Origin: Stigmatella ashevillena | GTDB lineage: Bacteria; Myxococcota; Myxococcia; Myxococcales; Myxococcaceae | Assembly: GCF_028368975.1 (NCBI RefSeq) | Contig: NZ_JAQNDM010000002.1 | Coordinates: 7,434,425-7,498,424 of the forward strand | DNA length: 64,000 nt | Direction of reading: 5' to 3' | Shown: positions 1 to 64,000 of the stretch, piece after piece | Layout of the letters: each line of letters opens with the position of its first letter | How positions within the stretch are numbered: position 1 is the first letter of the stretch | Notes under the pieces: model-generated | What the model was told of the DNA's origin: nothing | What the model saw: the letters and a program-made list of their open reading frames with translations, nothing else | The model's database searches: none | Made by a program: the position numbers and the translations under genes

Positions 1-548
1 TACGTGCGCTGGGAGATGCCTTCCGCGCGCTGCATCTCGGGAGCGCGATATCCCACGTACGCGCGGCCGGCCTCACCGCCGCAGATGACCGTCGAGTCGA
101 TCGCAAGCGAGTCCCGGCCAAACGGCTGGCGTGCCTGACCGACGCCTGCGGTCCATACCGGCGCCGGGTCGCCCGGGCGCATCACGCCAATGCGATTTCC
201 ATCGAGCAGCCAGAGGTTGAGCCCTTCATCGAGCCCCACGCTCTGGGGGGTACCGGCGCCAAACGCCTGCGTGTAGTCGAGCACCGCATCCACCGGCCAC
301 GGACCTGCGCCTTGCGGCTCGCCGGTGTCGGGCACCGTCCCGGGTCCCTCGTCCGGTGGGGGGGGAGAGGGCGGATTCTCGTCCACTGGGGGAACCGGAG
401 GGATGTCCGAGGGAACTTCGCTTCCCAGCGAAGGGCCGGGCTCCGGGTGTTCCTGTGAGTCGATTGTCCTGGGCCGGTCATCGCAACCCATGGCAAGCAA
501 TGAGATGACCGTGAGCCCTGCCCCCACCGCGCCTGCACGAATGCCCAT
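1..548 (-). CDS. Lipoprotein with Pro-rich linker (partial, runs off left edge)
   Basis: Open reading frame entering from the left edge. It starts at an ATG (548-546) behind a good ribosome site (AGAGGAGG), and no stop is reached inside the window. The N-terminus is a lipoprotein signal peptide with lipobox LLAMGC, so the mature protein should be anchored to a membrane. A disordered stretch of about 50 residues rich in Pro, Glu and Ser follows. Then comes a folded region with repeated short hydrophobic strands (for example LDEGLNLWLLDGNRIGV) that looks like beta-propeller or sensor-type blades. The family cannot be named from this fragment. The DoxX-type gene upstream on the same strand is 52 bases away, so the two may share a transcript. 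Confidence 0.75.
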   Translation of the reverse strand, partial: MGIRAGAVGAGLTVISLLAMGCDDRPRTIDSQEHPEPGPSLGSEVPSDIPPVPPVDENPPSPPPPDEGPGTVPDTGEPQGAGPWPVDAVLDYTQAFGAGTPQSVGLDEGLNLWLLDGNRIGVMRPGDPAPVWTAGVGQARQPFGRDSLAIDSTVICGGEAGRAYVGYRAPEMQRAEGISQRT

Positions 549-600
549 CCGTTCCTCCTCTGACGGTGGGTCCGTTCGCAAGTTCCGGGCCGACGGCTTT

Positions 601-999
601 CTAGTGCTTCGCGCCGCGCGCGGCGTCGGCACTCCAGATCCCCGAGCCGTGCGCGGCGATATAGAAGAACGCGAAGCAGTACAGCACGGCGAGCTCGCCC
701 TTGTTCACGAGCGGGTTGAGATTTCCTTGGGCGGGAATCACGTGCCCGAGAAAGAAGGCGACCGCCATGGTGCCGCTGGAGAGGAAGGCCGCAGGGGCCG
801 CAAACAGTCCGATCGCGATGAGCAGGCCGCCCACGAGCTCGATCGAGCCCGCGCCGTAGACGATGAACGCAGGGGCCTCGGGCGGTATGCCTCCGAACAT
901 GCCGAGGACCTTCTGCATCCCGTGCAGCATGAACATCAGTCCGGCGGCGATTCGAAACAGGGCGTAGAGGCGTTCGGCGTGAGGTTTCAGGAATTTCAT
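601..999 (-). CDS. DoxX family membrane protein
   Basis: 132-residue integral membrane protein of the DoxX/TQO small-subunit-like family. The N-terminal pattern FRIAAGLMFMLHGMQKVLG is typical of DoxX proteins, and four hydrophobic segments are visible. Members are often linked to respiratory or redox membrane complexes, but the substrate here is unknown. I place the start at MKFLKPH (ATG 999-997). Upstream in-frame codons would add 74 residues of low-complexity Arg/Pro-rich sequence with no family resemblance. A weak CGGAGAA precedes the chosen start. The length fits the family. The following gene on the same strand is the lipoprotein at the left edge. Confidence 0.85.
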   Translation of the reverse strand: MKFLKPHAERLYALFRIAAGLMFMLHGMQKVLGMFGGIPPEAPAFIVYGAGSIELVGGLLIAIGLFAAPAAFLSSGTMAVAFFLGHVIPAQGNLNPLVNKGELAVLYCFAFFYIAAHGSGIWSADAARGAKH

Positions 1000-1384
1000 G
1001 GAGTTCTCCGGGAAGAGACGGCGAGCACTGCAAGGCGGCAGCGCCGCTCCGCAGGGCCTCTTCTCTACTGGTTGCGCACGCCGCGGTGAAGGGCCCTCCT
1101 GGGAGAACGGCCACTGGCTGTTCGGCGGGAAGGGTCCCAGAGGACCCAGCCGGACAGGTGTGGCAGGACTGGCCTGATCGACAGCGGCTCCTCCAGCAGT
1201 CAGGCACTCGGCGCCGCGCAAGAAGAGGGCTTGGGAGCGTTGTGAGCCCAGGTCTCAGTTATGAGAACACGTCCCTGTTTCACACAGGGTTACCCCTGAA
1301 GGGGTACGCTCCCTGCGCTGGCGCTGCGTGCTCACCCCGGCCGCATCCGCGCAGGCACTGCTCGCTCGCAGGATCGACTCAACC
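1000..1384. other. Divergent intergenic region, DoxX / kinase hybrid
   Basis: 385 bases between two divergent genes, so it should hold promoters for both. No convincing coding region was seen: the ORFs crossing it are extensions of neighbours in high-G+C sequence. The only clear structure is the short inverted repeat listed separately at 1291-1306. Confidence 0.5.
1291..1306. promoter_or_regulatory. Short inverted repeat upstream of kinase hybrid
   Basis: Arms TACCCCT and AGGGGTA are perfect complements separated by GA. The repeat lies about 80 bases before the start of the hybrid kinase gene, where an operator would be expected. No -10/-35 pair could be assigned, so a regulatory role is inference from position and symmetry only. 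Confidence 0.3.
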
Positions 1385-4300
1385 ATGTTGGACATTCCCG
1401 GTTACAAGGTGCTGGGCACGATTCGAGCCACCAGCTCGAACGTGCTCTTCCATGCGGTGCGTGAGGCCGATGGCCTGCCCGTCATCCTCAAGACGCCCAT
1501 GGCGCCGACGCCAGGCCCCAGCGAGCGCGAACGCTACCGCCGGGAATTCGGAATCCTGCAGCGGCTCCGGGACGTGAGCGGCGTGGCCAAGCCCTATTCC
1601 TGTGAGCGGCTCCGTGAGCGGCCGGTCCTCTTGCTGGAGAAGATTCAAGGCGAACCCCTGTCCGAGTCCTCGGGCCGCCCGCTGGAGGTCACCCGGTGCC
1701 TCGGCGTGGCCATCTCCCTGGCCTCGACCCTGGCGAAGATTCACTGCCGCCATGTCATCCACAAGGACATCAAGCCCTCCAACATCATCCTCGAGCCTTC
1801 GGGCGAGGCGCGACTCATCGACTTCGGGGTGGCCACGCTGCAGAAGGTCGAGCATCTGGATGCAGCCCCTCCCCATCTGATCGAGGGGACGCTCGCATAC
1901 ATGTCGCCCGAGCAGACGGGACGGATGAACCGGGCGGTGGACTATCGGACCGACTTCTACTCATTGGGCGTGACGCTTTACGAATTGCTCACGGGCCAGC
2001 GGCCATTCCAGGGGAATGATGCGCTCGAGTGGTTCCATGCGCACTTGGCCCAGAGCCCCAGGCCGCCGCACGAGCTCAACCCCGGCGTGCCACGGGCCCT
2101 GTCGGCCATCGTGGCGAAGCTGATGGCCAAGGTGGCCGAGGAGCGCTACCAGAGCGCCGAGGGATTGAAGGCTGATCTCGAGGAGTGCCGTGACGGGCTG
2201 CTCCAGGACGCGCAGGGAGGGTTCACGGCAGGAGCGCACGACACTCCCCACCAGTTCCAGTTGCCGCAGCGGCTCTATGGACGAGAGGTGCAGGTCTCCA
2301 GCCTGATCCAGGGGTTTGAGCGCGTCATCTCGAGCGGCAAGCCGGAACTCTTCCTGGTCAGTGGCTACTCTGGCATTGGCAAGTCCTCGGTGGTGCATGA
2401 GCTGCACAGGCCGGTGGTGCAGCGGCGAGGGTTCTTCCTGAGTGGGAAGTTTGATCAATTCCAACGGGACATTCCCTACGCGACCCTGGCGCAGGCCATC
2501 CGGGGACTGATGCAGCAACTCCTGGCGGGCACCGATGAGGAGCTGGCGGGGTGGCGTGAGCGGTTGAACCAGGCGTGGGCGGGCGATGGCCAGGCGCTCG
2601 TGGACCTGGTGCCTCAGTTGGAAGTATTGGCGGGCAAGCAGCCTTCACTCCAGGAAGTATCTCCCGGTGAGGCGCAGTACCGCTTCCAGCGGGTGGTTCG
2701 ACAGTTTCTCCAGGTCTTCGCCACCCCCGAGCACCCGCTGGTGATGTTTCTCGATGATCTGCAGTGGGCAGACCTGGCGAGCCTCCAGCTCATCCAACAG
2801 TTGCTGTCCCAGCCGGAAAATCCCCCGGTTCAGTGGATCGGTGCCTACCGCGACAACGAGGTGAGCCCATCCCACCCACTGACCTCGGTGCTGGAGGAAG
2901 TGCACAAGGCGGGTGCGCGGGTCACCCCTCTCCGGCTGGAGCCTTTGAACCTGAAGCAGGTCGAGCAGATGGTCGCCGATACGCTCCCGGGAGCGAGCGA
3001 GGAGGTTACCCTCCCTCTCTCGGCCCTGGTGCATGAGAAGACAGGTGGCAATCCCTTCTTTCTCCTCCAGTGGATGGTGACGCTGCACCAGGATGGGCTG
3101 CTGGTGCGCGGGCCCGGCGGCGGATGGACGTGGGATGTCGGCGTCGTCCAGACCAAGGGCTACTCGGACAACGTCGTCGACTTCATGGTGGGCAAGCTGC
3201 GTCAGTTCCCGTCCGGGACGCAGCACCTGTTGAGGCTGGCGGCGTGCGTGGGCAATGTGTTCTCACTCCAGATGCTGAGAGCCCTGACGGGCCTCGAGGA
3301 AATGGGGGACATGGAGCAGGGGCTCGAGCCCGCGCTCCAAGAGGGGCTGATGGCGCGCACGGGGCCGGAGCAGTACCGCTTCCTGCACGACCGCATCCAG
3401 CAGGCGGCCCATGCCCTCATGTCCGAGGAGGAGCGCAAGTCCGTCCACCTGCGCATCGGGCGATTGCTGCTGAAAAGCCTGACGCCCGAGACGGTGGGCG
3501 AGGTGATCTTCGACGTGGTGAGCCAGCTCAATGCGGGCATGGAGTTGCTCGATGAGCCTGCGGAGCGCCACCACGTCGCGCGGCTAAATGCTGAGGCGGG
3601 CAGGAAGGCCGCAGCCGCGGTAGCGCCTGGCCCCGCCATCACCTACTTCGCAACGGCGTTCGCGCTCATTCCAGGAGACCCCTGGGAGACGGATGGCGAG
3701 CTGGCCTTCAGGGTGCAATCCGCCCGGGCCAAGTGCGAAATCCAGCGGGGCAACGCCGCTGGGGCGCGCCAGTTGGCCGAGGAACTCCTTTTCAGGGCGC
3801 GGACTCGCGCGGACAGCACCGCTGCCTACTGTCTGAAGAATACCAGTTGTCTGGTCGTTGGCGATGTCCAGGAGGCCATGACGTGCATGCTGGAGTGTCT
3901 GGCGAAGCTGGGCACGCCCTTGCCACTGAATCCCTCCTGGGAAGAAGTCGTGGCAGCCCACGAGGAGGTATGGACGCTGCTGGGGAATCGCTCCATCGAG
4001 AGCCTCATAGAGCTACCGCCCATGACCAGCCCCGACATGAAGCTGGTGATGGACGCCCTTTTGAGTGCCTTCTGGCCGGCCTACAACATGACCCCCTATC
4101 TGCTCATCGTCATTTTGAGCAGGATGGTCTCACTCACCCTCCGTCATGGCGTCACGGATGCGGCGATGCTGGGACTGGGATGGTTCGGGTTGCTGACCGG
4201 TTTCATCTTCAAGCGGTACCGGCAAGGCACGGCCCTGGCGAGACTCGCCCATGGGCTCGTCGAGCGGTACAACGTTGCCTCCTGCCGCGCCCAGGTGATC

Positions 4301-6673
4301 CTCTGCCTGCAGAACGTCAGTTTCTGGACCGAGCCCTATTCCACCGTGCACGAGATCTCCCTGAGCGGTCTCCATCACGCGCTCCAGGCAGGCGACTTCG
4401 TGTCCGCGAGCTACACCTGTGTCTCAATCCTGGGAAGCCGACTCGCGCTCGGGCATGACTTGGATGATGTCTACCAGGGGTCGGTTTCGCGCAAGGAACT
4501 CATGCTCAAGGCAGGGTCCCAGGACAGCCTGGACATGTTCGTTCTCTTCCAGCGCTACGTCCAGCAGATGCGCGGGCACTCGCTCTCGTTCGGCACCCTC
4601 AACGGAGAGGGCTTCGATGAGCAGGCGTTCGAGGCCAGCCTGACACCCGCGCGCATTGCCACCCTGCGGTGCATGTACTGGATCATCAGGCTCCAGTCGC
4701 GTTTCATGTGTGGTTCCTTGGAGGAAGCCCGCGAAGCAGGAGGCCGCGCGGCCGGACTGCTCGGGTCCATGGCCGGAACCCTCCCTCTCAAAGATTATCA
4801 CCTCTTCAACGCCCTGACCCTGGCTGCGTGCTTCGATGAAGAAACACCGGAGGGGCGGCAGCAGTCCCTGGAGGCCATCAAGGGCCATCACCAGCAACTC
4901 AAAGAGTGGGCGGAACAGTGCGCCGAGAACTTCCTTGCCTTGGAGCGGATGGTGGCGGGTGAGCTGGCCCGCATCGAGGGGAGGGGGGATGCGGCGACGT
5001 GTGCCTATGAAGAGGCCATCTGCGCGGCGAGAGAGAGCGGTACCCCCCATTGGGTGGGGCTGGCCAGCGAGCTGGCGGCGAAGTTCTGGAGCACGCGGAA
5101 GGCGCCCATCGTCTCCCATGCCTTCGCACGCGAGGCCCGGGCGGCCTACCTCCAATGGGGAGCCAGGGGTAAGGCCCAGCATTTGGACGCCCGCTGGCCG
5201 CACCTCGGGGCTGCGGCTCGGGCCGACGGCAGCACCACCAGTAGCACGGAGTCAACGCAGATCGACGCGATCACGGTGGTGAAGACCCAGCAGGCCATCT
5301 CCGGCGAGATCGTCCTGGAGCGGCTGGTGACCACGCTGCTCCGGGCGGCCATCGAGAATGCGGGCGCTCAGCGGGGAGCTCTGCTGCTGCCGGGCGGGGA
5401 CAAACTTTCCGTGGCAGCCACGTTCAGCGCCTTGCCGGACAACCCCTCCCTCTTGCCGGGAAGGGACCCGGCGGCGTTGCCGTGGACGATCCTCACCTAC
5501 GTCCGGCGTACCCGCGAGCCGGTGCTCATTGGCGATGCCTCCAAGCCCCATCCGTTCTCGTCCGATGAGTACTTGGCTCGCAGCGGGGCGCGCTCGGTGT
5601 TGTGCTTGCCGCTGATGCGCCAGGAGCGGTTCTCCGGAGCGCTGTACCTGGAGAACAACCTGGCCACCAACGCTTTCAGTCCCGCGCGCATGGCGTTGCT
5701 GGGCCACATTGCCTCGCAGGCGGCCATCTCGATTGAGAATGCACGGCTCTACGCTGACGTGGAGCGCGCACGGACCGAGTTGCGTGAGGCGAACGATGAG
5801 CTCGAGCAGCGGGTGGAGGAGCGCACACGCGAACTCATGCAAGCCCAGGCCCGGTTGGTGGATACCGCGCGCTCGGTGGGAATGGCCGAGGTGGCCTCCA
5901 ATGTGCTGCATAACGTGGGCAACGTGCTCACCAGCGCCGTCATCAACCTCGAGATGATGCACCACGCGGTCGGCTCCTCTCGTGTCGGACGCCTGAAGCA
6001 GGCCACCGCCCTGATCTTGAAGCACCGTGAGGGACTGGCGGACTTCCTGGCCCCGGGCGCGCGTGGCGGCAACCTGCCAGGCTATCTGGCCGCTCTGGCC
6101 GAAGAGCTGATCGGCGAGCAGACGCGCTTGGTGGAAGACATCGATGCGATGAGCCGGCACATCGAACACATCCGCGCCATCGTCCAGGTCCAGCAGACGT
6201 ACGCCAGAACGTCGCTGATGACGGAGGAGTGCGATCTGGCGCAGCTCATCGAGGATGCCCTGCGCATCCAGATGGCGGCGCTCAATCGCCACGGTGTGGT
6301 CCTCCGGCGCGAGATAGCGCCGGTGCCCACGCTGAAGGTGGACAAGCATAAGGTGCTGCAAATTTTGATCAACCTCATCAGCAACGCCAAGCACGCCCTG
6401 GACGAAGTGCCCGAGGGAAAGCGCAACATGTCTGTACGGCTGCTGGTGGAGGGCAAGCGGGTGCGGATCCAAGTGGCAGACGATGGGATGGGCATCGCAC
6501 CGGCTGTTCGGGAGAAGCTGTTTACGCATGGCTTCACCACGCGCCCTGAAGGCCACGGCTTCGGCTTGCACTCGAGCGCGCTGGCGGCGCAGATGCTGGG
6601 GGGCCGCCTCACGCTGGAGAGTGAGGGCGCGGGCAAGGGCGCCGTGGCCACACTGGAGTTTCCGCTGCCTTGA
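1385..6673 (+). CDS. Ser/Thr kinase - AAA ATPase - GAF - histidine kinase hybrid
   Basis: Giant signalling protein of 1762 residues, probably cytoplasmic. Order of parts: a Hanks-type Ser/Thr kinase at about 6-270; an AAA-type ATPase with Walker A GYSGIGKS near 327; a long helical, TPR-like middle; a GAF domain at about 1300-1450; a coiled coil; and a histidine kinase with a dimerisation segment around VLHNVGN (near 1505) and an ATPase at about 1650-1760 (ILINLISNAKHAL, DDGMGI, GHGFGLHSS). The kinase looks active: K36, H126-K-D128, K130, N133 and D146-F-G are all present. HKD instead of HRD is common in this family. ATG 1385 is preferred over GTG 1328 because the kinase fold begins at MLDIPGYKV, as in the paralogue at 29431-34701. 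No receiver domain or partner regulator is adjacent, so outputs are unknown. Confidence 0.92.
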   Translation: MLDIPGYKVLGTIRATSSNVLFHAVREADGLPVILKTPMAPTPGPSERERYRREFGILQRLRDVSGVAKPYSCERLRERPVLLLEKIQGEPLSESSGRPLEVTRCLGVAISLASTLAKIHCRHVIHKDIKPSNIILEPSGEARLIDFGVATLQKVEHLDAAPPHLIEGTLAYMSPEQTGRMNRAVDYRTDFYSLGVTLYELLTGQRPFQGNDALEWFHAHLAQSPRPPHELNPGVPRALSAIVAKLMAKVAEERYQSAEGLKADLEECRDGLLQDAQGGFTAGAHDTPHQFQLPQRLYGREVQVSSLIQGFERVISSGKPELFLVSGYSGIGKSSVVHELHRPVVQRRGFFLSGKFDQFQRDIPYATLAQAIRGLMQQLLAGTDEELAGWRERLNQAWAGDGQALVDLVPQLEVLAGKQPSLQEVSPGEAQYRFQRVVRQFLQVFATPEHPLVMFLDDLQWADLASLQLIQQLLSQPENPPVQWIGAYRDNEVSPSHPLTSVLEEVHKAGARVTPLRLEPLNLKQVEQMVADTLPGASEEVTLPLSALVHEKTGGNPFFLLQWMVTLHQDGLLVRGPGGGWTWDVGVVQTKGYSDNVVDFMVGKLRQFPSGTQHLLRLAACVGNVFSLQMLRALTGLEEMGDMEQGLEPALQEGLMARTGPEQYRFLHDRIQQAAHALMSEEERKSVHLRIGRLLLKSLTPETVGEVIFDVVSQLNAGMELLDEPAERHHVARLNAEAGRKAAAAVAPGPAITYFATAFALIPGDPWETDGELAFRVQSARAKCEIQRGNAAGARQLAEELLFRARTRADSTAAYCLKNTSCLVVGDVQEAMTCMLECLAKLGTPLPLNPSWEEVVAAHEEVWTLLGNRSIESLIELPPMTSPDMKLVMDALLSAFWPAYNMTPYLLIVILSRMVSLTLRHGVTDAAMLGLGWFGLLTGFIFKRYRQGTALARLAHGLVERYNVASCRAQVILCLQNVSFWTEPYSTVHEISLSGLHHALQAGDFVSASYTCVSILGSRLALGHDLDDVYQGSVSRKELMLKAGSQDSLDMFVLFQRYVQQMRGHSLSFGTLNGEGFDEQAFEASLTPARIATLRCMYWIIRLQSRFMCGSLEEAREAGGRAAGLLGSMAGTLPLKDYHLFNALTLAACFDEETPEGRQQSLEAIKGHHQQLKEWAEQCAENFLALERMVAGELARIEGRGDAATCAYEEAICAARESGTPHWVGLASELAAKFWSTRKAPIVSHAFAREARAAYLQWGARGKAQHLDARWPHLGAAARADGSTTSSTESTQIDAITVVKTQQAISGEIVLERLVTTLLRAAIENAGAQRGALLLPGGDKLSVAATFSALPDNPSLLPGRDPAALPWTILTYVRRTREPVLIGDASKPHPFSSDEYLARSGARSVLCLPLMRQERFSGALYLENNLATNAFSPARMALLGHIASQAAISIENARLYADVERARTELREANDELEQRVEERTRELMQAQARLVDTARSVGMAEVASNVLHNVGNVLTSAVINLEMMHHAVGSSRVGRLKQATALILKHREGLADFLAPGARGGNLPGYLAALAEELIGEQTRLVEDIDAMSRHIEHIRAIVQVQQTYARTSLMTEECDLAQLIEDALRIQMAALNRHGVVLRREIAPVPTLKVDKHKVLQILINLISNAKHALDEVPEGKRNMSVRLLVEGKRVRIQVADDGMGIAPAVREKLFTHGFTTRPEGHGFGLHSSALAAQMLGGRLTLESEGAGKGAVATLEFPLP

Positions 6674-6835
6674 GGGGATGTGCGGGGGAGAGCCGCGCTG
6701 GGTGGGAAATAGAAAGATTCTTTGCATAACTGGGCGGGACCCAGCCTCTTTAGCTGGGCGCTGGCCAGGCTTGATCCCAAACAGAGCCAGCCAAGGGAAT
6801 CTTTTGCAAACAAGGTAGAGAAAAGAATTGCTCTT

Positions 6836-6895
6836 GGAGTCAAAGGCAGAGTAACGAGGCCGACCCATAAGCATCCCTTCGTTACGGCGGACTCC
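6836..6895 (+). other. Possible structured leader upstream of anchor protein
   Basis: Two nested pairings can be drawn: GGAGTC (6836-6841) with GACTCC (6890-6895), and inside it GTAACGA (6851-6857) with TCGTTAC (6879-6885). The element ends about 68 bases before the start codon at 6963, so it would sit in the 5' leader. It does not match the c-di-GMP, fluoride or other riboswitch consensus I know. The rest of the 289-base gap (6674-6962) is comparatively A+T-rich and shows no gene. Confidence 0.25.
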
Positions 6896-6962
6896 TCTTT
6901 CCAATCCCAATGAGCGGCTCGCGTGGCGGGCCTTCAAAACAAGGAAATAAAGACAAGTCATT

Positions 6963-8633
6963 ATGGGCAAGAATTACGAGAAGAACTGGAAAATCAGTGG
7001 TGCATTGAGGGCACTGTCCCTCGCCATGCTGGCCGCTTGCGGAGACACGGCGCAGAACGCGCGTTCAGCTCAAGCTGAGCAGCATTCCCCGGTGAGGACA
7101 GAGGATGCCTCCTGCATCGAGGTGGACCTGGGCGAGTACAACCTGTTCCTGTTGGAGGACTACAACGGGGGCCACGATGTGATGGGCAAGGTGGCGGCAG
7201 GCGGGGACATCGGCCTGACGGACTTCGCGGTGGGAGCAGGGCTGACGGGTGACATCTCCAACACGCTGGTGGCCGGAGGGGACCTGACGCTGTCGCGAGG
7301 CGGAGTCTGGGGAGACGCGCGGTACGGGGGCAACTACAGCGCGGACCAGACGGTGGTCTATCCGAGGGGCTCAGCGGCGCAGGGAACGCCCATCGACTTC
7401 GCGGAGCGTGGCTCGAAGCTGAAGCAGCTCTCATCCCAGCTGGCGGGACTGACGGCGAATGGCACCACGACGCGCGAGAACTGGGGGGGCCTGTTCCTGC
7501 GCGGTACGGACCCGAAGACCAACGTCTTCGAGGTGAACGCGAGCGCCTTCACGGGTGCCAAGCTGTTGTCCATCGAAGCCCCGGCCAATTCGCTGGCGGT
7601 GGTGAACATCCGTGGCGCCTCGGCCACGTTCACGGGTTTCGGCCAGACGTTCGGTGGAGGCATCGACCAGCAGGGGGTGCTGTTCAACTTCGTGGATGCC
7701 ACGGGCATCGAGGCGCACGGTTACGGCTTCTGGGGCACGGTGCTGGCTCCCCTGGCGCACATCACCTTCAATGATGGCAGCTGGGATGGTGGCATCTACG
7801 CCAAGTCCTTGACTGGCAATGCCGAGGGCCACATCAATCCTCTGAAGAATCACACCGTCTGCCCAGGGAAGTGCGTCGAGGTCGGCGTGCGATTGGGCGA
7901 GTACAACCTGTTCCTGTTGGAGGACTACAACGGGGGCCACGATGTGATGGGCAAGGTGGCGGCAGGCGGGGACATCGGCCTGACGGACTTCGCGGTGGGA
8001 GCAGGGCTGACGGGTGACATCTCCAACACGCTGGTGGCCGGAGGGGACCTGACGCTGTCGCGAGGCGGAGTCTGGGGAGACGCGCGGTACGGGGGCAACT
8101 ACAGCGCGGACCAGACGGTGGTCTATCCGAGGGGCTCAGCGGCGCAGGGAACGCCCATCGACTTCGCGGAGCGTGGCTCGAAGCTGAAGCAGCTCTCATC
8201 CCAGCTGGCGGGACTGACGGCGAATGGCACCACGACGCGCGAGAACTGGGGGGGCCTGTTCCTGCGCGGTACGGACCCGAAGACCAACGTCTTCGAGGTG
8301 AACGCGAGCGCCTTCACGGGTGCCAAGCTGTTGTCCATCGAAGCCCCGGCCAATTCGCTGGCGGTGGTGAACATCCGTGGCGCCTCGGCCACGTTCACGG
8401 GTTTCGGCCAGACGTTCGGTGGAGGCATCGACCAGCAGGGGGTGCTGTTCAACTTCGTGGATGCCACGGGCATCGAGGCGCACGGTTACGGCTTCTGGGG
8501 CACGGTGCTGGCTCCCCTGGCGCACATCACCTTCAATGATGGCAGCTGGGATGGTGGCATCTACGCCAAGTCCTTGACTGGCAATGCCGAGGGCCACATC
8601 AATCCCCTGAAGGACCGCGATCTCTGTCTGTAG
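6963..8633 (+). CDS. Choice-of-anchor A lipoprotein with duplicated domain
   Basis: 556-residue secreted protein. The signal peptide ends in a lipobox (MLAACG), so it is probably a lipoprotein. The rest is two copies of a choice-of-anchor A domain, about residues 56-292 and 311-547, joined by a short Cys-containing linker. Each copy begins LGEYNLFLLEDYNGGHD and has the family's beta-helix-like pattern of VAAGGD, LVAGGDLTLS and GVLFNF. These domains occur in surface proteins with varied anchors and are presumed adhesive or structural; no enzyme motif is visible. The two copies are identical at the amino-acid level, unusual for a tandem domain and indicating very recent duplication or gene conversion. 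The ATG follows AAGGAAATAA. A strong hairpin terminator follows at 8657. Confidence 0.88.
   Translation: MGKNYEKNWKISGALRALSLAMLAACGDTAQNARSAQAEQHSPVRTEDASCIEVDLGEYNLFLLEDYNGGHDVMGKVAAGGDIGLTDFAVGAGLTGDISNTLVAGGDLTLSRGGVWGDARYGGNYSADQTVVYPRGSAAQGTPIDFAERGSKLKQLSSQLAGLTANGTTTRENWGGLFLRGTDPKTNVFEVNASAFTGAKLLSIEAPANSLAVVNIRGASATFTGFGQTFGGGIDQQGVLFNFVDATGIEAHGYGFWGTVLAPLAHITFNDGSWDGGIYAKSLTGNAEGHINPLKNHTVCPGKCVEVGVRLGEYNLFLLEDYNGGHDVMGKVAAGGDIGLTDFAVGAGLTGDISNTLVAGGDLTLSRGGVWGDARYGGNYSADQTVVYPRGSAAQGTPIDFAERGSKLKQLSSQLAGLTANGTTTRENWGGLFLRGTDPKTNVFEVNASAFTGAKLLSIEAPANSLAVVNIRGASATFTGFGQTFGGGIDQQGVLFNFVDATGIEAHGYGFWGTVLAPLAHITFNDGSWDGGIYAKSLTGNAEGHINPLKDRDLCL
7129..7840 (+). repeat. Tandem perfect repeat, copy 1 (712 bp)
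   Basis: Identical, as far as I can read, to 7894-8605 with a period of 765 bases (255 codons). The match starts after C7128 (T7893 in the other copy) and ends before T7841 (C8606 there). The spacer between copies encodes the linker containing CPGKC. Confidence 0.9.
7894..8605 (+). repeat. Tandem perfect repeat, copy 2 (712 bp)
   Basis: Second copy of the 712-base unit described at 7129-7840. The absence of even synonymous differences argues for a very young duplication or ongoing gene conversion. It is also a place where a short-read assembly could gain or lose copies. Confidence 0.9.
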
Positions 8634-8656
8634 CAGCCTTGGGTTGATGCGGTGAA

Positions 8657-8696
8657 AGGAGCCCCCTGTCCTGAGAGAAGGGACAGGGGGCTCTTT
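8657..8696. terminator. Bidirectional rho-independent terminator
   Basis: 13-bp perfect stem GAGCCCCCTGTCC (8659-8671) with GGACAGGGGGCTC (8681-8693), a 9-base loop, then CTTT on the plus side and an A-run on the other. It lies between the convergent anchor-protein and exporter genes. Confidence 0.8.
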
Positions 8697-8711
8697 GCGA
8701 GGCGCGGCAGG

Positions 8712-9950
8712 TTAAAGCACCCGGCGCGAGGGAACCAGCGCGTTGGCGAAGAGCAAGCCCACGGCGATGGCGACCGCGATCAAGAGCATGGAAAAAGCGG
8801 TGCCTATCCCCGTCACCACATCTCGGGCGAGCAGTGACTCCAGGCTGCGAAAGCCCAGGCTTCCCGGGACCAGCAGCATCATTCCTGGGACGAGGGTAAC
8901 GACGGCGGGCCGATTTCGTAGCCGGGCCATCGCGTTGCTGGCCATGCCGAGCAGGAGCGCTCCAACAAAGGCTCCCAGCTCCGTGCCCAGTCCCTGGGCT
9001 CCCCACCGTGCTCCCCCAAAGGCCAGGGCCCCCGCAGTGACGATCCACCCGATGTCTTCCGGGCGTGCCCGGAAGAGCACGGTCACCGCGAGCGCCACCA
9101 CCACCAGGGCGCCCACCACTGTCCAGAACGGTAAGGGCAAGGGGGACAGCGCGGGCGGGGGTTCTGGCAACAGTCCAGCCAGTCTTCCTCCCAGGGCCAC
9201 GCCAAAGGTGAGCTGCAGGAAGACGAGCACCGCGCCTGTCAGCCGGGAGGTGCCTGAGATGAGGTTGCGTGTGGCCAGCTCGTTGATGGCCACCGTGAGC
9301 CCCAAGCCCGGCAGCAGGACGATGAGGCCCGAGAGGGTGGCCACCTGGACGGACAGCGGGCCGAAGATGCTCGCTGCCGCCACGGCCAGGACCGAGGACA
9401 ACAGCGCGGCGGCGGACTCCAGCACGCGGGCTGCTCGGGGGCCGCGGCGCAGCACCTGGTCGAGCACACCAATGGAGAGGCTGCTCAGTCCGGCGACGCA
9501 CATCTCCCGAGGCCCTCCGCCGAACAACCTCGCGGCAGCGCCGGCCGCCAGCACCCAGCAGAGCAGGGTGATGGAGAGCCCGTAACGCGGGGGCGCCTGG
9601 AGGATGGCTTCCACCCTTTGGGTTCCCAGCTCGGGTGAGAGCTTGTGGTGAATGACCTCGTAGGTGAGCGCATCCAGCAGCGTCAGCCGCTCCAGATCCA
9701 TCTCCCCAGGCTCCACGCGGATGAGACTCGTCTGGAGCAACTCGGGAGCGCCAAATGAGGCGAAGATGGAGGTGGGAGTAGAAAAGAAACGTGCCTCCAC
9801 ATCGAAGCGCTCCGACACCTGGCGGAGCTGCTCTTCCAGCCGGTGGGCTGGGGTTCCATACTGGTGGAGGGCCTTTCCCAGCCGCAGGATGAATGCCACC
9901 ACGGGGCCTGGGGGCGTCTCGCGGAATGCGGAGGGGTGGTCGGGGGGCAT
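8712..9950 (-). CDS. Threonine/serine exporter (ThrE) family protein
   Basis: 412-residue membrane protein. It fuses the ThrE N-terminal half (starting at PVVAFILRLGKALHQYGTPA) to the ThrE C-terminal half (the YjjP and YjjB parts of the split enterobacterial system in one chain). About ten hydrophobic segments are visible from residue 115 onward. The family exports threonine and serine across the inner membrane; the actual substrate here is unproven. The start at MPPDHPSAF is chosen because the 72 upstream in-frame residues are Arg/Ala-rich and overlap the aldo-keto reductase gene. No strong ribosome site precedes it. The gene lies 56 bases after the aldo-keto reductase on the same strand. 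Confidence 0.85.
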   Translation of the reverse strand: MPPDHPSAFRETPPGPVVAFILRLGKALHQYGTPAHRLEEQLRQVSERFDVEARFFSTPTSIFASFGAPELLQTSLIRVEPGEMDLERLTLLDALTYEVIHHKLSPELGTQRVEAILQAPPRYGLSITLLCWVLAAGAAARLFGGGPREMCVAGLSSLSIGVLDQVLRRGPRAARVLESAAALLSSVLAVAAASIFGPLSVQVATLSGLIVLLPGLGLTVAINELATRNLISGTSRLTGAVLVFLQLTFGVALGGRLAGLLPEPPPALSPLPLPFWTVVGALVVVALAVTVLFRARPEDIGWIVTAGALAFGGARWGAQGLGTELGAFVGALLLGMASNAMARLRNRPAVVTLVPGMMLLVPGSLGFRSLESLLARDVVTGIGTAFSMLLIAVAIAVGLLFANALVPSRRVL

Positions 9951-10006
9951 CACGCGCGGCACATGGCAGAGCCCCCGGAGTGAGTCAACAACCCGCCTCA
10001 GGACGT

Positions 10007-10996
10007 TCAGAGGCCGCGCACGGCGTGGGGCTGGTAGGGCGCCTCCAGCGCCTTGATTTCGTCCGGGGTCAGCTTCACCTCCACTGCGCCAATCGCGGCA
10101 TCCAGGTGCTCCAGCTTCGTCGCACCGATGATGGGCGCTACCACGGCGGGTTTGGACAGAAGCCACGCGAGGGACACGGCGGCGGGCGTGTTGCCGCGGG
10201 CCGATGCGACCTGTTTCACCGCCTCCACCACGTTCCAGTCGTGAGGATTGTCGTAGAGCGTCGCCGCGTAGGCGTCCGAGCCCGCGCGCGTGGTCGTTTG
10301 CTTGTCATCCAGCGACTTGCGCGTGCCCGCGAGCAACCCGCGTGCGAGCGGGGACCAGGGAATCACCCCGATGCCCTCCTCTTCACACAGGGGCATCATC
10401 TCCCGCTCTTCCTCGCGATAGAGGAGGTTGTAGTGGTTCTGCATGGACACGAAGCGTGCCCAGCCATGGCGCTCGGACAGACTCAGGGCCTTGGCGAACT
10501 TCCATGCGGCCGACGAGCTCGCGCCGATGTAGCGCACCTTACCCTGCCGCACGAGCAGATCCAGTGCCGCCAGCGTCTCTTCGATGGGCGTGTTCGGATC
10601 CATGCGGTGAAGCTGGTACAGATCGATCGTCTCCACCCCCAACCGCTTGAGGCTCGCCTCGCACCCTTGCACCACGTGCTTGCGCGACAAGCCACCCATG
10701 TTGGGCCGGTCACTCATGGGGTTGAAGACCTTGGTGGCAATCACCACCTCCTCCAACCGCGCGTACTGACGCAGGGCACGGCCGGTGACCTCCTCGCTCA
10801 CCCCAAGCGAGTACATGTCCGCCGTATCGAAGAAGTTGATGCCCGCCTCCACGGCACGGCGGAAGAAAGGCTGAGAGGCCTCTTCGTCGAGCACCCAGGG
10901 ACGCCACTTGGAGCTGCCATAGCTCATGCAGCCCAGGCAGATGCGGGAAACCTTCAGGCCGGTATGTCCGAGATTGACGTAGTTCACGGGCTCCAT
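10007..10996 (-). CDS. Aldo/keto reductase
   Basis: 329-residue NADPH-dependent oxidoreductase of the aldo-keto reductase superfamily (TIM barrel, cytoplasmic). The catalytic tetrad is recognisable: Asp and Tyr in NFFDTADMYSLG, Lys in VVIATKV and His in LYQLHRMD. The phrase GVIPWSPLARGLLAG is typical of the YajO/AKR11-12 group acting on small carbonyls or sugars. The N-terminus MEPVNYVNLGHTGLKVSRI matches the usual family start, so ATG 10996 is preferred to the longer frame. The GCAGGA abutting the start is a poor ribosome site. The physiological substrate is unknown. The divergent GH43 genes raise the possibility of a sugar-related role. Confidence 0.9.
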   Translation of the reverse strand: MEPVNYVNLGHTGLKVSRICLGCMSYGSSKWRPWVLDEEASQPFFRRAVEAGINFFDTADMYSLGVSEEVTGRALRQYARLEEVVIATKVFNPMSDRPNMGGLSRKHVVQGCEASLKRLGVETIDLYQLHRMDPNTPIEETLAALDLLVRQGKVRYIGASSSAAWKFAKALSLSERHGWARFVSMQNHYNLLYREEEREMMPLCEEEGIGVIPWSPLARGLLAGTRKSLDDKQTTTRAGSDAYAATLYDNPHDWNVVEAVKQVASARGNTPAAVSLAWLLSKPAVVAPIIGATKLEHLDAAIGAVEVKLTPDEIKALEAPYQPHAVRGL

Positions 10997-11110
10997 TCCT
11001 GCCGGGCATCCCTCGGTGCACAAGGAGGAAGAGGCGGATTGCTCGGAGATGGACGCTTGAGAGGCACGCCCCGTCCGGCCAGTGAGGGCTGCGGCTGACG
11101 TGGGAATGAC

Positions 11111-11122
11111 GCAATGCATTGC
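11111..11122. promoter_or_regulatory. Palindrome in AKR / GH43 divergent gap
   Basis: Perfect 12-base palindrome GCAATGCATTGC in the 265-base region between the divergent aldo-keto reductase and GH43 genes. On the minus strand it lies just after a weak TTGCCT-16-TATTCA promoter-like pair, a position suited to an operator. A regulatory role is inference. Confidence 0.3.
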
Positions 11123-11261
11123 ATGAATAATGCGGCGCGTCGGCAAGGCAATATGATTTCAGTGTCTTGACCGCAAACCCGGAAGAGGTTCACATTGGCG
11201 AGATTCAGGCCGCTGATGTTCGCTCGCGGCCCCGTCCCCACAACCCCGAGGAGTCCTGCCC

Positions 11262-12644
11262 ATGCGACAAGAAGAAATGGAGAGCGGTTCGGTCCGCTCT
11301 GGGATGTTAGCGCTCACATACGAGGACGCTGGCAGGCTGGCGCGGCTCCGAAAAGGGGCATCTCGCCCCGCGCTCCTGGCGCTCTGCGCGGCGGCCTTGG
11401 TGCTGTTCACGCTTCGGCCGGCCGCCGCCACGGCCGCCACCAATGTGTACACCATGAGCGCATTCACGAACTCCAGTGAGTCGAACATGTATGTGTACCA
11501 GTCCTATAACGGGACCCATTACGGACTGATGAAGGGGCCCGCCTATACACCTCCGTCGGGGTTGATCCGCGACCCCAGCATCCTCAAGCACACCGACGGA
11601 CTGTATTACGTGACCTACACCACGAACTGGGAGGGCAACACGATTGGTTTCGCGACGAGTACCGACCGCGTGAACTGGACCTTCCGGCAGAATGTGACGC
11701 TCCCGGTCGCGAACCTTCAGAACACCTGGGCGCCCGAGTGGTTCAAGGACAGCGACGGCAGTGTCAACATCATCGTCTCGCTGCGCACCACCGGCACCTC
11801 CAACTTCATCCCCCATGTCATCAAGGCACAGAACAGCGCACTGACCTCCTGGTCCAATCCTGTGCCCCTCTCCGGATTGGGCCCCAATTACATCGACACC
11901 TTCATCGTCAAGCTCGGGAGCACCTATCACGCGTTCACCAAGAACGAGACAAGCAAGTACATCGAATACGCGACGTCTTCCAGCCTGACTGGGCCCTATA
12001 CCTTCAAAGGCACCGGCGACTGGGCGGGCTGGGGAAATTGGCTGGAAGGTCCGGCCCTGATCCAACTGGACAATGGCGCCTGGCGGATCTTCTTCGACGG
12101 GTACACGGTCACAAAATATTACTACAGCGACTCGACCAATACCTTTGCTTCCTGGTCGGCGAAGAAGGAGCTTCCTTCGCTCACAGGGTTCGTCCGGCAT
12201 TTGACCGTGTTGAAGGAAACGGGACAAGCCGGTGACATCCGGCGGCTCCAGTCATTCAACTTCCAGACCTACTTCGTCCGCCACTACAACTATCAGGCTC
12301 GCATCGAGCAGAACGTGTCTCCGGCGGAGGATTCTCAGTTCCGCATCGTTCCCGGACTGGCCGATGGCAGTGCCGTGTCGTTCGAGTCGGTCAACCTTCC
12401 TGGCTATTTCCTGAGACATAGCAACAACGTGCTCGTGCTGGTGAAGAACGATGGCACGGACCAGTTCAAGCAGGACGCCACCTTCCGGGACGTCGCAGGG
12501 CTGGCGAACGCAAGCTGGACCTCCTACCAGTCGTACAACGTCCCAGGCTCGTACATCCGCCACTACAACTACACGCTTCGCATCGAGCCCATCACCACCT
12601 CGGTTGCGCAGTCGGACGCGACGTTTAGGGAAATCACCCCATGA
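11262..12644 (+). CDS. Secreted GH43-type glycosidase with AbfB module
   Basis: 460 residues. An N-terminal export signal (hydrophobic core ALLALCAAALVLFTL, cleavage near AAATAATN) precedes a five-bladed propeller domain with a GH43-like acid triad: Asp in LIRDPSIL, Asp in YIDTFIV and Glu in WLEGPAL. The C-terminal 135 residues form an AbfB/CBM42 beta-trefoil with repeats like YFVRHYN, YFLRHSN and YIRHYN that bind arabinofuranosyl side chains. Expected role: secreted arabinan/arabinoxylan breakdown. The signal peptide is unusually long (about 60 residues before the mature domain), but the ATG has a good ribosome site (GAGGAG), so I keep it. The second GH43 gene starts directly after. Confidence 0.85.
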   Translation: MRQEEMESGSVRSGMLALTYEDAGRLARLRKGASRPALLALCAAALVLFTLRPAAATAATNVYTMSAFTNSSESNMYVYQSYNGTHYGLMKGPAYTPPSGLIRDPSILKHTDGLYYVTYTTNWEGNTIGFATSTDRVNWTFRQNVTLPVANLQNTWAPEWFKDSDGSVNIIVSLRTTGTSNFIPHVIKAQNSALTSWSNPVPLSGLGPNYIDTFIVKLGSTYHAFTKNETSKYIEYATSSSLTGPYTFKGTGDWAGWGNWLEGPALIQLDNGAWRIFFDGYTVTKYYYSDSTNTFASWSAKKELPSLTGFVRHLTVLKETGQAGDIRRLQSFNFQTYFVRHYNYQARIEQNVSPAEDSQFRIVPGLADGSAVSFESVNLPGYFLRHSNNVLVLVKNDGTDQFKQDATFRDVAGLANASWTSYQSYNVPGSYIRHYNYTLRIEPITTSVAQSDATFREITP

Positions 12645-12670
12645 GCCAGGAAGGAACGAAAGGAAATCCG

Positions 12671-14095
12671 ATGACGAGACATGCATCCTTCCCGAAGCGC
12701 ATGCTTCCGCTGACCGTCATGGCGGTGGCTTTGCTGCTTGCGGCGGTCCCTGCCCTGGCTGCACCCCCCCAATATACGAACTCCCTGATTCTCCAGCGGG
12801 CAGATGCTCACATCTACAAGCACACCGATGGTTACTACTACTTCACGGCATCCGTCCCAGAGTACGACCGGATCATCTTGAGGCGCGCGACGTCGATTCA
12901 AGGCTTGGCCTCCGCGCAGGAGACGGTCATTTGGCGGAAGCATGCCTCCGGGGAGATGGGGGCGCACATCTGGGCGCCGGAGATCCACTTCATTGGAGGC
13001 AAGTGGTACATCTATTTCGCGGCGGGCGCTTCCAACGATATTTGGAGGATCCGCATGTACGCCCTCGAGAGCAGCAGTGCCAACCCGCTGACCGGTTCCT
13101 GGACCGAGAAAGGCCGCATCTCCACGGGACTGGACTCGTTCTCTCTCGATGCCACCACGGTCGAGCACAACGGCCAGCGATACATGCTCTGGGCGCAATC
13201 GAACCCGGACAGCAATGTGTACATCGCCAAGATGAGCAGCCCCATCACCCTTGCCGGAGCCGCCGTTCTGCTGACGAAGCCCGAGTACAGCTGGGAGATT
13301 CAGGGCTACCGGGTCAACGAGGGGCCAGCGGTCATCAAGAAGAACGGGAAGATCTTCGTGACCTACTCCGCCAGCAAGACCGATGACCGCTACTGCCTGG
13401 GGCTGCTGACAGCCTCTGCGAGCAGCGATCTGCTGCATCCGGCTTCGTGGACGAAGTCGACAGTCCCGGTGCTTGCCAGCAACGTGAACACGAGCCAGTA
13501 CGGACCCGGCCACAACTCCTTCACCGTCTCCGAAGACGGGCAGAGCGATCTCCTTGTCTACCATGCCCGGAATTACAAAACGATCAGCGGAGATCCGCTG
13601 TACGACCCGAACCGCCATACCCGCGTGCAGAAGATTTACTGGAACGCGGATGGAACGCCCAATTTCGGGATTCCATTGGCAGATGGGGTGACGCCTTTCC
13701 GGTTCAAGTCATACAACAAGCCGACCTATGTGATCCGCCACTGGGAGTTCAGAGGGAAGCTTGAGGAGAATGTGACCAACCTGGCCGATTCGCAGTTCAG
13801 GCTGGTGCCAGGCCTCGCCGCTTCTGGGGCGGTCTCGCTCGAGTCGGCGAACTACCCTGGCTATTACTTGCGGCACAAGAACTTCGAGGTCTGGGTGGAG
13901 AAGAGCGATGGCTCCACCTCGTTCAAGAACGATGCGTCGTTCTACCGGCGCACAGGGTTGGCGGACAGCGGCGGCCTGTCGTTCGAGTCGTACAACTATC
14001 CCGGCCGGTATCTCCGCCATTCCAACTTCCTGCTCTATGTCCAGGCGGTTTCCACCGCCACGGACAGCGCCGACGCAACGTTCATCACCGATTGA
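12671..14095 (+). CDS. Secreted GH43 alpha-L-arabinofuranosidase-like enzyme with AbfB module
   Basis: 474 residues. Signal peptide MTRHASFPKRMLPLTV onward with cleavage after PALAA. The propeller carries the acid triad: Asp in RADAHIYKHTDG, Asp in FSLDATTV and Glu in VNEGPAVI. The segments WAPEIHFIGGKWYIYFAAG and GDPLYDPNRHTRVQ resemble the GH43 extracellular exo-arabinanase/arabinofuranosidase group. A C-terminal AbfB trefoil has repeats YVIRHWE, YYLRHKN and YLRHSN. I choose ATG 12671 (AGGAAAT ahead) over ATG 12641, which overlaps the preceding stop codon as ATGA but would add ten residues before the signal peptide. Co-transcription with the first GH43 gene is very likely. The two probably act together on arabinose-containing plant polysaccharide. 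Confidence 0.88.
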   Translation: MTRHASFPKRMLPLTVMAVALLLAAVPALAAPPQYTNSLILQRADAHIYKHTDGYYYFTASVPEYDRIILRRATSIQGLASAQETVIWRKHASGEMGAHIWAPEIHFIGGKWYIYFAAGASNDIWRIRMYALESSSANPLTGSWTEKGRISTGLDSFSLDATTVEHNGQRYMLWAQSNPDSNVYIAKMSSPITLAGAAVLLTKPEYSWEIQGYRVNEGPAVIKKNGKIFVTYSASKTDDRYCLGLLTASASSDLLHPASWTKSTVPVLASNVNTSQYGPGHNSFTVSEDGQSDLLVYHARNYKTISGDPLYDPNRHTRVQKIYWNADGTPNFGIPLADGVTPFRFKSYNKPTYVIRHWEFRGKLEENVTNLADSQFRLVPGLAASGAVSLESANYPGYYLRHKNFEVWVEKSDGSTSFKNDASFYRRTGLADSGGLSFESYNYPGRYLRHSNFLLYVQAVSTATDSADATFITD

Positions 14096-14174
14096 CCTGA
14101 CGTCCTGTCGCTGGCGCTCCGGCCATCGCTGGGGGCGCTCCCATGCGGGCCTGGGCGGGCGGGGACATCGGCCC

Positions 14175-14200
14175 CCTGGGCGGAGTATTCGCCGCCCAGG
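14175..14200. terminator. Hairpin between convergent genes
   Basis: 9-bp stem CCTGGGCGG (14175-14183) with CCGCCCAGG (14192-14200), in the gap between the GH43 gene and the convergent unknown gene. There is no T-run, so it may be only a weak or rho-assisted terminator. Confidence 0.35.
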
Positions 14201-14222
14201 CCTTCCCGGGTCGCCCCGCGGA

Positions 14223-15491
14223 CTACGGCATCGCGGCCAGGGCGGTCAGCGAAGCGGGCTCGGACGGAGCGACGCCTGGGCAGATTCCCAGCGCATACGA
14301 GCCGGACTTGCTCCAGAGCGTGTCGCTCACGGTGATGCCGGCCCAGTTGGCGATCGTCAGGTACCAGGTCTTCTTGATGAACCAGAAGAGCGTCACCTTG
14401 GCGAAGAGCTTGATGTTGCCCGACATCGTATTCAGGGTGCGCGCGGCGCTCAGCTTGTAGGCGGCGGCGCTGCAGTCCGGCCAGGACAGCTCGGCAATCG
14501 CTGGTGTGGTGACGTTGATGAGTTTCAGGTTCCCCTCGACACCGAAGGAGAAGATGATGATGTTGACGCCCGCCGTGGCTGTCGCGGTGACATGGCCGCC
14601 CGGGCTCATGTTCAGCTTGGCCTCCGTGGCGCTGACCTTACCGGTGAGACTCAGCTTCACGCCGCCTGCCAGCGAGGCCGTCACTTTCATGGGGACAGGA
14701 CCGACCATGAACCACTTGGAGGCCTTGAAGAAGGAGCGGCTCATGTCGAACGGAGCCACGGAGAAGGTGCCAGACAGGTTCTTGCTGTAGACCTGCTGAT
14801 CCATGGCGTACAGCCGCACCGTACCGCTGGTATTGTTTCCCTGTCCGGCCACGTCCGCGCGGGCCCGGATCACATCCCGAGTTGCCTTGAACGCCGTGGC
14901 ACTCACCTTGTTTTCGACGTAGGACTGCACCTTCTTGGCAGTGGTGGAGGAGGCCTCCGTGCCCTTCACGAAGGTGTCAACGAAGTAGCTCGCTCCGAAG
15001 AGCGGATTGCCGAGAGTCTTCTTGTGGTAGTAGCGCCTGCTGAAATACGCCGGGGACAGGGACTTGTTGAAGTCCTGGGGTTGCATCTGGAATTGGGGAG
15101 GAGGGGGCAGGCCGTTCTCCTCATAGACATCCACGTCGGGCGGGGAAGTATCCCGAGTGGCCTCTGGAATCGTGGGCTGGATGATGGAGATGACCGCGGC
15201 CCCATCGGTGTCCGTGCTTCGCCGGCCCCCCGTGATTCTCAGTTCATCGGCGATGATCGCCTCTTGCTCCTCTGGGGTGTACGTGTAGCGCGGGCTGTAG
15301 ACATGACCAGACTCCCAGCTGTAGTTGTTTTCCAGCGAGTATCCGTCTGGGTATTCCACCACGGGGTACTTGGCCTCGACCTGGTAGACTTCGGGGTCGT
15401 GGTACTCCTCTTCGGTGGTTTGGGCTGCGGCCAGCGAGGGAAGGACGAGTGCCAGGGCGGCGCTCAGCGTGCGGGTGATGAATTGGGACAT
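14223..15491 (-). CDS. Secreted protein of unknown function
   Basis: 422 residues. A clear signal peptide (TLSAALALVLPSLAAAQ) is followed by an acidic, Tyr- and Pro-rich stretch to about residue 130. A beta-rich C-terminal half then has alternating hydrophobic strands (for example HVTATATAGVNIIIFSFGVEG), as in lipid-binding or barrel-like folds, and two Cys late in the chain. I recognise no family. The ATG 15491 follows AAAGAGG; the longer in-frame extension runs into the HEAT gene and is rejected. It is the last gene of a same-strand set (ADYC lipoprotein, HEAT protein, this one; 62 bases after the HEAT gene), so a joint role with the lipid-transfer-like HEAT protein is plausible but unproven. 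Confidence 0.7.
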   Translation of the reverse strand: MSQFITRTLSAALALVLPSLAAAQTTEEEYHDPEVYQVEAKYPVVEYPDGYSLENNYSWESGHVYSPRYTYTPEEQEAIIADELRITGGRRSTDTDGAAVISIIQPTIPEATRDTSPPDVDVYEENGLPPPPQFQMQPQDFNKSLSPAYFSRRYYHKKTLGNPLFGASYFVDTFVKGTEASSTTAKKVQSYVENKVSATAFKATRDVIRARADVAGQGNNTSGTVRLYAMDQQVYSKNLSGTFSVAPFDMSRSFFKASKWFMVGPVPMKVTASLAGGVKLSLTGKVSATEAKLNMSPGGHVTATATAGVNIIIFSFGVEGNLKLINVTTPAIAELSWPDCSAAAYKLSAARTLNTMSGNIKLFAKVTLFWFIKKTWYLTIANWAGITVSDTLWSKSGSYALGICPGVAPSEPASLTALAAMP

Positions 15492-15553
15492 GGACGGCCT
15501 CTTTCGTGTTGGGGGTGTCAGGAAAACTGCTTGGGCAAGCCACACCGCGCGGC

Positions 15554-17506
15554 TCAGGGAGTCCGCGCGCTGAGGAAGGTGAGGGCGGTGTTGCGGAGGC
15601 TGGGATTGGGCTCGTTCTGGCTGCTCCACTCGAGAAGTGCGCGCGCCTCGGGAGCCGCGGGAAGCTGTCCCCCTGCGAGGGTGATGATTTCCCGGCGGAC
15701 GAGTTCCGAGGGATCCAGGCGCAGGGCCTGGGCGAGTGCTGGCAGCAGCGGCGCGAGGGGGCGGAAGCTGCTGGCGAAGACGGCGCTCTGGCGCACCTCG
15801 GCGGTGGCGTCCTGGAGGAGAATGGATGACAGGAGCTGGTCTGCGCCGGGGGCGGGCATGCCGCGCAGGGCCTCGACGGCGGCGGCGCGCACTTCTGGAG
15901 AGGAGGAGGACAGGGCCGACTGCAAGGTCGGCAGTGCGCTGGGGCTGCGGGTGTTGCCCAGGGCGCGCAGCATCAGGGCCTGCTGTTCGGGCTGGCTGGT
16001 GGAGCGGTAGGCGCTGCTCAGCTCGTGGACGAGCGGCTCGGCATCGCGTGGCTGGCCCTGGCCCAGCTTCATGGCGGCGTTGCCCAGGCCCAGGGTGGCG
16101 GTGTCGGCCAGCTCGGCGTCGGCGCCGTGCGACAGCTTGCGCAGCGCGGTGACGCCTTCCTCGTTGGGCGTGGAGGCCATGCCCAGGGCGGCAATGGCAT
16201 CCACGCGCATGGGGCCGGGGAGGGCTTCGTCTCCGGCGATGCGGGAGAGCGCTTGGAGGCATTCCGGGGTGCTGGCGGCCGAGAGGGCGCCGAGCAGGGG
16301 GCTGGCGGCCCCTGGCTCCATGCCCGCGCTCAGCGCGGCGTGGACGAGGAGCGCCTGGCGAGGCTCCAGCAGGAAGAGGGCGTTCAGTTGCTCCAGGGCC
16401 TGAGTCTTCGCGCTGTCGCGCTCTTGCTCGTTGGTGGGCAGCGCGTGAAGGCCCTTCACCAGCTCATCGAAAGTTTTTCCCGCGAGCACCTGGCGCAGCG
16501 CGATCCGGGGGTCTTGCTCTTGACCCTGGTAGCTGGCCAGCGGCGAGGTGACGAGTTGGCCGCGGCGTGCGTCGAGGGCGCCCAGCAGGGAGCTGTCCTG
16601 GCGACGTTCCTGAAGCTCGAGTCCCACCTGAAGGGTGCTGATCGCCTTGAACATGGAGGGCCCGGAATCCACCTCCAGGTGCTCACGGCCCTGGAGGGTT
16701 CTGGCCCAGAGGTCTTCCCCCAGCTCGAAGGTGGTGAGGGCGCTGACGCTCACGCGTGGGCTGTCTTCCAGCGGCTGGAGCCCCTCGGGAGTGGCCAGGT
16801 GAGAGTAGGCCAGCTTGGATTTCTCGAAGCGAGAGGCGCTCTTGCGGGTGTACCGGGCAGAGTAGCGGCCCGTGGAGTCCATCTCCTCGGTCTGCCAGGT
16901 GATTTGAGAGGGGCCCGCCCACACGTGCTGGGTGGCCGCCACGGTGGCACGAAGCAGTCCCTGCACGAGAAGGTCGGTGTCAGGATCGAAGTGGGCGAGC
17001 TGCACGGCGCCCGAGCGGTTCAGGGTGAGAAAAAAGGGCTGGGTCAGGCCGGCTTCGAAGGTGCGCCGCACCTCGGGGGCGAGCACGCCCTCTCCCCCCA
17101 GGCTCACCTCGGCGGCGGAGGGCACCAGCTGAACGCGGGCGTGGACCTGCTCTCCTTCCACCGAGACGATGCCCACCCGCCACTCCCCTCGCAGGTGGAA
17201 GCGCATGCCCGGAGGCGGCTGAGCACCCGGCTGGGGCTGGACGGAGGAGACCTCCTGGGTGGAGGTCAATGTGTAGCGATACAGCATGCCCGGTACCCAG
17301 GCCCGGGTTGTGTCCGGGCTCTTCTGGAGGGGGAGGGGCGGGGCCACCGGGACTGGCACGGCGGGCGTGAGCGCGCTGGGTGCGGTGCTGCTGACCTGGA
17401 GAGTCTCCTGGGAAGCGAGAGGCTCTTGTGTCAAGGCCATTGCCCCGGTGGCAAGTCCTATCAACAGCAGGGGAAGGGAGAAGAGGAAGAGGTATTTTCT
17501 GGGCAT
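15554..17506 (-). CDS. Secreted HEAT-repeat protein resembling vitellogenin/MTP N-terminal module
   Basis: 650 residues with a signal peptide (YLFLFSLPLLLIGLATG) and ribosome site AGGGAG. After a Pro-rich linker comes a beta-rich domain (about 65-260). Its phrases track the lipoprotein N-terminal (LPD_N) domain of animal large lipid-transfer proteins: a PGMLYRYTL opening, then QPFFLTLNRSGAVQLAHF, a run of small helices ending in ATQHVW, and WQTEEMDSTGRYSARYTRK. The remainder (about 340-650) is helical with HEAT-like repeats (SPEVRAAAVEALRG, TAEVRQSAVFAS), matching the superhelical half of that module. The resemblance is by eye; the lipid-transfer role is inference. No lipobox, so it is probably periplasmic or secreted. 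It sits 82 bases after the ADYC lipoprotein gene. Confidence 0.8.
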   Translation of the reverse strand: MPRKYLFLFSLPLLLIGLATGAMALTQEPLASQETLQVSSTAPSALTPAVPVPVAPPLPLQKSPDTTRAWVPGMLYRYTLTSTQEVSSVQPQPGAQPPPGMRFHLRGEWRVGIVSVEGEQVHARVQLVPSAAEVSLGGEGVLAPEVRRTFEAGLTQPFFLTLNRSGAVQLAHFDPDTDLLVQGLLRATVAATQHVWAGPSQITWQTEEMDSTGRYSARYTRKSASRFEKSKLAYSHLATPEGLQPLEDSPRVSVSALTTFELGEDLWARTLQGREHLEVDSGPSMFKAISTLQVGLELQERRQDSSLLGALDARRGQLVTSPLASYQGQEQDPRIALRQVLAGKTFDELVKGLHALPTNEQERDSAKTQALEQLNALFLLEPRQALLVHAALSAGMEPGAASPLLGALSAASTPECLQALSRIAGDEALPGPMRVDAIAALGMASTPNEEGVTALRKLSHGADAELADTATLGLGNAAMKLGQGQPRDAEPLVHELSSAYRSTSQPEQQALMLRALGNTRSPSALPTLQSALSSSSPEVRAAAVEALRGMPAPGADQLLSSILLQDATAEVRQSAVFASSFRPLAPLLPALAQALRLDPSELVRREIITLAGGQLPAAPEARALLEWSSQNEPNPSLRNTALTFLSARTP

Positions 17507-17588
17507 GACGGCTCCCTGGGACGGTCAGTCCCCGAGTCATTCGGTGCGGTTGGGTGGGATGGGAAGACAGGCGGACGGCCTGTGCCGT

Positions 17589-19079
17589 TCACGGCCCGAA
17601 GTTGTATTGGGACTCGTTGAAGAGCTTGAGGGTGCTTTGGTACGCCAGTGCGTCCTCTTCCGAATTACAGACGGTGGCGCACAGCTTCCCCGTGGCGATG
17701 TCTCTCAACTGGCCTGGAGGGCACGGCACGCCTTCGGCGCCGGGGACGAGCCAACCGGGGGCCACCAGGGGGCAGGTGGCTGGCAGGGGCTTCAGGTTCT
17801 CCCAGCGGGTCTTGCTCAGGCAGACCGCGCCGGTGGGGCTCCAGCCTGCCTCGAAAAGCGGTGTGTCGGTTCCCGGGGCGAGTGGACGGATGGCGTTGGG
17901 CAGCCGGTCCCAGGGGTGAATGGGCGTCCCGTTCTGGGTGTGCGAAGTGCCGTTGCCGCAGTAGTCCGCCCTGGCCATCCGCGTGCAGGCCAGGTGCAGA
18001 TCCTGCATCATCTTTGGCTCTTTCAGATCCTGCGGCAGGAGCCAGGGCTTGTACCCCCAGCGGTAGCACTTGGCGATGACGCCCGTGTCGCAGCCGAAGG
18101 TAAAGCGCTTTGGCTCGTTGTCCTCACGCTCGCCGCTGAGTGGATTGAAGACGCCGTCCATGGGGACGGCCCACATCCCATTGGGATGGTCCGTATCGGA
18201 AGGGCATACGTCCTCCGGGGGGCCTCCCGGTGACGCGCCCGTCAGCCGGTAGAGAAAGGTGTTGCCTGTGTCATCCCACGCCTTGCCCGCCGCGGTCTGC
18301 ACCTGTGAGGCGTTGACCACGTCGCCAATGGACACCCACGTGTCCTCCCCCCCTCGCAACACCTGGAGGCGAGCGCCGATCATCTCCACCCCGCGCACCA
18401 CCCTCTTGCCGGGGAACGCTCCGTTGTTGGGAGCCGGATTCACTCCCCAGCTCAGGCCTGTGCCTGTCTGGGAGGGGCCTGCGAGCACGTTGTAGAGACC
18501 ACTCGGGGGGCAGGTGAAGGCGGCAATCGGGGTGGGATGGATGCAGGCATTCTCCGCCGAGGCGAGGCGCGAGGCACTGAGGTGCTCGCAGGGCTGGGTG
18601 CCCGTGCAGACACGCACCACCGGCTGTCCCCAGCAGGAACTGGCGGCGCCGCTGCCCAGCGTCACGCTCATGCCCGGCGTACACGTTCCCACTCCCACGG
18701 ACGTGAAGCCGCAAGAGCGCGTGCTCCCCTTCGAGACGCCCTTGCACGCCAGCAAGCTCGGCGCCGAGCCGGTGAGCGTGTAGGGGACGGAGCCAACGAG
18801 TTCCCCCATCTCCAGGTGGAGGTTCGAGATGAAATCCGTACCGAGCATGGCCCGGGTGAAGGAGGCACTGACCAGGTTCGAGCCGTGAAGCTGGGTGCCT
18901 TGCATCGGCCAGCCATCCCCTTCGGTGGGGGGAGCGCTTTGCTCTGCTGCCTCGTGCGTGCTCAGGAAGAGGGTTTCATCCCCAGCCATCTCCAGGCCGC
19001 CGCAGGCCGCAAGGCCTCCCATCCACCAGAAGCAGTGGAACAGGGGGCGCCGGAGAGTCATCGCGAGAGTTGCGTTCAT
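17589..19079 (-). CDS. ADYC domain lipoprotein
   Basis: 496-residue lipoprotein with lipobox LAACG, ATG 19079 behind GGAAGG. It belongs to the myxobacterial ADYC-domain family: the defining motif ARADYCGNGTSHTQNGT is near residue 370, preceded by the usual Cys-rich segment (GCDTGVIAKCYRWGYKPW). Around fifteen Cys suggest disulphides and an extracytoplasmic location. The function of the family is unknown. A longer frame starting 37 residues upstream lacks signal-peptide character and is rejected. It is the first gene of a probable operon with the HEAT and unknown secreted proteins. Confidence 0.82.
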   Translation of the reverse strand: MNATLAMTLRRPLFHCFWWMGGLAACGGLEMAGDETLFLSTHEAAEQSAPPTEGDGWPMQGTQLHGSNLVSASFTRAMLGTDFISNLHLEMGELVGSVPYTLTGSAPSLLACKGVSKGSTRSCGFTSVGVGTCTPGMSVTLGSGAASSCWGQPVVRVCTGTQPCEHLSASRLASAENACIHPTPIAAFTCPPSGLYNVLAGPSQTGTGLSWGVNPAPNNGAFPGKRVVRGVEMIGARLQVLRGGEDTWVSIGDVVNASQVQTAAGKAWDDTGNTFLYRLTGASPGGPPEDVCPSDTDHPNGMWAVPMDGVFNPLSGEREDNEPKRFTFGCDTGVIAKCYRWGYKPWLLPQDLKEPKMMQDLHLACTRMARADYCGNGTSHTQNGTPIHPWDRLPNAIRPLAPGTDTPLFEAGWSPTGAVCLSKTRWENLKPLPATCPLVAPGWLVPGAEGVPCPPGQLRDIATGKLCATVCNSEEDALAYQSTLKLFNESQYNFGP

Positions 19080-19220
19080 GCCCGCCTTCCCAGAGCATCC
19101 GCCGTGCCAGGGCCTGTGTTGCCCTCGGTCCTTCGAGAAGGCTGGAACAAGCCCCGTTTCGGGGTCTCCTCCGGCAAGCCTTGTCGGCAATCCTTGCCGC
19201 TCACCGGCTGCCGTTGCCGC

Positions 19221-22200
19221 TTACCGCTCCCGGAGGGTGGCGCACAGGCGCAATCCAATGAGGGGATCCCTCTGGGTGGGCTCCATGGGCTCGCGGTTGG
19301 CGCTCTGACTGCCCAGCTCGAGCTGGAACCAGCTCCCGCCTCGGATGACGGGCTGCGCCAAGGCCTCGTCCGAGAGGGTCCACTCCCACACGTTGCCGGC
19401 CATGTCCTCCACACCGAAGGGGCTGCGAGAGCGGGGGTGGCTCCCCACCTCGTCCGGGCCAAAGCCGAGGGGTTCTCGCCCATACGTCACGTCGATGTTG
19501 GCATCGTCCGGGTCGAGCCGGTTCCCCGAAGGGAACAGCCGACCGTCCGCTCCCCGGGCAGCATGCTCCCATTCCCGGTCCGTGCACAGCCGCGCTCCCG
19601 GGATGCGCCCCGAGGCATCCATCCAGGCGGCGTAGGCTTGAGCGTCCTCAAAGGAGATGGCCGACACGGGGAAGCGGCGCCAGTCTTGCACCGCTCGCTG
19701 GGCGCGTCGGCCATAGCGGATGGGCTCGCCCTCCCACGCCGAGTAGGTGACCGAGGTGGGTCTCAGCGTGAGGTGCCAGCGGCCTCCTTTCTGTTCCAAC
19801 ACCACGCCACTGCGCGCTCCTCGCGTCCCGGGCAGGCGGCGGGCCCGCTCATTCGCGGGCAGGGTATCGAGGAAGGCCATCCAATCCGCGAATGTCACCT
19901 CGTGACGGGCGATGAGAAAGCCCTTCGTCTCCACCTCATGCAGCGGCACCGTGTTGAAGAAGGTGCGCCTCAGCCCCTCGTCCGCGCTGCCTTGAAGGAA
20001 GCGGCCGGGCGGCACGTAGAGGAAGCCCTCCGGGATTGCCTCTGCTGGGGGGAGTTCCAGCGTGAGTTCCCGCGCTTCCCCTGGGCGGAGCAGCAGGGAG
20101 ACGCGCACGTCCGCCCGGCTTGGGGCTTCCACCCGCAGAAGGTGGGAGCCCGCTGGCAGCTTCACATGCTCCAGCGGGGCTACGCCCAACTCCTGGTCCG
20201 CTTCTTCTTCTTCCTGTGCCAGGAGCCTTACCCGCCCTCCTGGAGGCTGGGTCCTCACGGACAAGAGAGCGGATGCCTCCAGACGGCGCCGCCGCTCGCC
20301 CGAGGCGTCATGGGTCGCCAGACGTGCCATCAGCTCTTCTCTCTGCTCCCAGCGGCTTTCGCGTGAGGCCAGGGAGACGCGCTCGGCGAGCAGGTCCGCC
20401 AGCAGCGCCCTCACCTCGTCACGGTTTGGCTCCACGCTCCACACGGCCTCCAGCGCGCTGGTGGCCCGCGCGTATCCCGAGTCCGCCGCCTGGTCTTCTT
20501 CTCGCGCGCGTGCCCACAGGCCCTCCGCATCCTCGCCCCGGTCTGGAAGGTCGAAGTGTTGGAACGCTTCCTGCCGCAGCCGTCCGGCTTCCTCCGCGTG
20601 TCGCCGTGCCTCGGCCCATTGTGTGCGCACACCGAGGAGGCGCTCCGCCACCACGGAGTCGAGCCGCGCCCGCGCTTGGAACCGCACCGCTCCCACCCCG
20701 GCTAGAACGCCCACGGGCACTGCCACCACCAACGCCCAGCGCCGCAACCGCCGCCCCCTTGCAGCGCTTCGGGAGCGGGCGAGGAACGAGGCCTCGCGCG
20801 GACCGGGAGGGATGACCGCCGCGGAGGTGACCTCGGCGAGTCGGCGCTCCTGGTAGAGCAGTTCCGCGGGGGCTCCCAGGCGTTCCCATTCCGCGGCGGC
20901 TCGCTCCAACCGTTGGGTGGCCACGCGGCGCAGCTCGTCGTGTCCGAGCCATCCCCGCAGGGTGTCCCAGCCCGTGAGGAGACTCTCGTGGGCCAGCTCA
21001 TAGCGGCCCTCGCCCCCTTCGGTTTCGCTGGCCAGCAGCAGCCGTCCGCGCACCAGCCCTTCCAGCACGGCACGCCCTTCCGCATCCCCCGCTCCCAAGA
21101 GCAACTCGGACTCGGTGCGTCGCGCCCGCGTCCCTTCGGGCGTGACGAGCTTCAGCAGCAACGTGCGCGCCCGGGAGCGCTCTTCCGGCCGGAGTCTGGC
21201 CACCACCGCGTCCGCGTGCCGGGCCAGTGCTCCCGCCAGCCCGCCCAGGGCCTCCAACGTGGCCGCGGGGAGGAGTTGACGCTCCAGGTCGCGTGCCTCC
21301 CACAGCTCGGTCAGGGTGAACTGGAGCAGCGGCAGGCCTCCCTCCTCGCGTGCCGCGGCGGCCACCAGTTCGTCCACCATGGCCTCGGATTCGAAGCGCA
21401 CGCCAAGCGCCTGGGCGGGGGCGGTAATGGCCTCGCGCAGCCCCTGGGGAGAGAGGGCTCGCAGCAGATGCAGGGCGCGTGGCAGCTCATCGCCCAGGCC
21501 CGGGAGCGCCATGAGGCGGGTGAGGCAATCACTGCGCGCGGTGGCCAGCACCCGGGCGCGCGGGGCCCGGCGGATGATGAAGACGAGTTCCTCGGCAAGC
21601 CGAGTTGCCTCGGCGGGTGGACAGAAAGTGACGAGCTCCTCCAATTGGTCCACGAAGAGAAGGAGACGGGGGGCTTCCGCCGGACGTTGGCGCAAGAGGC
21701 GCGCGAGAGCCCCGGGCTCCGCCCCGGAGTGCGCCCGCTCCAGCAGGGCGGAGGCCGACTCACCCAGTACGGGCGCGAGCGCCTCTACGAGCGCCTCCAG
21801 CGGGCGCAGGCCTGGAGAGAAGGTGGCCACCTGCCACGGCACATCGCCGGTGTCGAGCCCGGACTCGGCTACGGTGGGGAGCACGGCGGCGCGGCACACC
21901 GAAGACTTGCCCACCCCCGAGTCGCCCGCCACCAGGATGAAGGGGTCCGCCCGGAGCCTGTCGAGCAACTCCCTTAGCGCGGCCTCCCTCCCGAAGAAGA
22001 CACGGCGGTGACTGGCGTCGAATGACTGAAGGCCCCGGTAGGGATTGCCGACGGGCAGAGGTCCTGCCCCGGTGGGGCCGGAGAGTGCTTCCAAGGCGTC
22101 GCGCAGCGCATCCCCGGATTGGAAGCGGAGGGAGGGCTCGTCGGCGAGACAGCGGTCCACGACGGCCGCGAGCCCTGGTGGCAGGTTCAGGTGGAATCCG

Positions 22201-23119
22201 GCCAGGGGACGGGGCCGCTGTTCCTGCACGGTGCGCGCGAGCTGAGCGAGGGGAACCTCCTCGTAGGGGGCATGGCCGGTGGCGAGTTCGTAGAGGAGTA
22301 CCCCGAGGGCGTAGACATCGCTGGCGCGGCTGGCGGGCTCCCCGCGCCACAGCTCGGGGGCGAGGTAGAGCGGGGTACCCGCGGTGCCAGCGTCTTCGGG
22401 TGGGGTGCTGCGCGTCGGGGCGCTCTCCGGTAGGGAAGGGCTGGGGGGGAGCGGAGGCGTTGCGAGGAGGGGAGGTCTGCCAGCCAGCGGACGCGTCTCG
22501 TGGCCGGTGGTGAGGGGACGGGTTTGCCGCTCCAGCGGCAAGGGGGTGGGAAGGGGGGAAATGGGCCGGGTGGCCTGCGAAGCCGAGGGCTCGGGGCGGG
22601 AGGGGAATCGAGGTGCCGCCTCACCGGCGCTCCGCTCCAGGAGTTCGGCGAGCCCGAAGTCCAGCAGCTTCACTTCGCCGTCTTCAGAGAGCACGGCGTT
22701 CGCGGGCTTGATGTCGCGGTGGAGGACGCCACAGCGATGGGCCGCGGCCAACCCACGCGCCAGGCCGATGCCAATCTGGAGCACCCGTGGCCCTTCCACG
22801 GGCAAGGCCAGCTGGTCCAGGGGCGTACCCCGGATGAACTCGGAGACGAGGTAGGGTTGGCGATGCACTTCGCCCACCCGGTGAATGGCCACCACGTTGG
22901 GGTGCTGGAGCCGGGCAATCGCGCGGGCTTCCTGGAAGAAGCGCGACCGGGTGGCTTCGTCCAGAGGCGCCTCGCCGGAAGTCACCACGAACTTCACTGC
23001 GACCAGCCGGTCCAGCAGCGTGTCGTGGGCGAGGTACACCTGCCCCATGCTTCCTCGGCCGAGCGGCTGGCGCAGCCGGTACTCTTCGAACTCGAGTGGA
23101 GGTGCCCCCCCAGGTCCCC

Positions 23120-23123
<4 letters not shown>
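19221..23123 (-). CDS. Membrane Ser/Thr kinase with STAND ATPase, PEGA-like and FGE domains
   Basis: 1300-residue protein. The Hanks kinase is complete: GRGSMGQVY, K44, H135-R-D137, K139, N142, D155-F-G157. An nSTAND-type ATPase follows, beginning NPYRGLQSFDASHRRVFFG with Walker A GDSGVGKS near 402. One transmembrane helix is at about 793-815. A coiled region, a PEGA-like segment (LSVRTQPPGGRVRLL) and a C-terminal formylglycine-generating-enzyme-like domain (about 1035-1300; EGFLYVPPGRFLQGS, WEWTLSD, GLRLCATL) complete it. The last part would lie outside the membrane as a sensor or ligand module. About 70 extra Pro-rich residues interrupt the activation segment between DFG and GTPLYLAPE. The start codon overlaps the stop of the FHA/sigma-54 regulator gene (ATGA), so the two are translationally coupled and probably a signalling pair. 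Confidence 0.92.
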
Positions 23124-24919
<1,796 letters not shown>

Positions 24920-25114
24920 CGTCGTCAAGGGCCCACGATGGCATGTCCGGGCGACTCTGCGAACCCGTGTCCTCGGGTGCGATGTATGCGTGTGTCGCAG
25001 TGAGTGCTTCTCCCAGAGCGGAAGCGAAGAAATAAAGATCAGGCGTGTAACCGCTTCGGCGGCCCTGCGTAGAGCCTGCATCCACCGAGCGGCCCGTGCC
25101 GCAGGGAATCTGAC

Positions 25115-25747
25115 ATGTCCGTCCGCTCTGCCGTTCTGATGCTCGCCGCCCTGCTTCCGCTGGCCGCGAATGCTCAAGCCGTCCCTGCTGCGTCAGCCCA
25201 GACGTTCATCTTCAACGACGAACTCCACCGCGACACTGTCGCGTTCATGCTCGATGCCCCCCTGGAGGTCATCAATGGCCTGTCCAATCAGGTGAAGGGC
25301 TCGGTGGTGGTGCAGAATGGCAAGGCGTCTGGGAAGTTCTCCGTGCCGGTGAAGTCGATCAAGACCGGCAATGACACCCGCGATGGGCACTTGCAGAATG
25401 ATCGCTGGCTGGACGCGGCCAAGTATCCCGACATTGTCTTCGAGTTCAAGGACGTGGCGCTCCCAGGCGCATTCGAGCCGGGCAAAGCCCTGAAGGTGCA
25501 GACGAAGGGCAAGTTCACCGTCCATGGCGTGTCGCGAGAGGAGCCCGTTGAGGTCTCCGCGTTTCTCTTCAAGGAGAGCGCCGAGACGAAGAACCGTGCT
25601 CCGGGAGATCTGCTGCGCGTGCGCGCGAAGTTCCGCATTCCACTTGAGTCCTACGGCATCAAGCGGACGGAGGCGTTGATCCTCAAGGTGGGCGAGACCG
25701 CGGAGGTCTCCGTCGACGCCTGGGGCTCCACGCAGTTCAAGCCGTAG
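25115..25747 (+). CDS. YceI family periplasmic protein
   Basis: 210 residues. A signal peptide (VLMLAALLPLAANAQA) is followed by a single YceI lipocalin-like barrel. The family pattern is clear: FMLDAPLEVINGLSNQVKG, the NDTRDGHLQNDRWLDAAKYP signature, and GKFTVHGVSREEPV. YceI proteins bind isoprenoid-type lipids in the periplasm, and some respond to acid or are coupled to small cytochromes. The ATG follows CAGGGA. The small Cys-motif lipoprotein starts 45 bases downstream and is probably co-transcribed, up to the terminator at 26044. Confidence 0.92.
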   Translation: MSVRSAVLMLAALLPLAANAQAVPAASAQTFIFNDELHRDTVAFMLDAPLEVINGLSNQVKGSVVVQNGKASGKFSVPVKSIKTGNDTRDGHLQNDRWLDAAKYPDIVFEFKDVALPGAFEPGKALKVQTKGKFTVHGVSREEPVEVSAFLFKESAETKNRAPGDLLRVRAKFRIPLESYGIKRTEALILKVGETAEVSVDAWGSTQFKP

Positions 25748-25792
25748 CTCCCTCTCCAATTCACTTCAACGCAGTCTCGAAAGGAAATACCC

Positions 25793-26023
25793 ATGAACGT
25801 CAAAGCTCTCGCCACCCTCGTTGGCGCCCTCTCCCTCGGAACGCTGGCCACTGGCTGTGCCTCCACCAAGGCCGCCGGGAACCCTGGGGCCGAGTCCACG
25901 GCCAAGGGCGCCGAGTCCTCTTGTAAGGGCGCCGAGTCCTCCTGCAAGGGCACGAAGGCTGCTGAGACCCCGGAGAAGGGCGCCGAGGGTAAGTGTGGCG
26001 AGGGGTCCTGCGGGAAGAAGTAA
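25793..26023 (+). CDS. Small lipoprotein with EGKCGEGSCG motif
   Basis: 76 residues. Signal peptide with lipobox LATGC (C22), then a low-complexity Ala/Gly/Lys/Glu chain with two KGAESSC units and the C-terminus EGKCGEGSCGKK (residues 65-76). The EGKCGEGxCG signature is that of HvfA-type small proteins, RiPP precursors modified at cysteine by MNIO (DUF692) enzymes and used in copper binding. No DUF692 enzyme or DoxX partner lies next to it, so this could instead be an unmodified metal-binding lipoprotein. The ribosome site AGGAAAT is good. It follows the YceI gene and ends before a strong terminator. Confidence 0.75.
   Translation: MNVKALATLVGALSLGTLATGCASTKAAGNPGAESTAKGAESSCKGAESSCKGTKAAETPEKGAEGKCGEGSCGKK
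25904..25951 (+). repeat. 21-bp tandem repeat within small lipoprotein gene
   Basis: Two 21-base units (25904-25924 and 25925-25945), each beginning AAGGGCGCCGAGTCCTC and encoding KGAESSC, differ at two bases. A partial third unit (AAGGGC) follows. It is a likely site of copy-number change. Confidence 0.8.
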
Positions 26024-26043
26024 GTCTCCGCTGTTCTTCACAC

Positions 26044-26083
26044 GGGCGGTGGGAAGGAAACTTCCCGCCGCCCTGTTTTTTCT
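26044..26083 (+). terminator. Rho-independent terminator
   Basis: 13-bp stem GGGCGGTGGGAAG (26044-26056) with CTTCCCGCCGCCC (26061-26073), one G-T pair, GAAA loop, then TGTTTTTTCT. It ends the YceI / small-lipoprotein transcript. Confidence 0.88.
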
Positions 26084-26130
26084 CCCTGCTGAAGGGTGCC
26101 CCGCGTACGAGCTGTTAGGGTTTCGTCCCC

Positions 26131-28137
26131 ATGAGCTTCGGAACCCTTCCGCTTCTCGTTTCCCTGCTGGCCGTTCAGGCCCAGTCCCCAAAGCCGTCGC
26201 AGCCCTCGGCCACTTCCGCCACGCTCGTGGCTTCCACGCCTCTTCCCGGCCAGCCCAACCTGCTGGTGAGCGGAATTCCCCCGGTTCCTTCCGGACTGGA
26301 GCGCCGGGTCCATCCGTATCTGGAATCGCGCTCCGCGCTGCTGCTGGATGTGGCGGATGATGGCAAGCAAGTGCTGATCGCCACGCGCTTCGCCGATGTG
26401 AATCAGCTCCACATCGTGGAATCGCCCATGGGGGCCCGCACCCAGCTCACCTTCACGCCCGAGCCCATCGCCGAGGCGCAATTTCTTCCTGGCACTCTGG
26501 AGACCCTCATCTACCGCCAGGACGTGGGGGGCGGTGAGTTCTTCCAGCTCTACCGGCTCGATCGCAGTACCGGCCGTTCGGAGCTGCTCACCGACGGCAA
26601 GAGCCGCCATGAGTCATTCAAGATCTCCCAGGATGGCCAGTGGCTGGCGTACAGCGGCACGGGCCGCAACGGGAAGGACACGGACGTCTACGTCGCGCCT
26701 GCCAGCAACCCCCGTCAAGCCCGCCGTGTCACCGAGGCCGAAGGCGCCTGGCTACCCGTCGACTTCTCCCGGGATGGTTCGAAGCTGCTCGTCCAGCAGG
26801 TCCGCTCCGTCGCCGACGTAGACCTGCATGTGGTGGACTTGAAGACGAACGCGCTCCGCCAGCTCACCCCCAAAGAAGGCATGGGCGGTGTTGCCGATGC
26901 CCTCTTCACGCCGGATGGGCAGGGCGTCTACCTCCTGACAGACCGGTACAGTGACTTCTCGGAACTCTATCGGTTGGAACTGGCCAAGGCGCCTGACACG
27001 GGGGTGCCGCTCTCATTGACGAGGTCCATCCCGTGGAATGTGGAAAAGCTGGTGCTCTCTCCGGATGGCCGTCAGCTCGCGCTCAGCGTCAACGAGGACG
27101 GCGCCAGCCGGATCTACTTGGTGAACACCCGCACCCAGGCGCTTGAACCGGTCAGCCTGCCCCAGGGCGTGCTGACGGAGCTGAAGTTCCCTCACAGGCG
27201 CTCAGACACGTTGTTCTTCTCATTGACGACCGCGCGCTCGCCTGCGGATGTCTGGAGGCTCGACCTGCGGACGAAGAAGACCGAGCGTTGGACTCGCTCG
27301 GAAGTGGGGGGACTGAACACGGGTGCCTTCGCTGAGCCGGAGCGAGTGCGGTATGCCTCGACGGCGGGAGTGCAGGTCCCTGCCTACCTCTACCTGCCGG
27401 TGGGCAGGAGCGGGAAGGTTCCCGTGGTGACCGTCTTTCACGGAGGCCCTGAAGGCCAGAGCCGGCCCACGTTCAATCCCTTCGTCCAGTTCCTTGTCAC
27501 GGAACTGAAGATGGCCGTGCTGTTGCCCAACGTGCGCGGTTCGGAGGGCTATGGCAAGGCGTACCGTGCCATGGACGACGGTGTGAAGCGCGAGCAGAGC
27601 TTGGCCGACATTGGTGCGACGCTGGATTTTATCGCCTCGCACCCCAGGCTGGACGCCTCCCGCGTAGGCGTCTACGGCGGTTCGTACGGTGGCTACATGG
27701 TGTTGGCCACGGCGGCCTTCTTCCCGGAGCGCATCCAGGCGGTTGTGGACGTGGTGGGGATCTCCTCGTTGCCTTCGTTCTTGCAGAACACCCAGGCGTA
27801 CCGGCGGGACTTACGCCGTGCGGAATACGGTGACGAGCGAGACCCAGAGGTCCGCAAGGTGCAGGAGCGCATCTCGCCCCTGGGGGCCGTGGAGCGCATT
27901 CGAGCCGCGCTCTATGTGCAGCAGGGAAAAAACGACCCGCGCGTGCCGCAGTCAGAAGCGGAGCAGGTGGTGAAGGCGGTGAGGGCTCGGGGCGCGGACG
28001 TCTGGTACATGCTCGCGCTCGATGAGGGGCATGGCTTCAACAAGAAGCCGAACAAGGACTACGCGTTGACGACGGCGTTCATGTTCCTGGAAAAGCACCT
28101 GAGCCCGGAGCCGTCCGCTCCTCCAGAACCGAAGTAA
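26131..28137 (+). CDS. S9 family prolyl-oligopeptidase-type peptidase
   Basis: 668-residue serine peptidase, probably secreted (short N-terminal hydrophobic segment LPLLVSLLAVQAQ). An N-terminal beta-propeller (about 55-400) shows blades with ISQDGQWLAYS, DFSRDGSKLLV and LSPDGRQLALSV. The C-terminal alpha/beta-hydrolase domain has the triad Ser518 (YGGSYGGY), Asp602 (GKNDPRVP) and His634 (DEGHGF). The HGGPEGQ oxyanion loop is present. The family cleaves short peptides after proline or, in acylaminoacyl members, releases blocked residues; specificity cannot be read here. It is preceded by a terminator, so it has its own promoter. Confidence 0.93.
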   Translation: MSFGTLPLLVSLLAVQAQSPKPSQPSATSATLVASTPLPGQPNLLVSGIPPVPSGLERRVHPYLESRSALLLDVADDGKQVLIATRFADVNQLHIVESPMGARTQLTFTPEPIAEAQFLPGTLETLIYRQDVGGGEFFQLYRLDRSTGRSELLTDGKSRHESFKISQDGQWLAYSGTGRNGKDTDVYVAPASNPRQARRVTEAEGAWLPVDFSRDGSKLLVQQVRSVADVDLHVVDLKTNALRQLTPKEGMGGVADALFTPDGQGVYLLTDRYSDFSELYRLELAKAPDTGVPLSLTRSIPWNVEKLVLSPDGRQLALSVNEDGASRIYLVNTRTQALEPVSLPQGVLTELKFPHRRSDTLFFSLTTARSPADVWRLDLRTKKTERWTRSEVGGLNTGAFAEPERVRYASTAGVQVPAYLYLPVGRSGKVPVVTVFHGGPEGQSRPTFNPFVQFLVTELKMAVLLPNVRGSEGYGKAYRAMDDGVKREQSLADIGATLDFIASHPRLDASRVGVYGGSYGGYMVLATAAFFPERIQAVVDVVGISSLPSFLQNTQAYRRDLRRAEYGDERDPEVRKVQERISPLGAVERIRAALYVQQGKNDPRVPQSEAEQVVKAVRARGADVWYMLALDEGHGFNKKPNKDYALTTAFMFLEKHLSPEPSAPPEPK

Positions 28138-28157
28138 CGGCGTCGCAGCGGCCTGCG

Positions 28158-29315
28158 CTACTTCCAAGGGCAGTGGACGACCTGGATGGTGCGGCTGACG
28201 GGCAGAGCGGCGTTTCCGCCACTGTCCGTCAAGGTGTAGACCTTGGTGTACGTGCCCTCTATCCAACCATTCACCTCGCCCTGCCACTTCACCTCGGGCG
28301 CGATGTACCCGTAGCAGGCATCGAATGCCTCGACGCCGGGATCCTGCCACTGGCTTCCACAAGGGTGGGTCATGAAGGCAGGCCCCTTGAGTTTCAGCGT
28401 GGGTGGTGTCCGGTCATCCACCTTCACGGCGCGGATGGCCTTTGTCGTGTAGCCGAGGGCGTTCCAGGCGATGTACTGGACCGAGTAGGTGCCTTCGGCG
28501 CACGGGTTAGGCCCTGGACCGTATGCATCGTGGCCTGAGTTGTAGGTTCGCACCGGGACGGCACCGCATGCATCCATCGCCGAGGCGCCGGGGTCCATCC
28601 AGGCATCCACCCCACACTCCAGCGTCATGTCGAGCGCGCCGTTGACTACCAGCGAAGGCCAGGTGGCATCCACACAGGTGTCGTCGCTGGGAGCAGGGGC
28701 TTCGTTTTCGCTGGAGGGAGGAACGGCGGCTCCCGGGTCCGGCGTGCAGGCGGTGCCTGCCACACAGAGCACTTGTTCGTGTTCACACGCCCCCTCCGAG
28801 GTGCACGTGTCCACCGTACAGGCGTTGCCGTCATCGCATTCGGTGCTCGCCTGGCACTTGGGGGCGGGAGGCAGGAGCTCGAGGGTCAGCGTGAGTGTTT
28901 CCGGGGTGCCCGGGAGGGGGGGAGCCAGGAGGCGTGCCGCCAGGGGAACTCCCTGTCCCATGACGATGTAGATGGCCTCGTGGGCCGTGAGCTGGGAGGG
29001 GAGGGGCTCGGGACGGAACCAGTCCGCTCCCCCGTTTACGCTCAGCTGGAGCGCTTTCGAGGTCTCCAGGTCTCCCCGCTGGACTCCGCCTTGGAGGGTG
29101 AGCCGGTAGCGGAGGCCTGGGGCCAGGGCCGCTTGGGTGAAGACGGGGCCCACGGCGCCATCCACAGAATTTTCCTGCGAATTGAGGAAGAGGGTTTCGG
29201 ACGGCAGGCCTTGCCGTGGCTGAGGAGCGCTTTCCTCGGAAGCAGTGGGTTGGCAACTGCTGGCGAGGAGAAGTCCTGCGAGGAAGTACCCAGGCACTGC
29301 GAGGCTTTTTCTCAT
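28158..29315 (-). CDS. Lipoprotein with Cys-rich and Ig-like (DUF5011-type) domains
   Basis: 385 residues. Lipobox LLLASSC; ribosome site GAGGAAG. After a beta-rich N-terminal part of about 130 residues comes a Cys-rich segment (CDDGNACTVDTC) common in myxobacterial surface proteins. Two Ig-like bacterial domains of the DUF5011 type follow (YSVQYIAWNALGYTTKAIRAV; PPTLKLKGPAF then TYTKVYTLTDSGGN). Such repeats are usually cell-surface spacers or adhesion modules. No catalytic motif was seen. It is convergent with the S9 peptidase gene and only 20 bases away. Confidence 0.8.
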   Translation of the reverse strand: MRKSLAVPGYFLAGLLLASSCQPTASEESAPQPRQGLPSETLFLNSQENSVDGAVGPVFTQAALAPGLRYRLTLQGGVQRGDLETSKALQLSVNGGADWFRPEPLPSQLTAHEAIYIVMGQGVPLAARLLAPPLPGTPETLTLTLELLPPAPKCQASTECDDGNACTVDTCTSEGACEHEQVLCVAGTACTPDPGAAVPPSSENEAPAPSDDTCVDATWPSLVVNGALDMTLECGVDAWMDPGASAMDACGAVPVRTYNSGHDAYGPGPNPCAEGTYSVQYIAWNALGYTTKAIRAVKVDDRTPPTLKLKGPAFMTHPCGSQWQDPGVEAFDACYGYIAPEVKWQGEVNGWIEGTYTKVYTLTDSGGNAALPVSRTIQVVHCPWK

Positions 29316-29430
29316 GGGCGCTTCCTCACTGGAGGGGCATGGAGCGGCGGAGGGAAACCTTAGAGAGAAACCTTAATGGAGAAGAGGAGCACACGGAAGC
29401 CTCCTCGGGGTTCCCGTGCCCTGTCCGCCC

Positions 29431-32400
29431 TCAGCTTCGGGGCAACGTGACGATGAACTCCGTGCCGAGCCCCGGCTCGCTTTCGAAGCGCAGCTCTCCC
29501 CCATGGCTCTGGACGACGATGTTGTAGCTGAGGGAGAGGCCCAGACCGGTTCCCTCTCCCGGCTTCTTGGTGGTGAAGAAGGGGCTGAAGATCTTGCTTC
29601 GGGCCTCCGGCGCGATGCCCACCCCATTGTCCCAGATGCGCACCTCGGCATGTGAGCCCAGGTTTCGCGAACTCACCTTGACCCGGGGGGGCTCTCCTGG
29701 GGCTTTGCGGTGCCGGGCGATGACGGCCTGGTAAGCATTGTTCACCAGATTGACGATGACCTGGCCCAGCTCTCCTGGAGCCACGCCTACCAGCCCGAGC
29801 GTCGAGTCGTAGCTCTCCGTGAGCTGCACTTCCAGCAAGGGCTCTCGCATCCGCAACCCCTGGGCAATCAAGCTGACGTGCTCGGCGAGCAGCCGGTTCA
29901 GGTCCACCGGCACCCGGGATGCGCGGCTCCCGGAGGAGTGCTGTCGCATGGAGTTGATGATCCGATCCACGCGCTTGCCGTGCTCGTCGATCTTCGAGGT
30001 GAGCGTTACCAAGTGTTTCGTCATGTCCCGGATCTCCTCGAGCTTGTCCGGGGACGGAGATTGGCCGAGCTTGTCCATCTCGGTTCGCAGTTCGCTGGCC
30101 TGCTCTTGTGCGAGCTGCGCGAAGTTGTTGATGAAGTTGAGAGGGTTCTTCACTTCGTGTGCGATGGCCGCGGTCATGGACCCGAGGGAGGCGAGCTTCT
30201 CTTTCTCCACCAGCAATTGCTGGGTCTCTCGCAGCCGGTGCAGGGTAACGACGAGCTGATCGTTCTTCTCGTTGAGTTCCCGCGTCCGCGCTTCGACCCG
30301 CTGCTCGAGCGTGTTGTAGAGCAGGGCGTTCTCGATGGAGATGGCGGCCTGTGCCGAGAGGAGCGTCAGCACCTGGAGCCGGTCGCTGGTGAAGACGTCC
30401 GTCGCCAGATGGTGCTCCAGGTAGAGCAGTCCGACGAGTTTCTTATGGGCGAGCACTGGCAGGCACAGGATGGAGCGAGTCCTATGCGCCCTCACATACG
30501 GATCGGACTGATAGGGAGGGGTGCTCAGGGCATCCCTCAGCACCAGGCAGTCCCTCGAATGCGCCACATAGTTGATGACGGACTTGGGGAGGGACTGGGC
30601 CGAGCTGACGGGATGCGATTGTAGGACGGTGGCCTCGGGCTGGTCGACGGTGGCCTCGGCTTCGATGAACAGCCCGTTCTCCCGCGAGAGCAGGAGCACC
30701 GAGCGCTGGGAACCGGCGTGCTCCATCACGAGGCGGATGAGCTTCTCCAGCAGGCTCCGCAAGTGCAATTCGCCCGAGAGCACCTGGGAAGACCAGGTGA
30801 CCGTCATCAAGTCCAGCACGCTCCCGGTGAGTTCGGCGGAAGCCACCGGGGCTTCCTCACCACCGGCGGCGCGCCGCCCGAGCAGCTCGGGGTAGCGCGC
30901 CTCGAGTTCCGCGACCAGGGCCGTTGCTCCCCATCGGGCGTAGGCATAGCGGGCCTCTCGCAGGTAGCTCTGGGCCACCCGTGTTCGGCCACCGTGCAAG
31001 TGGAACCGGCCCGCCAGCTCGTTGCTCAGGGCTTCAATGTGGAGATAGCCACTCTCGCCCGCGGCCTTGACGGCCTCGTCGTACAGGGACATGGCCTCAA
31101 GGTCCTGTCCGGACAGGCGGGCCCACTCCGCTTGGAGCAATACCTGCTGCTGGCGGAAGTTGGCGGGACAGCCCAGGGCCCAGGATCGAAAATCCTCGAT
31201 GAATGGGGGCAGCAGTTCGCGGAGATCTTCGCCACGGGGACCTCGCCCGGCCGCTGCGATCGACAGCGCGAAGTAGAAGCGGCTTTCGGGAACCAGGAGC
31301 GTTCCTGCCGCAGTGGCGGACGTGCTCCGCTCGGATTCGACACCCGCCTCGAGCGCCTCCTGGTGGCGGCCCGCCATGTAGAGGATCTTCATCTGATGCA
31401 AGGGCCAGAGGCGGGAGGGGCGCGTGTTTTCGCGGTCTCCGGGCAGGCTCCAGGGCTTTTGGAGCTGACCCTTCAGGCAGCGGATCCAATGGCGGTAGAC
31501 GAGGAGATCCTGAATGTACTGCGAGTTCTGGCTTTGGCGGACGAAGTCGAAATACCGCTGGAGCTCTCCGTCGACTTGCTCCAGCGGATCGCCGCGGACG
31601 GCCGCGAGCGAGATGAGGTTGCAGCAAGCATACACACTGTAGGCGAGGTCTCCCGACTCGCTCAGCAGCTTGAAGGCCCGGAGCAGATAGGCCGAACTGG
31701 TTCGGGCGGGCTGGGTCCAGTGGTTGATGAGGCCGCCGAAGATGTTGTAGTTGCGGCGCTTCGACATGTTGAAGCCGTGCCGCTCGGCCACCTCGATGGC
31801 CAGCTTCCCCAGGGCATGGCTGTTGGCGTAATCCTTCGCGCTGGCCAGCAGGTGCGCGTAGCTGGCCAGGCCATAGGCCCCCGCGTCCGAGTGTTTCCCT
31901 GTCCGGAGGACCTGATTGACCAGCGTGCACGTGATGAGCTGTTCGCGCGCCTTGTTCTCGAAGCCTTGGAAGAAGGGCGAGATGAGGTAGGCCAGGACCA
32001 TGCCCAGGGCGAGCCGGTCAGGGTCCGTCTCTTCTGGTAGGGCCTCCAGTTCTTCGAGTTTGCGCCCTCGCAGGTGCGCTTCGATCTCCTGCCGCTCCCG
32101 CTCCAGCGCGGCGCTCACGGCGGCATCGTCTTCTGGCCAGTCCACCTCGAAGAGCCGCAGGGCCGCGACACCGCACCGGCAGGCTTCCAGGTATTTGCCC
32201 AGGGTGGTGTAGAGGATGATCTTGGTCGTGTAGACCTGGGTCATCTGAAGCCGGGTCCGGGCGCGCGCCATCGCCAGGTCGAACAATGCCTCCGCTTCCG
32301 GGAAGCGGGTGAGGAGGTACTCACATTCCGCCAGTTCCACCGTGAGCAGCCAGAGCAGCTCGAAGCGGGTCTGCCAGCCGTCCCAGCCCAGAAGCCGGCG

Positions 32401-34701
32401 GCCGATCCTGAAGTATGCCGCCGCCGAGGCATACGCGCTCGAAGCCTTCGCGCGGCGGCCGGCTTGGAGGTTCAACTGGGCGACGGCCTGCCGCTCCGCC
32501 TCGTTGTGCAGCACTTCCAGCCCGAGGTTGAGCTGATCGATGACGCCGAAGCCGGGCCCTTCTGGAGGAGCCTGTTGGCGCCACAGCAGTCGGCCGATCT
32601 TCAGATGGACCGCGGGCCGGTCGTCCACGGCGATCAGCGAGTATGCCGCCTGCTGCACCCGGTCGTGAAGGAAGCGGTAGCGCTCCCCTTCCGCTGAGCT
32701 GTGGAGCTTCTCGTGGGCGTCACTGCCTGGAATGAGCAAGCCCTCCCGGGCGGCCTCCCAGAGAAGCGGCTCGACAGTCTCCAGGGAGGTCTCGCTGATG
32801 CGTGACAGGGTCAGCACGTCGAACAGATTGCCCACGCAAGCCGCCAGCTTGAGCACCTCCTGAACCTCTCGCGGCAGGCGCCGAAGCTTCTCCGCCATCA
32901 GGGTCAGCACATTCTCCGTGTGAGGGGCCTTCGCGATGGGCTCCAGCGCCCATTGCCAGCGGCGAGCACCATGATCGAAGGAGAACAGTCCGCTGGCATG
33001 CAGGGAGTGCAGCAGCTGCTTGATGAAGAAGGGATTCCCCTGGGTCTTGGCCAGCAGGGTATTGGCCAGGGCCTCCACGGCTTCTGGCTCCACTCCCAGC
33101 GTCTCCGCCAGCAGTTGGCGCACATCTCTCGGGGTCAGAGGACCCACATGGAGTTCGATGACGGGTTGGCCTTCCTGGCGCAGTTGGTCCGCCAGCAGCA
33201 TGAACGGATGGGCGGGAGAAACCTCGTTGTCCCGGTAGGCACACAGGAGCAGCAGACTTCTGGAGGCCGGATTCACGAGGAGCTGCTGAAGCAGCGCGAG
33301 CGAGGCGGAGTCCGCCCACTGCATGTCGTCCAGGAACAGGACCAAGGGGTGTTCTGGGCCGGTGAGCGCGGCGATGAGCTGCTCGAACACCCGGTGGAAG
33401 CGGGCCTGGGACTCCGCGGAGGGCAGCTCAGGGACAGAGGGCTGGGGGCCCAGCAGCACCTCCAACTCGGGGAGGAGATCTGCCAGCAGGCGGCCATTGG
33501 GTGAGACGGCCTCCAGGAGGCGGTCCTTCCAGGCGGCCACCGCGGAGGGCTCTTCGGTGAGCAACGCGCGAAGGTGCTGGCGGAAGGCCTGGGCCAGCGA
33601 GGAGTAGGGCACGTTGCGATGGAGCTGATCAAACTTCCCAGAGGCGATGGAACCTCGCCGGACCACCAGGTGCCTGTGCAGTTCGTTGACGAGCGACGTC
33701 TTGCCGATGCCCGCATAGCCCGACATCAAAAGCAACTCGACGCTTCCGATGGACACCCGCTCTACCGCCGCCAACAGCTGTTTCAGCTCGCGCTCGCGGC
33801 CATAGAGCTTCCCGGGAATGGAGAATGCCGAGGAGATGTCCTGCTGACCGAGGGGAAAATCTTCGAGCCATGAGGCGCCTTTCAGGCGCCGGGACGCCTC
33901 CCGGAGGTCCGCCGCGAGCCCCGGGGCGCTCTGGTAGCGATCCTCCGCCATCTTGGCCAGGAGCTTGAGCACCATGTGCGAGAGCACCGGAGGGCAGCCA
34001 GGACGGTGGGCCTCTGGAGGCAAGGGCTGCCGGGCGATGTGGCCGTGAATCAGCTCGATGGGATCGGTGGCCGAGAAGGGCTTGACCCCGGTCAGCATCT
34101 CGTAGAGGACAACGCCCAGCGCATACAGATCGGATCGGGCATCGACGGCGCGGTTCATCCGGCCGGTTTGCTCCGGCGAGAGGTAGGCCAGCCGCTCCGC
34201 CACGTGCTGAAGGTTGCCGGGCCCTTGGGGGCCCCGCTCCAGCCGGGTAGCGAGGCTGAAGTCGGTGAGCTTGATGCGGCCCGTCTCCGCATCGACGAGC
34301 ACGCCTTCGGGGGTGAGACTCTTGTGGATGATGTCGCGCCGGTGCAACTCGCCGAGCGTGTCCGCCAGCGGCAAGGCGATCTGGAGAAACCGCGCGAAGT
34401 CCATCGGGCCGACGGTGATGAGCCGCCGCAAGGAGGTGGCCGTGAAGTTCTCGAAGATGAGCGCGGCCCGGTGGTCGCTGTGCGCGAAGCCGACAGGTTC
34501 CAACACCCCCGGTAGCCTCAACTCGCGGATGAGCTCGAACTCGGCCTTCAGCCGGGCAATGGCAGACGGGGAGGGATAGTCGTCCTTCAGGATCTTGAGG
34601 AGGACCGGGAGCCCCTGCTCGGCGTGCATGCCGCGCAGAAGCACGGCACCTCGGAATTGAGCGACCTCGTCCAGCAATGTGTATCCAGAGAAGGTGCTCA
34701 T
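29431..34701 (-). CDS. Pseudokinase - AAA ATPase - GAF - histidine kinase hybrid
   Basis: 1756 residues, same architecture as the protein at 1385-6673: kinase-like domain (about 6-270), AAA ATPase (GYAGIGKTS near 330), helical TPR-like middle, GAF (about 1300-1450), coiled coil, and histidine kinase with a canonical H-box [13 protein letters not shown] and ATPase motifs DNGVGI and [11 protein letters not shown]. The Ser/Thr kinase part looks dead: K36 is kept, but the catalytic loop reads HKSLTPEGV, with S128, T130 and G133 replacing Asp, Lys and Asn, and DFG is DFS (147-149). It may therefore act as a regulatory scaffold feeding an active histidine kinase. ATG 34701 matches the paralogue's N-terminus; its ribosome site is weak. 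No cognate response regulator is adjacent. Confidence 0.92.
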
Positions 34702-34834
34702 CGGAGGTGCTCGAGCCGGAGAGGGGATGCCGCGCTTGGGCTACGAAAGCCTTTATTGCTGTACGCGGCAAGCGTGGGTAGGCTCTCCACTTACTTCACC
34801 TCGGCGAAAACTGTTGCGTGGGAGATGGAAGGCG

Positions 34835-35080
34835 ATGAAGGAGCTGCAGGTCGTTGGGGAGGATGGCAGGCTTTACCGGGTACGGGTGGAGGACGGCACG
34901 GTGCTGGAGGCGTTGGCTCAGGAGACGGAGGCGACGTCCTCAGAGCCCAAGCCCGAGGAGCCGAAACCCGACGTCTCGAAACCGGGCAGTCCGGCGCCGG
35001 ACCCCCAACCCACGAAAGGGCCTGACCAGCCGGGCTTCAAGTCGGCCCCGGTGAGCATCGCCAGCTTCCGGGCGCGCTAG
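34835..35080 (+). CDS. Small protein preceding YcaO-TfuA (candidate RiPP precursor)
   Basis: 81 residues, start MKELQVVGEDGRLYRVRV, ribosome site GGAAGG (tight spacing) or GGGAG slightly upstream. The N-terminal 30 residues look like a short beta-strand leader; the middle is a Pro/Lys/Glu-rich linker (residues about 36-65); the C-terminus ends SAPVSIASFRAR. There is no Cys. It ends 20 bases before the YcaO gene on the same strand. A short conserved-looking leader plus a variable tail beside YcaO-TfuA is what a thioamidated RiPP precursor would look like, but a structural or carrier role is equally possible. No known precursor family is recognised. Confidence 0.55.
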   Translation: MKELQVVGEDGRLYRVRVEDGTVLEALAQETEATSSEPKPEEPKPDVSKPGSPAPDPQPTKGPDQPGFKSAPVSIASFRAR

Positions 35081-35100
35081 GCCTTCGCCCCCTGAAGCAC

Positions 35101-36324
35101 ATGCTCCGGCTTCCGGCAGGGTGGGCTCATGCGAGCTCCTACCGCTCTGTTCCTCCCGAGGAGACGGTCGCGCGGCTGCGTCCGCTCCTCCCGGTGTTGG
35201 GTATCACCCGGGTGGCGAACGTCACGGGCCTGGACGTTGTCGGCGTCCCCGTCGTGATGGTGTGCCGCCCCAACTCCCGGTCGCTGGCGGTCTTCCAGGG
35301 CAAGGGGGTGGATCTGGCCTCGGCCCAGGCGTCCGGTGTGATGGAGGCCGTGGAGCACTACCATGCCGAGCGGATTCTCTCGCCGCTCAAGCTCGCCAGT
35401 TTCCAGGAACTGCGCTTCACGCACGCGCTCGTGGACGTGGAGTCCTTGCCGCGGGCCTCGGCGCGGGATTTCCATCCTCACCTGCGCCTGCTCTGGATCG
35501 AAGGGCATGAGCTGCTGAGCGGCACGCCGGTATGGCTGCCGTTCGAGTTGGTTCACACCAACTACACGCTCCCCTTTCCCCCCGGCAGCGGCACCTTCCT
35601 GCCCAGCTCGAATGGATTGGCCTCGGGCAACCACTGGATGGAGGCGCTCAGCCATGGCCTCTGCGAGGTGGTAGAGCGGGACGCGGTCACGCTGTGGTTC
35701 CTGAGCAGCGCCGAGAGGCGGGAACGGAGCCAGTTGGCCCTGGAGACCGTGGCGGATCCGGAGTGCCGTCAGGTCCTGGCGCGTTTCGCGGAGGCCGGCT
35801 TGGAGGTGGCCGCATGGGAGGTCACCTCGGATGTGGGCATTCCTGTCTTCCTGTGTGCACTCCTGGAGCCGGTGGATTCCCTCCGGAGGGTGGGCTCCGT
35901 GCTCGGGATGGGGTGCCATCCCGCCAGGGAGGTCGCCCTGCGGAGGGCGCTCACGGAGGCAGCGCAGGTTCGGTTGACCGCCATCGCGGGCTCTCGGGAC
36001 GACTTGAGCAGGCGTTACTACGCGCGCGTTCGGGAGACGCCGTGGCTGGAGTTGTTGCGCGCGGGGATGGGGACGCGGCCGGGGCGTGACTTTGGTGAGG
36101 TGCCCACCCGGAAGGACGCTTCCCTGGAAGAGGCCCTGGACTGGATGCTCGAGCGCCTGAGAGGCGCTGGGCTGAATCAGGTGGTGGTGGTGGACCTGAC
36201 CCGGCCGGAGTTCCAGATTCCCGTGGTGCGGGTGGTCATTCCCGGGCTCGAGGGGCCCTCGTCGATGCCCATCTCTGTTCCTGGAGCCCGTGCACGCCAT
36301 CGTTTGGAAGGGACGCGGTGGTGA
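35101..36324 (+). CDS. YcaO-like ATP-dependent backbone-modifying enzyme
   Basis: 407 residues of the YcaO superfamily (ATP-dependent cyclodehydratase/thioamidation enzyme). The ATP/Mg motifs are intact: the SNGLASGNHWMEALSHGL segment with E181, E189 and E192 of the ExxxxxxxExxE array, and LTEAAQVRLTAIAGSRDD at about 284-301. It stands alone, without a fused E1-like domain, which fits the TfuA-dependent group. Partnered with TfuA, such enzymes install peptide-backbone thioamides (known for thioviridamide-type RiPPs and methyl-coenzyme M reductase). The stop codon overlaps the TfuA start, so the two are coupled. The start at ATG 35101 has only a weak ribosome site. Confidence 0.9.
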   Translation: MLRLPAGWAHASSYRSVPPEETVARLRPLLPVLGITRVANVTGLDVVGVPVVMVCRPNSRSLAVFQGKGVDLASAQASGVMEAVEHYHAERILSPLKLASFQELRFTHALVDVESLPRASARDFHPHLRLLWIEGHELLSGTPVWLPFELVHTNYTLPFPPGSGTFLPSSNGLASGNHWMEALSHGLCEVVERDAVTLWFLSSAERRERSQLALETVADPECRQVLARFAEAGLEVAAWEVTSDVGIPVFLCALLEPVDSLRRVGSVLGMGCHPAREVALRRALTEAAQVRLTAIAGSRDDLSRRYYARVRETPWLELLRAGMGTRPGRDFGEVPTRKDASLEEALDWMLERLRGAGLNQVVVVDLTRPEFQIPVVRVVIPGLEGPSSMPISVPGARARHRLEGTRW

Positions 36325-37664
36325 AACTCGTCGTGTTCACGGGACCGACCCTGTCCGCCGAGGAGGCCCGGAAGGAACTGGATGCCCTCTACCTGCCCCC
36401 CGTGGCGCAAGGAGAGGTGTACCGGGCAGCGCTGGAGCGGCCGTGGGCCATTGGCATCATCGATGGATACTTCGAGCGGGTTCCGTCTGTCTGGCACAAG
36501 GAGATTCTCTGGGCGATGTCTCAGGGGATTCACGTCTTCGGCAGCGCCAGCATGGGCGCGCTGCGGGCCGCGGAGCTGGCGGCGTTCGGGATGGAGGGGG
36601 TGGGTGCCATCTACGAGGATTTCCAGCGCGGAACGTTGCAGGACGATGACGAGGTGGCGGTGACGCAGGGGACCGAGGAAGAAGGCCATCGGGCCCTCTC
36701 CGAGGCGATGGTGGACATCCGGGCCACGCTGCGGCGCGCGGAGGAAGAGGCCGTTATTTCCTCCCCGGTGGGTACGAGACTGGAGCGGATCGCGAAGAGC
36801 CTGTTCTTCGCCGAGCGGGTGTATCCGCGCATTTTGGCCGCCGCCACCCGGGAAGGGTTACCGGAAGAGGAGCTGGCAGCGTTTCGTGAGTGGGTGTTCC
36901 ACGGGCGGGTCAACCTGAAGCGGGCAGACGCGCTCGCCATGCTGCGGGTCATGCGCGAGCGGAGGGAGGTTGCTCCGGGGCCCAAGCAGGTGCATTTCTC
37001 GTTCGAGCACACCGATGCCTGGGAGGCGCTGAGGCGTGAGGCGGCGAAGCTGCCGTCGGGCCCAGTCCCCGAGGAAGGGATACCGCGAGAGGCCTTGCTG
37101 GAGGAACTGCGGCTCGAGGGTTGCTATGCGACGGTGTCCCGTCTGGCGCTGGCGCGAGCGCTCGCGCTGGACGAGGCCCGGCGGCAAGGGCTTCACCATG
37201 ATGATGAGTCACTGTTGCGGACAGAGCATGCGTTGCGTGAGGCGCTTGGAGTAACAGATCCAAACAGGTTCCGGCAGTGGCTGGAAGAGAACGGGGTGGA
37301 AGACTTTCAGCGGTTGCTGCGTGACGAGGCAGGGGTGCATTGGATCCAAGGCATGTTCGCGCCAGAGTTGGAGCAAAGCCTGCCGGATCATCTGCGAATC
37401 ACGGGGAAGTACGTCGGCCTTCTGGCCCGCGCGAGGAACAAGCAACGCGTTCTTCGGGAGCAAGGACTGGATGCGCTGACGCTGGAAACCGCAAGAACGC
37501 CTCCGGGAGAGCCATGGCGCTGGTACTTCGGCACCCGGTTGCGCCGGTCCATCCCGGCGGACCTGGAGGATTATGCTCGCACCGCGGGATTCGAGGACGC
37601 CCAGGCGCTGGAGGTGGCAGTGTTGAGGGATTGGCTCTACGTCTGTGCGCTCGGAGCCGGGTAG
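36318..37664 (+). CDS. TfuA-like protein
   Basis: 448 residues. The TfuA core fills the first 165 residues: FTGPTLSAEEARKEL, YLPPVAQGEVY, IGIIDGYFERVPSVWHKEIL, GSASMGALRAAEL and DDEVAV. TfuA partners YcaO in thioamide formation. The remaining 280 residues are helical and not recognised; they may bind the substrate peptide. The start is GTG 36318 with GGAAGGGA ahead, overlapping the YcaO gene by 7 bases; GTG 36321 is an alternative. The 3' end overlaps the convergent protease gene by 28 bases. Confidence 0.9.
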   Translation: MVKLVVFTGPTLSAEEARKELDALYLPPVAQGEVYRAALERPWAIGIIDGYFERVPSVWHKEILWAMSQGIHVFGSASMGALRAAELAAFGMEGVGAIYEDFQRGTLQDDDEVAVTQGTEEEGHRALSEAMVDIRATLRRAEEEAVISSPVGTRLERIAKSLFFAERVYPRILAAATREGLPEEELAAFREWVFHGRVNLKRADALAMLRVMRERREVAPGPKQVHFSFEHTDAWEALRREAAKLPSGPVPEEGIPREALLEELRLEGCYATVSRLALARALALDEARRQGLHHDDESLLRTEHALREALGVTDPNRFRQWLEENGVEDFQRLLRDEAGVHWIQGMFAPELEQSLPDHLRITGKYVGLLARARNKQRVLREQGLDALTLETARTPPGEPWRWYFGTRLRRSIPADLEDYARTAGFEDAQALEVAVLRDWLYVCALGAG

Positions 37665-38812
37665 GCACGTCGAACGGGTGGCCTCCCTCGATGAAGGTGC
37701 CGCCGCGCGGCCAGCGCGAGCATCGAGAGGAGCAGCCCTTCGAGGGTTTCTTGTCCTCCCGAAGTTGAGCAGCCGCCTTCATCTGCCTCCACCACACAAG
37801 GCAGCCACAACTGGCATCCTGCGCCCGCTTTCACGCAGAGGTGCCCATCCTCGGACTCGGTGCAGGTGGGGCCGAAGCGGCCGGCCTCCAGGCCTGCCAC
37901 CGCACAGCTCTTCTTCCCCAAAGGATGCGGAACGCAGGCCATTCCGAGGGGACAATCGGCGTGCTCCTGGCAATGCATCGTGCATGCGTCCACCGAAGGG
38001 TCGAGGGGGGCTTGGGCGGGAGGCGCGCGGGCCGCATCCTCAAGGAATTCTTGGATGAAGGCCGTGTGCGCATCAATGCGCGTGTTGGTGCCCGTCGTGC
38101 AAGAGAGGTTGCCGAAGGAGGTAATCCCCGCGAGGTGCTCGGTGCCGTCGGCTTCCAGGAACACGGGTCCGCCGCTGTCGCCACCGCACGACATGCCGGG
38201 AGCGGCCACGATGGAGAAGGTTCCTGCCTCGGTCGAGGTCACCTGGGCGGTCCCACTTCGCCGGTGGCCGGTCATGCCTTGGTCATCGAGGCCGAACCCC
38301 ACCACCCGAGCGGTTTGTCCCACCACGTTTTCTGGGAGTGCCCACCCGGACAGGGGTACCGGTGTGACGGGGGCGTCCGCTGTCAGAACGAGCGCACCAA
38401 TGTCATTCACTCCCGGGAGCCATCCAGGGTGCATCCGGCCTGAGAGGGTGCGCACTCGCTCGGAGGGGAGCGCCCGTGCGGTGTCGGGTGTGAACACCAC
38501 CGAGAGCGACCGTGGGTAATCGAGGTTCTCGATGCAGTGCGCCGCGGTCAGGACGACTCGGGGGGCGATCAGCGTTCCCGTGCAGGAAACCGGTGACGCC
38601 TCGTCCGGCTCACCACAGAGCGGCGAAATGGGGACAATCGCGCCCACCGCAGGCGAGCCCAGCTCGGGCACGCCTCCGGTGATCGCTTGCCGTTCCACCG
38701 AGAAGAGGGGCTCGGTCGGCACTCCGCACGCACTTGCCGCCATGAAGCACAGCATGACGGCAGCGTGGAGCAGGGGAGGCGCGTTCACGCCTGCTCGGGG
38801 GCGGCACACCAT
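37637..38812 (-). CDS. Trypsin-like serine protease, lipoprotein with MYXO-CTERM-like tail
   Basis: 391 residues. Signal peptide and lipobox MAASAC (C29). The chymotrypsin-fold protease domain (about 45-255) has the triad H92 (TAAHC), D137 (VNDIGALVL) and S213 (CGGDSGGPVF). It is followed by a Cys-rich segment and a C-terminal tail reading GGCSTSGG, a hydrophobic run LLLSMLALAA, then RRHLHRGR, which resembles the MYXO-CTERM sorting signal of myxobacterial surface proteins. Having both a lipobox and such a tail is odd; one may be non-functional. The gene follows the MORN lipoprotein by 15 bases and overlaps the TfuA gene tail to tail. It could process the neighbouring peptide, but this is speculation. 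Confidence 0.88.
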   Translation of the reverse strand: MVCRPRAGVNAPPLLHAAVMLCFMAASACGVPTEPLFSVERQAITGGVPELGSPAVGAIVPISPLCGEPDEASPVSCTGTLIAPRVVLTAAHCIENLDYPRSLSVVFTPDTARALPSERVRTLSGRMHPGWLPGVNDIGALVLTADAPVTPVPLSGWALPENVVGQTARVVGFGLDDQGMTGHRRSGTAQVTSTEAGTFSIVAAPGMSCGGDSGGPVFLEADGTEHLAGITSFGNLSCTTGTNTRIDAHTAFIQEFLEDAARAPPAQAPLDPSVDACTMHCQEHADCPLGMACVPHPLGKKSCAVAGLEAGRFGPTCTESEDGHLCVKAGAGCQLWLPCVVEADEGGCSTSGGQETLEGLLLSMLALAARRHLHRGRPPVRRAYPAPSAQT

Positions 38813-38827
38813 GGACGGCTCACGGAC

Positions 38828-39430
38828 TTACTCCTTCGCGAAGTCACCCTGTGGATCGCCCGAGGGCTGGCCCTGGGTGTTCCAATAGCTCCACGGTCCT
38901 GTCTGCTTGCCCTCTTCATAGAGGCCCTGAGCGGCCAGCACTCCGTTCGGATGCCACTCAGAGTACGGGCCCTGCGCGCGCTGCCCGACGAGGACCCCCT
39001 CCGCCCAGACCTGTCCGTCGGAGCGCCAGGCCGTCCACTTCACCTCGCTCGAACCGCTGGTGTGGAGTTCCTCGCGGTTCTTTTGGCCTTCCTCGTAGTA
39101 GAGGGTCCACAAGCCCTGCTTGAAGCCGCCCCGGTATTCGCCTTCGAGCTGCTTCACGCCCGTCTCGAAGTAGCTCACCCAATGGCCTTCCATCTTGCCG
39201 TGGGCGTAGCTGCCTTCCGTCTTGAGCTTGCCGTTGGGATGCCACTCTGCCCAGCGGCCATGCTTCTGGCCGTCAGGCTTCGCGCACCACTGCAGGGTTC
39301 CCGCGGGCGGCGCACGGCCATGCAGCCGTGCGTCATCGGGACAGGGATTGGAGGAGCGGTTGCAGGCGAGGGCCGCGCTCGCGAGAGCGGCCAGCGCGAT
39401 GAGCTGGTGGGAACGAGAGGCTAGTAGCAG
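38828..39430 (-). CDS. MORN-repeat lipoprotein (probable CTG start)
   Basis: Toxin-antitoxin-like YwqK/MORN-repeat family: repeats such as HGRWAEWHPNGKLKTEG, MEGHWVSYFETGVKQLEG and QTGPWSYWNTQG. The N-terminus LLLASRSHQLIALAALASAALAC is a lipoprotein signal. No ATG, GTG or TTG lies in frame between the signal peptide and well inside the upstream gene. The best start is CTG (39430-39428), 8 bases after CGGAG, giving 200 residues and overlapping the upstream gene by 10 bases. The only ATG in frame (39556) would add 42 Arg/Gln-rich residues and overlap by 136 bases. MORN repeats usually mediate membrane or protein contacts; the function here is unknown. Confidence 0.75.
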   Translation of the reverse strand: MLLASRSHQLIALAALASAALACNRSSNPCPDDARLHGRAPPAGTLQWCAKPDGQKHGRWAEWHPNGKLKTEGSYAHGKMEGHWVSYFETGVKQLEGEYRGGFKQGLWTLYYEEGQKNREELHTSGSSEVKWTAWRSDGQVWAEGVLVGQRAQGPYSEWHPNGVLAAQGLYEEGKQTGPWSYWNTQGQPSGDPQGDFAKE

Positions 39431-40170
39431 GATCCGACTCCGCTGCAGCTGCAGTTGTTGCTGGCGAAAGAGTAGTCGTCGGAAGCTGCCGCGAAGCTCC
39501 CGAGGCCGTAGTCGTGCTTGGCGCAGTCCTGGGTGTACGCCGTCGAGCCCACGCAATTGGGAGTGCTGGTGATGCCACAGCCTTGACCGCAGCGGCCCTT
39601 ACAGCCTTGGCCTGAGCCGCCCGTGCAGCTACATCCCCGGCCTGCCTGACGGGTGTAACCCCCGATGTTCTGGCTGCCGCAAGTACACGAGATGTGAACC
39701 CATCCGCGCTCCGCGACGTACCGGTACGGCGTGAGGGCCTCGCCCACCGGAACAATCTGCATGAAGGTCGTCTGGCGCACCGCCGCGTCCTCGACACGCG
39801 AGCGCGCCGTGTCCTGCTCGGGCACGGCCTTCGCGATCCCTTCCGCCAGGCCGCTGATCAACCGGCTCTGGGCCGCATCGAGCGGGCTGCCGCTCGGCAT
39901 GAAGTGGCCCTCTCCCTGATTGTAGTCGACGCGGAATCCGATGACCGGATCCCCGAAGTCATACGTGACCTCCACGACGTTGGGAGCACTCTCGACGAGC
40001 AGCGCGCGAACGGACGTGCCGCCCGAGTGATAGGTGGCTTCGAGCGTGGCCGCATCGTGCCGCAAGAGTGCGAAGCCTTCCGCCTCTTCTGCCAATTCCT
40101 CAGGTCCGTTCGAGCAGCCCAGCGCCAAGGTCAGCGCCATCGTGATTCCACACAAGGAGGCCGTTTTCAT
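39421..40170 (-). CDS. Lipoprotein with Cys-rich PLA2-like C-terminus
   Basis: 249 residues, lipobox LALGC. ATG 40170 is chosen because it follows GAGGGTG and the upstream ATG (40194) would put charged residues before the signal. The middle is unremarkable. The last 90 residues hold about fifteen Cys and the sequence GCKGRCGQGCG followed by YTQDCAKHDYGLG. The CxxHD sequence matches the catalytic core pattern of phospholipase A2-like proteins (Cys-x-x-His-Asp), with a second region DDYSFASNNCSCSG. It could be a surface phospholipase A2-like enzyme. The family is not certain, because the usual calcium loop (YxCGxGG) is only approximated. First gene of the run with the MORN and protease genes. 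Confidence 0.7.
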   Translation of the reverse strand: MKTASLCGITMALTLALGCSNGPEELAEEAEGFALLRHDAATLEATYHSGGTSVRALLVESAPNVVEVTYDFGDPVIGFRVDYNQGEGHFMPSGSPLDAAQSRLISGLAEGIAKAVPEQDTARSRVEDAAVRQTTFMQIVPVGEALTPYRYVAERGWVHISCTCGSQNIGGYTRQAGRGCSCTGGSGQGCKGRCGQGCGITSTPNCVGSTAYTQDCAKHDYGLGSFAAASDDYSFASNNCSCSGVGSCY

Positions 40171-40270
40171 TTCACCCTCAATCCAGCTCAGCAAGCCGCG
40201 CCAGCGCGCAGCGGGGGGAGGCTAGGCTAGAGAAGGTGACCGGAGGATGTCCACAAAAAATGAATAAGCT

Positions 40271-40295
40271 GAATTTGACGTAATACGTCAAATTC
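40271..40295. promoter_or_regulatory. Perfect 25-bp palindrome, candidate operator
   Basis: Arms GAATTTGACGT (40271-40281) and ACGTCAAATTC (40285-40295) around AAT. On the minus strand it contains TTGACG, a plausible -35 box, about 100 bases before the PLA2-like lipoprotein start. Symmetry and A+T content suit a TetR- or MarR-type repressor site. No regulator gene is adjacent. Confidence 0.5.
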
Positions 40296-40405
40296 CCTTG
40301 TTCGGGCATCGGGTAATGTTTGACTCACAGTCAGAGCGGCCACAGATAGGGGCAAGTCTGACTCACCCTTTCGCTCGGCTGGTATCCAGCGTCGGATCAG
40401 CCAAC

Positions 40406-40436
40406 AGCATGAAACAGCAGCGGACGGTTTCATGCT
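40406..40436. repeat. Inverted repeat downstream of redoxin gene
   Basis: 10-bp perfect arms AGCATGAAAC (40406-40415) and GTTTCATGCT (40427-40436); a second partly overlapping pair GAAACAGC / GCTGTTTC is offset by a few bases. It lies 76 bases past the redoxin stop, so it may act in termination, though there is no T-run. Confidence 0.4.
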
Positions 40437-40511
40437 GTTTCACGGAGGAAAGCCCCAAGCCATGAGCGGAGCTTGGCTGGGGCAGCGAGGGTGAGGGCGT
40501 GCTGTTGCGGC

Positions 40512-40985
40512 TCAGGGGGCCGGTGAGGCCTCGGCCGAAGCCCCTGTCTGCATGAGGCCCGCCAGCAGGGACCGCACTTTGGGCATCGCGTCTGGACCCG
40601 AGAGGTGGTGCCGCAACCAACCATCTGCGTTGAAGAGGAGGAACGATGGATGCTTGGTGACGCGGTAGACCTTGGCCATGGAGCCATCGTCCACCGCGAT
40701 GGGGCAGCTCAACTCATGCTGACGCGCGAAGGCCTCCACGGCGTTGGTGTTGCTCAGCTCCTCGTCCGAATTCGTGACGTCGACCCCAATGATTCTCAGT
40801 CCCCGGGGGCCGTATTCGTCAATCCAGTGCTTCACCTCGGCGAACTGTGCGGCACAGTCACGGCAGTTCATGGACCAGAAGTGGAGGAGGATGGGTTGCC
40901 CATCAAGCTCGGAGACATGGACGGGGGCATTGACCCAGCCTCCTTCTGGATCCAGCAGCTTGAGGGGAATCTTGGGCATGGACAT
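40512..40985 (-). CDS. TlpA-like thiol-disulphide oxidoreductase / redoxin
   Basis: 157 residues with a thioredoxin fold: LLHFWSMNCRDCAAQF with active-site C41-x-x-C44, and VTKHPSFLLFNADG with the cis-proline region. No signal peptide is visible, so it may be cytoplasmic, unlike typical TlpA. ATG 40985 follows GGAG. Possible roles are disulphide exchange or peroxide reduction. It stands alone on the minus strand and is divergent from the PhoX-like gene. Confidence 0.85.
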   Translation of the reverse strand: MSMPKIPLKLLDPEGGWVNAPVHVSELDGQPILLHFWSMNCRDCAAQFAEVKHWIDEYGPRGLRIIGVDVTNSDEELSNTNAVEAFARQHELSCPIAVDDGSMAKVYRVTKHPSFLLFNADGWLRHHLSGPDAMPKVRSLLAGLMQTGASAEASPAP

Positions 40986-41132
40986 GTGGGCTCCGTGTGT
41001 CAAAGCGCCTGGGCGGACCACGCTTCAAGCTATGCACGCGGCCCGGGTACTCCGCAGGTGGCCGGCTGTCTGCTCGCCCAGCCAGCCGGGAAGGCTTCCC
41101 TCCCGTGGCGTTCTGCGGGAAAACGGAGCTTC

Positions 41133-42338
41133 ATGCACCGTCGCCACCTGCTCCATCTCGCACTCCTGGGAGGAGGCTCGCTTGCCCTGGGGCCAGCCTT
41201 CTGGCGCAACGCTTACGCCGCGCCCATGAAGCCTGGAAAGAGTCCCTACGGGACGCTCTCGGCCACCCCCGACGCGCAGGGGGTGCTCCTGCCCAAGGGG
41301 TTTACCTCACGCATCATCGGGCGCACGGGAGAGGAGGTGCCTGGAACGCGCTACGTATGGCACCCCGCCCCGGATGGGGGGGCCTGCTTTCCTCTCCCCG
41401 GCGGCGGTTGGGTCCTCGTCTCCAACAGTGAGGCGGACCCCGGGGGAGCGTCCGCGGTGCGCTTCAATGCCAAGGGCGCCATCCAGGATGCCTACCGCAT
41501 TCTTCAGGGGACCGATACCAACTGCGCTGGAGGTTCTACCCCTTGGGGGACCTGGCTGTCCTGTGAGGAGACGGGCCGTGGGCGTGTCTGGGAGTGTGAT
41601 CCGTTTCGTCCCTCTCAAGGCGAAGCGCGCCCCGCGCTCGGGGCGTTCATGCATGAGGCTGTGGCGGTGGACCCCGTAGGCCAACGGCTCTACCTGACCG
41701 AGGACATGCCGGACGGACGGCTCTACCGTTTCACCCCGGCGAAGTGGCCCTCGCTGGAGTCCGGGACGTTGGAGGCTGCTCACGTCGCTGGGGATCCCCT
41801 GGTGGAAGCCACGGTGACGTGGGTCAAGGTGAAGCCGGACGCGCCCGCATCGGACCAGGACACCGCGGACCTCTCGAGTGAGTTCAGCGGGGGGGAGGGA
41901 TGTTGGTACGACAGCGGCACCGTCTACTTCACCACGAAGTACGACAACCGGGTGTGGGCGCTCACCGTGGCCACAGGCCGCCTGGAGGTTCTCTATGAAG
42001 CGGCGCGTTATCCTCAGTCGCCGCTGTCTGGCGTGGACAACGTCGTCGTCTCGCGCGCGAAGGAACTTTTTGTCTGCGAGGATGGCGATGACATGCAGGT
42101 CTGTGTCCTCACCCCGAACCTGGGGGTGGCGCCCTTCCTTCAGGTGATGGGCCACAAGGGCTCGGAGATCGCCGGAGCGGCATTCAGCCCGGATGGGAGC
42201 CGGTTCTACTTCAGCTCCCAGCGCGGGGTGGCCGGGCGCGGAGTCACCTACGAAGTGACGGGCCCCTTCCGCAACTCAGGACTTACGGGCGCTCGCCCAG
42301 GGGGCCCTGAACAAGCTGCTCCAGCTCCGCTTCGGTGA
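41133..42338 (+). CDS. PhoX-like (DUF839) secreted protein
   Basis: 401 residues of the PhoX/DUF839 family, often annotated as alkaline phosphatase PhoX. The N-terminus MHRRHLLHLALLGGGSLALG has a twin-arginine-like signal. Family signatures: TDTNCAGGSTPWGTWLSCEE, HEAVAVDPVGQRLYLTED, EGCWYDSGTVYFTTK and DNVVVSRAKELFVCEDGDD. True PhoX binds Fe and Ca and is Tat-exported. This protein has the scaffold, but phosphatase activity is not proven, as many DUF839 members differ. ATG 41133 follows ACGGAG; the longer in-frame start lies inside the redoxin gene. The last 56 bases overlap the convergent PfkB kinase gene. Confidence 0.85.
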   Translation: MHRRHLLHLALLGGGSLALGPAFWRNAYAAPMKPGKSPYGTLSATPDAQGVLLPKGFTSRIIGRTGEEVPGTRYVWHPAPDGGACFPLPGGGWVLVSNSEADPGGASAVRFNAKGAIQDAYRILQGTDTNCAGGSTPWGTWLSCEETGRGRVWECDPFRPSQGEARPALGAFMHEAVAVDPVGQRLYLTEDMPDGRLYRFTPAKWPSLESGTLEAAHVAGDPLVEATVTWVKVKPDAPASDQDTADLSSEFSGGEGCWYDSGTVYFTTKYDNRVWALTVATGRLEVLYEAARYPQSPLSGVDNVVVSRAKELFVCEDGDDMQVCVLTPNLGVAPFLQVMGHKGSEIAGAAFSPDGSRFYFSSQRGVAGRGVTYEVTGPFRNSGLTGARPGGPEQAAPAPLR

Positions 42339-43203
42339 GGAATCCACTGGCCCCCGCTGCCGTACCAATCTTGAAGGCGGCGAAGGCAACAGCCTTGCGA
42401 AGGGCCTGGTAGGGATCATTCGACTGGGCATACGCGTGGAGAAAGCAGGCGAAGAGCGCGTCCCCCGCCCCCACGGTGCTGACCACGGGCAAGCCTCGCA
42501 AGGCGGGAACATGGAGTGGGGCTGGGTCTCCACGAACCGAGAGCAGCGCGCCTTCCTCGCCCATGCCCACGACGATGATGCCGGTTCCGTAGCGCTCCCT
42601 CACTTGGCGGATCCACTCCGAGGGAGCCACCGGCAGCCGCTCATGGCTCATGAAGAGAATGTCCGCGGCGCGCATGAAGTCCTGGTTGTAGGGATCCTCT
42701 AACTGGGAGACGGTCTGCACGTCTGTGGCAATGGTTACGCCTGCTTCCCGGGCGAGGCGGAGCAGGGGGCGGCAGAAGTTGGCGTTGCCCACGGCCGCGA
42801 GCCTGCATCCCCGCAAGGCTTGTACGAAGTGCTCTTCTGGGTACGTTTGCTCCTGGACGTCCTTCAGGTCGATGTGGATCTGCCGACGCCCCTCCCGGTC
42901 ATAGAGGATGAGGGAGTGAGGGGTATCCACCAGAGACTCCAGGGCGAAGTCCTGGGAAAGCCCCTCCAGGGCGAACGTGTGGCGCACCAGCCCCCCGGCG
43001 GCGTCCCGCCCCAGCAGTGTGGCGCACCGCACGTCGTCTCCCAGCGTGCTGAGCGCTCGGGCGACATTGTACGCACCGCCCGACACGCTGCTTCCGAGGG
43101 AGAAGAAGGGGTAGCGGACCGGATCATACTGAAGGGGGAAGGCGTCGATCCGGTAGGTCATCTCCAATGCCACGATTCCCGCGACCAGGATGTGCTGACC
43201 CAT
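42283..43203 (-). CDS. PfkB/ribokinase family sugar kinase
   Basis: 306 residues, ribokinase fold with the GAYNVARALSTLG substrate loop and STVGAGDALFACFLHAY carrying the anion-hole GAGD and catalytic Asp. ATP-dependent phosphorylation of a sugar or cyclitol hydroxyl. In the acarbose cluster AcbK, an acarbose 7-kinase, belongs to this family, so a resistance/import-type phosphorylation is one possibility here. It ends the ten-gene minus-strand operon, 17 bases after the ROK gene, and overlaps the convergent PhoX-like gene. Confidence 0.88.
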   Translation of the reverse strand: MGQHILVAGIVALEMTYRIDAFPLQYDPVRYPFFSLGSSVSGGAYNVARALSTLGDDVRCATLLGRDAAGGLVRHTFALEGLSQDFALESLVDTPHSLILYDREGRRQIHIDLKDVQEQTYPEEHFVQALRGCRLAAVGNANFCRPLLRLAREAGVTIATDVQTVSQLEDPYNQDFMRAADILFMSHERLPVAPSEWIRQVRERYGTGIIVVGMGEEGALLSVRGDPAPLHVPALRGLPVVSTVGAGDALFACFLHAYAQSNDPYQALRKAVAFAAFKIGTAAGASGFLTEAELEQLVQGPLGERP

Positions 43204-43220
43204 GCTCGGCTCCAGATGCG

Positions 43221-44255
43221 TCAGGCTGCCCGGGAGCCTGCCTGAGAGGACTGAAGGAAGTAATAGCCGAGGCCATAGAGGCTGTGGTCGTCATCATTCT
43301 GGCCCAGGCAGACCATGGCTTGCCGCTCCGTCTCGGACAGGCAGAACAAGTCACACCGGGCAAGCTGGGCATGCATCCCTTCCAGGTAGCGCTCGCCCAG
43401 CGCCATGCAGAAGCCACCAATCAGGACGAAGCGCTTCACGCCAATGGCGTTGTAGAGCATGGCCAGGCAAGAGGCGAGGTGCGCCTGGCCGAAGGCCAGC
43501 ACGTCGCCCGCCAGTGCATCCCCCTCTAGGATCGAGGACACCACCGCATGAGTATCGATGCGCTCGGGCTCCCCATTCGTGAGGCGCCACAACGCGGAGT
43601 CCCGGAAGCGGGTCGGCTCCCGGCGGGCCCAGAGCCGCGCCAGCCGTTCGGTGCCCCGGCCGGAGGCAATTGCCCCCAGATGGCCGTGGCCTCCGCAGTC
43701 GCAGGGCAGGGCGTTGTCTCCCTCCACCACCTGGTGATGGCCCAGCTCGCCCCCCAGGCCCTGTTTGTTGAGCAGCATCCGGCCGCCCGCGAACACCTTG
43801 TTGCCGATGCCCGAGCTGATGGTGATGACGCCGAAGTCTTCGTTGAACCAGGGCTGGTAGCGGAACACGGCCGCGGAGATGTCGTTCATGACGGCCACGG
43901 GAATGTCGAATTCCCTCTGGAGTCGCTCACCCAGCGGAACGCTTCGCAGGGTGGTGCCCCACAGCGTGGGGGCACTGTGCACCTCGCCCCGCTCATTGAC
44001 CGGGCCGGGGAACGAGATACCGACGCCGGCAATGGGGTGGCGCCCGGCGTGGGCGCGGATGTGGCCGAGCACCTGCTGGATCAGCTTGTCGAAGAGCTGC
44101 TCAGGAGGCACTCCGGGGTTGTTGAGAAAGTTTTCCACGGGCCCACGGCCCACATCGAGCAGCTCCTGGTTGGTGCTGTCGAAGACGGCGCTCCGGAGGT
44201 TGGTCCCTCCAATGTCGATCACCACGTAGCGAGCCATATGCTCCGTTTCTTTCAT
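43221..44255 (-). CDS. ROK family kinase
   Basis: 344 residues: ATP motif VVIDIGGTNLRSAVF, GVGISFPGPVNERG, catalytic Asp in AVMNDISAAVF, and the zinc-binding region GELGHHQV then CDCGGHGHLGAIASG. No helix-turn-helix, so an enzyme and not a repressor. In acarbose biosynthesis AcbM, a ROK-family kinase, phosphorylates 2-epi-5-epi-valiolone at C-7, so this is a good candidate for the corresponding step. The start overlaps the stop of the nucleotidyltransferase gene (ATGA). ATG 44237 (MARYVV, after CGGAG) is an equally good alternative. Confidence 0.88.
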   Translation of the reverse strand: MKETEHMARYVVIDIGGTNLRSAVFDSTNQELLDVGRGPVENFLNNPGVPPEQLFDKLIQQVLGHIRAHAGRHPIAGVGISFPGPVNERGEVHSAPTLWGTTLRSVPLGERLQREFDIPVAVMNDISAAVFRYQPWFNEDFGVITISSGIGNKVFAGGRMLLNKQGLGGELGHHQVVEGDNALPCDCGGHGHLGAIASGRGTERLARLWARREPTRFRDSALWRLTNGEPERIDTHAVVSSILEGDALAGDVLAFGQAHLASCLAMLYNAIGVKRFVLIGGFCMALGERYLEGMHAQLARCDLFCLSETERQAMVCLGQNDDDHSLYGLGYYFLQSSQAGSRAA

Positions 44256-45334
44256 TCCAGGCGGCCAATGAAGTCCGACTCAATCACTTCGTTGGTACAA
44301 ACGATGGAGTTCTTGACATGCACTCCAGCGGCAACCCGGCTGCCGGGGAGGATGACGCTGTTCTCGATGTGAGCCCCCTCGCCGAGGGTGGCCCCCGCGA
44401 AGATGACCGAGTGTTCGATGTGCGCAGGGCCTTCCCCGAGCGCCGGGGGCACGATGGACCGGCGTACCCGCCCCGTCTCCGTGAGCACGCATCGCTCGCC
44501 CCCGGGCAGGACGCGCGGCATGTCCTCCAAGGGGACGCCAATTCCCTCCAGCAGGTTCATGTGGGCCCGGTGGTAGCGGTGCGCTGTGCCAATGTCCTCC
44601 CAGTAGTCCGGGAAGGGATAGCACTTGATGATCTCTCCTTGGGCCAGCATCTGTGGAATCACGTCGCGGCTGATGTCGTGCTGCCAGGATGTGCCTTGAA
44701 AGGCATCCAGATAGCGGTAGAGGATCTCATTCTGGAAGAGGCACACCGCGGTGAAGACCTTGTCCGAGGTGGGTTGGGGCGGCTTCTCCACGAAAGCCCG
44801 CAGGTTCATCCCTGCGTCGACCTCGACCATGCCGAACAGCGAGACGAACTCCAGGGGAATCTGCTGGAACCCGATGGTCAGCGCCGCGCGCTGCTCGAGG
44901 TGGAAGCGGTACATGTCCCGATAATCGAAGAGGTAGACATGGTCCGAGTGCAGGACGAGGGTATGGCGGTAGGGCGGGGTGTCGATGTAGGGCCGATTCT
45001 GGATGAGGGCATCCGCCGTGCCCTTCTCCTCGGCGCGTTGCACCTCCCGGTACACCTGCTCCGCGGGCTGGCGGTGCAGCGCGTTGAACGGACCGAAGTG
45101 GATGGGGATCCGGGAGTGCCACGTCTCGCGCAGGTAGGTGTGAAGTTGCTGCTCGTTGTAGCGGGACATCAGCAGGACTTCGTCGAGCCCTGAGCGTTGG
45201 GCGTTGTGCAGGCTGAAGTCCATCAGGTGGCAGCGGGTTCCGAACGGGATGACCGGTTTGACCCGGGTGGCCCCGAGTCGTCCCATGCGTTTGCCGTATC
45301 CGCCGGCCAGCAAGACGGCTCGCAGGTCATTCAT
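44252..45334 (-). CDS. Sugar-1-phosphate nucleotidyltransferase (GlgC-like)
   Basis: 360 residues. The nucleotidyltransferase signature LLAGGYGKRMGRLGATRVKP is at residues 8-27, with DHVYLFDY and VEKPPQP typical of ADP-glucose pyrophosphorylase-like enzymes. A C-terminal left-handed beta-helix has hexapeptide repeats (IEHSVIFAGATLGEGAHIENSVI). It makes an NDP-sugar or NDP-cyclitol. AcbR of acarbose and VldB of validamycin are GlgC-like enzymes that activate a cyclitol 1-phosphate. ATG 45334 follows TGGAG and overlaps the glycosyltransferase stop by 8 bases; the longer frame starts inside that gene. Confidence 0.9.
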   Translation of the reverse strand: MNDLRAVLLAGGYGKRMGRLGATRVKPVIPFGTRCHLMDFSLHNAQRSGLDEVLLMSRYNEQQLHTYLRETWHSRIPIHFGPFNALHRQPAEQVYREVQRAEEKGTADALIQNRPYIDTPPYRHTLVLHSDHVYLFDYRDMYRFHLEQRAALTIGFQQIPLEFVSLFGMVEVDAGMNLRAFVEKPPQPTSDKVFTAVCLFQNEILYRYLDAFQGTSWQHDISRDVIPQMLAQGEIIKCYPFPDYWEDIGTAHRYHRAHMNLLEGIGVPLEDMPRVLPGGERCVLTETGRVRRSIVPPALGEGPAHIEHSVIFAGATLGEGAHIENSVILPGSRVAAGVHVKNSIVCTNEVIESDFIGRLE

Positions 45335-47300
45335 GGACCGCTCCATCCCAGAACTGGCTGCCATCGGCCAAGGTGACCAGCAGGAACAGTGGCCTTCGCT
45401 GAGCCGCTGCGGGCAGGAGCGCTTCGAACGTGTCCCCCGAACGGGTGAGCAGGGTCCGTTCGAAGCGTCCCCCTTCTCCTTCGAGGAAGGACTCGACCTG
45501 CCTGGCTCCATCTAGACGATACTGGAGCTTTTGCCCAGCCGCCGAGACCGTATCGGCCAGCGTGGGAAGCCCTGGCGACGTGGGCTCGCGTCGGCGCAGC
45601 CCCAGCAGCTCTCCCTCGGTATGGATCGCAGCGTTCCATGTCTTCGCGGCCGCTGGCGCGGACGGGGGCTGGGCGGAGCCAGAGCTCGTGACCCGAGGCT
45701 CTTTCCAGATCCGCTCCATGATCTTGAGGTGGGCTTGAGCGCTCATTCGCCAGGTGAACTCCTGGGCCCGGGCCCGGGCGCGCTGGGAGAGTTGCTCATA
45801 GCGGGGACGATCCTGGTACAGCGACAGTGCCTCCTGCAACGCATGGACAAGGGAGTCCACCAAAGTCTCGTCATTGGCCAGGAAGGAGCGAATCACATCC
45901 AGTCCTGTGACTTGCTCTGGATTGGCACAGAAGGCGCGGCTGTGCCGCCAATGTTTCATGCCGAGCTGTCGGCTGGCGATGGGGACGCAGCCCGCCAGCA
46001 TGGCCTCACCTTGCGCGATGAGGAAGGTATCCATCTCGAACTTGGAGGGGAAAAGGCCGAAATCCGCCGCCGCCGCCATGGCGATCAGATCCTCCTCGGG
46101 CCGGTTGTGCCACTCCAGGCGGACCTGCGCCGGGAAGTCCTGCGCCAGGGAGTGATAGGCCGGATCCGGAATGCCATTGCCCGACAGGCAGCGGAGGATG
46201 AAGTTGCACTGCGCGCCGGCTTCAAGCACCTTGCGCGCGGCGCGCACGAGTTCGTTCTGCCCCTTGTGGTGCACGGCGTAGCGGGCGTTGTGGAAGAACG
46301 TGGGAAGCTCTGGCCGGAGCCCCAGCCCACCCAGGACTTCTTCCCGCCGGTATTGGCTGAAGTCCGTCTGGTGCCAGCGGTCGCTGATGGCGCACCAACC
46401 CACGAACATCTTCTGCTCATTCCGCTGCGTCACTTCGGCCACGCGCAGACGGCGGAACATGGCCTTGAAGGCAGTCCCCTCGAAGTTCCGGTAGAACTCC
46501 AGGTGGCCTTCGGACAGGAAGTCGACGGCATCGCTGTACTCGAGCAGCAACGGATAGAAGGCGATGTAGTCGTCCTGGTAGGGATAGTGCAGGTGGGTCT
46601 CGGGCAGGTACCCATTCAGGCAGCGGCCGAAAGCATCGGTCTGCGGCGCGTCGTTGAAGGGGGTCAGGTCGACGCGGACGTCCAGGAAGTCCAGCAACGC
46701 CTGCAGCTCGGGCCGGTACACCTTCTTGTTGACCGGCATGTTGCTCTGCACGGTGCTCACCATGCGCTTGGAGGCGTCATCCCGGAAAGCGAGCGGCAGC
46801 AGGTACTGGTAGAAGGGCTCGTGGGCGTGGATGAGCAGCTTCTCATCCGCGAAGAACTCGCGGATGAACAGCACCATGTCCATCTGGAACACCAGCGGCT
46901 TGAAGAAGCCGAGATCCTTCCCCTTGCTTTCGTAGGGCGGGTAGAAGGTGTCGCTGTAGCGGTCCAGCATGTCATTGCACAGGAAGTAGAGGTCTACGCC
47001 CTGGTGGCGGATCCGGTAGGCCCGCGTCTCCAGTTCCAGCTCCTGCCGGGGCTCGAAATCGCGCCACACGCGCGGATCGAGCTGGAGGGGCAGCTTGTAG
47101 CGCCGCCGGTAGGGCAGCTCCTCCACGGGATAGTTTTTCTGGAGGTAGTCGAGACGGCCGTGCGCGGCCGTGAGGACGGAGACCTGGTGGCCCTCGTTGC
47201 GAAAGGCGCTGGCCAGGTTCCAGGTGTAGACGGAGATGCCGCCCTTGATGAAGCTGTAATCAAAGCCGCCGCATTCCAGATAGCACTCGAGGATGTGCAT
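45327..47300 (-). CDS. GT-B glycosyltransferase (possibly pseudoglycosyltransferase)
   Basis: 657 residues. GT-B fold: N-terminal KGGISVYTWNLASAFRNEG and VSVLTAAHG, and C-terminal donor-site motif EMDTFLIAQGEAMLAG with SRQLG, similar to glycogen-synthase-like (GT5/GT4) enzymes. The last 120 residues are an extra domain rich in Arg/Leu with a WDG ending. Such GT5-like enzymes include AcbS and the pseudoglycosyltransferase class, which joins an NDP-cyclitol to an amino group. Which acceptor and donor are used here is unknown. The gene lies in the operon between the maltokinase-like gene (12 bases) and the nucleotidyltransferase gene (overlap). Confidence 0.85.
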   Translation of the reverse strand: MHILECYLECGGFDYSFIKGGISVYTWNLASAFRNEGHQVSVLTAAHGRLDYLQKNYPVEELPYRRRYKLPLQLDPRVWRDFEPRQELELETRAYRIRHQGVDLYFLCNDMLDRYSDTFYPPYESKGKDLGFFKPLVFQMDMVLFIREFFADEKLLIHAHEPFYQYLLPLAFRDDASKRMVSTVQSNMPVNKKVYRPELQALLDFLDVRVDLTPFNDAPQTDAFGRCLNGYLPETHLHYPYQDDYIAFYPLLLEYSDAVDFLSEGHLEFYRNFEGTAFKAMFRRLRVAEVTQRNEQKMFVGWCAISDRWHQTDFSQYRREEVLGGLGLRPELPTFFHNARYAVHHKGQNELVRAARKVLEAGAQCNFILRCLSGNGIPDPAYHSLAQDFPAQVRLEWHNRPEEDLIAMAAAADFGLFPSKFEMDTFLIAQGEAMLAGCVPIASRQLGMKHWRHSRAFCANPEQVTGLDVIRSFLANDETLVDSLVHALQEALSLYQDRPRYEQLSQRARARAQEFTWRMSAQAHLKIMERIWKEPRVTSSGSAQPPSAPAAAKTWNAAIHTEGELLGLRRREPTSPGLPTLADTVSAAGQKLQYRLDGARQVESFLEGEGGRFERTLLTRSGDTFEALLPAAAQRRPLFLLVTLADGSQFWDGAVHE

Positions 47301-47312
47301 GAAGTGGTCGCT

Positions 47313-48854
47313 CTATTCGAGCCCTTCCAGGTGGAGCAGGTAGTAGAAGTCGCAGTACTTGAAGAAGTCCCGGTGGTAGCTGTAGTTGTATTCCAGCTCC
47401 TGGAGGAGGCGGCAGACGTAGAACAGCCGCGCATAGCTGGGGTGGATGTCCAGGGCCGTGCCGCGCTCGAAGGCCCGCAGGTAGGCGCGCTCGATGCAGC
47501 CAAAGAGCCCCTTGCTCCAATCGGAGAGCAGCGTGAGCTGGGCCTGGCAGGAGAGGGGCAAGCGTCCGGGAGCTTCCAGCACGAGTTGGGTGGCCTCGAA
47601 CTGGGTGATGCCCAGCACGTCCTTGATGCCATCCAGAATCTCATCGAAGGCGAAGTATTGGATGGCGCGTAGCAAGCTGAGCAGATCCTGCAACACGGTT
47701 TGGGTGAGGAAGGCGGGGGCCTGCGCGTCGAGGCTGCGGGGGGAAACATCGAGGATGGAGAGCTGGGGCGTCCCGTCGTCGTCGGAGGCGACGAGGATGT
47801 GCGAGAGGTGCAGGTCGCCATGCGCGATGGTAGCGGGCAGCGGAGGCACGTGGCGGAGCCGCTCTGGCGCCAGGAGGACATGGGAGATTCGCTGGAGTTG
47901 CCGCAGGGCCTCGGCGCGAAGGGGCGAGGGCAGGGAGTCATCCCGCTTCACGGAGGCATGGAGCCGCGTCCAGCGGGCTCGGTGCGTGTCGAGGTAGGGG
48001 GCCAGTTGGAAGTGGGCAGGCTCACCGGGTGCGGTGGTCAGCCTCTGATTCAGGCGTTGGTGGAAGAGCAGCAATTGCTCACCCAGTCTGCGGCACAGGG
48101 GCTCGAGGTCCGCGAGCGCGTTCCGGGTGAGGGTGCTGACTTCCCTCGGGGTCGCCACCACCTGCGCGATGAGGGCTTTGATGTGGCGGCTCAGGGGCAG
48201 GTAGATGGGCTCGCCCTCGACCCGTGCCGTCATGGCCCCCAGGGCCTGGAGACCGGTGCCGTCCTCGTAGGTGATGGACCCCATCAGCTCTGGGGCGAGG
48301 CCGCTGCCCGCCAGGATTTGCAAGGCTCGGAGTTCATTGCCGCCCTCGGTGCTCAGGCGCTTGTAGAGCTTGCAGATCCAGCGGTCCTCACCGTGACGAA
48401 GCTCACTGAGACAATTGGACGACATGTCTACTTTGAACGGTGCGACCTGGAGTGGGAAGCGTTCTGTCCGGGGCGTCTGGGCGCGGCAATGGAGGGCCCG
48501 CTGCTTTTCAGTGGTGAGCGTCCGCTGCTCGCGCATGCATTGCAGCAGCGCGGTGATGAACCCCGCGTCATAGGACGCATCGCTCAGCAGTGTCTCCCGC
48601 TCCCCGGTGACGGTGACGCGCAGGGGAACGAAGTACTGATGGCCCGAGCCATGGAACCGCAGGAGGGTGAGCACGAAGGGGCTGGCTTCTCCGGGAAGCT
48701 GGACGAAGTCCTCGATGTCGAACCCCTCTTCCCGGCCACTGGGCTCACTCAGCCAGCGCTGGCCTTGGAAAGACTGGACCAGCCGTGAGCGGCATGCCTC
48801 AAGTTGGGTACGGGAAACCACCAGACCTGTCATGGCGCTCACCTCGAAGCTCAT
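47313..48854 (-). CDS. Maltokinase-like phosphotransferase
   Basis: 513 residues. The C-terminal half is a kinase fold related to trehalose-synthase-linked maltokinase: ICKLYKRLSTEGGNELRAL, the catalytic loop IAHGDLHLSHIL with SILDVSPRSL, and LQDLLSLLRAIQYFAFDEI. The N-terminal 180 residues resemble the maltokinase cap. It would phosphorylate the anomeric hydroxyl of a sugar or cyclitol. AcbU in acarbose, reported as a cyclitol kinase, suggests such a step before nucleotidyl transfer, though the homology was not tested. The start overlaps the aminotransferase stop (ATGA); ATG at MTGLVVS is an alternative. Confidence 0.82.
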   Translation of the reverse strand: MSFEVSAMTGLVVSRTQLEACRSRLVQSFQGQRWLSEPSGREEGFDIEDFVQLPGEASPFVLTLLRFHGSGHQYFVPLRVTVTGERETLLSDASYDAGFITALLQCMREQRTLTTEKQRALHCRAQTPRTERFPLQVAPFKVDMSSNCLSELRHGEDRWICKLYKRLSTEGGNELRALQILAGSGLAPELMGSITYEDGTGLQALGAMTARVEGEPIYLPLSRHIKALIAQVVATPREVSTLTRNALADLEPLCRRLGEQLLLFHQRLNQRLTTAPGEPAHFQLAPYLDTHRARWTRLHASVKRDDSLPSPLRAEALRQLQRISHVLLAPERLRHVPPLPATIAHGDLHLSHILVASDDDGTPQLSILDVSPRSLDAQAPAFLTQTVLQDLLSLLRAIQYFAFDEILDGIKDVLGITQFEATQLVLEAPGRLPLSCQAQLTLLSDWSKGLFGCIERAYLRAFERGTALDIHPSYARLFYVCRLLQELEYNYSYHRDFFKYCDFYYLLHLEGLE

Positions 48855-50143
48855 ACCTTCTGGTCATGCATTTGCTTGAGCACCTGGCCGAATACGTCGA
48901 GTGCTTGCTCCAACTCCGCCTCGCTCACGGTGAAGGGCGGACCGATGCGGATGATGTGGCCTCCCACGCATGTTTTGACTCCCAGCTCCATGCAGCGGCG
49001 GAAGAAGAACCGGGCCTTGGCCACATCCGGCTCCTTGCCCTGGGGCGTCGTTACGAATTCCAGGGCATAGAGAAGCCCCACGCCTCGTGCGTCTCCAAGG
49101 AACGGGAAGTCCGCCTTCAGCGCCAGCAAGCCCTCGCGCAGCCGGCCTCCCAGCCGCTTGACCCGGTCCAGCAGTTGCTCGGACTCGAGGACTTCGAGGG
49201 TGGCCCGCGCCGCCGTCATGCTCAGGGGATTGCCGCCGAAGGTGGAGGAGGCAGCGCCTCCCTGCGCGAATTCACCTGCGTTCAGCAGGGACTTGCGCCC
49301 CGCCAACATGGAGAAGGGAAAGCCCGAGGAGAGCCCCTTGGCGGCGGCGACGATGTCCGGCTGGACGTTGAAGAGGGAGCACGCGAGGAACTCTCCGGTC
49401 CGGCCACCGCCGGTGACGATCTCGTCCGCGACCAGCAGTACCCCGCTCTTGCGGCACTCCTCCTGGATCATCGGCCAGTATTCCAAGGGTGGGACGATGA
49501 CGCCTGCCGCGCCTTGGATGGGCTCGAAGAACAGGGCCGCGATGTTCTTCTTGCTGCTGATGTGCTTGTTCACGAGCTGGGCGCACTGCATCTCGCAGCT
49601 GGGGTAGGTGCGCCCCAATGGGCAGCGGTAGCAATAGCCCGGATATCCCAGGACCGAGTTGCCGGAGAAGGACGTGGTGCCGACGTCCCAGTGCACCAGC
49701 ATGCGGGCCCCCATGGTTTTTCCATGAAAGCCATACCGCAGGGCCGCCAAGCGCTGGCGCTGCGGGGGCACGGCACCAAACACGGCGCGGATGGCGGCCT
49801 CGATGGCCTCGGCGCCCGTGGTAAAGAAGGCGAAGGTCTGCAGGTGCTCCGGAAAGTGCTGCGCCAGCTTCTCGCACAAGGCCGCCCGCGCGTCGGTGGG
49901 AAAGTCGTGCACGTTCCACAGGCGGTCCAACTGGTGGTGCATGCTGCGGGTCACATGGGGGTGGCCGTGCCCGGTGGACTGGGTGAAGATCCCCGCCGAC
50001 ATGTCCAGGTATTGCTTGCCCTCCGCATCGAAGAGCAGGCTGCCCCGGCCCTGGGTGAACGCCACGCCGCCCAGGGAGGCCTCCTCGGAGATGCCCTGGT
50101 TGAGGTAGCGGCGCTCGATCTCCAGGATCTCCTCAGTGCTCAC
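48851..50143 (-). CDS. Class III PLP-dependent aminotransferase
   Basis: 430 residues, fold-type I class III. The N-terminal YLDMSAGIFTQSTGHGHP, TGAEAIEAAIRAVFG (PLP phosphate cup), LLVADEIVTGGGRTG and PLP-lysine in AAAKGLSSGFPF are present, plus AASSTFGGNPLSM. Transfers an amino group to a keto- or aldehyde-bearing sugar or cyclitol, with glutamate or similar donor. AcbV of the acarbose cluster is an aminotransferase of the class III type. Four extra Cys (CYRCPLGRTYPSCEMQC) in a loop are unusual for this class and could bind metal or form a lid. The 5' end overlaps the cupin gene by 11 bases and the 3' end overlaps the maltokinase-like gene. Confidence 0.9.
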   Translation of the reverse strand: MSTEEILEIERRYLNQGISEEASLGGVAFTQGRGSLLFDAEGKQYLDMSAGIFTQSTGHGHPHVTRSMHHQLDRLWNVHDFPTDARAALCEKLAQHFPEHLQTFAFFTTGAEAIEAAIRAVFGAVPPQRQRLAALRYGFHGKTMGARMLVHWDVGTTSFSGNSVLGYPGYCYRCPLGRTYPSCEMQCAQLVNKHISSKKNIAALFFEPIQGAAGVIVPPLEYWPMIQEECRKSGVLLVADEIVTGGGRTGEFLACSLFNVQPDIVAAAKGLSSGFPFSMLAGRKSLLNAGEFAQGGAASSTFGGNPLSMTAARATLEVLESEQLLDRVKRLGGRLREGLLALKADFPFLGDARGVGLLYALEFVTTPQGKEPDVAKARFFFRRCMELGVKTCVGGHIIRIGPPFTVSEAELEQALDVFGQVLKQMHDQKV

Positions 50144-50504
50144 TGTCGCCGTCCTTGCTGACCTGGAACACCACCAGTGTCACATCCTGGCCGGAGTTGT
50201 TGTACAGGGCGTGCTCGCCGGACGGCGGGTTCACCAGCACATCCCACGGCTTGACGGGGACACGCTGGTTGCCGAACAGCATCTCGCAGTGGCCGTTGAT
50301 GATGACGTACCACTCGCGGTTGTCGCCATGCCGGTGGCGGCCGATGGTGGCCCCCGTGGGGATGATGACGAAGTCGATGAAGTCCACCTGGACGGGGGAA
50401 CCCTGGCGCGAGAAGGCGCGGAAGACATGGATGAATCCCTCGCCTCCATGGCACTCATGCTCCTTCTTCATCAGGTCCTGCAGCATGTTCGTGTGCATTT
50501 TCAT
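50133..50504 (-). CDS. Cupin domain protein
   Basis: 123-residue single-domain cupin. Metal ligands are present: H57-x-H59, E64 and H98 (GRHRHGDNREWYVI and PSGEHAL). The length and motifs fit small metal-dependent epimerase/isomerase or oxygenase cupins. In a cyclitol cluster an epimerisation role (as filled by AcbO, a different fold, in acarbose) is an attractive idea but not shown. ATG 50504 (MKMHTNML) is chosen with GCGGGAG ahead; the ATG at 50528 adds eight charged residues without support. It ends inside the aminotransferase start. Confidence 0.85.
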   Translation of the reverse strand: MKMHTNMLQDLMKKEHECHGGEGFIHVFRAFSRQGSPVQVDFIDFVIIPTGATIGRHRHGDNREWYVIINGHCEMLFGNQRVPVKPWDVLVNPPSGEHALYNNSGQDVTLVVFQVSKDGDSEH

Positions 50505-50555
50505 CTCCCGCTCACCTCTCCATGACACATCCCCGGCAGGTGGGATGCGCTGGGT

Positions 50556-51236
50556 TCATTTGGTTGGCCGCTTCAGGCTCTCCACGAAGAGCCGCCACAG
50601 GGAAACGGGTGGCACTTCCACCTTCACCGTCACAGGGCTACCGGGCGACAGCGTGCGGCTTCCTGGGACGGAAGCGGCTGCTTCCATGTGGGACGTACCC
50701 TGTGACTGGGGATACACACGCTCCACGGAGCCCACCAGAGACGCCCGGTCTCCCTCGAGCACGTGCACCTTGGCTCCAGGTGAGATGCTGCTCTGCCAAC
50801 GTCCTTGCAGGGGAAAACGGACTTTCCAGGCCGTGGTGTCGGCGAACTCCGCCACCAACTCGCCGACGCGGACGGGCCCGCGCGTGCGATGGAGCAGGTC
50901 AGAGCGGGTCAACACACAACGGCAAGGCGCGGCGTAGATCCGGGGAGTGTCACCCCCTTCTGACGTCATGGCGAACACGGGTTCGCCGGGCTCGTAGGCC
51001 ATGCCCAGCTGGAGCCGGTTCTGCTGGATGATTCCATTCGCCTCGCTGTGGAATTGGTCCACCCGTCCCGGCTCGACACGTCCTTCCGCCGTGTAGACCT
51101 CGTGCAGGGGCCGGGTGGCCAGCGTGCCCAGCAGGCCGATGCTGGAGGCGACCACGGCGAAGGCCAGCAGCAGGGTGCTGCGGTACTCGCCGGAGCCCAC
51201 GTCGCGTTCATAAAAGCGGTACAGGAACTCGAGCAC
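50556..51236 (-). CDS. Membrane-fusion (HlyD-like) protein, truncated type
   Basis: 226 residues. One N-terminal transmembrane helix (about 21-42), then HlyD-like barrel-sandwich halves: VYTAEGRVEPGRVDQFHSEANG and ending SPVTVKVEVPPVSLW. No long coiled-coil hairpin is present, so it cannot span the periplasm like HlyD and may act as an accessory to the two ABC exporters. It is 3 bases after the second ABC gene, so the three are certainly co-translated. There is no TolC-type gene in the window. Confidence 0.75.
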   Translation of the reverse strand: MLEFLYRFYERDVGSGEYRSTLLLAFAVVASSIGLLGTLATRPLHEVYTAEGRVEPGRVDQFHSEANGIIQQNRLQLGMAYEPGEPVFAMTSEGGDTPRIYAAPCRCVLTRSDLLHRTRGPVRVGELVAEFADTTAWKVRFPLQGRWQSSISPGAKVHVLEGDRASLVGSVERVYPQSQGTSHMEAAASVPGSRTLSPGSPVTVKVEVPPVSLWRLFVESLKRPTK

Positions 51237-51239
51237 GGT

Positions 51240-52874
51240 CTACTCCAAGCGCCGAAGGGTGCCATGCGCCAGTTGCAGCACCTGGGTGGCGTAGCGGTGC
51301 ACCCGGGGGCGATGCGAGATGATCAGGATGATGCGGTCCGCGGCTGCTTCCGAGAGGCGTTGAAAGAATGATTCTTCGTTGCCGGTGTCCAGGCTGGCGG
51401 TGGGCTCATCGAACAGCATCACTGGGGCCGCATGATACCACGCGCGAGCCAGGTGGAGCCGCTGCTTCTGCCCGCCTGAGAAATTCGTGCCCTCGTTCTC
51501 GACTTTCAGGGACGCTGCCTCGTCCTCGCGCACAAAGGTGTCGGCAGTGGACCGGTGCAAGGCTTCGGCGAGGCGCGCCCGGTCGGGCGTGCCATCGAAG
51601 AGGGTGATGTTCTCCTCGACGCTGCCATCCAGCAGCAGGCTCTGTTGAGGGCAGTAAGTCATCCACTGGGACAGCTCCGGGGGAGACAGGGTGCTCACAT
51701 CCCGGCCGTTCCACAGCACCTGCCCGTGGATGGGTTGAAGCAGCCCCGAGAGCAGATGGAAGAGGGTGGTCTTGCCACCTCCGCTCGGTCCTTGGATGAC
51801 ATAGATGTGGCCGGGCAGAAACGTGTAGTCCACGGAGCGCAGCAATTCCCGGTCCGAGCGCTTGAATGTCACGCCCCGCAGCTCCAGCCGCTCGATGGGG
51901 CCAGGGCTCAGGCCCCCCCTGGCGCGGCGGGAGGACTCTGACAGCAGGGGCAGCACCCGGGCGAACTGAGCATCCGCCTCCGCCAGTGCCTTGGAAAGTC
52001 GGCTCAGCCGGTAGACGGGCTCATAGGCAAAGCCTATCAACAGCAGGCTCAGGACCAGATCTCCCGCCGACAGGGCCCCTTTGAACATGGCCAGCGCGCC
52101 CGTGGACACCAGGGCCAGATAGGTCGACCCATGGAGCATCTGCTGCCACAGGGCCTGTCCGCTCTCGGCCAGGTCACGCCGGAACGCCGCTTGGTGGATC
52201 GTCCGGTTGTTCTGCTCCAGCGACTGCAAGAGGGTCTGCTCGGTGCCCGTCAAGGTGATGAGCTTGCGGCCCTTGAAGATGTCCACGTAGGCGCTGGCCA
52301 ACTCCCCCTTGGCGGTGACATAGGCTGTCGAGAAGCGGCGGCTGGTGGAGTGATGCAGGGCAAAGTTGATGGCGTGCAGCGCCAGAAATCCCAGGCTGAT
52401 GAGCAGGAAGTAGGGATTGACCAGATACAGCACCACCATCACGGCCATCGACACGAACAGGGCGTAGGCGCAGTAATAGACGAACTCTGGGAGCAGCATC
52501 TGGAAGTTGACGAGGATCAATGAGATGCGATTGACCAGCTCGCCTTCGCCCAGGGCGGACAGGCGCGTGATGGGCAGGGTGATGACTGACTCGAAATAGC
52601 GCTTGAGCAGGCCTTTTTCGATGAGCTGCCGCAGGCGCAGAAACAGATAGTCCTGCAACGCGTTGAGCACGGTGCGAGTGAGCACCATCAGCAGGACGAA
52701 GAGGCTGAACAGGTGAAACTGGCGGGCGCTGCCCCAAGGCAACAACGTGTCGACCACCACCTTGAAGCTGCTGGGAATCAGGAACGAGAACAGGGAGACG
52801 AAGGAAATTAATGCCAGGAGGATCGCCCAGTAGGTCCCGTAGCCCGCGTGCAGGTAGCGCAGCAGTGCCTTCAC
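51240..52874 (-). CDS. ABC transporter, fused permease/ATPase (half-transporter 2)
   Basis: 544 residues. Six-helix type I exporter domain (about 15-300), then an ATPase with Walker A GPSGGGKTT, Q-loop YCPQQ, signature FSGGQKQ and Walker B VMLFDEPTAS. It is likely a heterodimer with the upstream ABC protein, whose stop overlaps this start (ATGA). Exports a product of the cluster or imports it back; type I exporters fit export. No peptidase C39 domain is present. Confidence 0.92.
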   Translation of the reverse strand: MKALLRYLHAGYGTYWAILLALISFVSLFSFLIPSSFKVVVDTLLPWGSARQFHLFSLFVLLMVLTRTVLNALQDYLFLRLRQLIEKGLLKRYFESVITLPITRLSALGEGELVNRISLILVNFQMLLPEFVYYCAYALFVSMAVMVVLYLVNPYFLLISLGFLALHAINFALHHSTSRRFSTAYVTAKGELASAYVDIFKGRKLITLTGTEQTLLQSLEQNNRTIHQAAFRRDLAESGQALWQQMLHGSTYLALVSTGALAMFKGALSAGDLVLSLLLIGFAYEPVYRLSRLSKALAEADAQFARVLPLLSESSRRARGGLSPGPIERLELRGVTFKRSDRELLRSVDYTFLPGHIYVIQGPSGGGKTTLFHLLSGLLQPIHGQVLWNGRDVSTLSPPELSQWMTYCPQQSLLLDGSVEENITLFDGTPDRARLAEALHRSTADTFVREDEAASLKVENEGTNFSGGQKQRLHLARAWYHAAPVMLFDEPTASLDTGNEESFFQRLSEAAADRIILIISHRPRVHRYATQVLQLAHGTLRRLE

Positions 52875-54721
52875 GCCGCAGGCTCCCGCTCATGCTCCAG
52901 CGCGGCCCCGCGCAGCGTGACGTGCCCCTGCTCGACACGGATGACGTGCTCGAAGCGTTTGACGGCCTCAGGCGAATGGCTGATGACGAGGACGATGGCG
53001 TTTCGCAAGGCGAGGATGCTGTCCATCACCAGCCTGGCATTGGCTGAGTCCAAGGCCGAGGTGGGTTCGTCGAAGACGTAGATGTCCGCCCGGGTGGCCA
53101 GTGTCCTGAGGAGACAGATCCGCTGCCGCTCCCCGCCCGACAGCTCGGAGGGGCGCTTGTGGCCCCACTGCGGCAAGCCCAGCTGGTTCGCCAGCCGATG
53201 CCAGTCCTCTGCAGGGCCGGTGTTGCCTGTGGTGGGTGTGGCGTTGTCGGTGGCGCTGCGATCCCGGAAGACGAAATTGCCCTGGTCATGGAGCGCTACC
53301 CGGCTCCAGTACCCTGGCAGATCCTCGGGCGTCAGGGGGTGGCCATTCACGAGCAGGCGTCCCGCGTCCGGATGGAGCAAGCCCAAGAGCACATCCACGA
53401 GCGTGCTCTTTCCCGAGCCACTTTCGCCCTGGATGGCATAGTGGTACCCGCGGCGTAGCTCGAAGGAGGCCTCCTTCAGCACGTCGGGCTCACCGGGCCG
53501 GTAGCGGAAGCTGACCCTGTCGAGCCTCACGGACGTGATGCGGGGCGCCGGGTCTTCGCGAGGGCGGGGCGTGCTTTGCACCGGCGCGCTCATCAGCTCG
53601 TCGAGGATCTCGTAGTTGGCCTGCATGGACTGACCGTACACGTAGATGCGGTACACGTCGTCCAGTTTGGGGGTGACCATGGTGACGAGGAGGTACGCGG
53701 TGACCAGCTCTCCGAGGCGGATGGTCCCCGCGAAATACAGCGAGCCGCCGATCCAGAGCACTGACAGGAAGCTGAGCAAGGTCAGGGTGACCCGGCTGTT
53801 ATAAGCCAGATTCCATGTCAGCCATTTCCGGGACTGGTTGATGAAATGCCCGGCGGCAATGTGGGCCAGACGGCGTTCCACGGCCTCCCCGCCCTTGAAG
53901 CGCAGCAGCCAGTGAGAGGCGAAAGCGGATTTGAGGAATCCGCTGATTCGGCCCATGGCCTGAGGTTCATTCCTCAGAGACGAGGTGGCCCGGTCGGAGA
54001 TGAGGATGGGAACCCCGCAGGTGAGCACCACCGCGGGCACGACGATGAGGACGAAGGCGAAGTGGAAGGAGAGCAGCGCCACCGTGGAGACCCCGATGAG
54101 GCACAGCGAGCGCAGCAGGTTCCGAAGCGTGTAGAGTTGGTGTTTCTGCAACACCTCGATGACATCCGTCAGGTTGCTCAGCAGGCGCCCCTGCTCCTGG
54201 CGCCGGTAGAGCGCGTAGGGCATGTGGAGCAGGCGCTCCCAGCAACGCATCACCAGCCCCTGGGTGATGTGGAAGTTGCATTGTGCCGCCCATGTGTTGA
54301 GCAGGAATTCCAGCAACGTTCCCGTCACGAGGACGGTGGCGGCCACTGCGGTCAGGACCCACAGCGACGATGTGTCATGGTTGTATCGCAGGTGTTGCAA
54401 CACCGTGCCGAGATACCAGGCGAACGCGAATGGGAAGCTGAAGACCGCGCTGCCCGCGCTCAGCAGGAGCAGGAGGCCTCTGGCTCCTCGGTGGCGGCTC
54501 AATTCGGAGAAGACGCGGCGGAGCCCCTTCAGGTTCAGCCGCTGGCGGCGCTCGCGCTCCAGCAGGGCCGAGGCGCTCGCGGCGGCTTCCGCATGCTCTG
54601 CTCCCAGCTCCTTCAGGGCCTCTTCGACCAGGTAGCCCTTGTCCCGTTGCAGCCGGTGGATCTGGGCAAGGGCTTCGCCGTCCAACAGGCGATGACGCTC
54701 AAGGATGGACAGCAATGACAC
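52871..54721 (-). CDS. ABC transporter, fused permease/ATPase with N-terminal extension (half-transporter 1)
   Basis: 616 residues. A 75-residue N-terminal extension (SILERHRLLDGEALAQIHRL onward) looks like the helical T2SSE-N/MshEN type of domain; its c-di-GMP-binding motif is not visible. The type I exporter membrane domain follows (about 80-360), then an ATPase with Walker A GESGSGKST, signature LSGGERQR and Walker B IYVFDEPTSALD. First gene of the operon, 36 bases below the promoter-like element at 54758-54786. Confidence 0.9.
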   Translation of the reverse strand: MSLLSILERHRLLDGEALAQIHRLQRDKGYLVEEALKELGAEHAEAAASASALLERERRQRLNLKGLRRVFSELSRHRGARGLLLLLSAGSAVFSFPFAFAWYLGTVLQHLRYNHDTSSLWVLTAVAATVLVTGTLLEFLLNTWAAQCNFHITQGLVMRCWERLLHMPYALYRRQEQGRLLSNLTDVIEVLQKHQLYTLRNLLRSLCLIGVSTVALLSFHFAFVLIVVPAVVLTCGVPILISDRATSSLRNEPQAMGRISGFLKSAFASHWLLRFKGGEAVERRLAHIAAGHFINQSRKWLTWNLAYNSRVTLTLLSFLSVLWIGGSLYFAGTIRLGELVTAYLLVTMVTPKLDDVYRIYVYGQSMQANYEILDELMSAPVQSTPRPREDPAPRITSVRLDRVSFRYRPGEPDVLKEASFELRRGYHYAIQGESGSGKSTLVDVLLGLLHPDAGRLLVNGHPLTPEDLPGYWSRVALHDQGNFVFRDRSATDNATPTTGNTGPAEDWHRLANQLGLPQWGHKRPSELSGGERQRICLLRTLATRADIYVFDEPTSALDSANARLVMDSILALRNAIVLVISHSPEAVKRFEHVIRVEQGHVTLRGAALEHEREPAA

Positions 54722-54757
54722 AGGTTGAATCCTTGCGACACGGCGTCAATCCAATGG

Positions 54758-54786
54758 ATTTTAGGTGGGTCAAATTGCCGTGTCAA
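54758..54786 (-). promoter_or_regulatory. Sigma-70-like promoter of ten-gene operon
   Basis: On the minus strand -35 TTGACA (54786-54781), 17-base spacer, -10 TAAAAT (54763-54758). Only one base of the -10 departs from the TATAAT consensus. It points at the ABC transporter gene (start 54721). It is unusually strong-looking for myxobacteria, whose housekeeping promoters are often poorly conserved. Confidence 0.7.
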
Positions 54787-54847
54787 CGGAAGTCAAGGGC
54801 CGTGAGCAGGGCTGGCGAGGGGGAGCAATCTACGGTAGAAGGCGCCG

Positions 54848-55951
54848 ATGAGTCTGGAAAAGGAGAGGCAACAGTCCCAGCTTGCTTTCCAGGCAAGCGG
54901 TCAGCAAATCGAGGTGGGCGACGTGTCCGCCCTGCCGCTGCCCCTGGAGCAGCTGGCCCGCACCACGGCCCAGAGTGAGTATGTGATAAAGGCTATCGAG
55001 TCCGGACTGACGGCTTACGTCTACCGGATCCAGGCGGGGGGCCGCCACTGGACGCTCAAGCGGAAGCGTGCCGAGAGCCTGGTGAAGAACGTGGACGGCC
55101 AGACGTCCTTCCTCAACGAGGTTCAGCGCCGCCGCGATATCACCGAGCTCCAGCGGCAGCCTCAGACCGCCCCGTTGTTCTCCCACATCGTCAAGACCCA
55201 GTATGCCTCCTTCCTCGATGGGGTGATCCTCTCGCCCTGGATCGAAGGAGAGCGGCTCCAGCGCTTCGATGGCCGGGTCTATGATCAGCTCTTCAGCACC
55301 ATCGTGAACCTGGAACTGCATGGACTCTTCGAGTGGGACTTCTGCCCGGGGAATGTCCTGGACGATGGCCAGCGGATCACCCTCTTCGATTTCGGGTACA
55401 TGTACCGCTTCGATCCGCGCCAGCACTACAACAACAACGGTTTCGCGACACCGTTGTTTCATGGCATCGAGCGGTTCGAGACGCGGAATTTCTTCGATCA
55501 CCTCCTGCGAAACCCCCACGGGTTGGATGCGCAGGGGCTCTTCGGTGTCTACCGGGAGGAGAAGACTTACGCGTTGAAACACTACGAAGACAAGTTGACC
55601 CGGCTGGAGGCCATGAAAGCCGTCGAGCCTGTCTTGCAATGGCAAGGGGCCATCAATCAGCGCTGGCGGCAGGCATTGCGCGGCAATGACAGTCTCCAGC
55701 GGCTGTACCTGGTCGAGGGGTTCCGCTCCAACGTGTTGGACCTCTTTGACGACTTGCACGGCAAGTCCTGTACGCCCATCACGCTCAAGAAGGCCGAATT
55801 CGCCGTGGACACGCTGCGGGAGCACTTCACCCTGCTGCGTGAAGAGAACGGGCTCTTCTTCGGCGACGAGACGAAGACGCAGGAGGAGCTGATTCTCAAG
55901 TACCAGGAGCTGAGGGCCAAGGCCGTCGAGTACCAGCTTCCCTCCAGTTGA
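54848..55951 (+). CDS. Small-molecule kinase-like protein
   Basis: 367 residues of the protein-kinase-like fold, distant from known families. It has a catalytic loop FEWDFCPGNVL (D164, N169) and D181-F-G183, with candidate Lys at 71 or 73; the N-terminal lobe is short. It resembles Kdo/LPS and aminoglycoside kinases in size and pattern, so it may phosphorylate a sugar or cyclitol. The longer tail (residues 200-367) is helical and unrecognised. The gene opens the plus-strand arm of the cluster, with 126 bases separating it from the divergent ABC gene. Confidence 0.75.
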   Translation: MSLEKERQQSQLAFQASGQQIEVGDVSALPLPLEQLARTTAQSEYVIKAIESGLTAYVYRIQAGGRHWTLKRKRAESLVKNVDGQTSFLNEVQRRRDITELQRQPQTAPLFSHIVKTQYASFLDGVILSPWIEGERLQRFDGRVYDQLFSTIVNLELHGLFEWDFCPGNVLDDGQRITLFDFGYMYRFDPRQHYNNNGFATPLFHGIERFETRNFFDHLLRNPHGLDAQGLFGVYREEKTYALKHYEDKLTRLEAMKAVEPVLQWQGAINQRWRQALRGNDSLQRLYLVEGFRSNVLDLFDDLHGKSCTPITLKKAEFAVDTLREHFTLLREENGLFFGDETKTQEELILKYQELRAKAVEYQLPSS

Positions 55952-55994
55952 AGTCACAGCCCTTGCCGGGCTCCCACCCTCTGCGAGCAATCAC

Positions 55995-57281
55995 GTGAGC
56001 GGCGCACAGACCAGCCTGTTCATCATGGGGGGCAGCAGCTTCTACACGCTGCTGCTGGTGGAGTCGCTGCACCGCGCGGGAGTGACGTCGCAGCTTCGCT
56101 GCATCACCCTGTTCGGGAGGGACGAGCAGCGGCTCAAGGCCGTGGCGCGGATGTGCGGTGAGCTGACCCGCTCCCTCGCACTTCCGGTGGGGTACACCAC
56201 GGACTTCGAGAGCTGCCTGGAGGATGAGTATGGGCTCGTCTTCAACCAGCTCCGGTTTGGAGGCATGGCCGCCCGGGACCTGGATGAGAAGATCGCCCTT
56301 TCTCAGGGGCTGGTGGCCGACGAGACCCTGGGCATGGTGGGGGTCAGCAATGCCATCCGGACCCTCGTGGGACTGACCCCCTTCCTGGAGACGCTGAGAG
56401 GCAAGAAGGGGCCCTACACGCTGGTGAACTTCACCAACCCGTGCAGCATTGTGACACAGTACATGCTGGAGCGGTTTGGGCTGCCCGTGGTGGGCATCTG
56501 TGATTACCCAGAAGTCCTGCGCTCTGCCTATGCCGAGTTGCTCCAACAGCCTCGCGCGAACCTGGCCATTCAGTACTTTGGCGTCAACCACTTCGGCTTC
56601 GTCCACGATGTGCTGCTTTCGGGGCAGAGCGTTTTCGCCGAACTCAAGGAGCGCCTCGACGCGTGTTCCCTGGCGCCGTCCTATCACCGGGCCTTCGAGT
56701 CGATCGTCATTCCCGCCTGGGACCTGATCTTCAACCGCAACGCGCTCTGGGAGGGGCAGCGGCAGAAGCCCAACCGCGCCTCGTTCCTGTATGCGCTGGA
56801 GCAGGAGCTGGCCGCGAAGGTGCGCCAGACCCCGCTGGAGGCCCTGTTCCCGGGGCCCTTCCTGGAACGGCTGGCCGCGCGGCGATGCGATTGGTACGAT
56901 CTCATCGTCACCCCTGTGCTCTCCAACCTGCTCCACCTTGCCCGCGCCCCGCTGATCCTCAACCTGGGGATCCAGGATCCGTTCGGCTTGGGCTGCCGGA
57001 CGTGCGTCATCGAGACGAACGCCGTCATGGGGGCGGAGGGCCATGTGGCGCTTCCTCCCTCGGAGCGGGTGGCCCGCTCTCCCGAGTTCACGCTGGTCAG
57101 ACAGATGAAGCAGGCCGAGGTGGAGTTGCTGGAGGCCATCCTGGAGCGTTCGCCCCAGCGGGTGCTCCGCGCCTGTCTGCTGAACCCGATGATCCAGGAC
57201 CACCGTGCGGTCCAGTCCTATTTCGCCGCGCTGTCCGAGGTGGACCCGCTCATCGCCGAACACCTACACCCGTTGCAGTAA
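55995..57281 (+). CDS. GH4-like NAD-dependent enzyme
   Basis: 428 residues of the glycoside hydrolase family 4 fold. Family signatures: a nucleotide-binding start (LFIMGGSSFYT, divergent from the usual GxGS), QLRFGGMAARDLDEKIAL and ADETLGM, NFTNPCSIVTQYM, C169 in VGICDYP and H199 in FGVNHFGF (the Mn ligands). GH4 enzymes work by NAD-dependent oxidation at C-3, so in a cyclitol pathway it could act as a dehydrogenase or de-glycosylase on a pseudo-sugar. GTG 55995 is the only plausible start. 43 bases after the kinase-like gene. Confidence 0.85.
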   Translation: MSGAQTSLFIMGGSSFYTLLLVESLHRAGVTSQLRCITLFGRDEQRLKAVARMCGELTRSLALPVGYTTDFESCLEDEYGLVFNQLRFGGMAARDLDEKIALSQGLVADETLGMVGVSNAIRTLVGLTPFLETLRGKKGPYTLVNFTNPCSIVTQYMLERFGLPVVGICDYPEVLRSAYAELLQQPRANLAIQYFGVNHFGFVHDVLLSGQSVFAELKERLDACSLAPSYHRAFESIVIPAWDLIFNRNALWEGQRQKPNRASFLYALEQELAAKVRQTPLEALFPGPFLERLAARRCDWYDLIVTPVLSNLLHLARAPLILNLGIQDPFGLGCRTCVIETNAVMGAEGHVALPPSERVARSPEFTLVRQMKQAEVELLEAILERSPQRVLRACLLNPMIQDHRAVQSYFAALSEVDPLIAEHLHPLQ

Positions 57282-57305
57282 CCGACGCACGTCATGGAGA
57301 GCCCC

Positions 57306-58025
57306 ATGGAAAGCCCATCGGTGGACAACACACGCTGGCTGTTCGACACGTCCCGTTTCCAGGCGCAGGGGTTCATCCACCTTCCGTCCTTCGTTCAAGG
57401 CGCCGAGCTGGAGTCCCTGCAGGCCGAAGTGCTGGCGCTGATCTCCAGCAAGGCGCTGATGGTGCCTCGCGAGGGCTCCGAGCACTTCTTCAAGAAGTAC
57501 CAGTCAACCAGCTACTGCTACGTGGACCGGCACGAGCACGTTCCCACCCTGGCCGCGCTGATCAATCACCCCCGCTTGCGCCACATCGTGCGCGAACTGC
57601 TGCCGGAGGAGGGGCTCTTCCACGCCTCGCTGGTGCAGTACCACAAGGCCGGAGAGGGGCAGGCCATCCCCTGGCACCAGGACATCGACCCAGAGATCGT
57701 CGGCGCGGGGCAGATGTTCAACTTTCTGCTCTACCCGTTCGACACCTCGCTGGAGTCGGGTGCGCTGTTCGTGGTGGAGGGCAGCCATGGGAACAAGCGC
57801 CTTCCGGCCGGCGAGCCCCACGGCGACTTGCCGGGCCAGATGCACCTGTGCCCCCGCGCGGGCGACCTGGTCATCACGGATTGCACCTTGTTCCATAAGG
57901 TGAACCACAACACCTCGGGCCGGGATCGCATGTCGATCAACATGCGGTTCCGCAACGGGGCGTTGGATCGGAAGCAGACCTCCGTGGGCATCTATCGCAA
58001 TGGGCGAGTGAACTATGGGGGCTGA
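57306..58025 (+). CDS. PhyH-type Fe(II)/2-oxoglutarate dioxygenase
   Basis: 239 residues of the phytanoyl-CoA dioxygenase family. Facial triad: H124 and D126 (PWHQDID) and H197 (LFHKVNHN), with R206 for 2-oxoglutarate ([11 protein letters not shown]). Would hydroxylate the cyclitol or pseudo-sugar. VldW, the dioxygenase that makes validamycin B, is a functional precedent. ATG 57306 is preferred over ATG 57294 because it is preceded by GGAGAGCCCC; the other has no ribosome site. 24 bases after the GH4 gene. Confidence 0.88.
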
Positions 58026-58096
58026 GTGTCTGGGCTCCGCGAGCCCGAGGACTCCAGTCCCCCCAACGAGCTAGCAGGCTTCTGGGCGACGACATC

Positions 58097-59317
58097 ATGG
58101 CGCATATCAAGGTGGTGGGTGGCGGTACGAGCGTGATGGGCAGCACGCTGCAGGTCTCCGCTCAGGCGGACTTTGGCTATGGGGTGCACAACGAGGAGGG
58201 GCTCTTCGCGCCGGGCAACCCTCTCGTGCGGGGTCTCTGTGGTGATTCGCGCATGCTGGTGTGCATCAGTCCCTCCGTGGACCGCCTGCATGGGGAGCGG
58301 ATCCGCCAATACTTTCGCACCCACTTCGCGCCGGAGCAGTACCGCTTCCAGGAGGTGAGCACCTCCGAGTCGAACAAGTCGATCGAGAACGTGCTTCGCC
58401 TCTGCGAGGCGGCCAAGTCCTTCTGGTTGGACCGGCACGGGCTCCTGGTCGCCATCGGCGGTGGCATCGTCCTGGACGTGGTGGGCTTTGCCGCGTCCAT
58501 CTACCGGCGTGGCATCCGGTACATCAAAGTGCCGACCACCCTGGTGGGCCAGGTCGACGTGGCCGTGGGCGTCAAGACGGGGGTGAACCTGTCGGGCTCG
58601 AAGAATCTGATTGGCACGTACTACCCCGCGTACGCGACGCTCAACGACAGGGGGTTCCTGTCCACCTTGCCTGCCCGGGAGCTGCGGTGCGGGCTGGCGG
58701 AGATCATCAAGATGGGGCTCGTGTGCGACCCGGAGATCTTCACCGCTCTGGAGGAGCACTTCCTGCCGCCGGTGAGCAAGCACCTGGAGCACCCTCTGCC
58801 CCAGGAGGCCGTGGTGGGGGCCATGGTCCGGATGATTGAGGAGCTGCAGCCCAATCTGTTCGAGCTGAACCTCGAGCGCCTGGTGGATTTCGGGCACACG
58901 TTCAGCATGAGCCTGGAGACGGTCAGTGGGTACGCTCATGCCCACGGCGAGGCCGTGGCCATGGACATGGCGCTGTCGGCCTGTCTCAGCAACGAGCTGG
59001 GCATCTTGAGCGAGGCCGAGTTCGAGCGGATCCTCACGTTGCTGGATGTGGTGGGGCTGCCGGTATTTGACGAGTCCCACTGCTCGATCGATGCCATGTG
59101 GCAGGCCCTGATGGAGGTGAATGTGCATCGGGGCCACCGCATCAACCTGGTGATTCCGGCCCGGATCGGCGAGGGAATGTTCCTGCACAGGCTGGAGGAT
59201 GTGCCCCGGGACGTGCTGGCACGGGCCATTCGCCGCATGTCAGGGCTGTCCCGGCGGCACGGTGTGGAGGCGCTCGGCTCCGAAGGGGACCAATTGGGGC
59301 GCGCCTCAGGAGCGTAA
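58097..59317 (+). CDS. Sugar-phosphate cyclase (DHQ/2-epi-5-epi-valiolone synthase family)
   Basis: 406 residues. The dehydroquinate-synthase fold with [34 protein letters not shown] (K160), SKN (169-170), metal ligands E202 (AEIIKMG), H267 (GHTFS) and H283 (HGEA). The HTFS phrase, DMALS and overall pattern point to the C7-cyclitol cyclases that use sedoheptulose 7-phosphate (EEVS and relatives), not to shikimate DHQ synthase. EEVS versus EVS or DDGS cannot be decided by eye. It would be the entry enzyme of the cluster. ATG 58097 has a weak ribosome site. Last gene of the plus arm, 71 bases after the dioxygenase. Confidence 0.88.
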
Positions 59318-59496
59318 CGGTCTCCTCGGATGTGCAAGAGATGCCAGAGGCTCTCCCTGGAGGCTGAGGCGATGCGGATGAGCCAACATCCCGCGCATGG
59401 GCCGCTTTCCCGGTCTTGAATCGGCCCGGGTAGCGTCTCTCCCCGGTCCGGCTCCTCCGGGAGGGACCTGTTCACATCGCCGTTGGGGGGAAAACC

Positions 59497-59850
59497 ATGA
59501 GCAAGGGCAGCCGTCATCACGATGCACATGAGCATCAGCACGCGGGTGGGTGTGGCCATACCGCCATCCACCATGGGGACCATGTGGACTATCTGCACGA
59601 GGGGCACCTGCACCGGAAGGCAGGCCCGCAGTACCAGGAGTGCCGCATCGAGGCGGGGGCCATGAACCTCGACCAGTGTACGCCGCACCACCAGTGCAGC
59701 GACCACGTGAAGGACCATCTGCACGGTCCGTCCTGTGGCCATGAGGCGGTGCCGCACGGGGAACACGTGGATTACCTCGTCGGTGGTCACTTGCACCACC
59801 CCCATGGCAGCCACTGCGATGATCATGGCAGCGTGCGCGTTGTGAAATAG
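59497..59850 (+). CDS. His-rich metal-binding protein with duplicated motif
   Basis: 117 residues with 26 His and 6 Cys. Two related units, about residues 19-39 and 80-100, each have CGH-x-x-x-HG-[DE]HVDYL-x-x-GHLH. Similar His-rich proteins are widespread in proteobacteria and presumed to bind zinc or copper; none is biochemically clear to me. No signal peptide. The ribosome site GGGGGGAAAACC is strong. It has its own 179-base leader region, so is likely not part of the cyclitol operon. Confidence 0.8.
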   Translation: MSKGSRHHDAHEHQHAGGCGHTAIHHGDHVDYLHEGHLHRKAGPQYQECRIEAGAMNLDQCTPHHQCSDHVKDHLHGPSCGHEAVPHGEHVDYLVGGHLHHPHGSHCDDHGSVRVVK

Positions 59851-59854
59851 GCCG

Positions 59855-59881
59855 CTGGGGGCTGCTCCGGGCAGCCCCCAG
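59855..59881. terminator. Hairpin terminator between convergent genes
   Basis: 11-bp perfect stem CTGGGGGCTGC (59855-59865) with GCAGCCCCCAG (59871-59881), 5-base loop. No T-run on either side, but it lies exactly between the convergent His-rich and oxygenase genes. Confidence 0.55.
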
Positions 59882-59884
59882 GGT

Positions 59885-60934
59885 TCACAGCACCGCGGTC
59901 TTCAAGTCCGGGAAGACCTTGCCCACCTTGCCGAGCAGGTAGTCGCCATAGGTGCCTTGGAAGGTATGGACGCTTTGTCCGTCCCAGCGCTCGGAAGCGT
60001 CATCCGCGGAGGCGCCTTCGAGCGCTGGGGCATCGATGGGACGGATCGCCGCAGTCCAACCCGGGTCGAAGAAGAACGGCAAGGACAGACGGTCGCGCCC
60101 CGCCCGGTTCTGCACCCGGTGCGGCGTCGAGCGGTAGACGCCCCGGGTCATGCGGTCGAGCATGTCCCCGATGTTGCACACGAAGGAGTCTGGCACGGGC
60201 GGGGCTTCGATCCAGCGCACCTGCCCACCCTGGCGTGATTTGACCTGAAGTCCTCCGGCGTCATCCTGCTTGAGGAGGGTGAGCACGCCGTAGTCCGTGT
60301 GCTCGCCCACGCCCCAGATGGGCTGGCCGTCCTCGGCGGTGTCGGCCCCAGGGGGGTAATTGAAGATGCGGAAGAGGACGAGGGGATCGGCGGTGTAGCG
60401 CACGGCGAAGTAGTCCTCGGTCAGGCCAAGGCTGAGTGCGATGCCCGACATGAGGGCATGGCCGAGGTGGGTGAGGGCGGCCATGTAGTCGAGGACGGCG
60501 GCGCGCAGGCCGAGGGGCTCGCGGGGGAACAGGTTGGCGCCGTGCAGGGGCGTCCCCGTCCGGACGAGCGGATGGCCGGGGTCCAACTCGGCGCCGAAAT
60601 AGAGGCCTTCCTTGCGGTCTGGGCGGCCGGAGGTCAATTCGCCCCCGACAGGGAAGTATCCGCGCCAGGCGCGTCCGCCCAGGGCCATGCGGATGGCCAT
60701 CTTGTCCGCGAGCGGTAGTGCGAAGAAGCGTCGGCTCAAGTCCTCCAGGTGGGACTGAAGCCCCGCGCTGACGCCGTGGCCAATGGCATAGAAGAAGCCG
60801 CTCTCCCGGCACGCGGCGCCCAACTGCTCGGCGACGGATTGCCGGGCGGCAGCGCTCGACGAAGGGTCCGTGAGCGCACGGACGTCAATGACGGGAAGGC
60901 GGTCGAACTCACCGGCGGCGAAGGCGGTGCTCAT
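59885..60934 (-). CDS. IPNS-like Fe(II)/2-oxoglutarate oxygenase
   Basis: 349 residues of the isopenicillin N synthase-like (DIOX) family: Fe ligands His and Asp in GEHTDYG, second His in STPHRVQN, and the Arg-Ser pair in [12 protein letters not shown] helical N-terminal DIOX_N part is present (LPVIDVRAL). Substrate unknown. ATG 60934 has GAGGAGC ahead; the longer frame crosses the SDR gene and is rejected. 32 bases after the SDR gene on the same strand, so a small operon. Confidence 0.88.
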
Positions 60935-60966
60935 GGGAAAAGCTCCTCGCGGGCCAGCCGCGTTCG

Positions 60967-61728
60967 TCAGCGACGCTTGATGGCAAAGGGGCCGAAGGCC
61001 TGATCGGCTGGCATGACCTCGACCACGTTGATGTTCACGTGGGCCGGACGCGTGGCACACCAGAGGACGATGTCCGCGATATCGGCCGCCTGGAGGGACT
61101 CCATCCCCTCGTAGTGCTTGCTCGCGCGCTGGGTGTCTCCCTTGAAACGCACGAGGGTGAACTCCGTTTCGACCATACCCGGCTGCACGTCGGTCACGCG
61201 CACGCGCGTGCCGATGAGGTCCGCCTTCAGGTTCTGCGAGAACTGGTGCAGGAAGGCCTTGGTCGCGCCGTAGATGTTGCCGCCTGGATAGGGATAGGTG
61301 GCGGCCACTGAACCCAGGTTCACGATGTGACCCCGGTTGCGTTGAACCATGCCGGGCAACAGGGCATGGGTGATGTAGACGAGCCCCTTGCAGTTGGTGT
61401 CGATCACCGTCTCCCAGTCGTCGAGAGAGGCCTCGTGCGCGAGCGAGGTGCCCAGCGCGAGCCCGGCATTGTTGACCAGGATGTCTACGTTGGCGAACTC
61501 TGGAGGCAAGGAGGCCACGGCGGCCTCGACATCGCTCCGGGAGCGCACATCCAGCAGAAGGACATGGGCGGGGGCCGCGAGCTTCGCTGCCAGCGTCTGG
61601 AGGCGCTCTTCTCTCCGGCCCACCAGAACGAGGCGCGCGCCTGCTTGAGACAGGGCGATGGCGCAGGCCTCGCCGATTCCTGAGCTGGCCCCGGTGACGA
61701 GGGCCGTCCATCCTTGAAGGGTGTGCAT
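60967..61728 (-). CDS. Short-chain dehydrogenase/reductase (YdfG-like)
   Basis: 253 residues, classical SDR: nucleotide motif [16 protein letters not shown], catalytic Tyr and Lys in IYGATKA, and Ser in VNLGSVAA. The overall pattern resembles YdfG-type NADP-dependent 3-hydroxy acid/serine dehydrogenases. Arg after the first strand (VGRREER) suggests NADP. Upstream of the oxygenase gene, so the two may act on one metabolite. Confidence 0.9.
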
Positions 61729-61909
61729 GGGAACATCCTAGGCGAAGCTGCTCAGTCTTGAACGGCTCCAGAAGCGTGTCAGGGCACCGAGGGCCGCAGC
61801 TGAACTTCGGGACCCATCCAAGGTTCCTTATTTCAGGGGGCTGGCGTTGCCGTGCTGCATTATCGGCCCTACATGGGGGGAGTCTCTTCTCCCTCGAAGG
61901 AACGCTGCG

Positions 61910-63064
61910 ATGATTGTGGGCCAGATGTTGTCCTGGCGTATCGTCATCCGGTACACGGGGCGGCCGGTCGTCCTGCACGTGGTGTTCGCCCTCTGCATCG
62001 CCGCGGCGTATGAGCTGCTGGGTGCGGACTGGCTGGCGGTTCCTGCGCTCCCCGTCTCCGTGCTCGCCGCGGCCCTGGGCATCCTTCTCGCCTTTCGCAA
62101 CAACTCCGCCTACGACCGGTGGTGGGAGGCCCGTACCCTGTGGGGAAGTCTGGTGAACACCTCGCGGTCATTTGCCCGCCAGGTGCTCACCTTCCTGCCG
62201 GCTCCCTTGAACCGGAGTGGTGACGGCCAGCCCGAGGTGGCTCCCGCTACTCCGCGGCTGATGCGGACGGCGGGAGAACCCGCCTCTCCAGTCCTGGCCA
62301 CCTTCTGGTCCGGTGCCAGCGACGGTGCCGTGAGAGATGCGCTCGGCAAAGCCCGTGAGGCATTTCCTCCGGTTCCTCTGCCGACGCGCCTCGTGTCCCT
62401 GGACATGAAGCATGAGTCTCAGGGGGCCCCTCGTGGCGTCATCACGGGCCTGTTCGAGGGCATTACCGAGGATGCGCGGGAGCTGGTGTATGCGCAGATC
62501 GGTTTCGTGAACGCGCTTCGCTGCCACCTGCGACGCCAGGATCCGTTTCCTGAGATTGCGCCGTTCTTCAGGCCGTCCGTCATCGAGGCCTTGCGGGACG
62601 AGCACAACGTGCCCGCGGCGATCCTTCTCTGGATATCGACGCGGCTGCGCCTCATCTTCGGCCAGGTTCATGGGGAGGAGAAGGTGTTCCTGGTGGTGGC
62701 GCTGAACAACACCCTCAACGAGCTGACGAACATTCTGGGGGCGTGTGAGCGCATCAAGAACACGCCCTTGCCGCGCCAGTACGACATCCTGCCCCGGGCG
62801 ATGGTGCGGGCCTACCTGGCGATGTTGCCGCTCGGGGTGGTGAGCGATCTGGGGTGGCTTACCCCGCTGGTGACCGCGATCATCGCGTTCCTGTTCATCG
62901 CCATGGATGCGGTGGGGCACGATGTCGAGAACCCGTTCGAGAACAACGTCAGCGACACGCCGATGACGGCGCTCTCCCGCACCATCGAGATCAACCTGCG
63001 TCAGGCGCTGGGCGAGACGGAGCTGCCCCCTCCCGTGCAGCCCATTAATGGGCTGCTCTACTGA
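61910..63064 (+). CDS. Bestrophin-like (UPF0187) channel protein
   Basis: 384 residues. N-terminal bestrophin pattern: [20 protein letters not shown], then four hydrophobic segments (about 20-65 and 290-340). An insert of about 80 residues follows the first pair (around residues 85-165), longer than in typical bacterial bestrophins. Bacterial members are anion or cation channels or transporters. ATG 61910 follows GAAGGAA; the upstream extension to 61847 has no support. Confidence 0.85.
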
Positions 63065-63097
63065 GGGCTGCTCTCCTGCGCTTGCCGGAGAGGGCGC

Positions 63098-64000
63098 TCA
63101 CGAGGGGCCGACGCCGGCGACCAGATAGAAACGGAACTCGCCCGAGTTCACGCCATAGGCCACGTCCACGCCCAGCAGCGGCAGGACGATGCTGCGCAGG
63201 TACAGCCGCAGGCCCGCGCCCACGCCTTGCGCCACGGTGGCGTTGTCCAGGCCACTCTTGGCCTCTGGCAGGTAGCTGCGCACCACCCGGCCCGTCTCAT
63301 CGCGCAGCTTCCGATCCTCCGGCAGCGAGCGCCACATCAGCAGGCCCGAGTCCGAGAAGCCCACGCCTCGGAAGGACAGGGACCGGACGGTGAACAGGGG
63401 AAAGTGGTACTCGGCCGTGAAGGACAGGCGGGTGTCTCCCCGGAACTGCCGGTACAGGAAACCACGCAGGGAGCCGCCCCCCGCCACCAACTCCTGATGG
63501 AAGGGCAAGTCGTGGCCGGCGATGGCCTCGGCTCTCAGCACCAGGTTGTGCTCCTGGAAGAAGCGGATGCCGTGCCGGTAGAGCGCCCCGACGCGCTGGT
63601 AGCGGAAATCACTCCACACGCTGGGGGAGGACATCTCCCAGGACCCTTCGATGTTCAGCCCCTCCATCACCGCGTGGAGGTTCTGACGCGTGTCGAGTCC
63701 CACCATCAGACGCAGCGAGGTGTCCCGCTGCGTCGCGCCTGGCTCGAAGGCGGGTTCGCGCACCTCCATGTCATCGGCGGGGGGCCGGGCGTCGATGAGC
63801 ATCAGCCGGTACTTGGCCGCCACGCGGACCCGCTCGGCGATCATCGCCGCCAACTCCCCGGTGATCGAAGCGGAGTTGAGCCGGGTCCGGCGCAGCACCT
63901 CCGGGACGTCCTGGCTCGCGTCCAGCCGGTACTCCTCCACCCGGTCACTGCGAAGCTGGCCCTCCAGGCTCAGCCGGAGCGGAGGAAACCCGAAGAGGTT
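63098..64000 (-). CDS. Omp85/BamA-type surface antigen (partial, runs off right edge)
   Basis: C-terminal part (about 300 residues) of an outer-membrane beta-barrel of the Omp85/D15 type. The conserved L6 loop is present in GGGSLRGFLYRQFRG (canonical VRGF/RGY), with strands such as DTRLSFTAEYHFPL and the terminal strand EFRFYLVAGVG. The frame stays open to the right edge (EGQLRSDRVEEYRLD), so the N-terminal POTRA region lies outside. Role: outer-membrane protein insertion or translocation. Convergent with the bestrophin-like gene, 33 bases away. Confidence 0.8.
   Translation of the reverse strand, partial: NLFGFPPLRLSLEGQLRSDRVEEYRLDASQDVPEVLRRTRLNSASITGELAAMIAERVRVAAKYRLMLIDARPPADDMEVREPAFEPGATQRDTSLRLMVGLDTRQNLHAVMEGLNIEGSWEMSSPSVWSDFRYQRVGALYRHGIRFFQEHNLVLRAEAIAGHDLPFHQELVAGGGSLRGFLYRQFRGDTRLSFTAEYHFPLFTVRSLSFRGVGFSDSGLLMWRSLPEDRKLRDETGRVVRSYLPEAKSGLDNATVAQGVGAGLRLYLRSIVLPLLGVDVAYGVNSGEFRFYLVAGVGPS

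Follow-up and report, generated by a model that had tools for sequence, protein, structure and literature searches.

Gene content and conservation of the locus

The window, i.e. the whole stretch of 64,000 nucleotides analysed here, from a Stigmatella soil bacterium, contains two divergent operons separated by 126 bp. The minus-strand operon comprises 10 genes (42283-54721) with intergenic gaps of -11 to +27 bp, and the plus-strand operon comprises 4 genes (54848-59317) with gaps of 12-71 bp. An ORF check of the window found all 14 genes open, without internal stops and with the ends given in the original prediction of two packed operons of 10 and 4 genes. The one exception is the start of the nucleotidyltransferase, which most likely lies at 45334 (360 aa, overlapping the glycosyltransferase gene by 8 bp) rather than at the mechanical ORF start 45511. 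Pfam domain calls agree with the predicted families for both operons. The genes are as follows.

42283..43203, minus strand: PfkB-family kinase, 306 aa (PF00294, E 1.4e-22); AcbK/SctK-like, proposed product 7-O-kinase
43221..44255, minus strand: ROK kinase, 344 aa (PF00480, E 5.2e-30); AcbM/SctM-like, proposed cyclitol 7-kinase
44252..45334, minus strand: GlgC-like nucleotidyltransferase, 360 aa (PF00483, E 1.4e-38, scanned from 45442); AcbR/SctR-like, proposed cyclitol-1-phosphate nucleotidyltransferase
45327..47300, minus strand: GT-B-type glycosyltransferase, 657 aa (PF13439 and PF08323, GT5/GT4-like); AcbS/SctS-like, proposed pseudoglycosyltransferase
47313..48854, minus strand: APH/maltokinase-like kinase, 513 aa (PF01636, E 3.4e-9; putative-maltokinase match weak and below cut-off); AcbU/SctU-like, proposed cyclitol 1-kinase
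48851..50143, minus strand: PLP aminotransferase class III, 430 aa (PF00202, E 6.7e-85); AcbV/SctV-like, proposed for the amine step
50133..50528, minus strand: cupin, 131 aa (PF07883, E 3.3e-10)
50556..51236, minus strand: HlyD-family adaptor, 226 aa (PF13437, E 4.2e-7)
51240..52874, minus strand: ABC exporter, fused membrane and ATPase domains, 544 aa (PF00005 and PF00664)
52871..54721, minus strand: ABC exporter, fused membrane and ATPase domains, 616 aa (PF00005 and PF00664)
54848..55951, plus strand: divergent APH-like kinase, 367 aa (PF01636, E 0.0011, below cut-off)
55995..57281, plus strand: GH4-like NAD/metal enzyme, 428 aa (PF02056, E 3.8e-19)
57294..58025, plus strand: PhyH-type Fe(II)/2-oxoglutarate dioxygenase, 243 aa (PF05721, E 8.5e-19); proposed late hydroxylase
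58097..59317, plus strand: sedoheptulose-7-phosphate cyclase (DHQ_synthase family), 406 aa; proposed 2-epi-valiolone synthase

The NCBIfam search with the HlyD adaptor returned zero matches at 1e-5. For the ABC exporter at 51240..52874, models for CydC/D, type I secretion and NHLP exporters were among the best 25 of 167 matches, all of those below cut-off. Its neighbour at 52871..54721 matched similar models, and the best 25 of 177 were all below cut-off.

The 14-gene set recurs in the same order in three of the six other genomes of the genus (four of seven with the window's own genome). Conservation of this order among the three, with identities of 76-98%, shows that the arrangement is not a matter of chance. 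One of these relatives, G078, is Stigmatella aurantiaca DW4/3-1, as recognised from an exact primer match and its phytochrome, whose only difference from PDB 6bap is Thr289 in place of His. Cupin, ROK and GH4 proteins also recur with a cyclase in a second family of myxobacteria (f2), and the ROK kinase has its reciprocal best hit (37%) in one such cluster, L053. Orthologs of the kinase at 54848..55951 (71-76% identity) were found in four genomes of genus g7; in the three of these neighbourhoods examined they stand away from any cyclase, with no other cluster gene except for a weak ROK match.

The cyclase

In a ranking against PDB, the protein at 58097-59317 matched 4p53 (ValA) best (3.8e-72), followed by 5tpr (6.1e-55) and DHQ synthases from 5.9e-45. 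A tree of 34 rows from selected loci, from which L038 (725 aa) was dropped beforehand, placed it with ValA and DDGS in a clade of 22 sedoheptulose-7-phosphate cyclase rows (support 99/97), with the DHQ synthases outside. On sequence evidence, the enzyme is a sedoheptulose-7-phosphate cyclase and not a DHQ synthase, which bears out the C7-cyclase-like assignment predicted for it. The AE, GH and HGEA motifs and GGGIVLD align with ValA, so that the Glu/His/His positions, presumably the metal ligands, and the NAD-binding GGG motif are kept.

Within this clade, the window cyclase pairs with a Streptomyces homologue (94/90), a pairing that joins long branches, and the pair is sister to the EEVS+DDGS branch with support of only 89/68. 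ValA and DDGS share a branch of 14 rows (100/99). The window cyclase falls outside it and is thus not placed with EEVS enzymes of the AcbC/ValA type. It carries Asp and His at the two fingerprint sites that separate EEVS from DDGS (Asp281 and His360, ValA numbering). This pair is not specific to EEVS, since D and H also occur in other sedoheptulose-7-phosphate cyclases that the tree places beyond the EEVS branch.

A DDGS/EEVS-like cyclase could also lead to a sunscreen-type product (gadusol or mycosporine), and the PDB runner-up 5tpr is a DDGS. Against this, the cyclase lacks the Ala/Thr pair seen in both DDGS rows and lies outside the DDGS clade, and O-methyltransferase, ATP-grasp and MT-Ox families are absent among the 14 genes. 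We regard such a product as hardly credible.

The cyclase shares 92% identity with its ortholog in the syntenic cluster of DW4/3-1, the one cyclase match of that genome at E 1e-55; the other match there is orthologous (91%) to the aroB-like gene of the window genome. Asamizu et al. reportedly described a 2-epi-valiolone synthase (EVS) of DW4/3-1 in 2012, which we take to be this ortholog. Because the DW4/3-1 enzyme is reportedly an EVS, this function fits the window cyclase better than an AcbC-type EEVS, as far as orthology can tell. The cluster had been called uncharacterised, which holds less for the cyclase.

An acarviostatin-like counterpart and the proposed product

Eight window proteins have reciprocal best hits in a cluster on a plasmid of Streptomyces sp. 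NBC_00467 (L045): the cyclase, the cupin, the aminotransferase (53% identity), the APH kinase at 47313..48854 (27% over 512), the glycosyltransferase (44% over 703 columns), the nucleotidyltransferase (49%), the ROK kinase (40%) and the PfkB kinase (33% over 233). A ninth pair, an ABC ATPase (25% over 199), was left out of the count. Both loci hold a cupin and share the order aminotransferase, kinase, glycosyltransferase, nucleotidyltransferase, ROK kinase. Unlike in the window, the Streptomyces cupin adjoins the cyclase, and the cluster has an ABC-2 exporter and RmlD-like, NUDIX, HAD and MalQ proteins. A search of it with the window proteins gave zero matches to the GH4-like protein, PhyH, the second kinase and HlyD; the two products are therefore unlikely to be identical. 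Both clusters match the sct gene table, in the accessible part of PMC8234114, in listing order V-(WXY)-U-S-R and in protein sizes. The likeness to AcbS, AcbR, AcbU and AcbV was drawn via this Streptomyces cluster and the published sizes and listing order.

We conclude, at a probability of roughly 0.78, that the cluster makes and exports a pseudo-aminosugar with a C-N linkage, of acarviosin (acb/gac/sct) type, starting from an EVS-type cyclase. The eight reciprocal best hits with a cyclase-bearing, acarviostatin-like cluster support the pseudo-aminosugar first predicted for the locus, the product itself being deduced.

The same hits argue against primary or surface carbohydrate metabolism, in which a DHQ synthase paralogue beside glycogen/trehalose-like genes would serve a storage or surface glycan. 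The GlgC-like, GlgA-like and maltokinase-like families are indeed relatives of glycogen enzymes, and the best NCBIfam match of the nucleotidyltransferase is glgC. However, the cyclase is not a DHQ synthase by PDB ranking and tree, the genome has two further DHQ_synthase genes, of which one has aroB as its best match, and the glycosyltransferase was found in only 4 of 195 Myxococcota genomes, all of the genus Stigmatella (E 1e-15). The cluster proteins also fall below the NCBIfam cut-offs for glgC, glgA and aroB, an argument that is weak because the genome's aroB-like protein misses its cut-off as well (285.5 of 305 bits). Overall, such a role appears very improbable.

A simple aminocyclitol glycoside is unlikely, although less far-fetched. 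Here the aminotransferase would aminate a cyclitol ketone (valiolamine- or validamine-like) and the glycosyltransferase would add an ordinary sugar or attach the NDP-cyclitol through oxygen, with no C-N bridge. The closest named class III relatives use amino acids, GABA or other amines, dTDP genes are absent among the 14, and the single glycosyltransferase has no AcbI partner. Furthermore, a plasmid of Agrobacterium vitis combines a sedoheptulose-7-phosphate cyclase and a ROK kinase, followed by dehydrogenases, with no glycosyltransferase annotated among the genes listed in an incomplete gene table. Conversely, the aminotransferase is the reciprocal best hit of one whose cluster has kinase, glycosyltransferase and nucleotidyltransferase in U-S-R order, and the nucleotidyltransferase together with a 1-kinase would be best explained by an NDP-activated cyclitol donor.

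For the acarviosin-type product, the cyclase would convert sedoheptulose 7-phosphate to 2-epi-valiolone, as reportedly shown for the S. aurantiaca ortholog. The ROK kinase may then phosphorylate O7 and the cupin epimerise C2. The GH4-like enzyme might reduce the C1 ketone and possibly remove the C5 hydroxyl, in place of AcbL/AcbN. By analogy to AcbU and AcbR, the kinase at 47313-48854 would phosphorylate O1 and the GlgC-like enzyme yield an NDP-cyclitol. The aminotransferase, like AcbV, would supply an amine, probably dTDP-4-amino-4,6-dideoxyglucose from the product of housekeeping RmlA/RmlB, and the single GT-B enzyme could join both through nitrogen as a pseudoglycosyltransferase, as inferred from AcbS. 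Finally, PhyH would hydroxylate, the two ABC proteins and HlyD would export, and the PfkB kinase might keep the product phosphorylated inside the cell, as AcbK suggests. Genes for RmlA and RmlB lie at other places in the genome; missing dTDP-deoxysugar genes are thus no proof of different chemistry, contrary to the original prediction.

The cupin is a proposed C2 epimerase. Its metal-binding motif 1 is intact, and it has reciprocal best hits in L045 and L053. Its pairing with a cyclase is also seen at other loci: homologues adjoin the cyclase in L045, L053, L062 and L063. The GH4-like protein, a proposed cyclitol oxidoreductase and/or dehydratase, has counterparts beside the cyclase in family f2. 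In alignments (e.g. with BglT, 1up7) it keeps the GH4 NAD-binding start motif and the Cys and His positions, which we assume to be metal ligands, while DETLG replaces QETTG and C[DE]xP replaces CNxP. The base region of generic GH4s (P..Y..YY/FY) reads PAWDLIF in the three Stigmatella rows and lacks the presumably catalytic tyrosine, whereas a Y stands at the base position in the six generic rows and in those of f2. We know of no GH4-fold enzyme in pseudosugar formation. The best solved match of the PhyH enzyme is ectoine hydroxylase (E 1.7e-5). The cupin and the divergent GH4-like enzyme probably replace the AcbO, AcbL and AcbN equivalents.

More tentatively, the C5 hydroxyl might be kept, since EVS sets the valiolone C5 configuration and there is no AcbL-type dehydratase. 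The cupin would then give valiolone 7-phosphate, the GH4-fold enzyme, repurposed as an NAD/metal cyclitol oxidoreductase, would reduce it and the AcbS-like enzyme would form a valiolol-type (hydrated) rather than valienol-type acarviosin. We consider this possible but doubtful; if true, nature would have a dedicated path of its own to pseudo-disaccharides resembling voglibose.

Acarbose and validamycin are widely used glycosidase inhibitors, according to the available text of PMC9200736, which leaves their natural role open; export of an inhibitor of this kind by a myxobacterium would bear on this point. The EVS product is a putative precursor of metabolites hitherto uncharacterised (PMC5133447, available part). 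The locus offers a testable 14-gene setting for this question in S. aurantiaca DW4/3-1, which has a complete genome, with the cupin and the GH4-like protein as candidate stand-ins for the known epimerase and dehydrogenases.

Comparison with validamycin, acb and sct systems

The validamycin cluster (val/vld) has a dioxygenase, VldW. It shares with the window a sedoheptulose-7-phosphate cyclase, ValA (PMC4426668), as well as the ROK kinase ValC and the GlgC-like ValB/VldB (accessible portion of PMC9200736). According to the same portion, VldE is a GT20-type pseudoglycosyltransferase, whereas the window enzyme matches GT4/GT5-type families only.

The acb (the diabetes drug acarbose, Actinoplanes sp. 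SE50/110) and sct (acarviostatins, Streptomyces coelicoflavus ZG0656) clusters share with the window the cyclase, ROK 7-kinase, 1-kinase, GlgC-like nucleotidyltransferase, GT5-like transferase, aminotransferase, PfkB kinase and ABC exporter. Family assignments and the reciprocal best hits to L045 both show the acb/gac/sct seven-family set to be complete in the window. PMC9200736, in its available part, covers the biochemistry of AcbU, AcbR, AcbS and AcbI and clusters with an AcbS-like gene lacking an AcbI partner. As far as the accessible part of PMC8234114 goes, sct and the window alike lack AcbO/AcbL/AcbN equivalents, and the window cupin (131 aa) resembles in size SctJ (138 aa), a proposed 2-epimerase. 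A domain scan of the 14 genes found AcbI, amylomaltase, amylases, AcbJ-type phosphatase, an AcbWXY-type exporter and dTDP-sugar genes absent. Compared with acb/sct, the window has an EVS-branch cyclase, a fused ABC and HlyD exporter in place of AcbWXY, and extra GH4-like, PhyH and second kinase genes. Acarviosin-type clusters are already known; what is new is the route of EVS, cupin, GH4 and PhyH with an ABC/HlyD exporter, and the product may be new because of the alternative starting enzyme and the unusual tailoring enzymes.

Gene content and distribution of the cluster

The 14-gene cluster is real and conserved. All genes of the two divergent, compact operons described in the original prediction were found, with intact open reading frames and tight packing, and domain searches agreed with the protein families named there. 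The start of the GlgC-like nucleotidyltransferase gene was revised to 45334. With a probability of about 0.78, the genes point to an acarbose-like pseudo-aminosugar cluster with a new variant route, the product being predicted from gene content. The features discussed are:

42283-54721, minus strand, first operon
47313-48854, minus strand, first kinase, APH/maltokinase-like
54848-59317, plus strand, second operon
54848-55951, plus strand, second kinase, divergent APH-like
58097-59317, plus strand, cyclase
59885-60940, dioxygenase beyond the cyclase end of the cluster, neighbour of the SDR
60967-61728, SDR

Three further genomes, G077, G078 (S. aurantiaca DW4/3-1) and G079, carry the 14 genes in unchanged order with 76-98% identity. 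The search took in 7 genomes of the genus, and the cluster was not found in the other three (cyclase at 1e-20, glycosyltransferase at 1e-15). The SDR was rejected as a cluster member and assigned to the flank because it occurs in 7/7 of these genomes, including the three cluster-free ones. No empty insertion site was found: the left flank (30001-42500) had no DNA match in three 20 kb regions around the SDR of the cluster-free genomes, and thus no clean cluster boundary emerged. The window sits in a 10.95 Mb genome. As the G+C content is 64.2% in the cluster stretch and 65.8% in the remaining window, base composition gives no strong foreign signal.

A PhoX/DUF839-like gene (41130-42338, labelled by eye) is convergent with the PfkB gene, and such a gene adjoins the cluster in G077, G078 and G079 too. 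In G078, about 1.35 kb of extra sequence separates the cyclase gene from the flanking dioxygenase gene (locus L090, about 4673-6024); by eye, its frames resemble paralogs of ribosomal proteins L28, S14 and S18. The G078 bacteriophytochrome equals PDB 6bap over 515 residues save position 289, where the genome has Thr and 6bap His. This difference fits the T289H variant described in PMC6126659, and the start of the cloning primer printed there for S. aurantiaca DW4/3-1 matches G078 exactly. These matches place the genus as Stigmatella, for which PMC13281875 gives Allostigmatella as a replacement name. The literature searched yielded no paper on the cluster or on what it makes; PMC6616573 puts the number of saccharide clusters among its sequenced myxobacteria at 3.

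Phylogeny and probable product of the cyclase

Against the PDB, the cyclase matched 4p53 best (3.8e-72), which is ValA according to PMC4426668, followed by 5tpr (6.1e-55) and then the DHQ synthases. In a tree of 34 rows, sedoheptulose 7-phosphate (SH7P) cyclases formed one clade of 22 rows (support 99/97) that includes the window protein. The ranking and the tree together rule out a DHQ synthase, and the predicted C7-cyclase-like assignment stands. Within the clade, one branch (100/99) holds ValA and DDGS together with the cyclases of S. clavuligerus and rhizobia and those of two further groups of myxobacteria. Its sister (89/68) unites the four Stigmatella cyclases with that of Streptomyces sp. 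NBC_00467 (94/90), a join at which long branches meet, according to a warning of the tree program. Three cyclases of a second myxobacterial family, f2, branch deeper. We take 5tpr to be the Anabaena DDGS, although it is filed as a DHQ synthase; it pairs at 100/100 with a Nostoc cyclase, and the O-methyltransferase gene that follows the latter fits this assignment. A sunscreen-type product was rejected for the cluster, as none of its 14 genes belongs to a methyltransferase or ATP-grasp family.

At ValA chain positions 287 and 366, presumably Asp281 and His360, the window cyclase has Asp and His, whereas the DDGS rows have Ala and Thr. Two fingerprint sites are described as telling bacterial EEVS from DDGS (PMC4426668). 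At an E-value of 1e-20, G078 gave two matches: the 92% ortholog of the window cyclase, and a protein at 36% identity whose ortholog in the window genome (91%) is the aroB-like gene product. A DHQS-like enzyme from S. aurantiaca DW4/3-1 reportedly forms 2-epi-valiolone (Asamizu et al. 2012). The product of 2-epi-valiolone synthase (EVS) is called a putative precursor of so far uncharacterised metabolites in PMC5133447.

A contig scan with the cyclase as query gave 11 loci of 26-35% identity. EEVS-branch cyclases occur at eight loci (L054-L061, genera g3 and g7) spread over seven further genomes of the family to which the window genome belongs; in their 20 kb contexts, the only other matches to window genes above 50 bits were SDR or ROK proteins.

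Accessory enzymes and amine supply

The absence of dTDP-deoxysugar genes claimed originally holds for the cluster itself, but not for the genome, where RmlA (505 bits, cut-off 361) and RmlB (484 bits, cut-off 365) are encoded elsewhere; therefore, an AcbV-like aminotransferase would have its substrate. In genome G000, rmlA appears three times with identical scores (C1:938809-941459, C2:9996421-9999225 and C2:10008398-10009252), near the ends of both contigs, with one of the C2 copies on the opposite strand; an assembly overlap or a terminal repeat is the probable cause.

Family f2 has another, deeper-branching kind of SH7P cyclase cluster, at loci L053 (G005), L062 (G003) and L063 (G004). The cupin gene adjoins the cyclase gene in all three genomes, and a GH4-like gene lies by the cyclase gene in two, the third having a resembling fragment at a contig end. 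The row in G005 reads ROK, DegT aminotransferase, GH4, Gfo/Idh-like (by eye), cyclase, cupin and NUDIX-like (by eye). Where six generic Myxococcota GH4s have QETTG and CNxP, the GH4 proteins of Stigmatella and f2 alike have DETLG and C[DE]xP. The two groups fall on the same side of a 100/99 branch (11-row tree), a union that could be an artefact because each sits on a long branch of its own (2.8). The NAD start and the Cys/His positions are retained in both groups, and the Stigmatella proteins lack the tyrosine of generic GH4s. This pattern suggests a repurposed NAD/metal enzyme.

GH4 chemistry comprises oxidation, elimination and reduction, and would suit ketone reduction or C5-C6 dehydration. 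The products of EVS and EEVS differ solely at C5, a difference that C5-C6 dehydration would erase, and a pathway would gain from EVS only if C5 were kept. On this ground we considered a valiolol route retaining the C5 hydroxyl, with a GH4-fold oxidoreductase and a hydrated acarviosin made by an AcbS-like enzyme, which we regard as rather unlikely.

GH4 matches at 1e-8 occurred in 19 of 195 Myxococcota genomes, 13 of them outside the genus and f2. GH4 was rejected as a general marker, since seven neighbourhoods from these 13 genomes had no cyclase or cupin match at 1e-6. Similarly, the second kinase, with 71-76% orthologs in four g7 genomes, was rejected as pathway-specific: the three g7 neighbourhoods examined contained nothing else from the cluster apart from a weak ROK match at 26%.

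Comparison with Streptomyces clusters

The NBC_00467 plasmid cluster encodes, one after another, a cyclase, cupin, aminotransferase, three ABC proteins, kinase, glycosyltransferase, nucleotidyltransferase, ROK, RmlD-like, NUDIX, HAD, MalQ and PfkB proteins. Reciprocal comparison with its 17 annotated proteins gave eight reciprocal best hits (aminotransferase 53%, nucleotidyltransferase 49%, cyclase 45%, glycosyltransferase 44%, ROK 40%, cupin 38%, PfkB 33%, kinase 27%); a ninth pair, the ABC ATPases (25% over 199 residues), was left uncounted. The GH4, PhyH, second kinase and HlyD proteins had no match in that cluster. About 16 kb from it on the same plasmid lie genes annotated blsE/blsF, blasticidin-like (L045, 1-1466). 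A plasmid of Streptomyces sp. NBC_00868 (L069, 11112-20057) encodes a 45% relative of the window glycosyltransferase together with an RmlA-like protein, two that resemble glycogen synthases, a HAD protein and MalQ; within the stretch covered, the annotation lists no cyclase.

By analogy, the window glycosyltransferase would act as a pseudoglycosyltransferase, and roles are likewise proposed for the nucleotidyltransferase and aminotransferase. PMC9200736 gives biochemistry for AcbU, AcbR, AcbI and AcbS, and mentions AcbS-like genes that have no AcbI partner. For the acarviostatin (sct) cluster, PMC8234114 notes AcbO, AcbL and AcbN as absent and lists SctJ (138 aa) as a proposed 2-epimerase. Judging by its size, SctJ may be a cupin. 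The window and sct proteins are similar in size, and the window order of cupin, aminotransferase, kinase, glycosyltransferase, nucleotidyltransferase, ROK and PfkB compares with V, W, X, Y, U, S and R, the sct order being that of the gene table (PMC8234114, Table 1).
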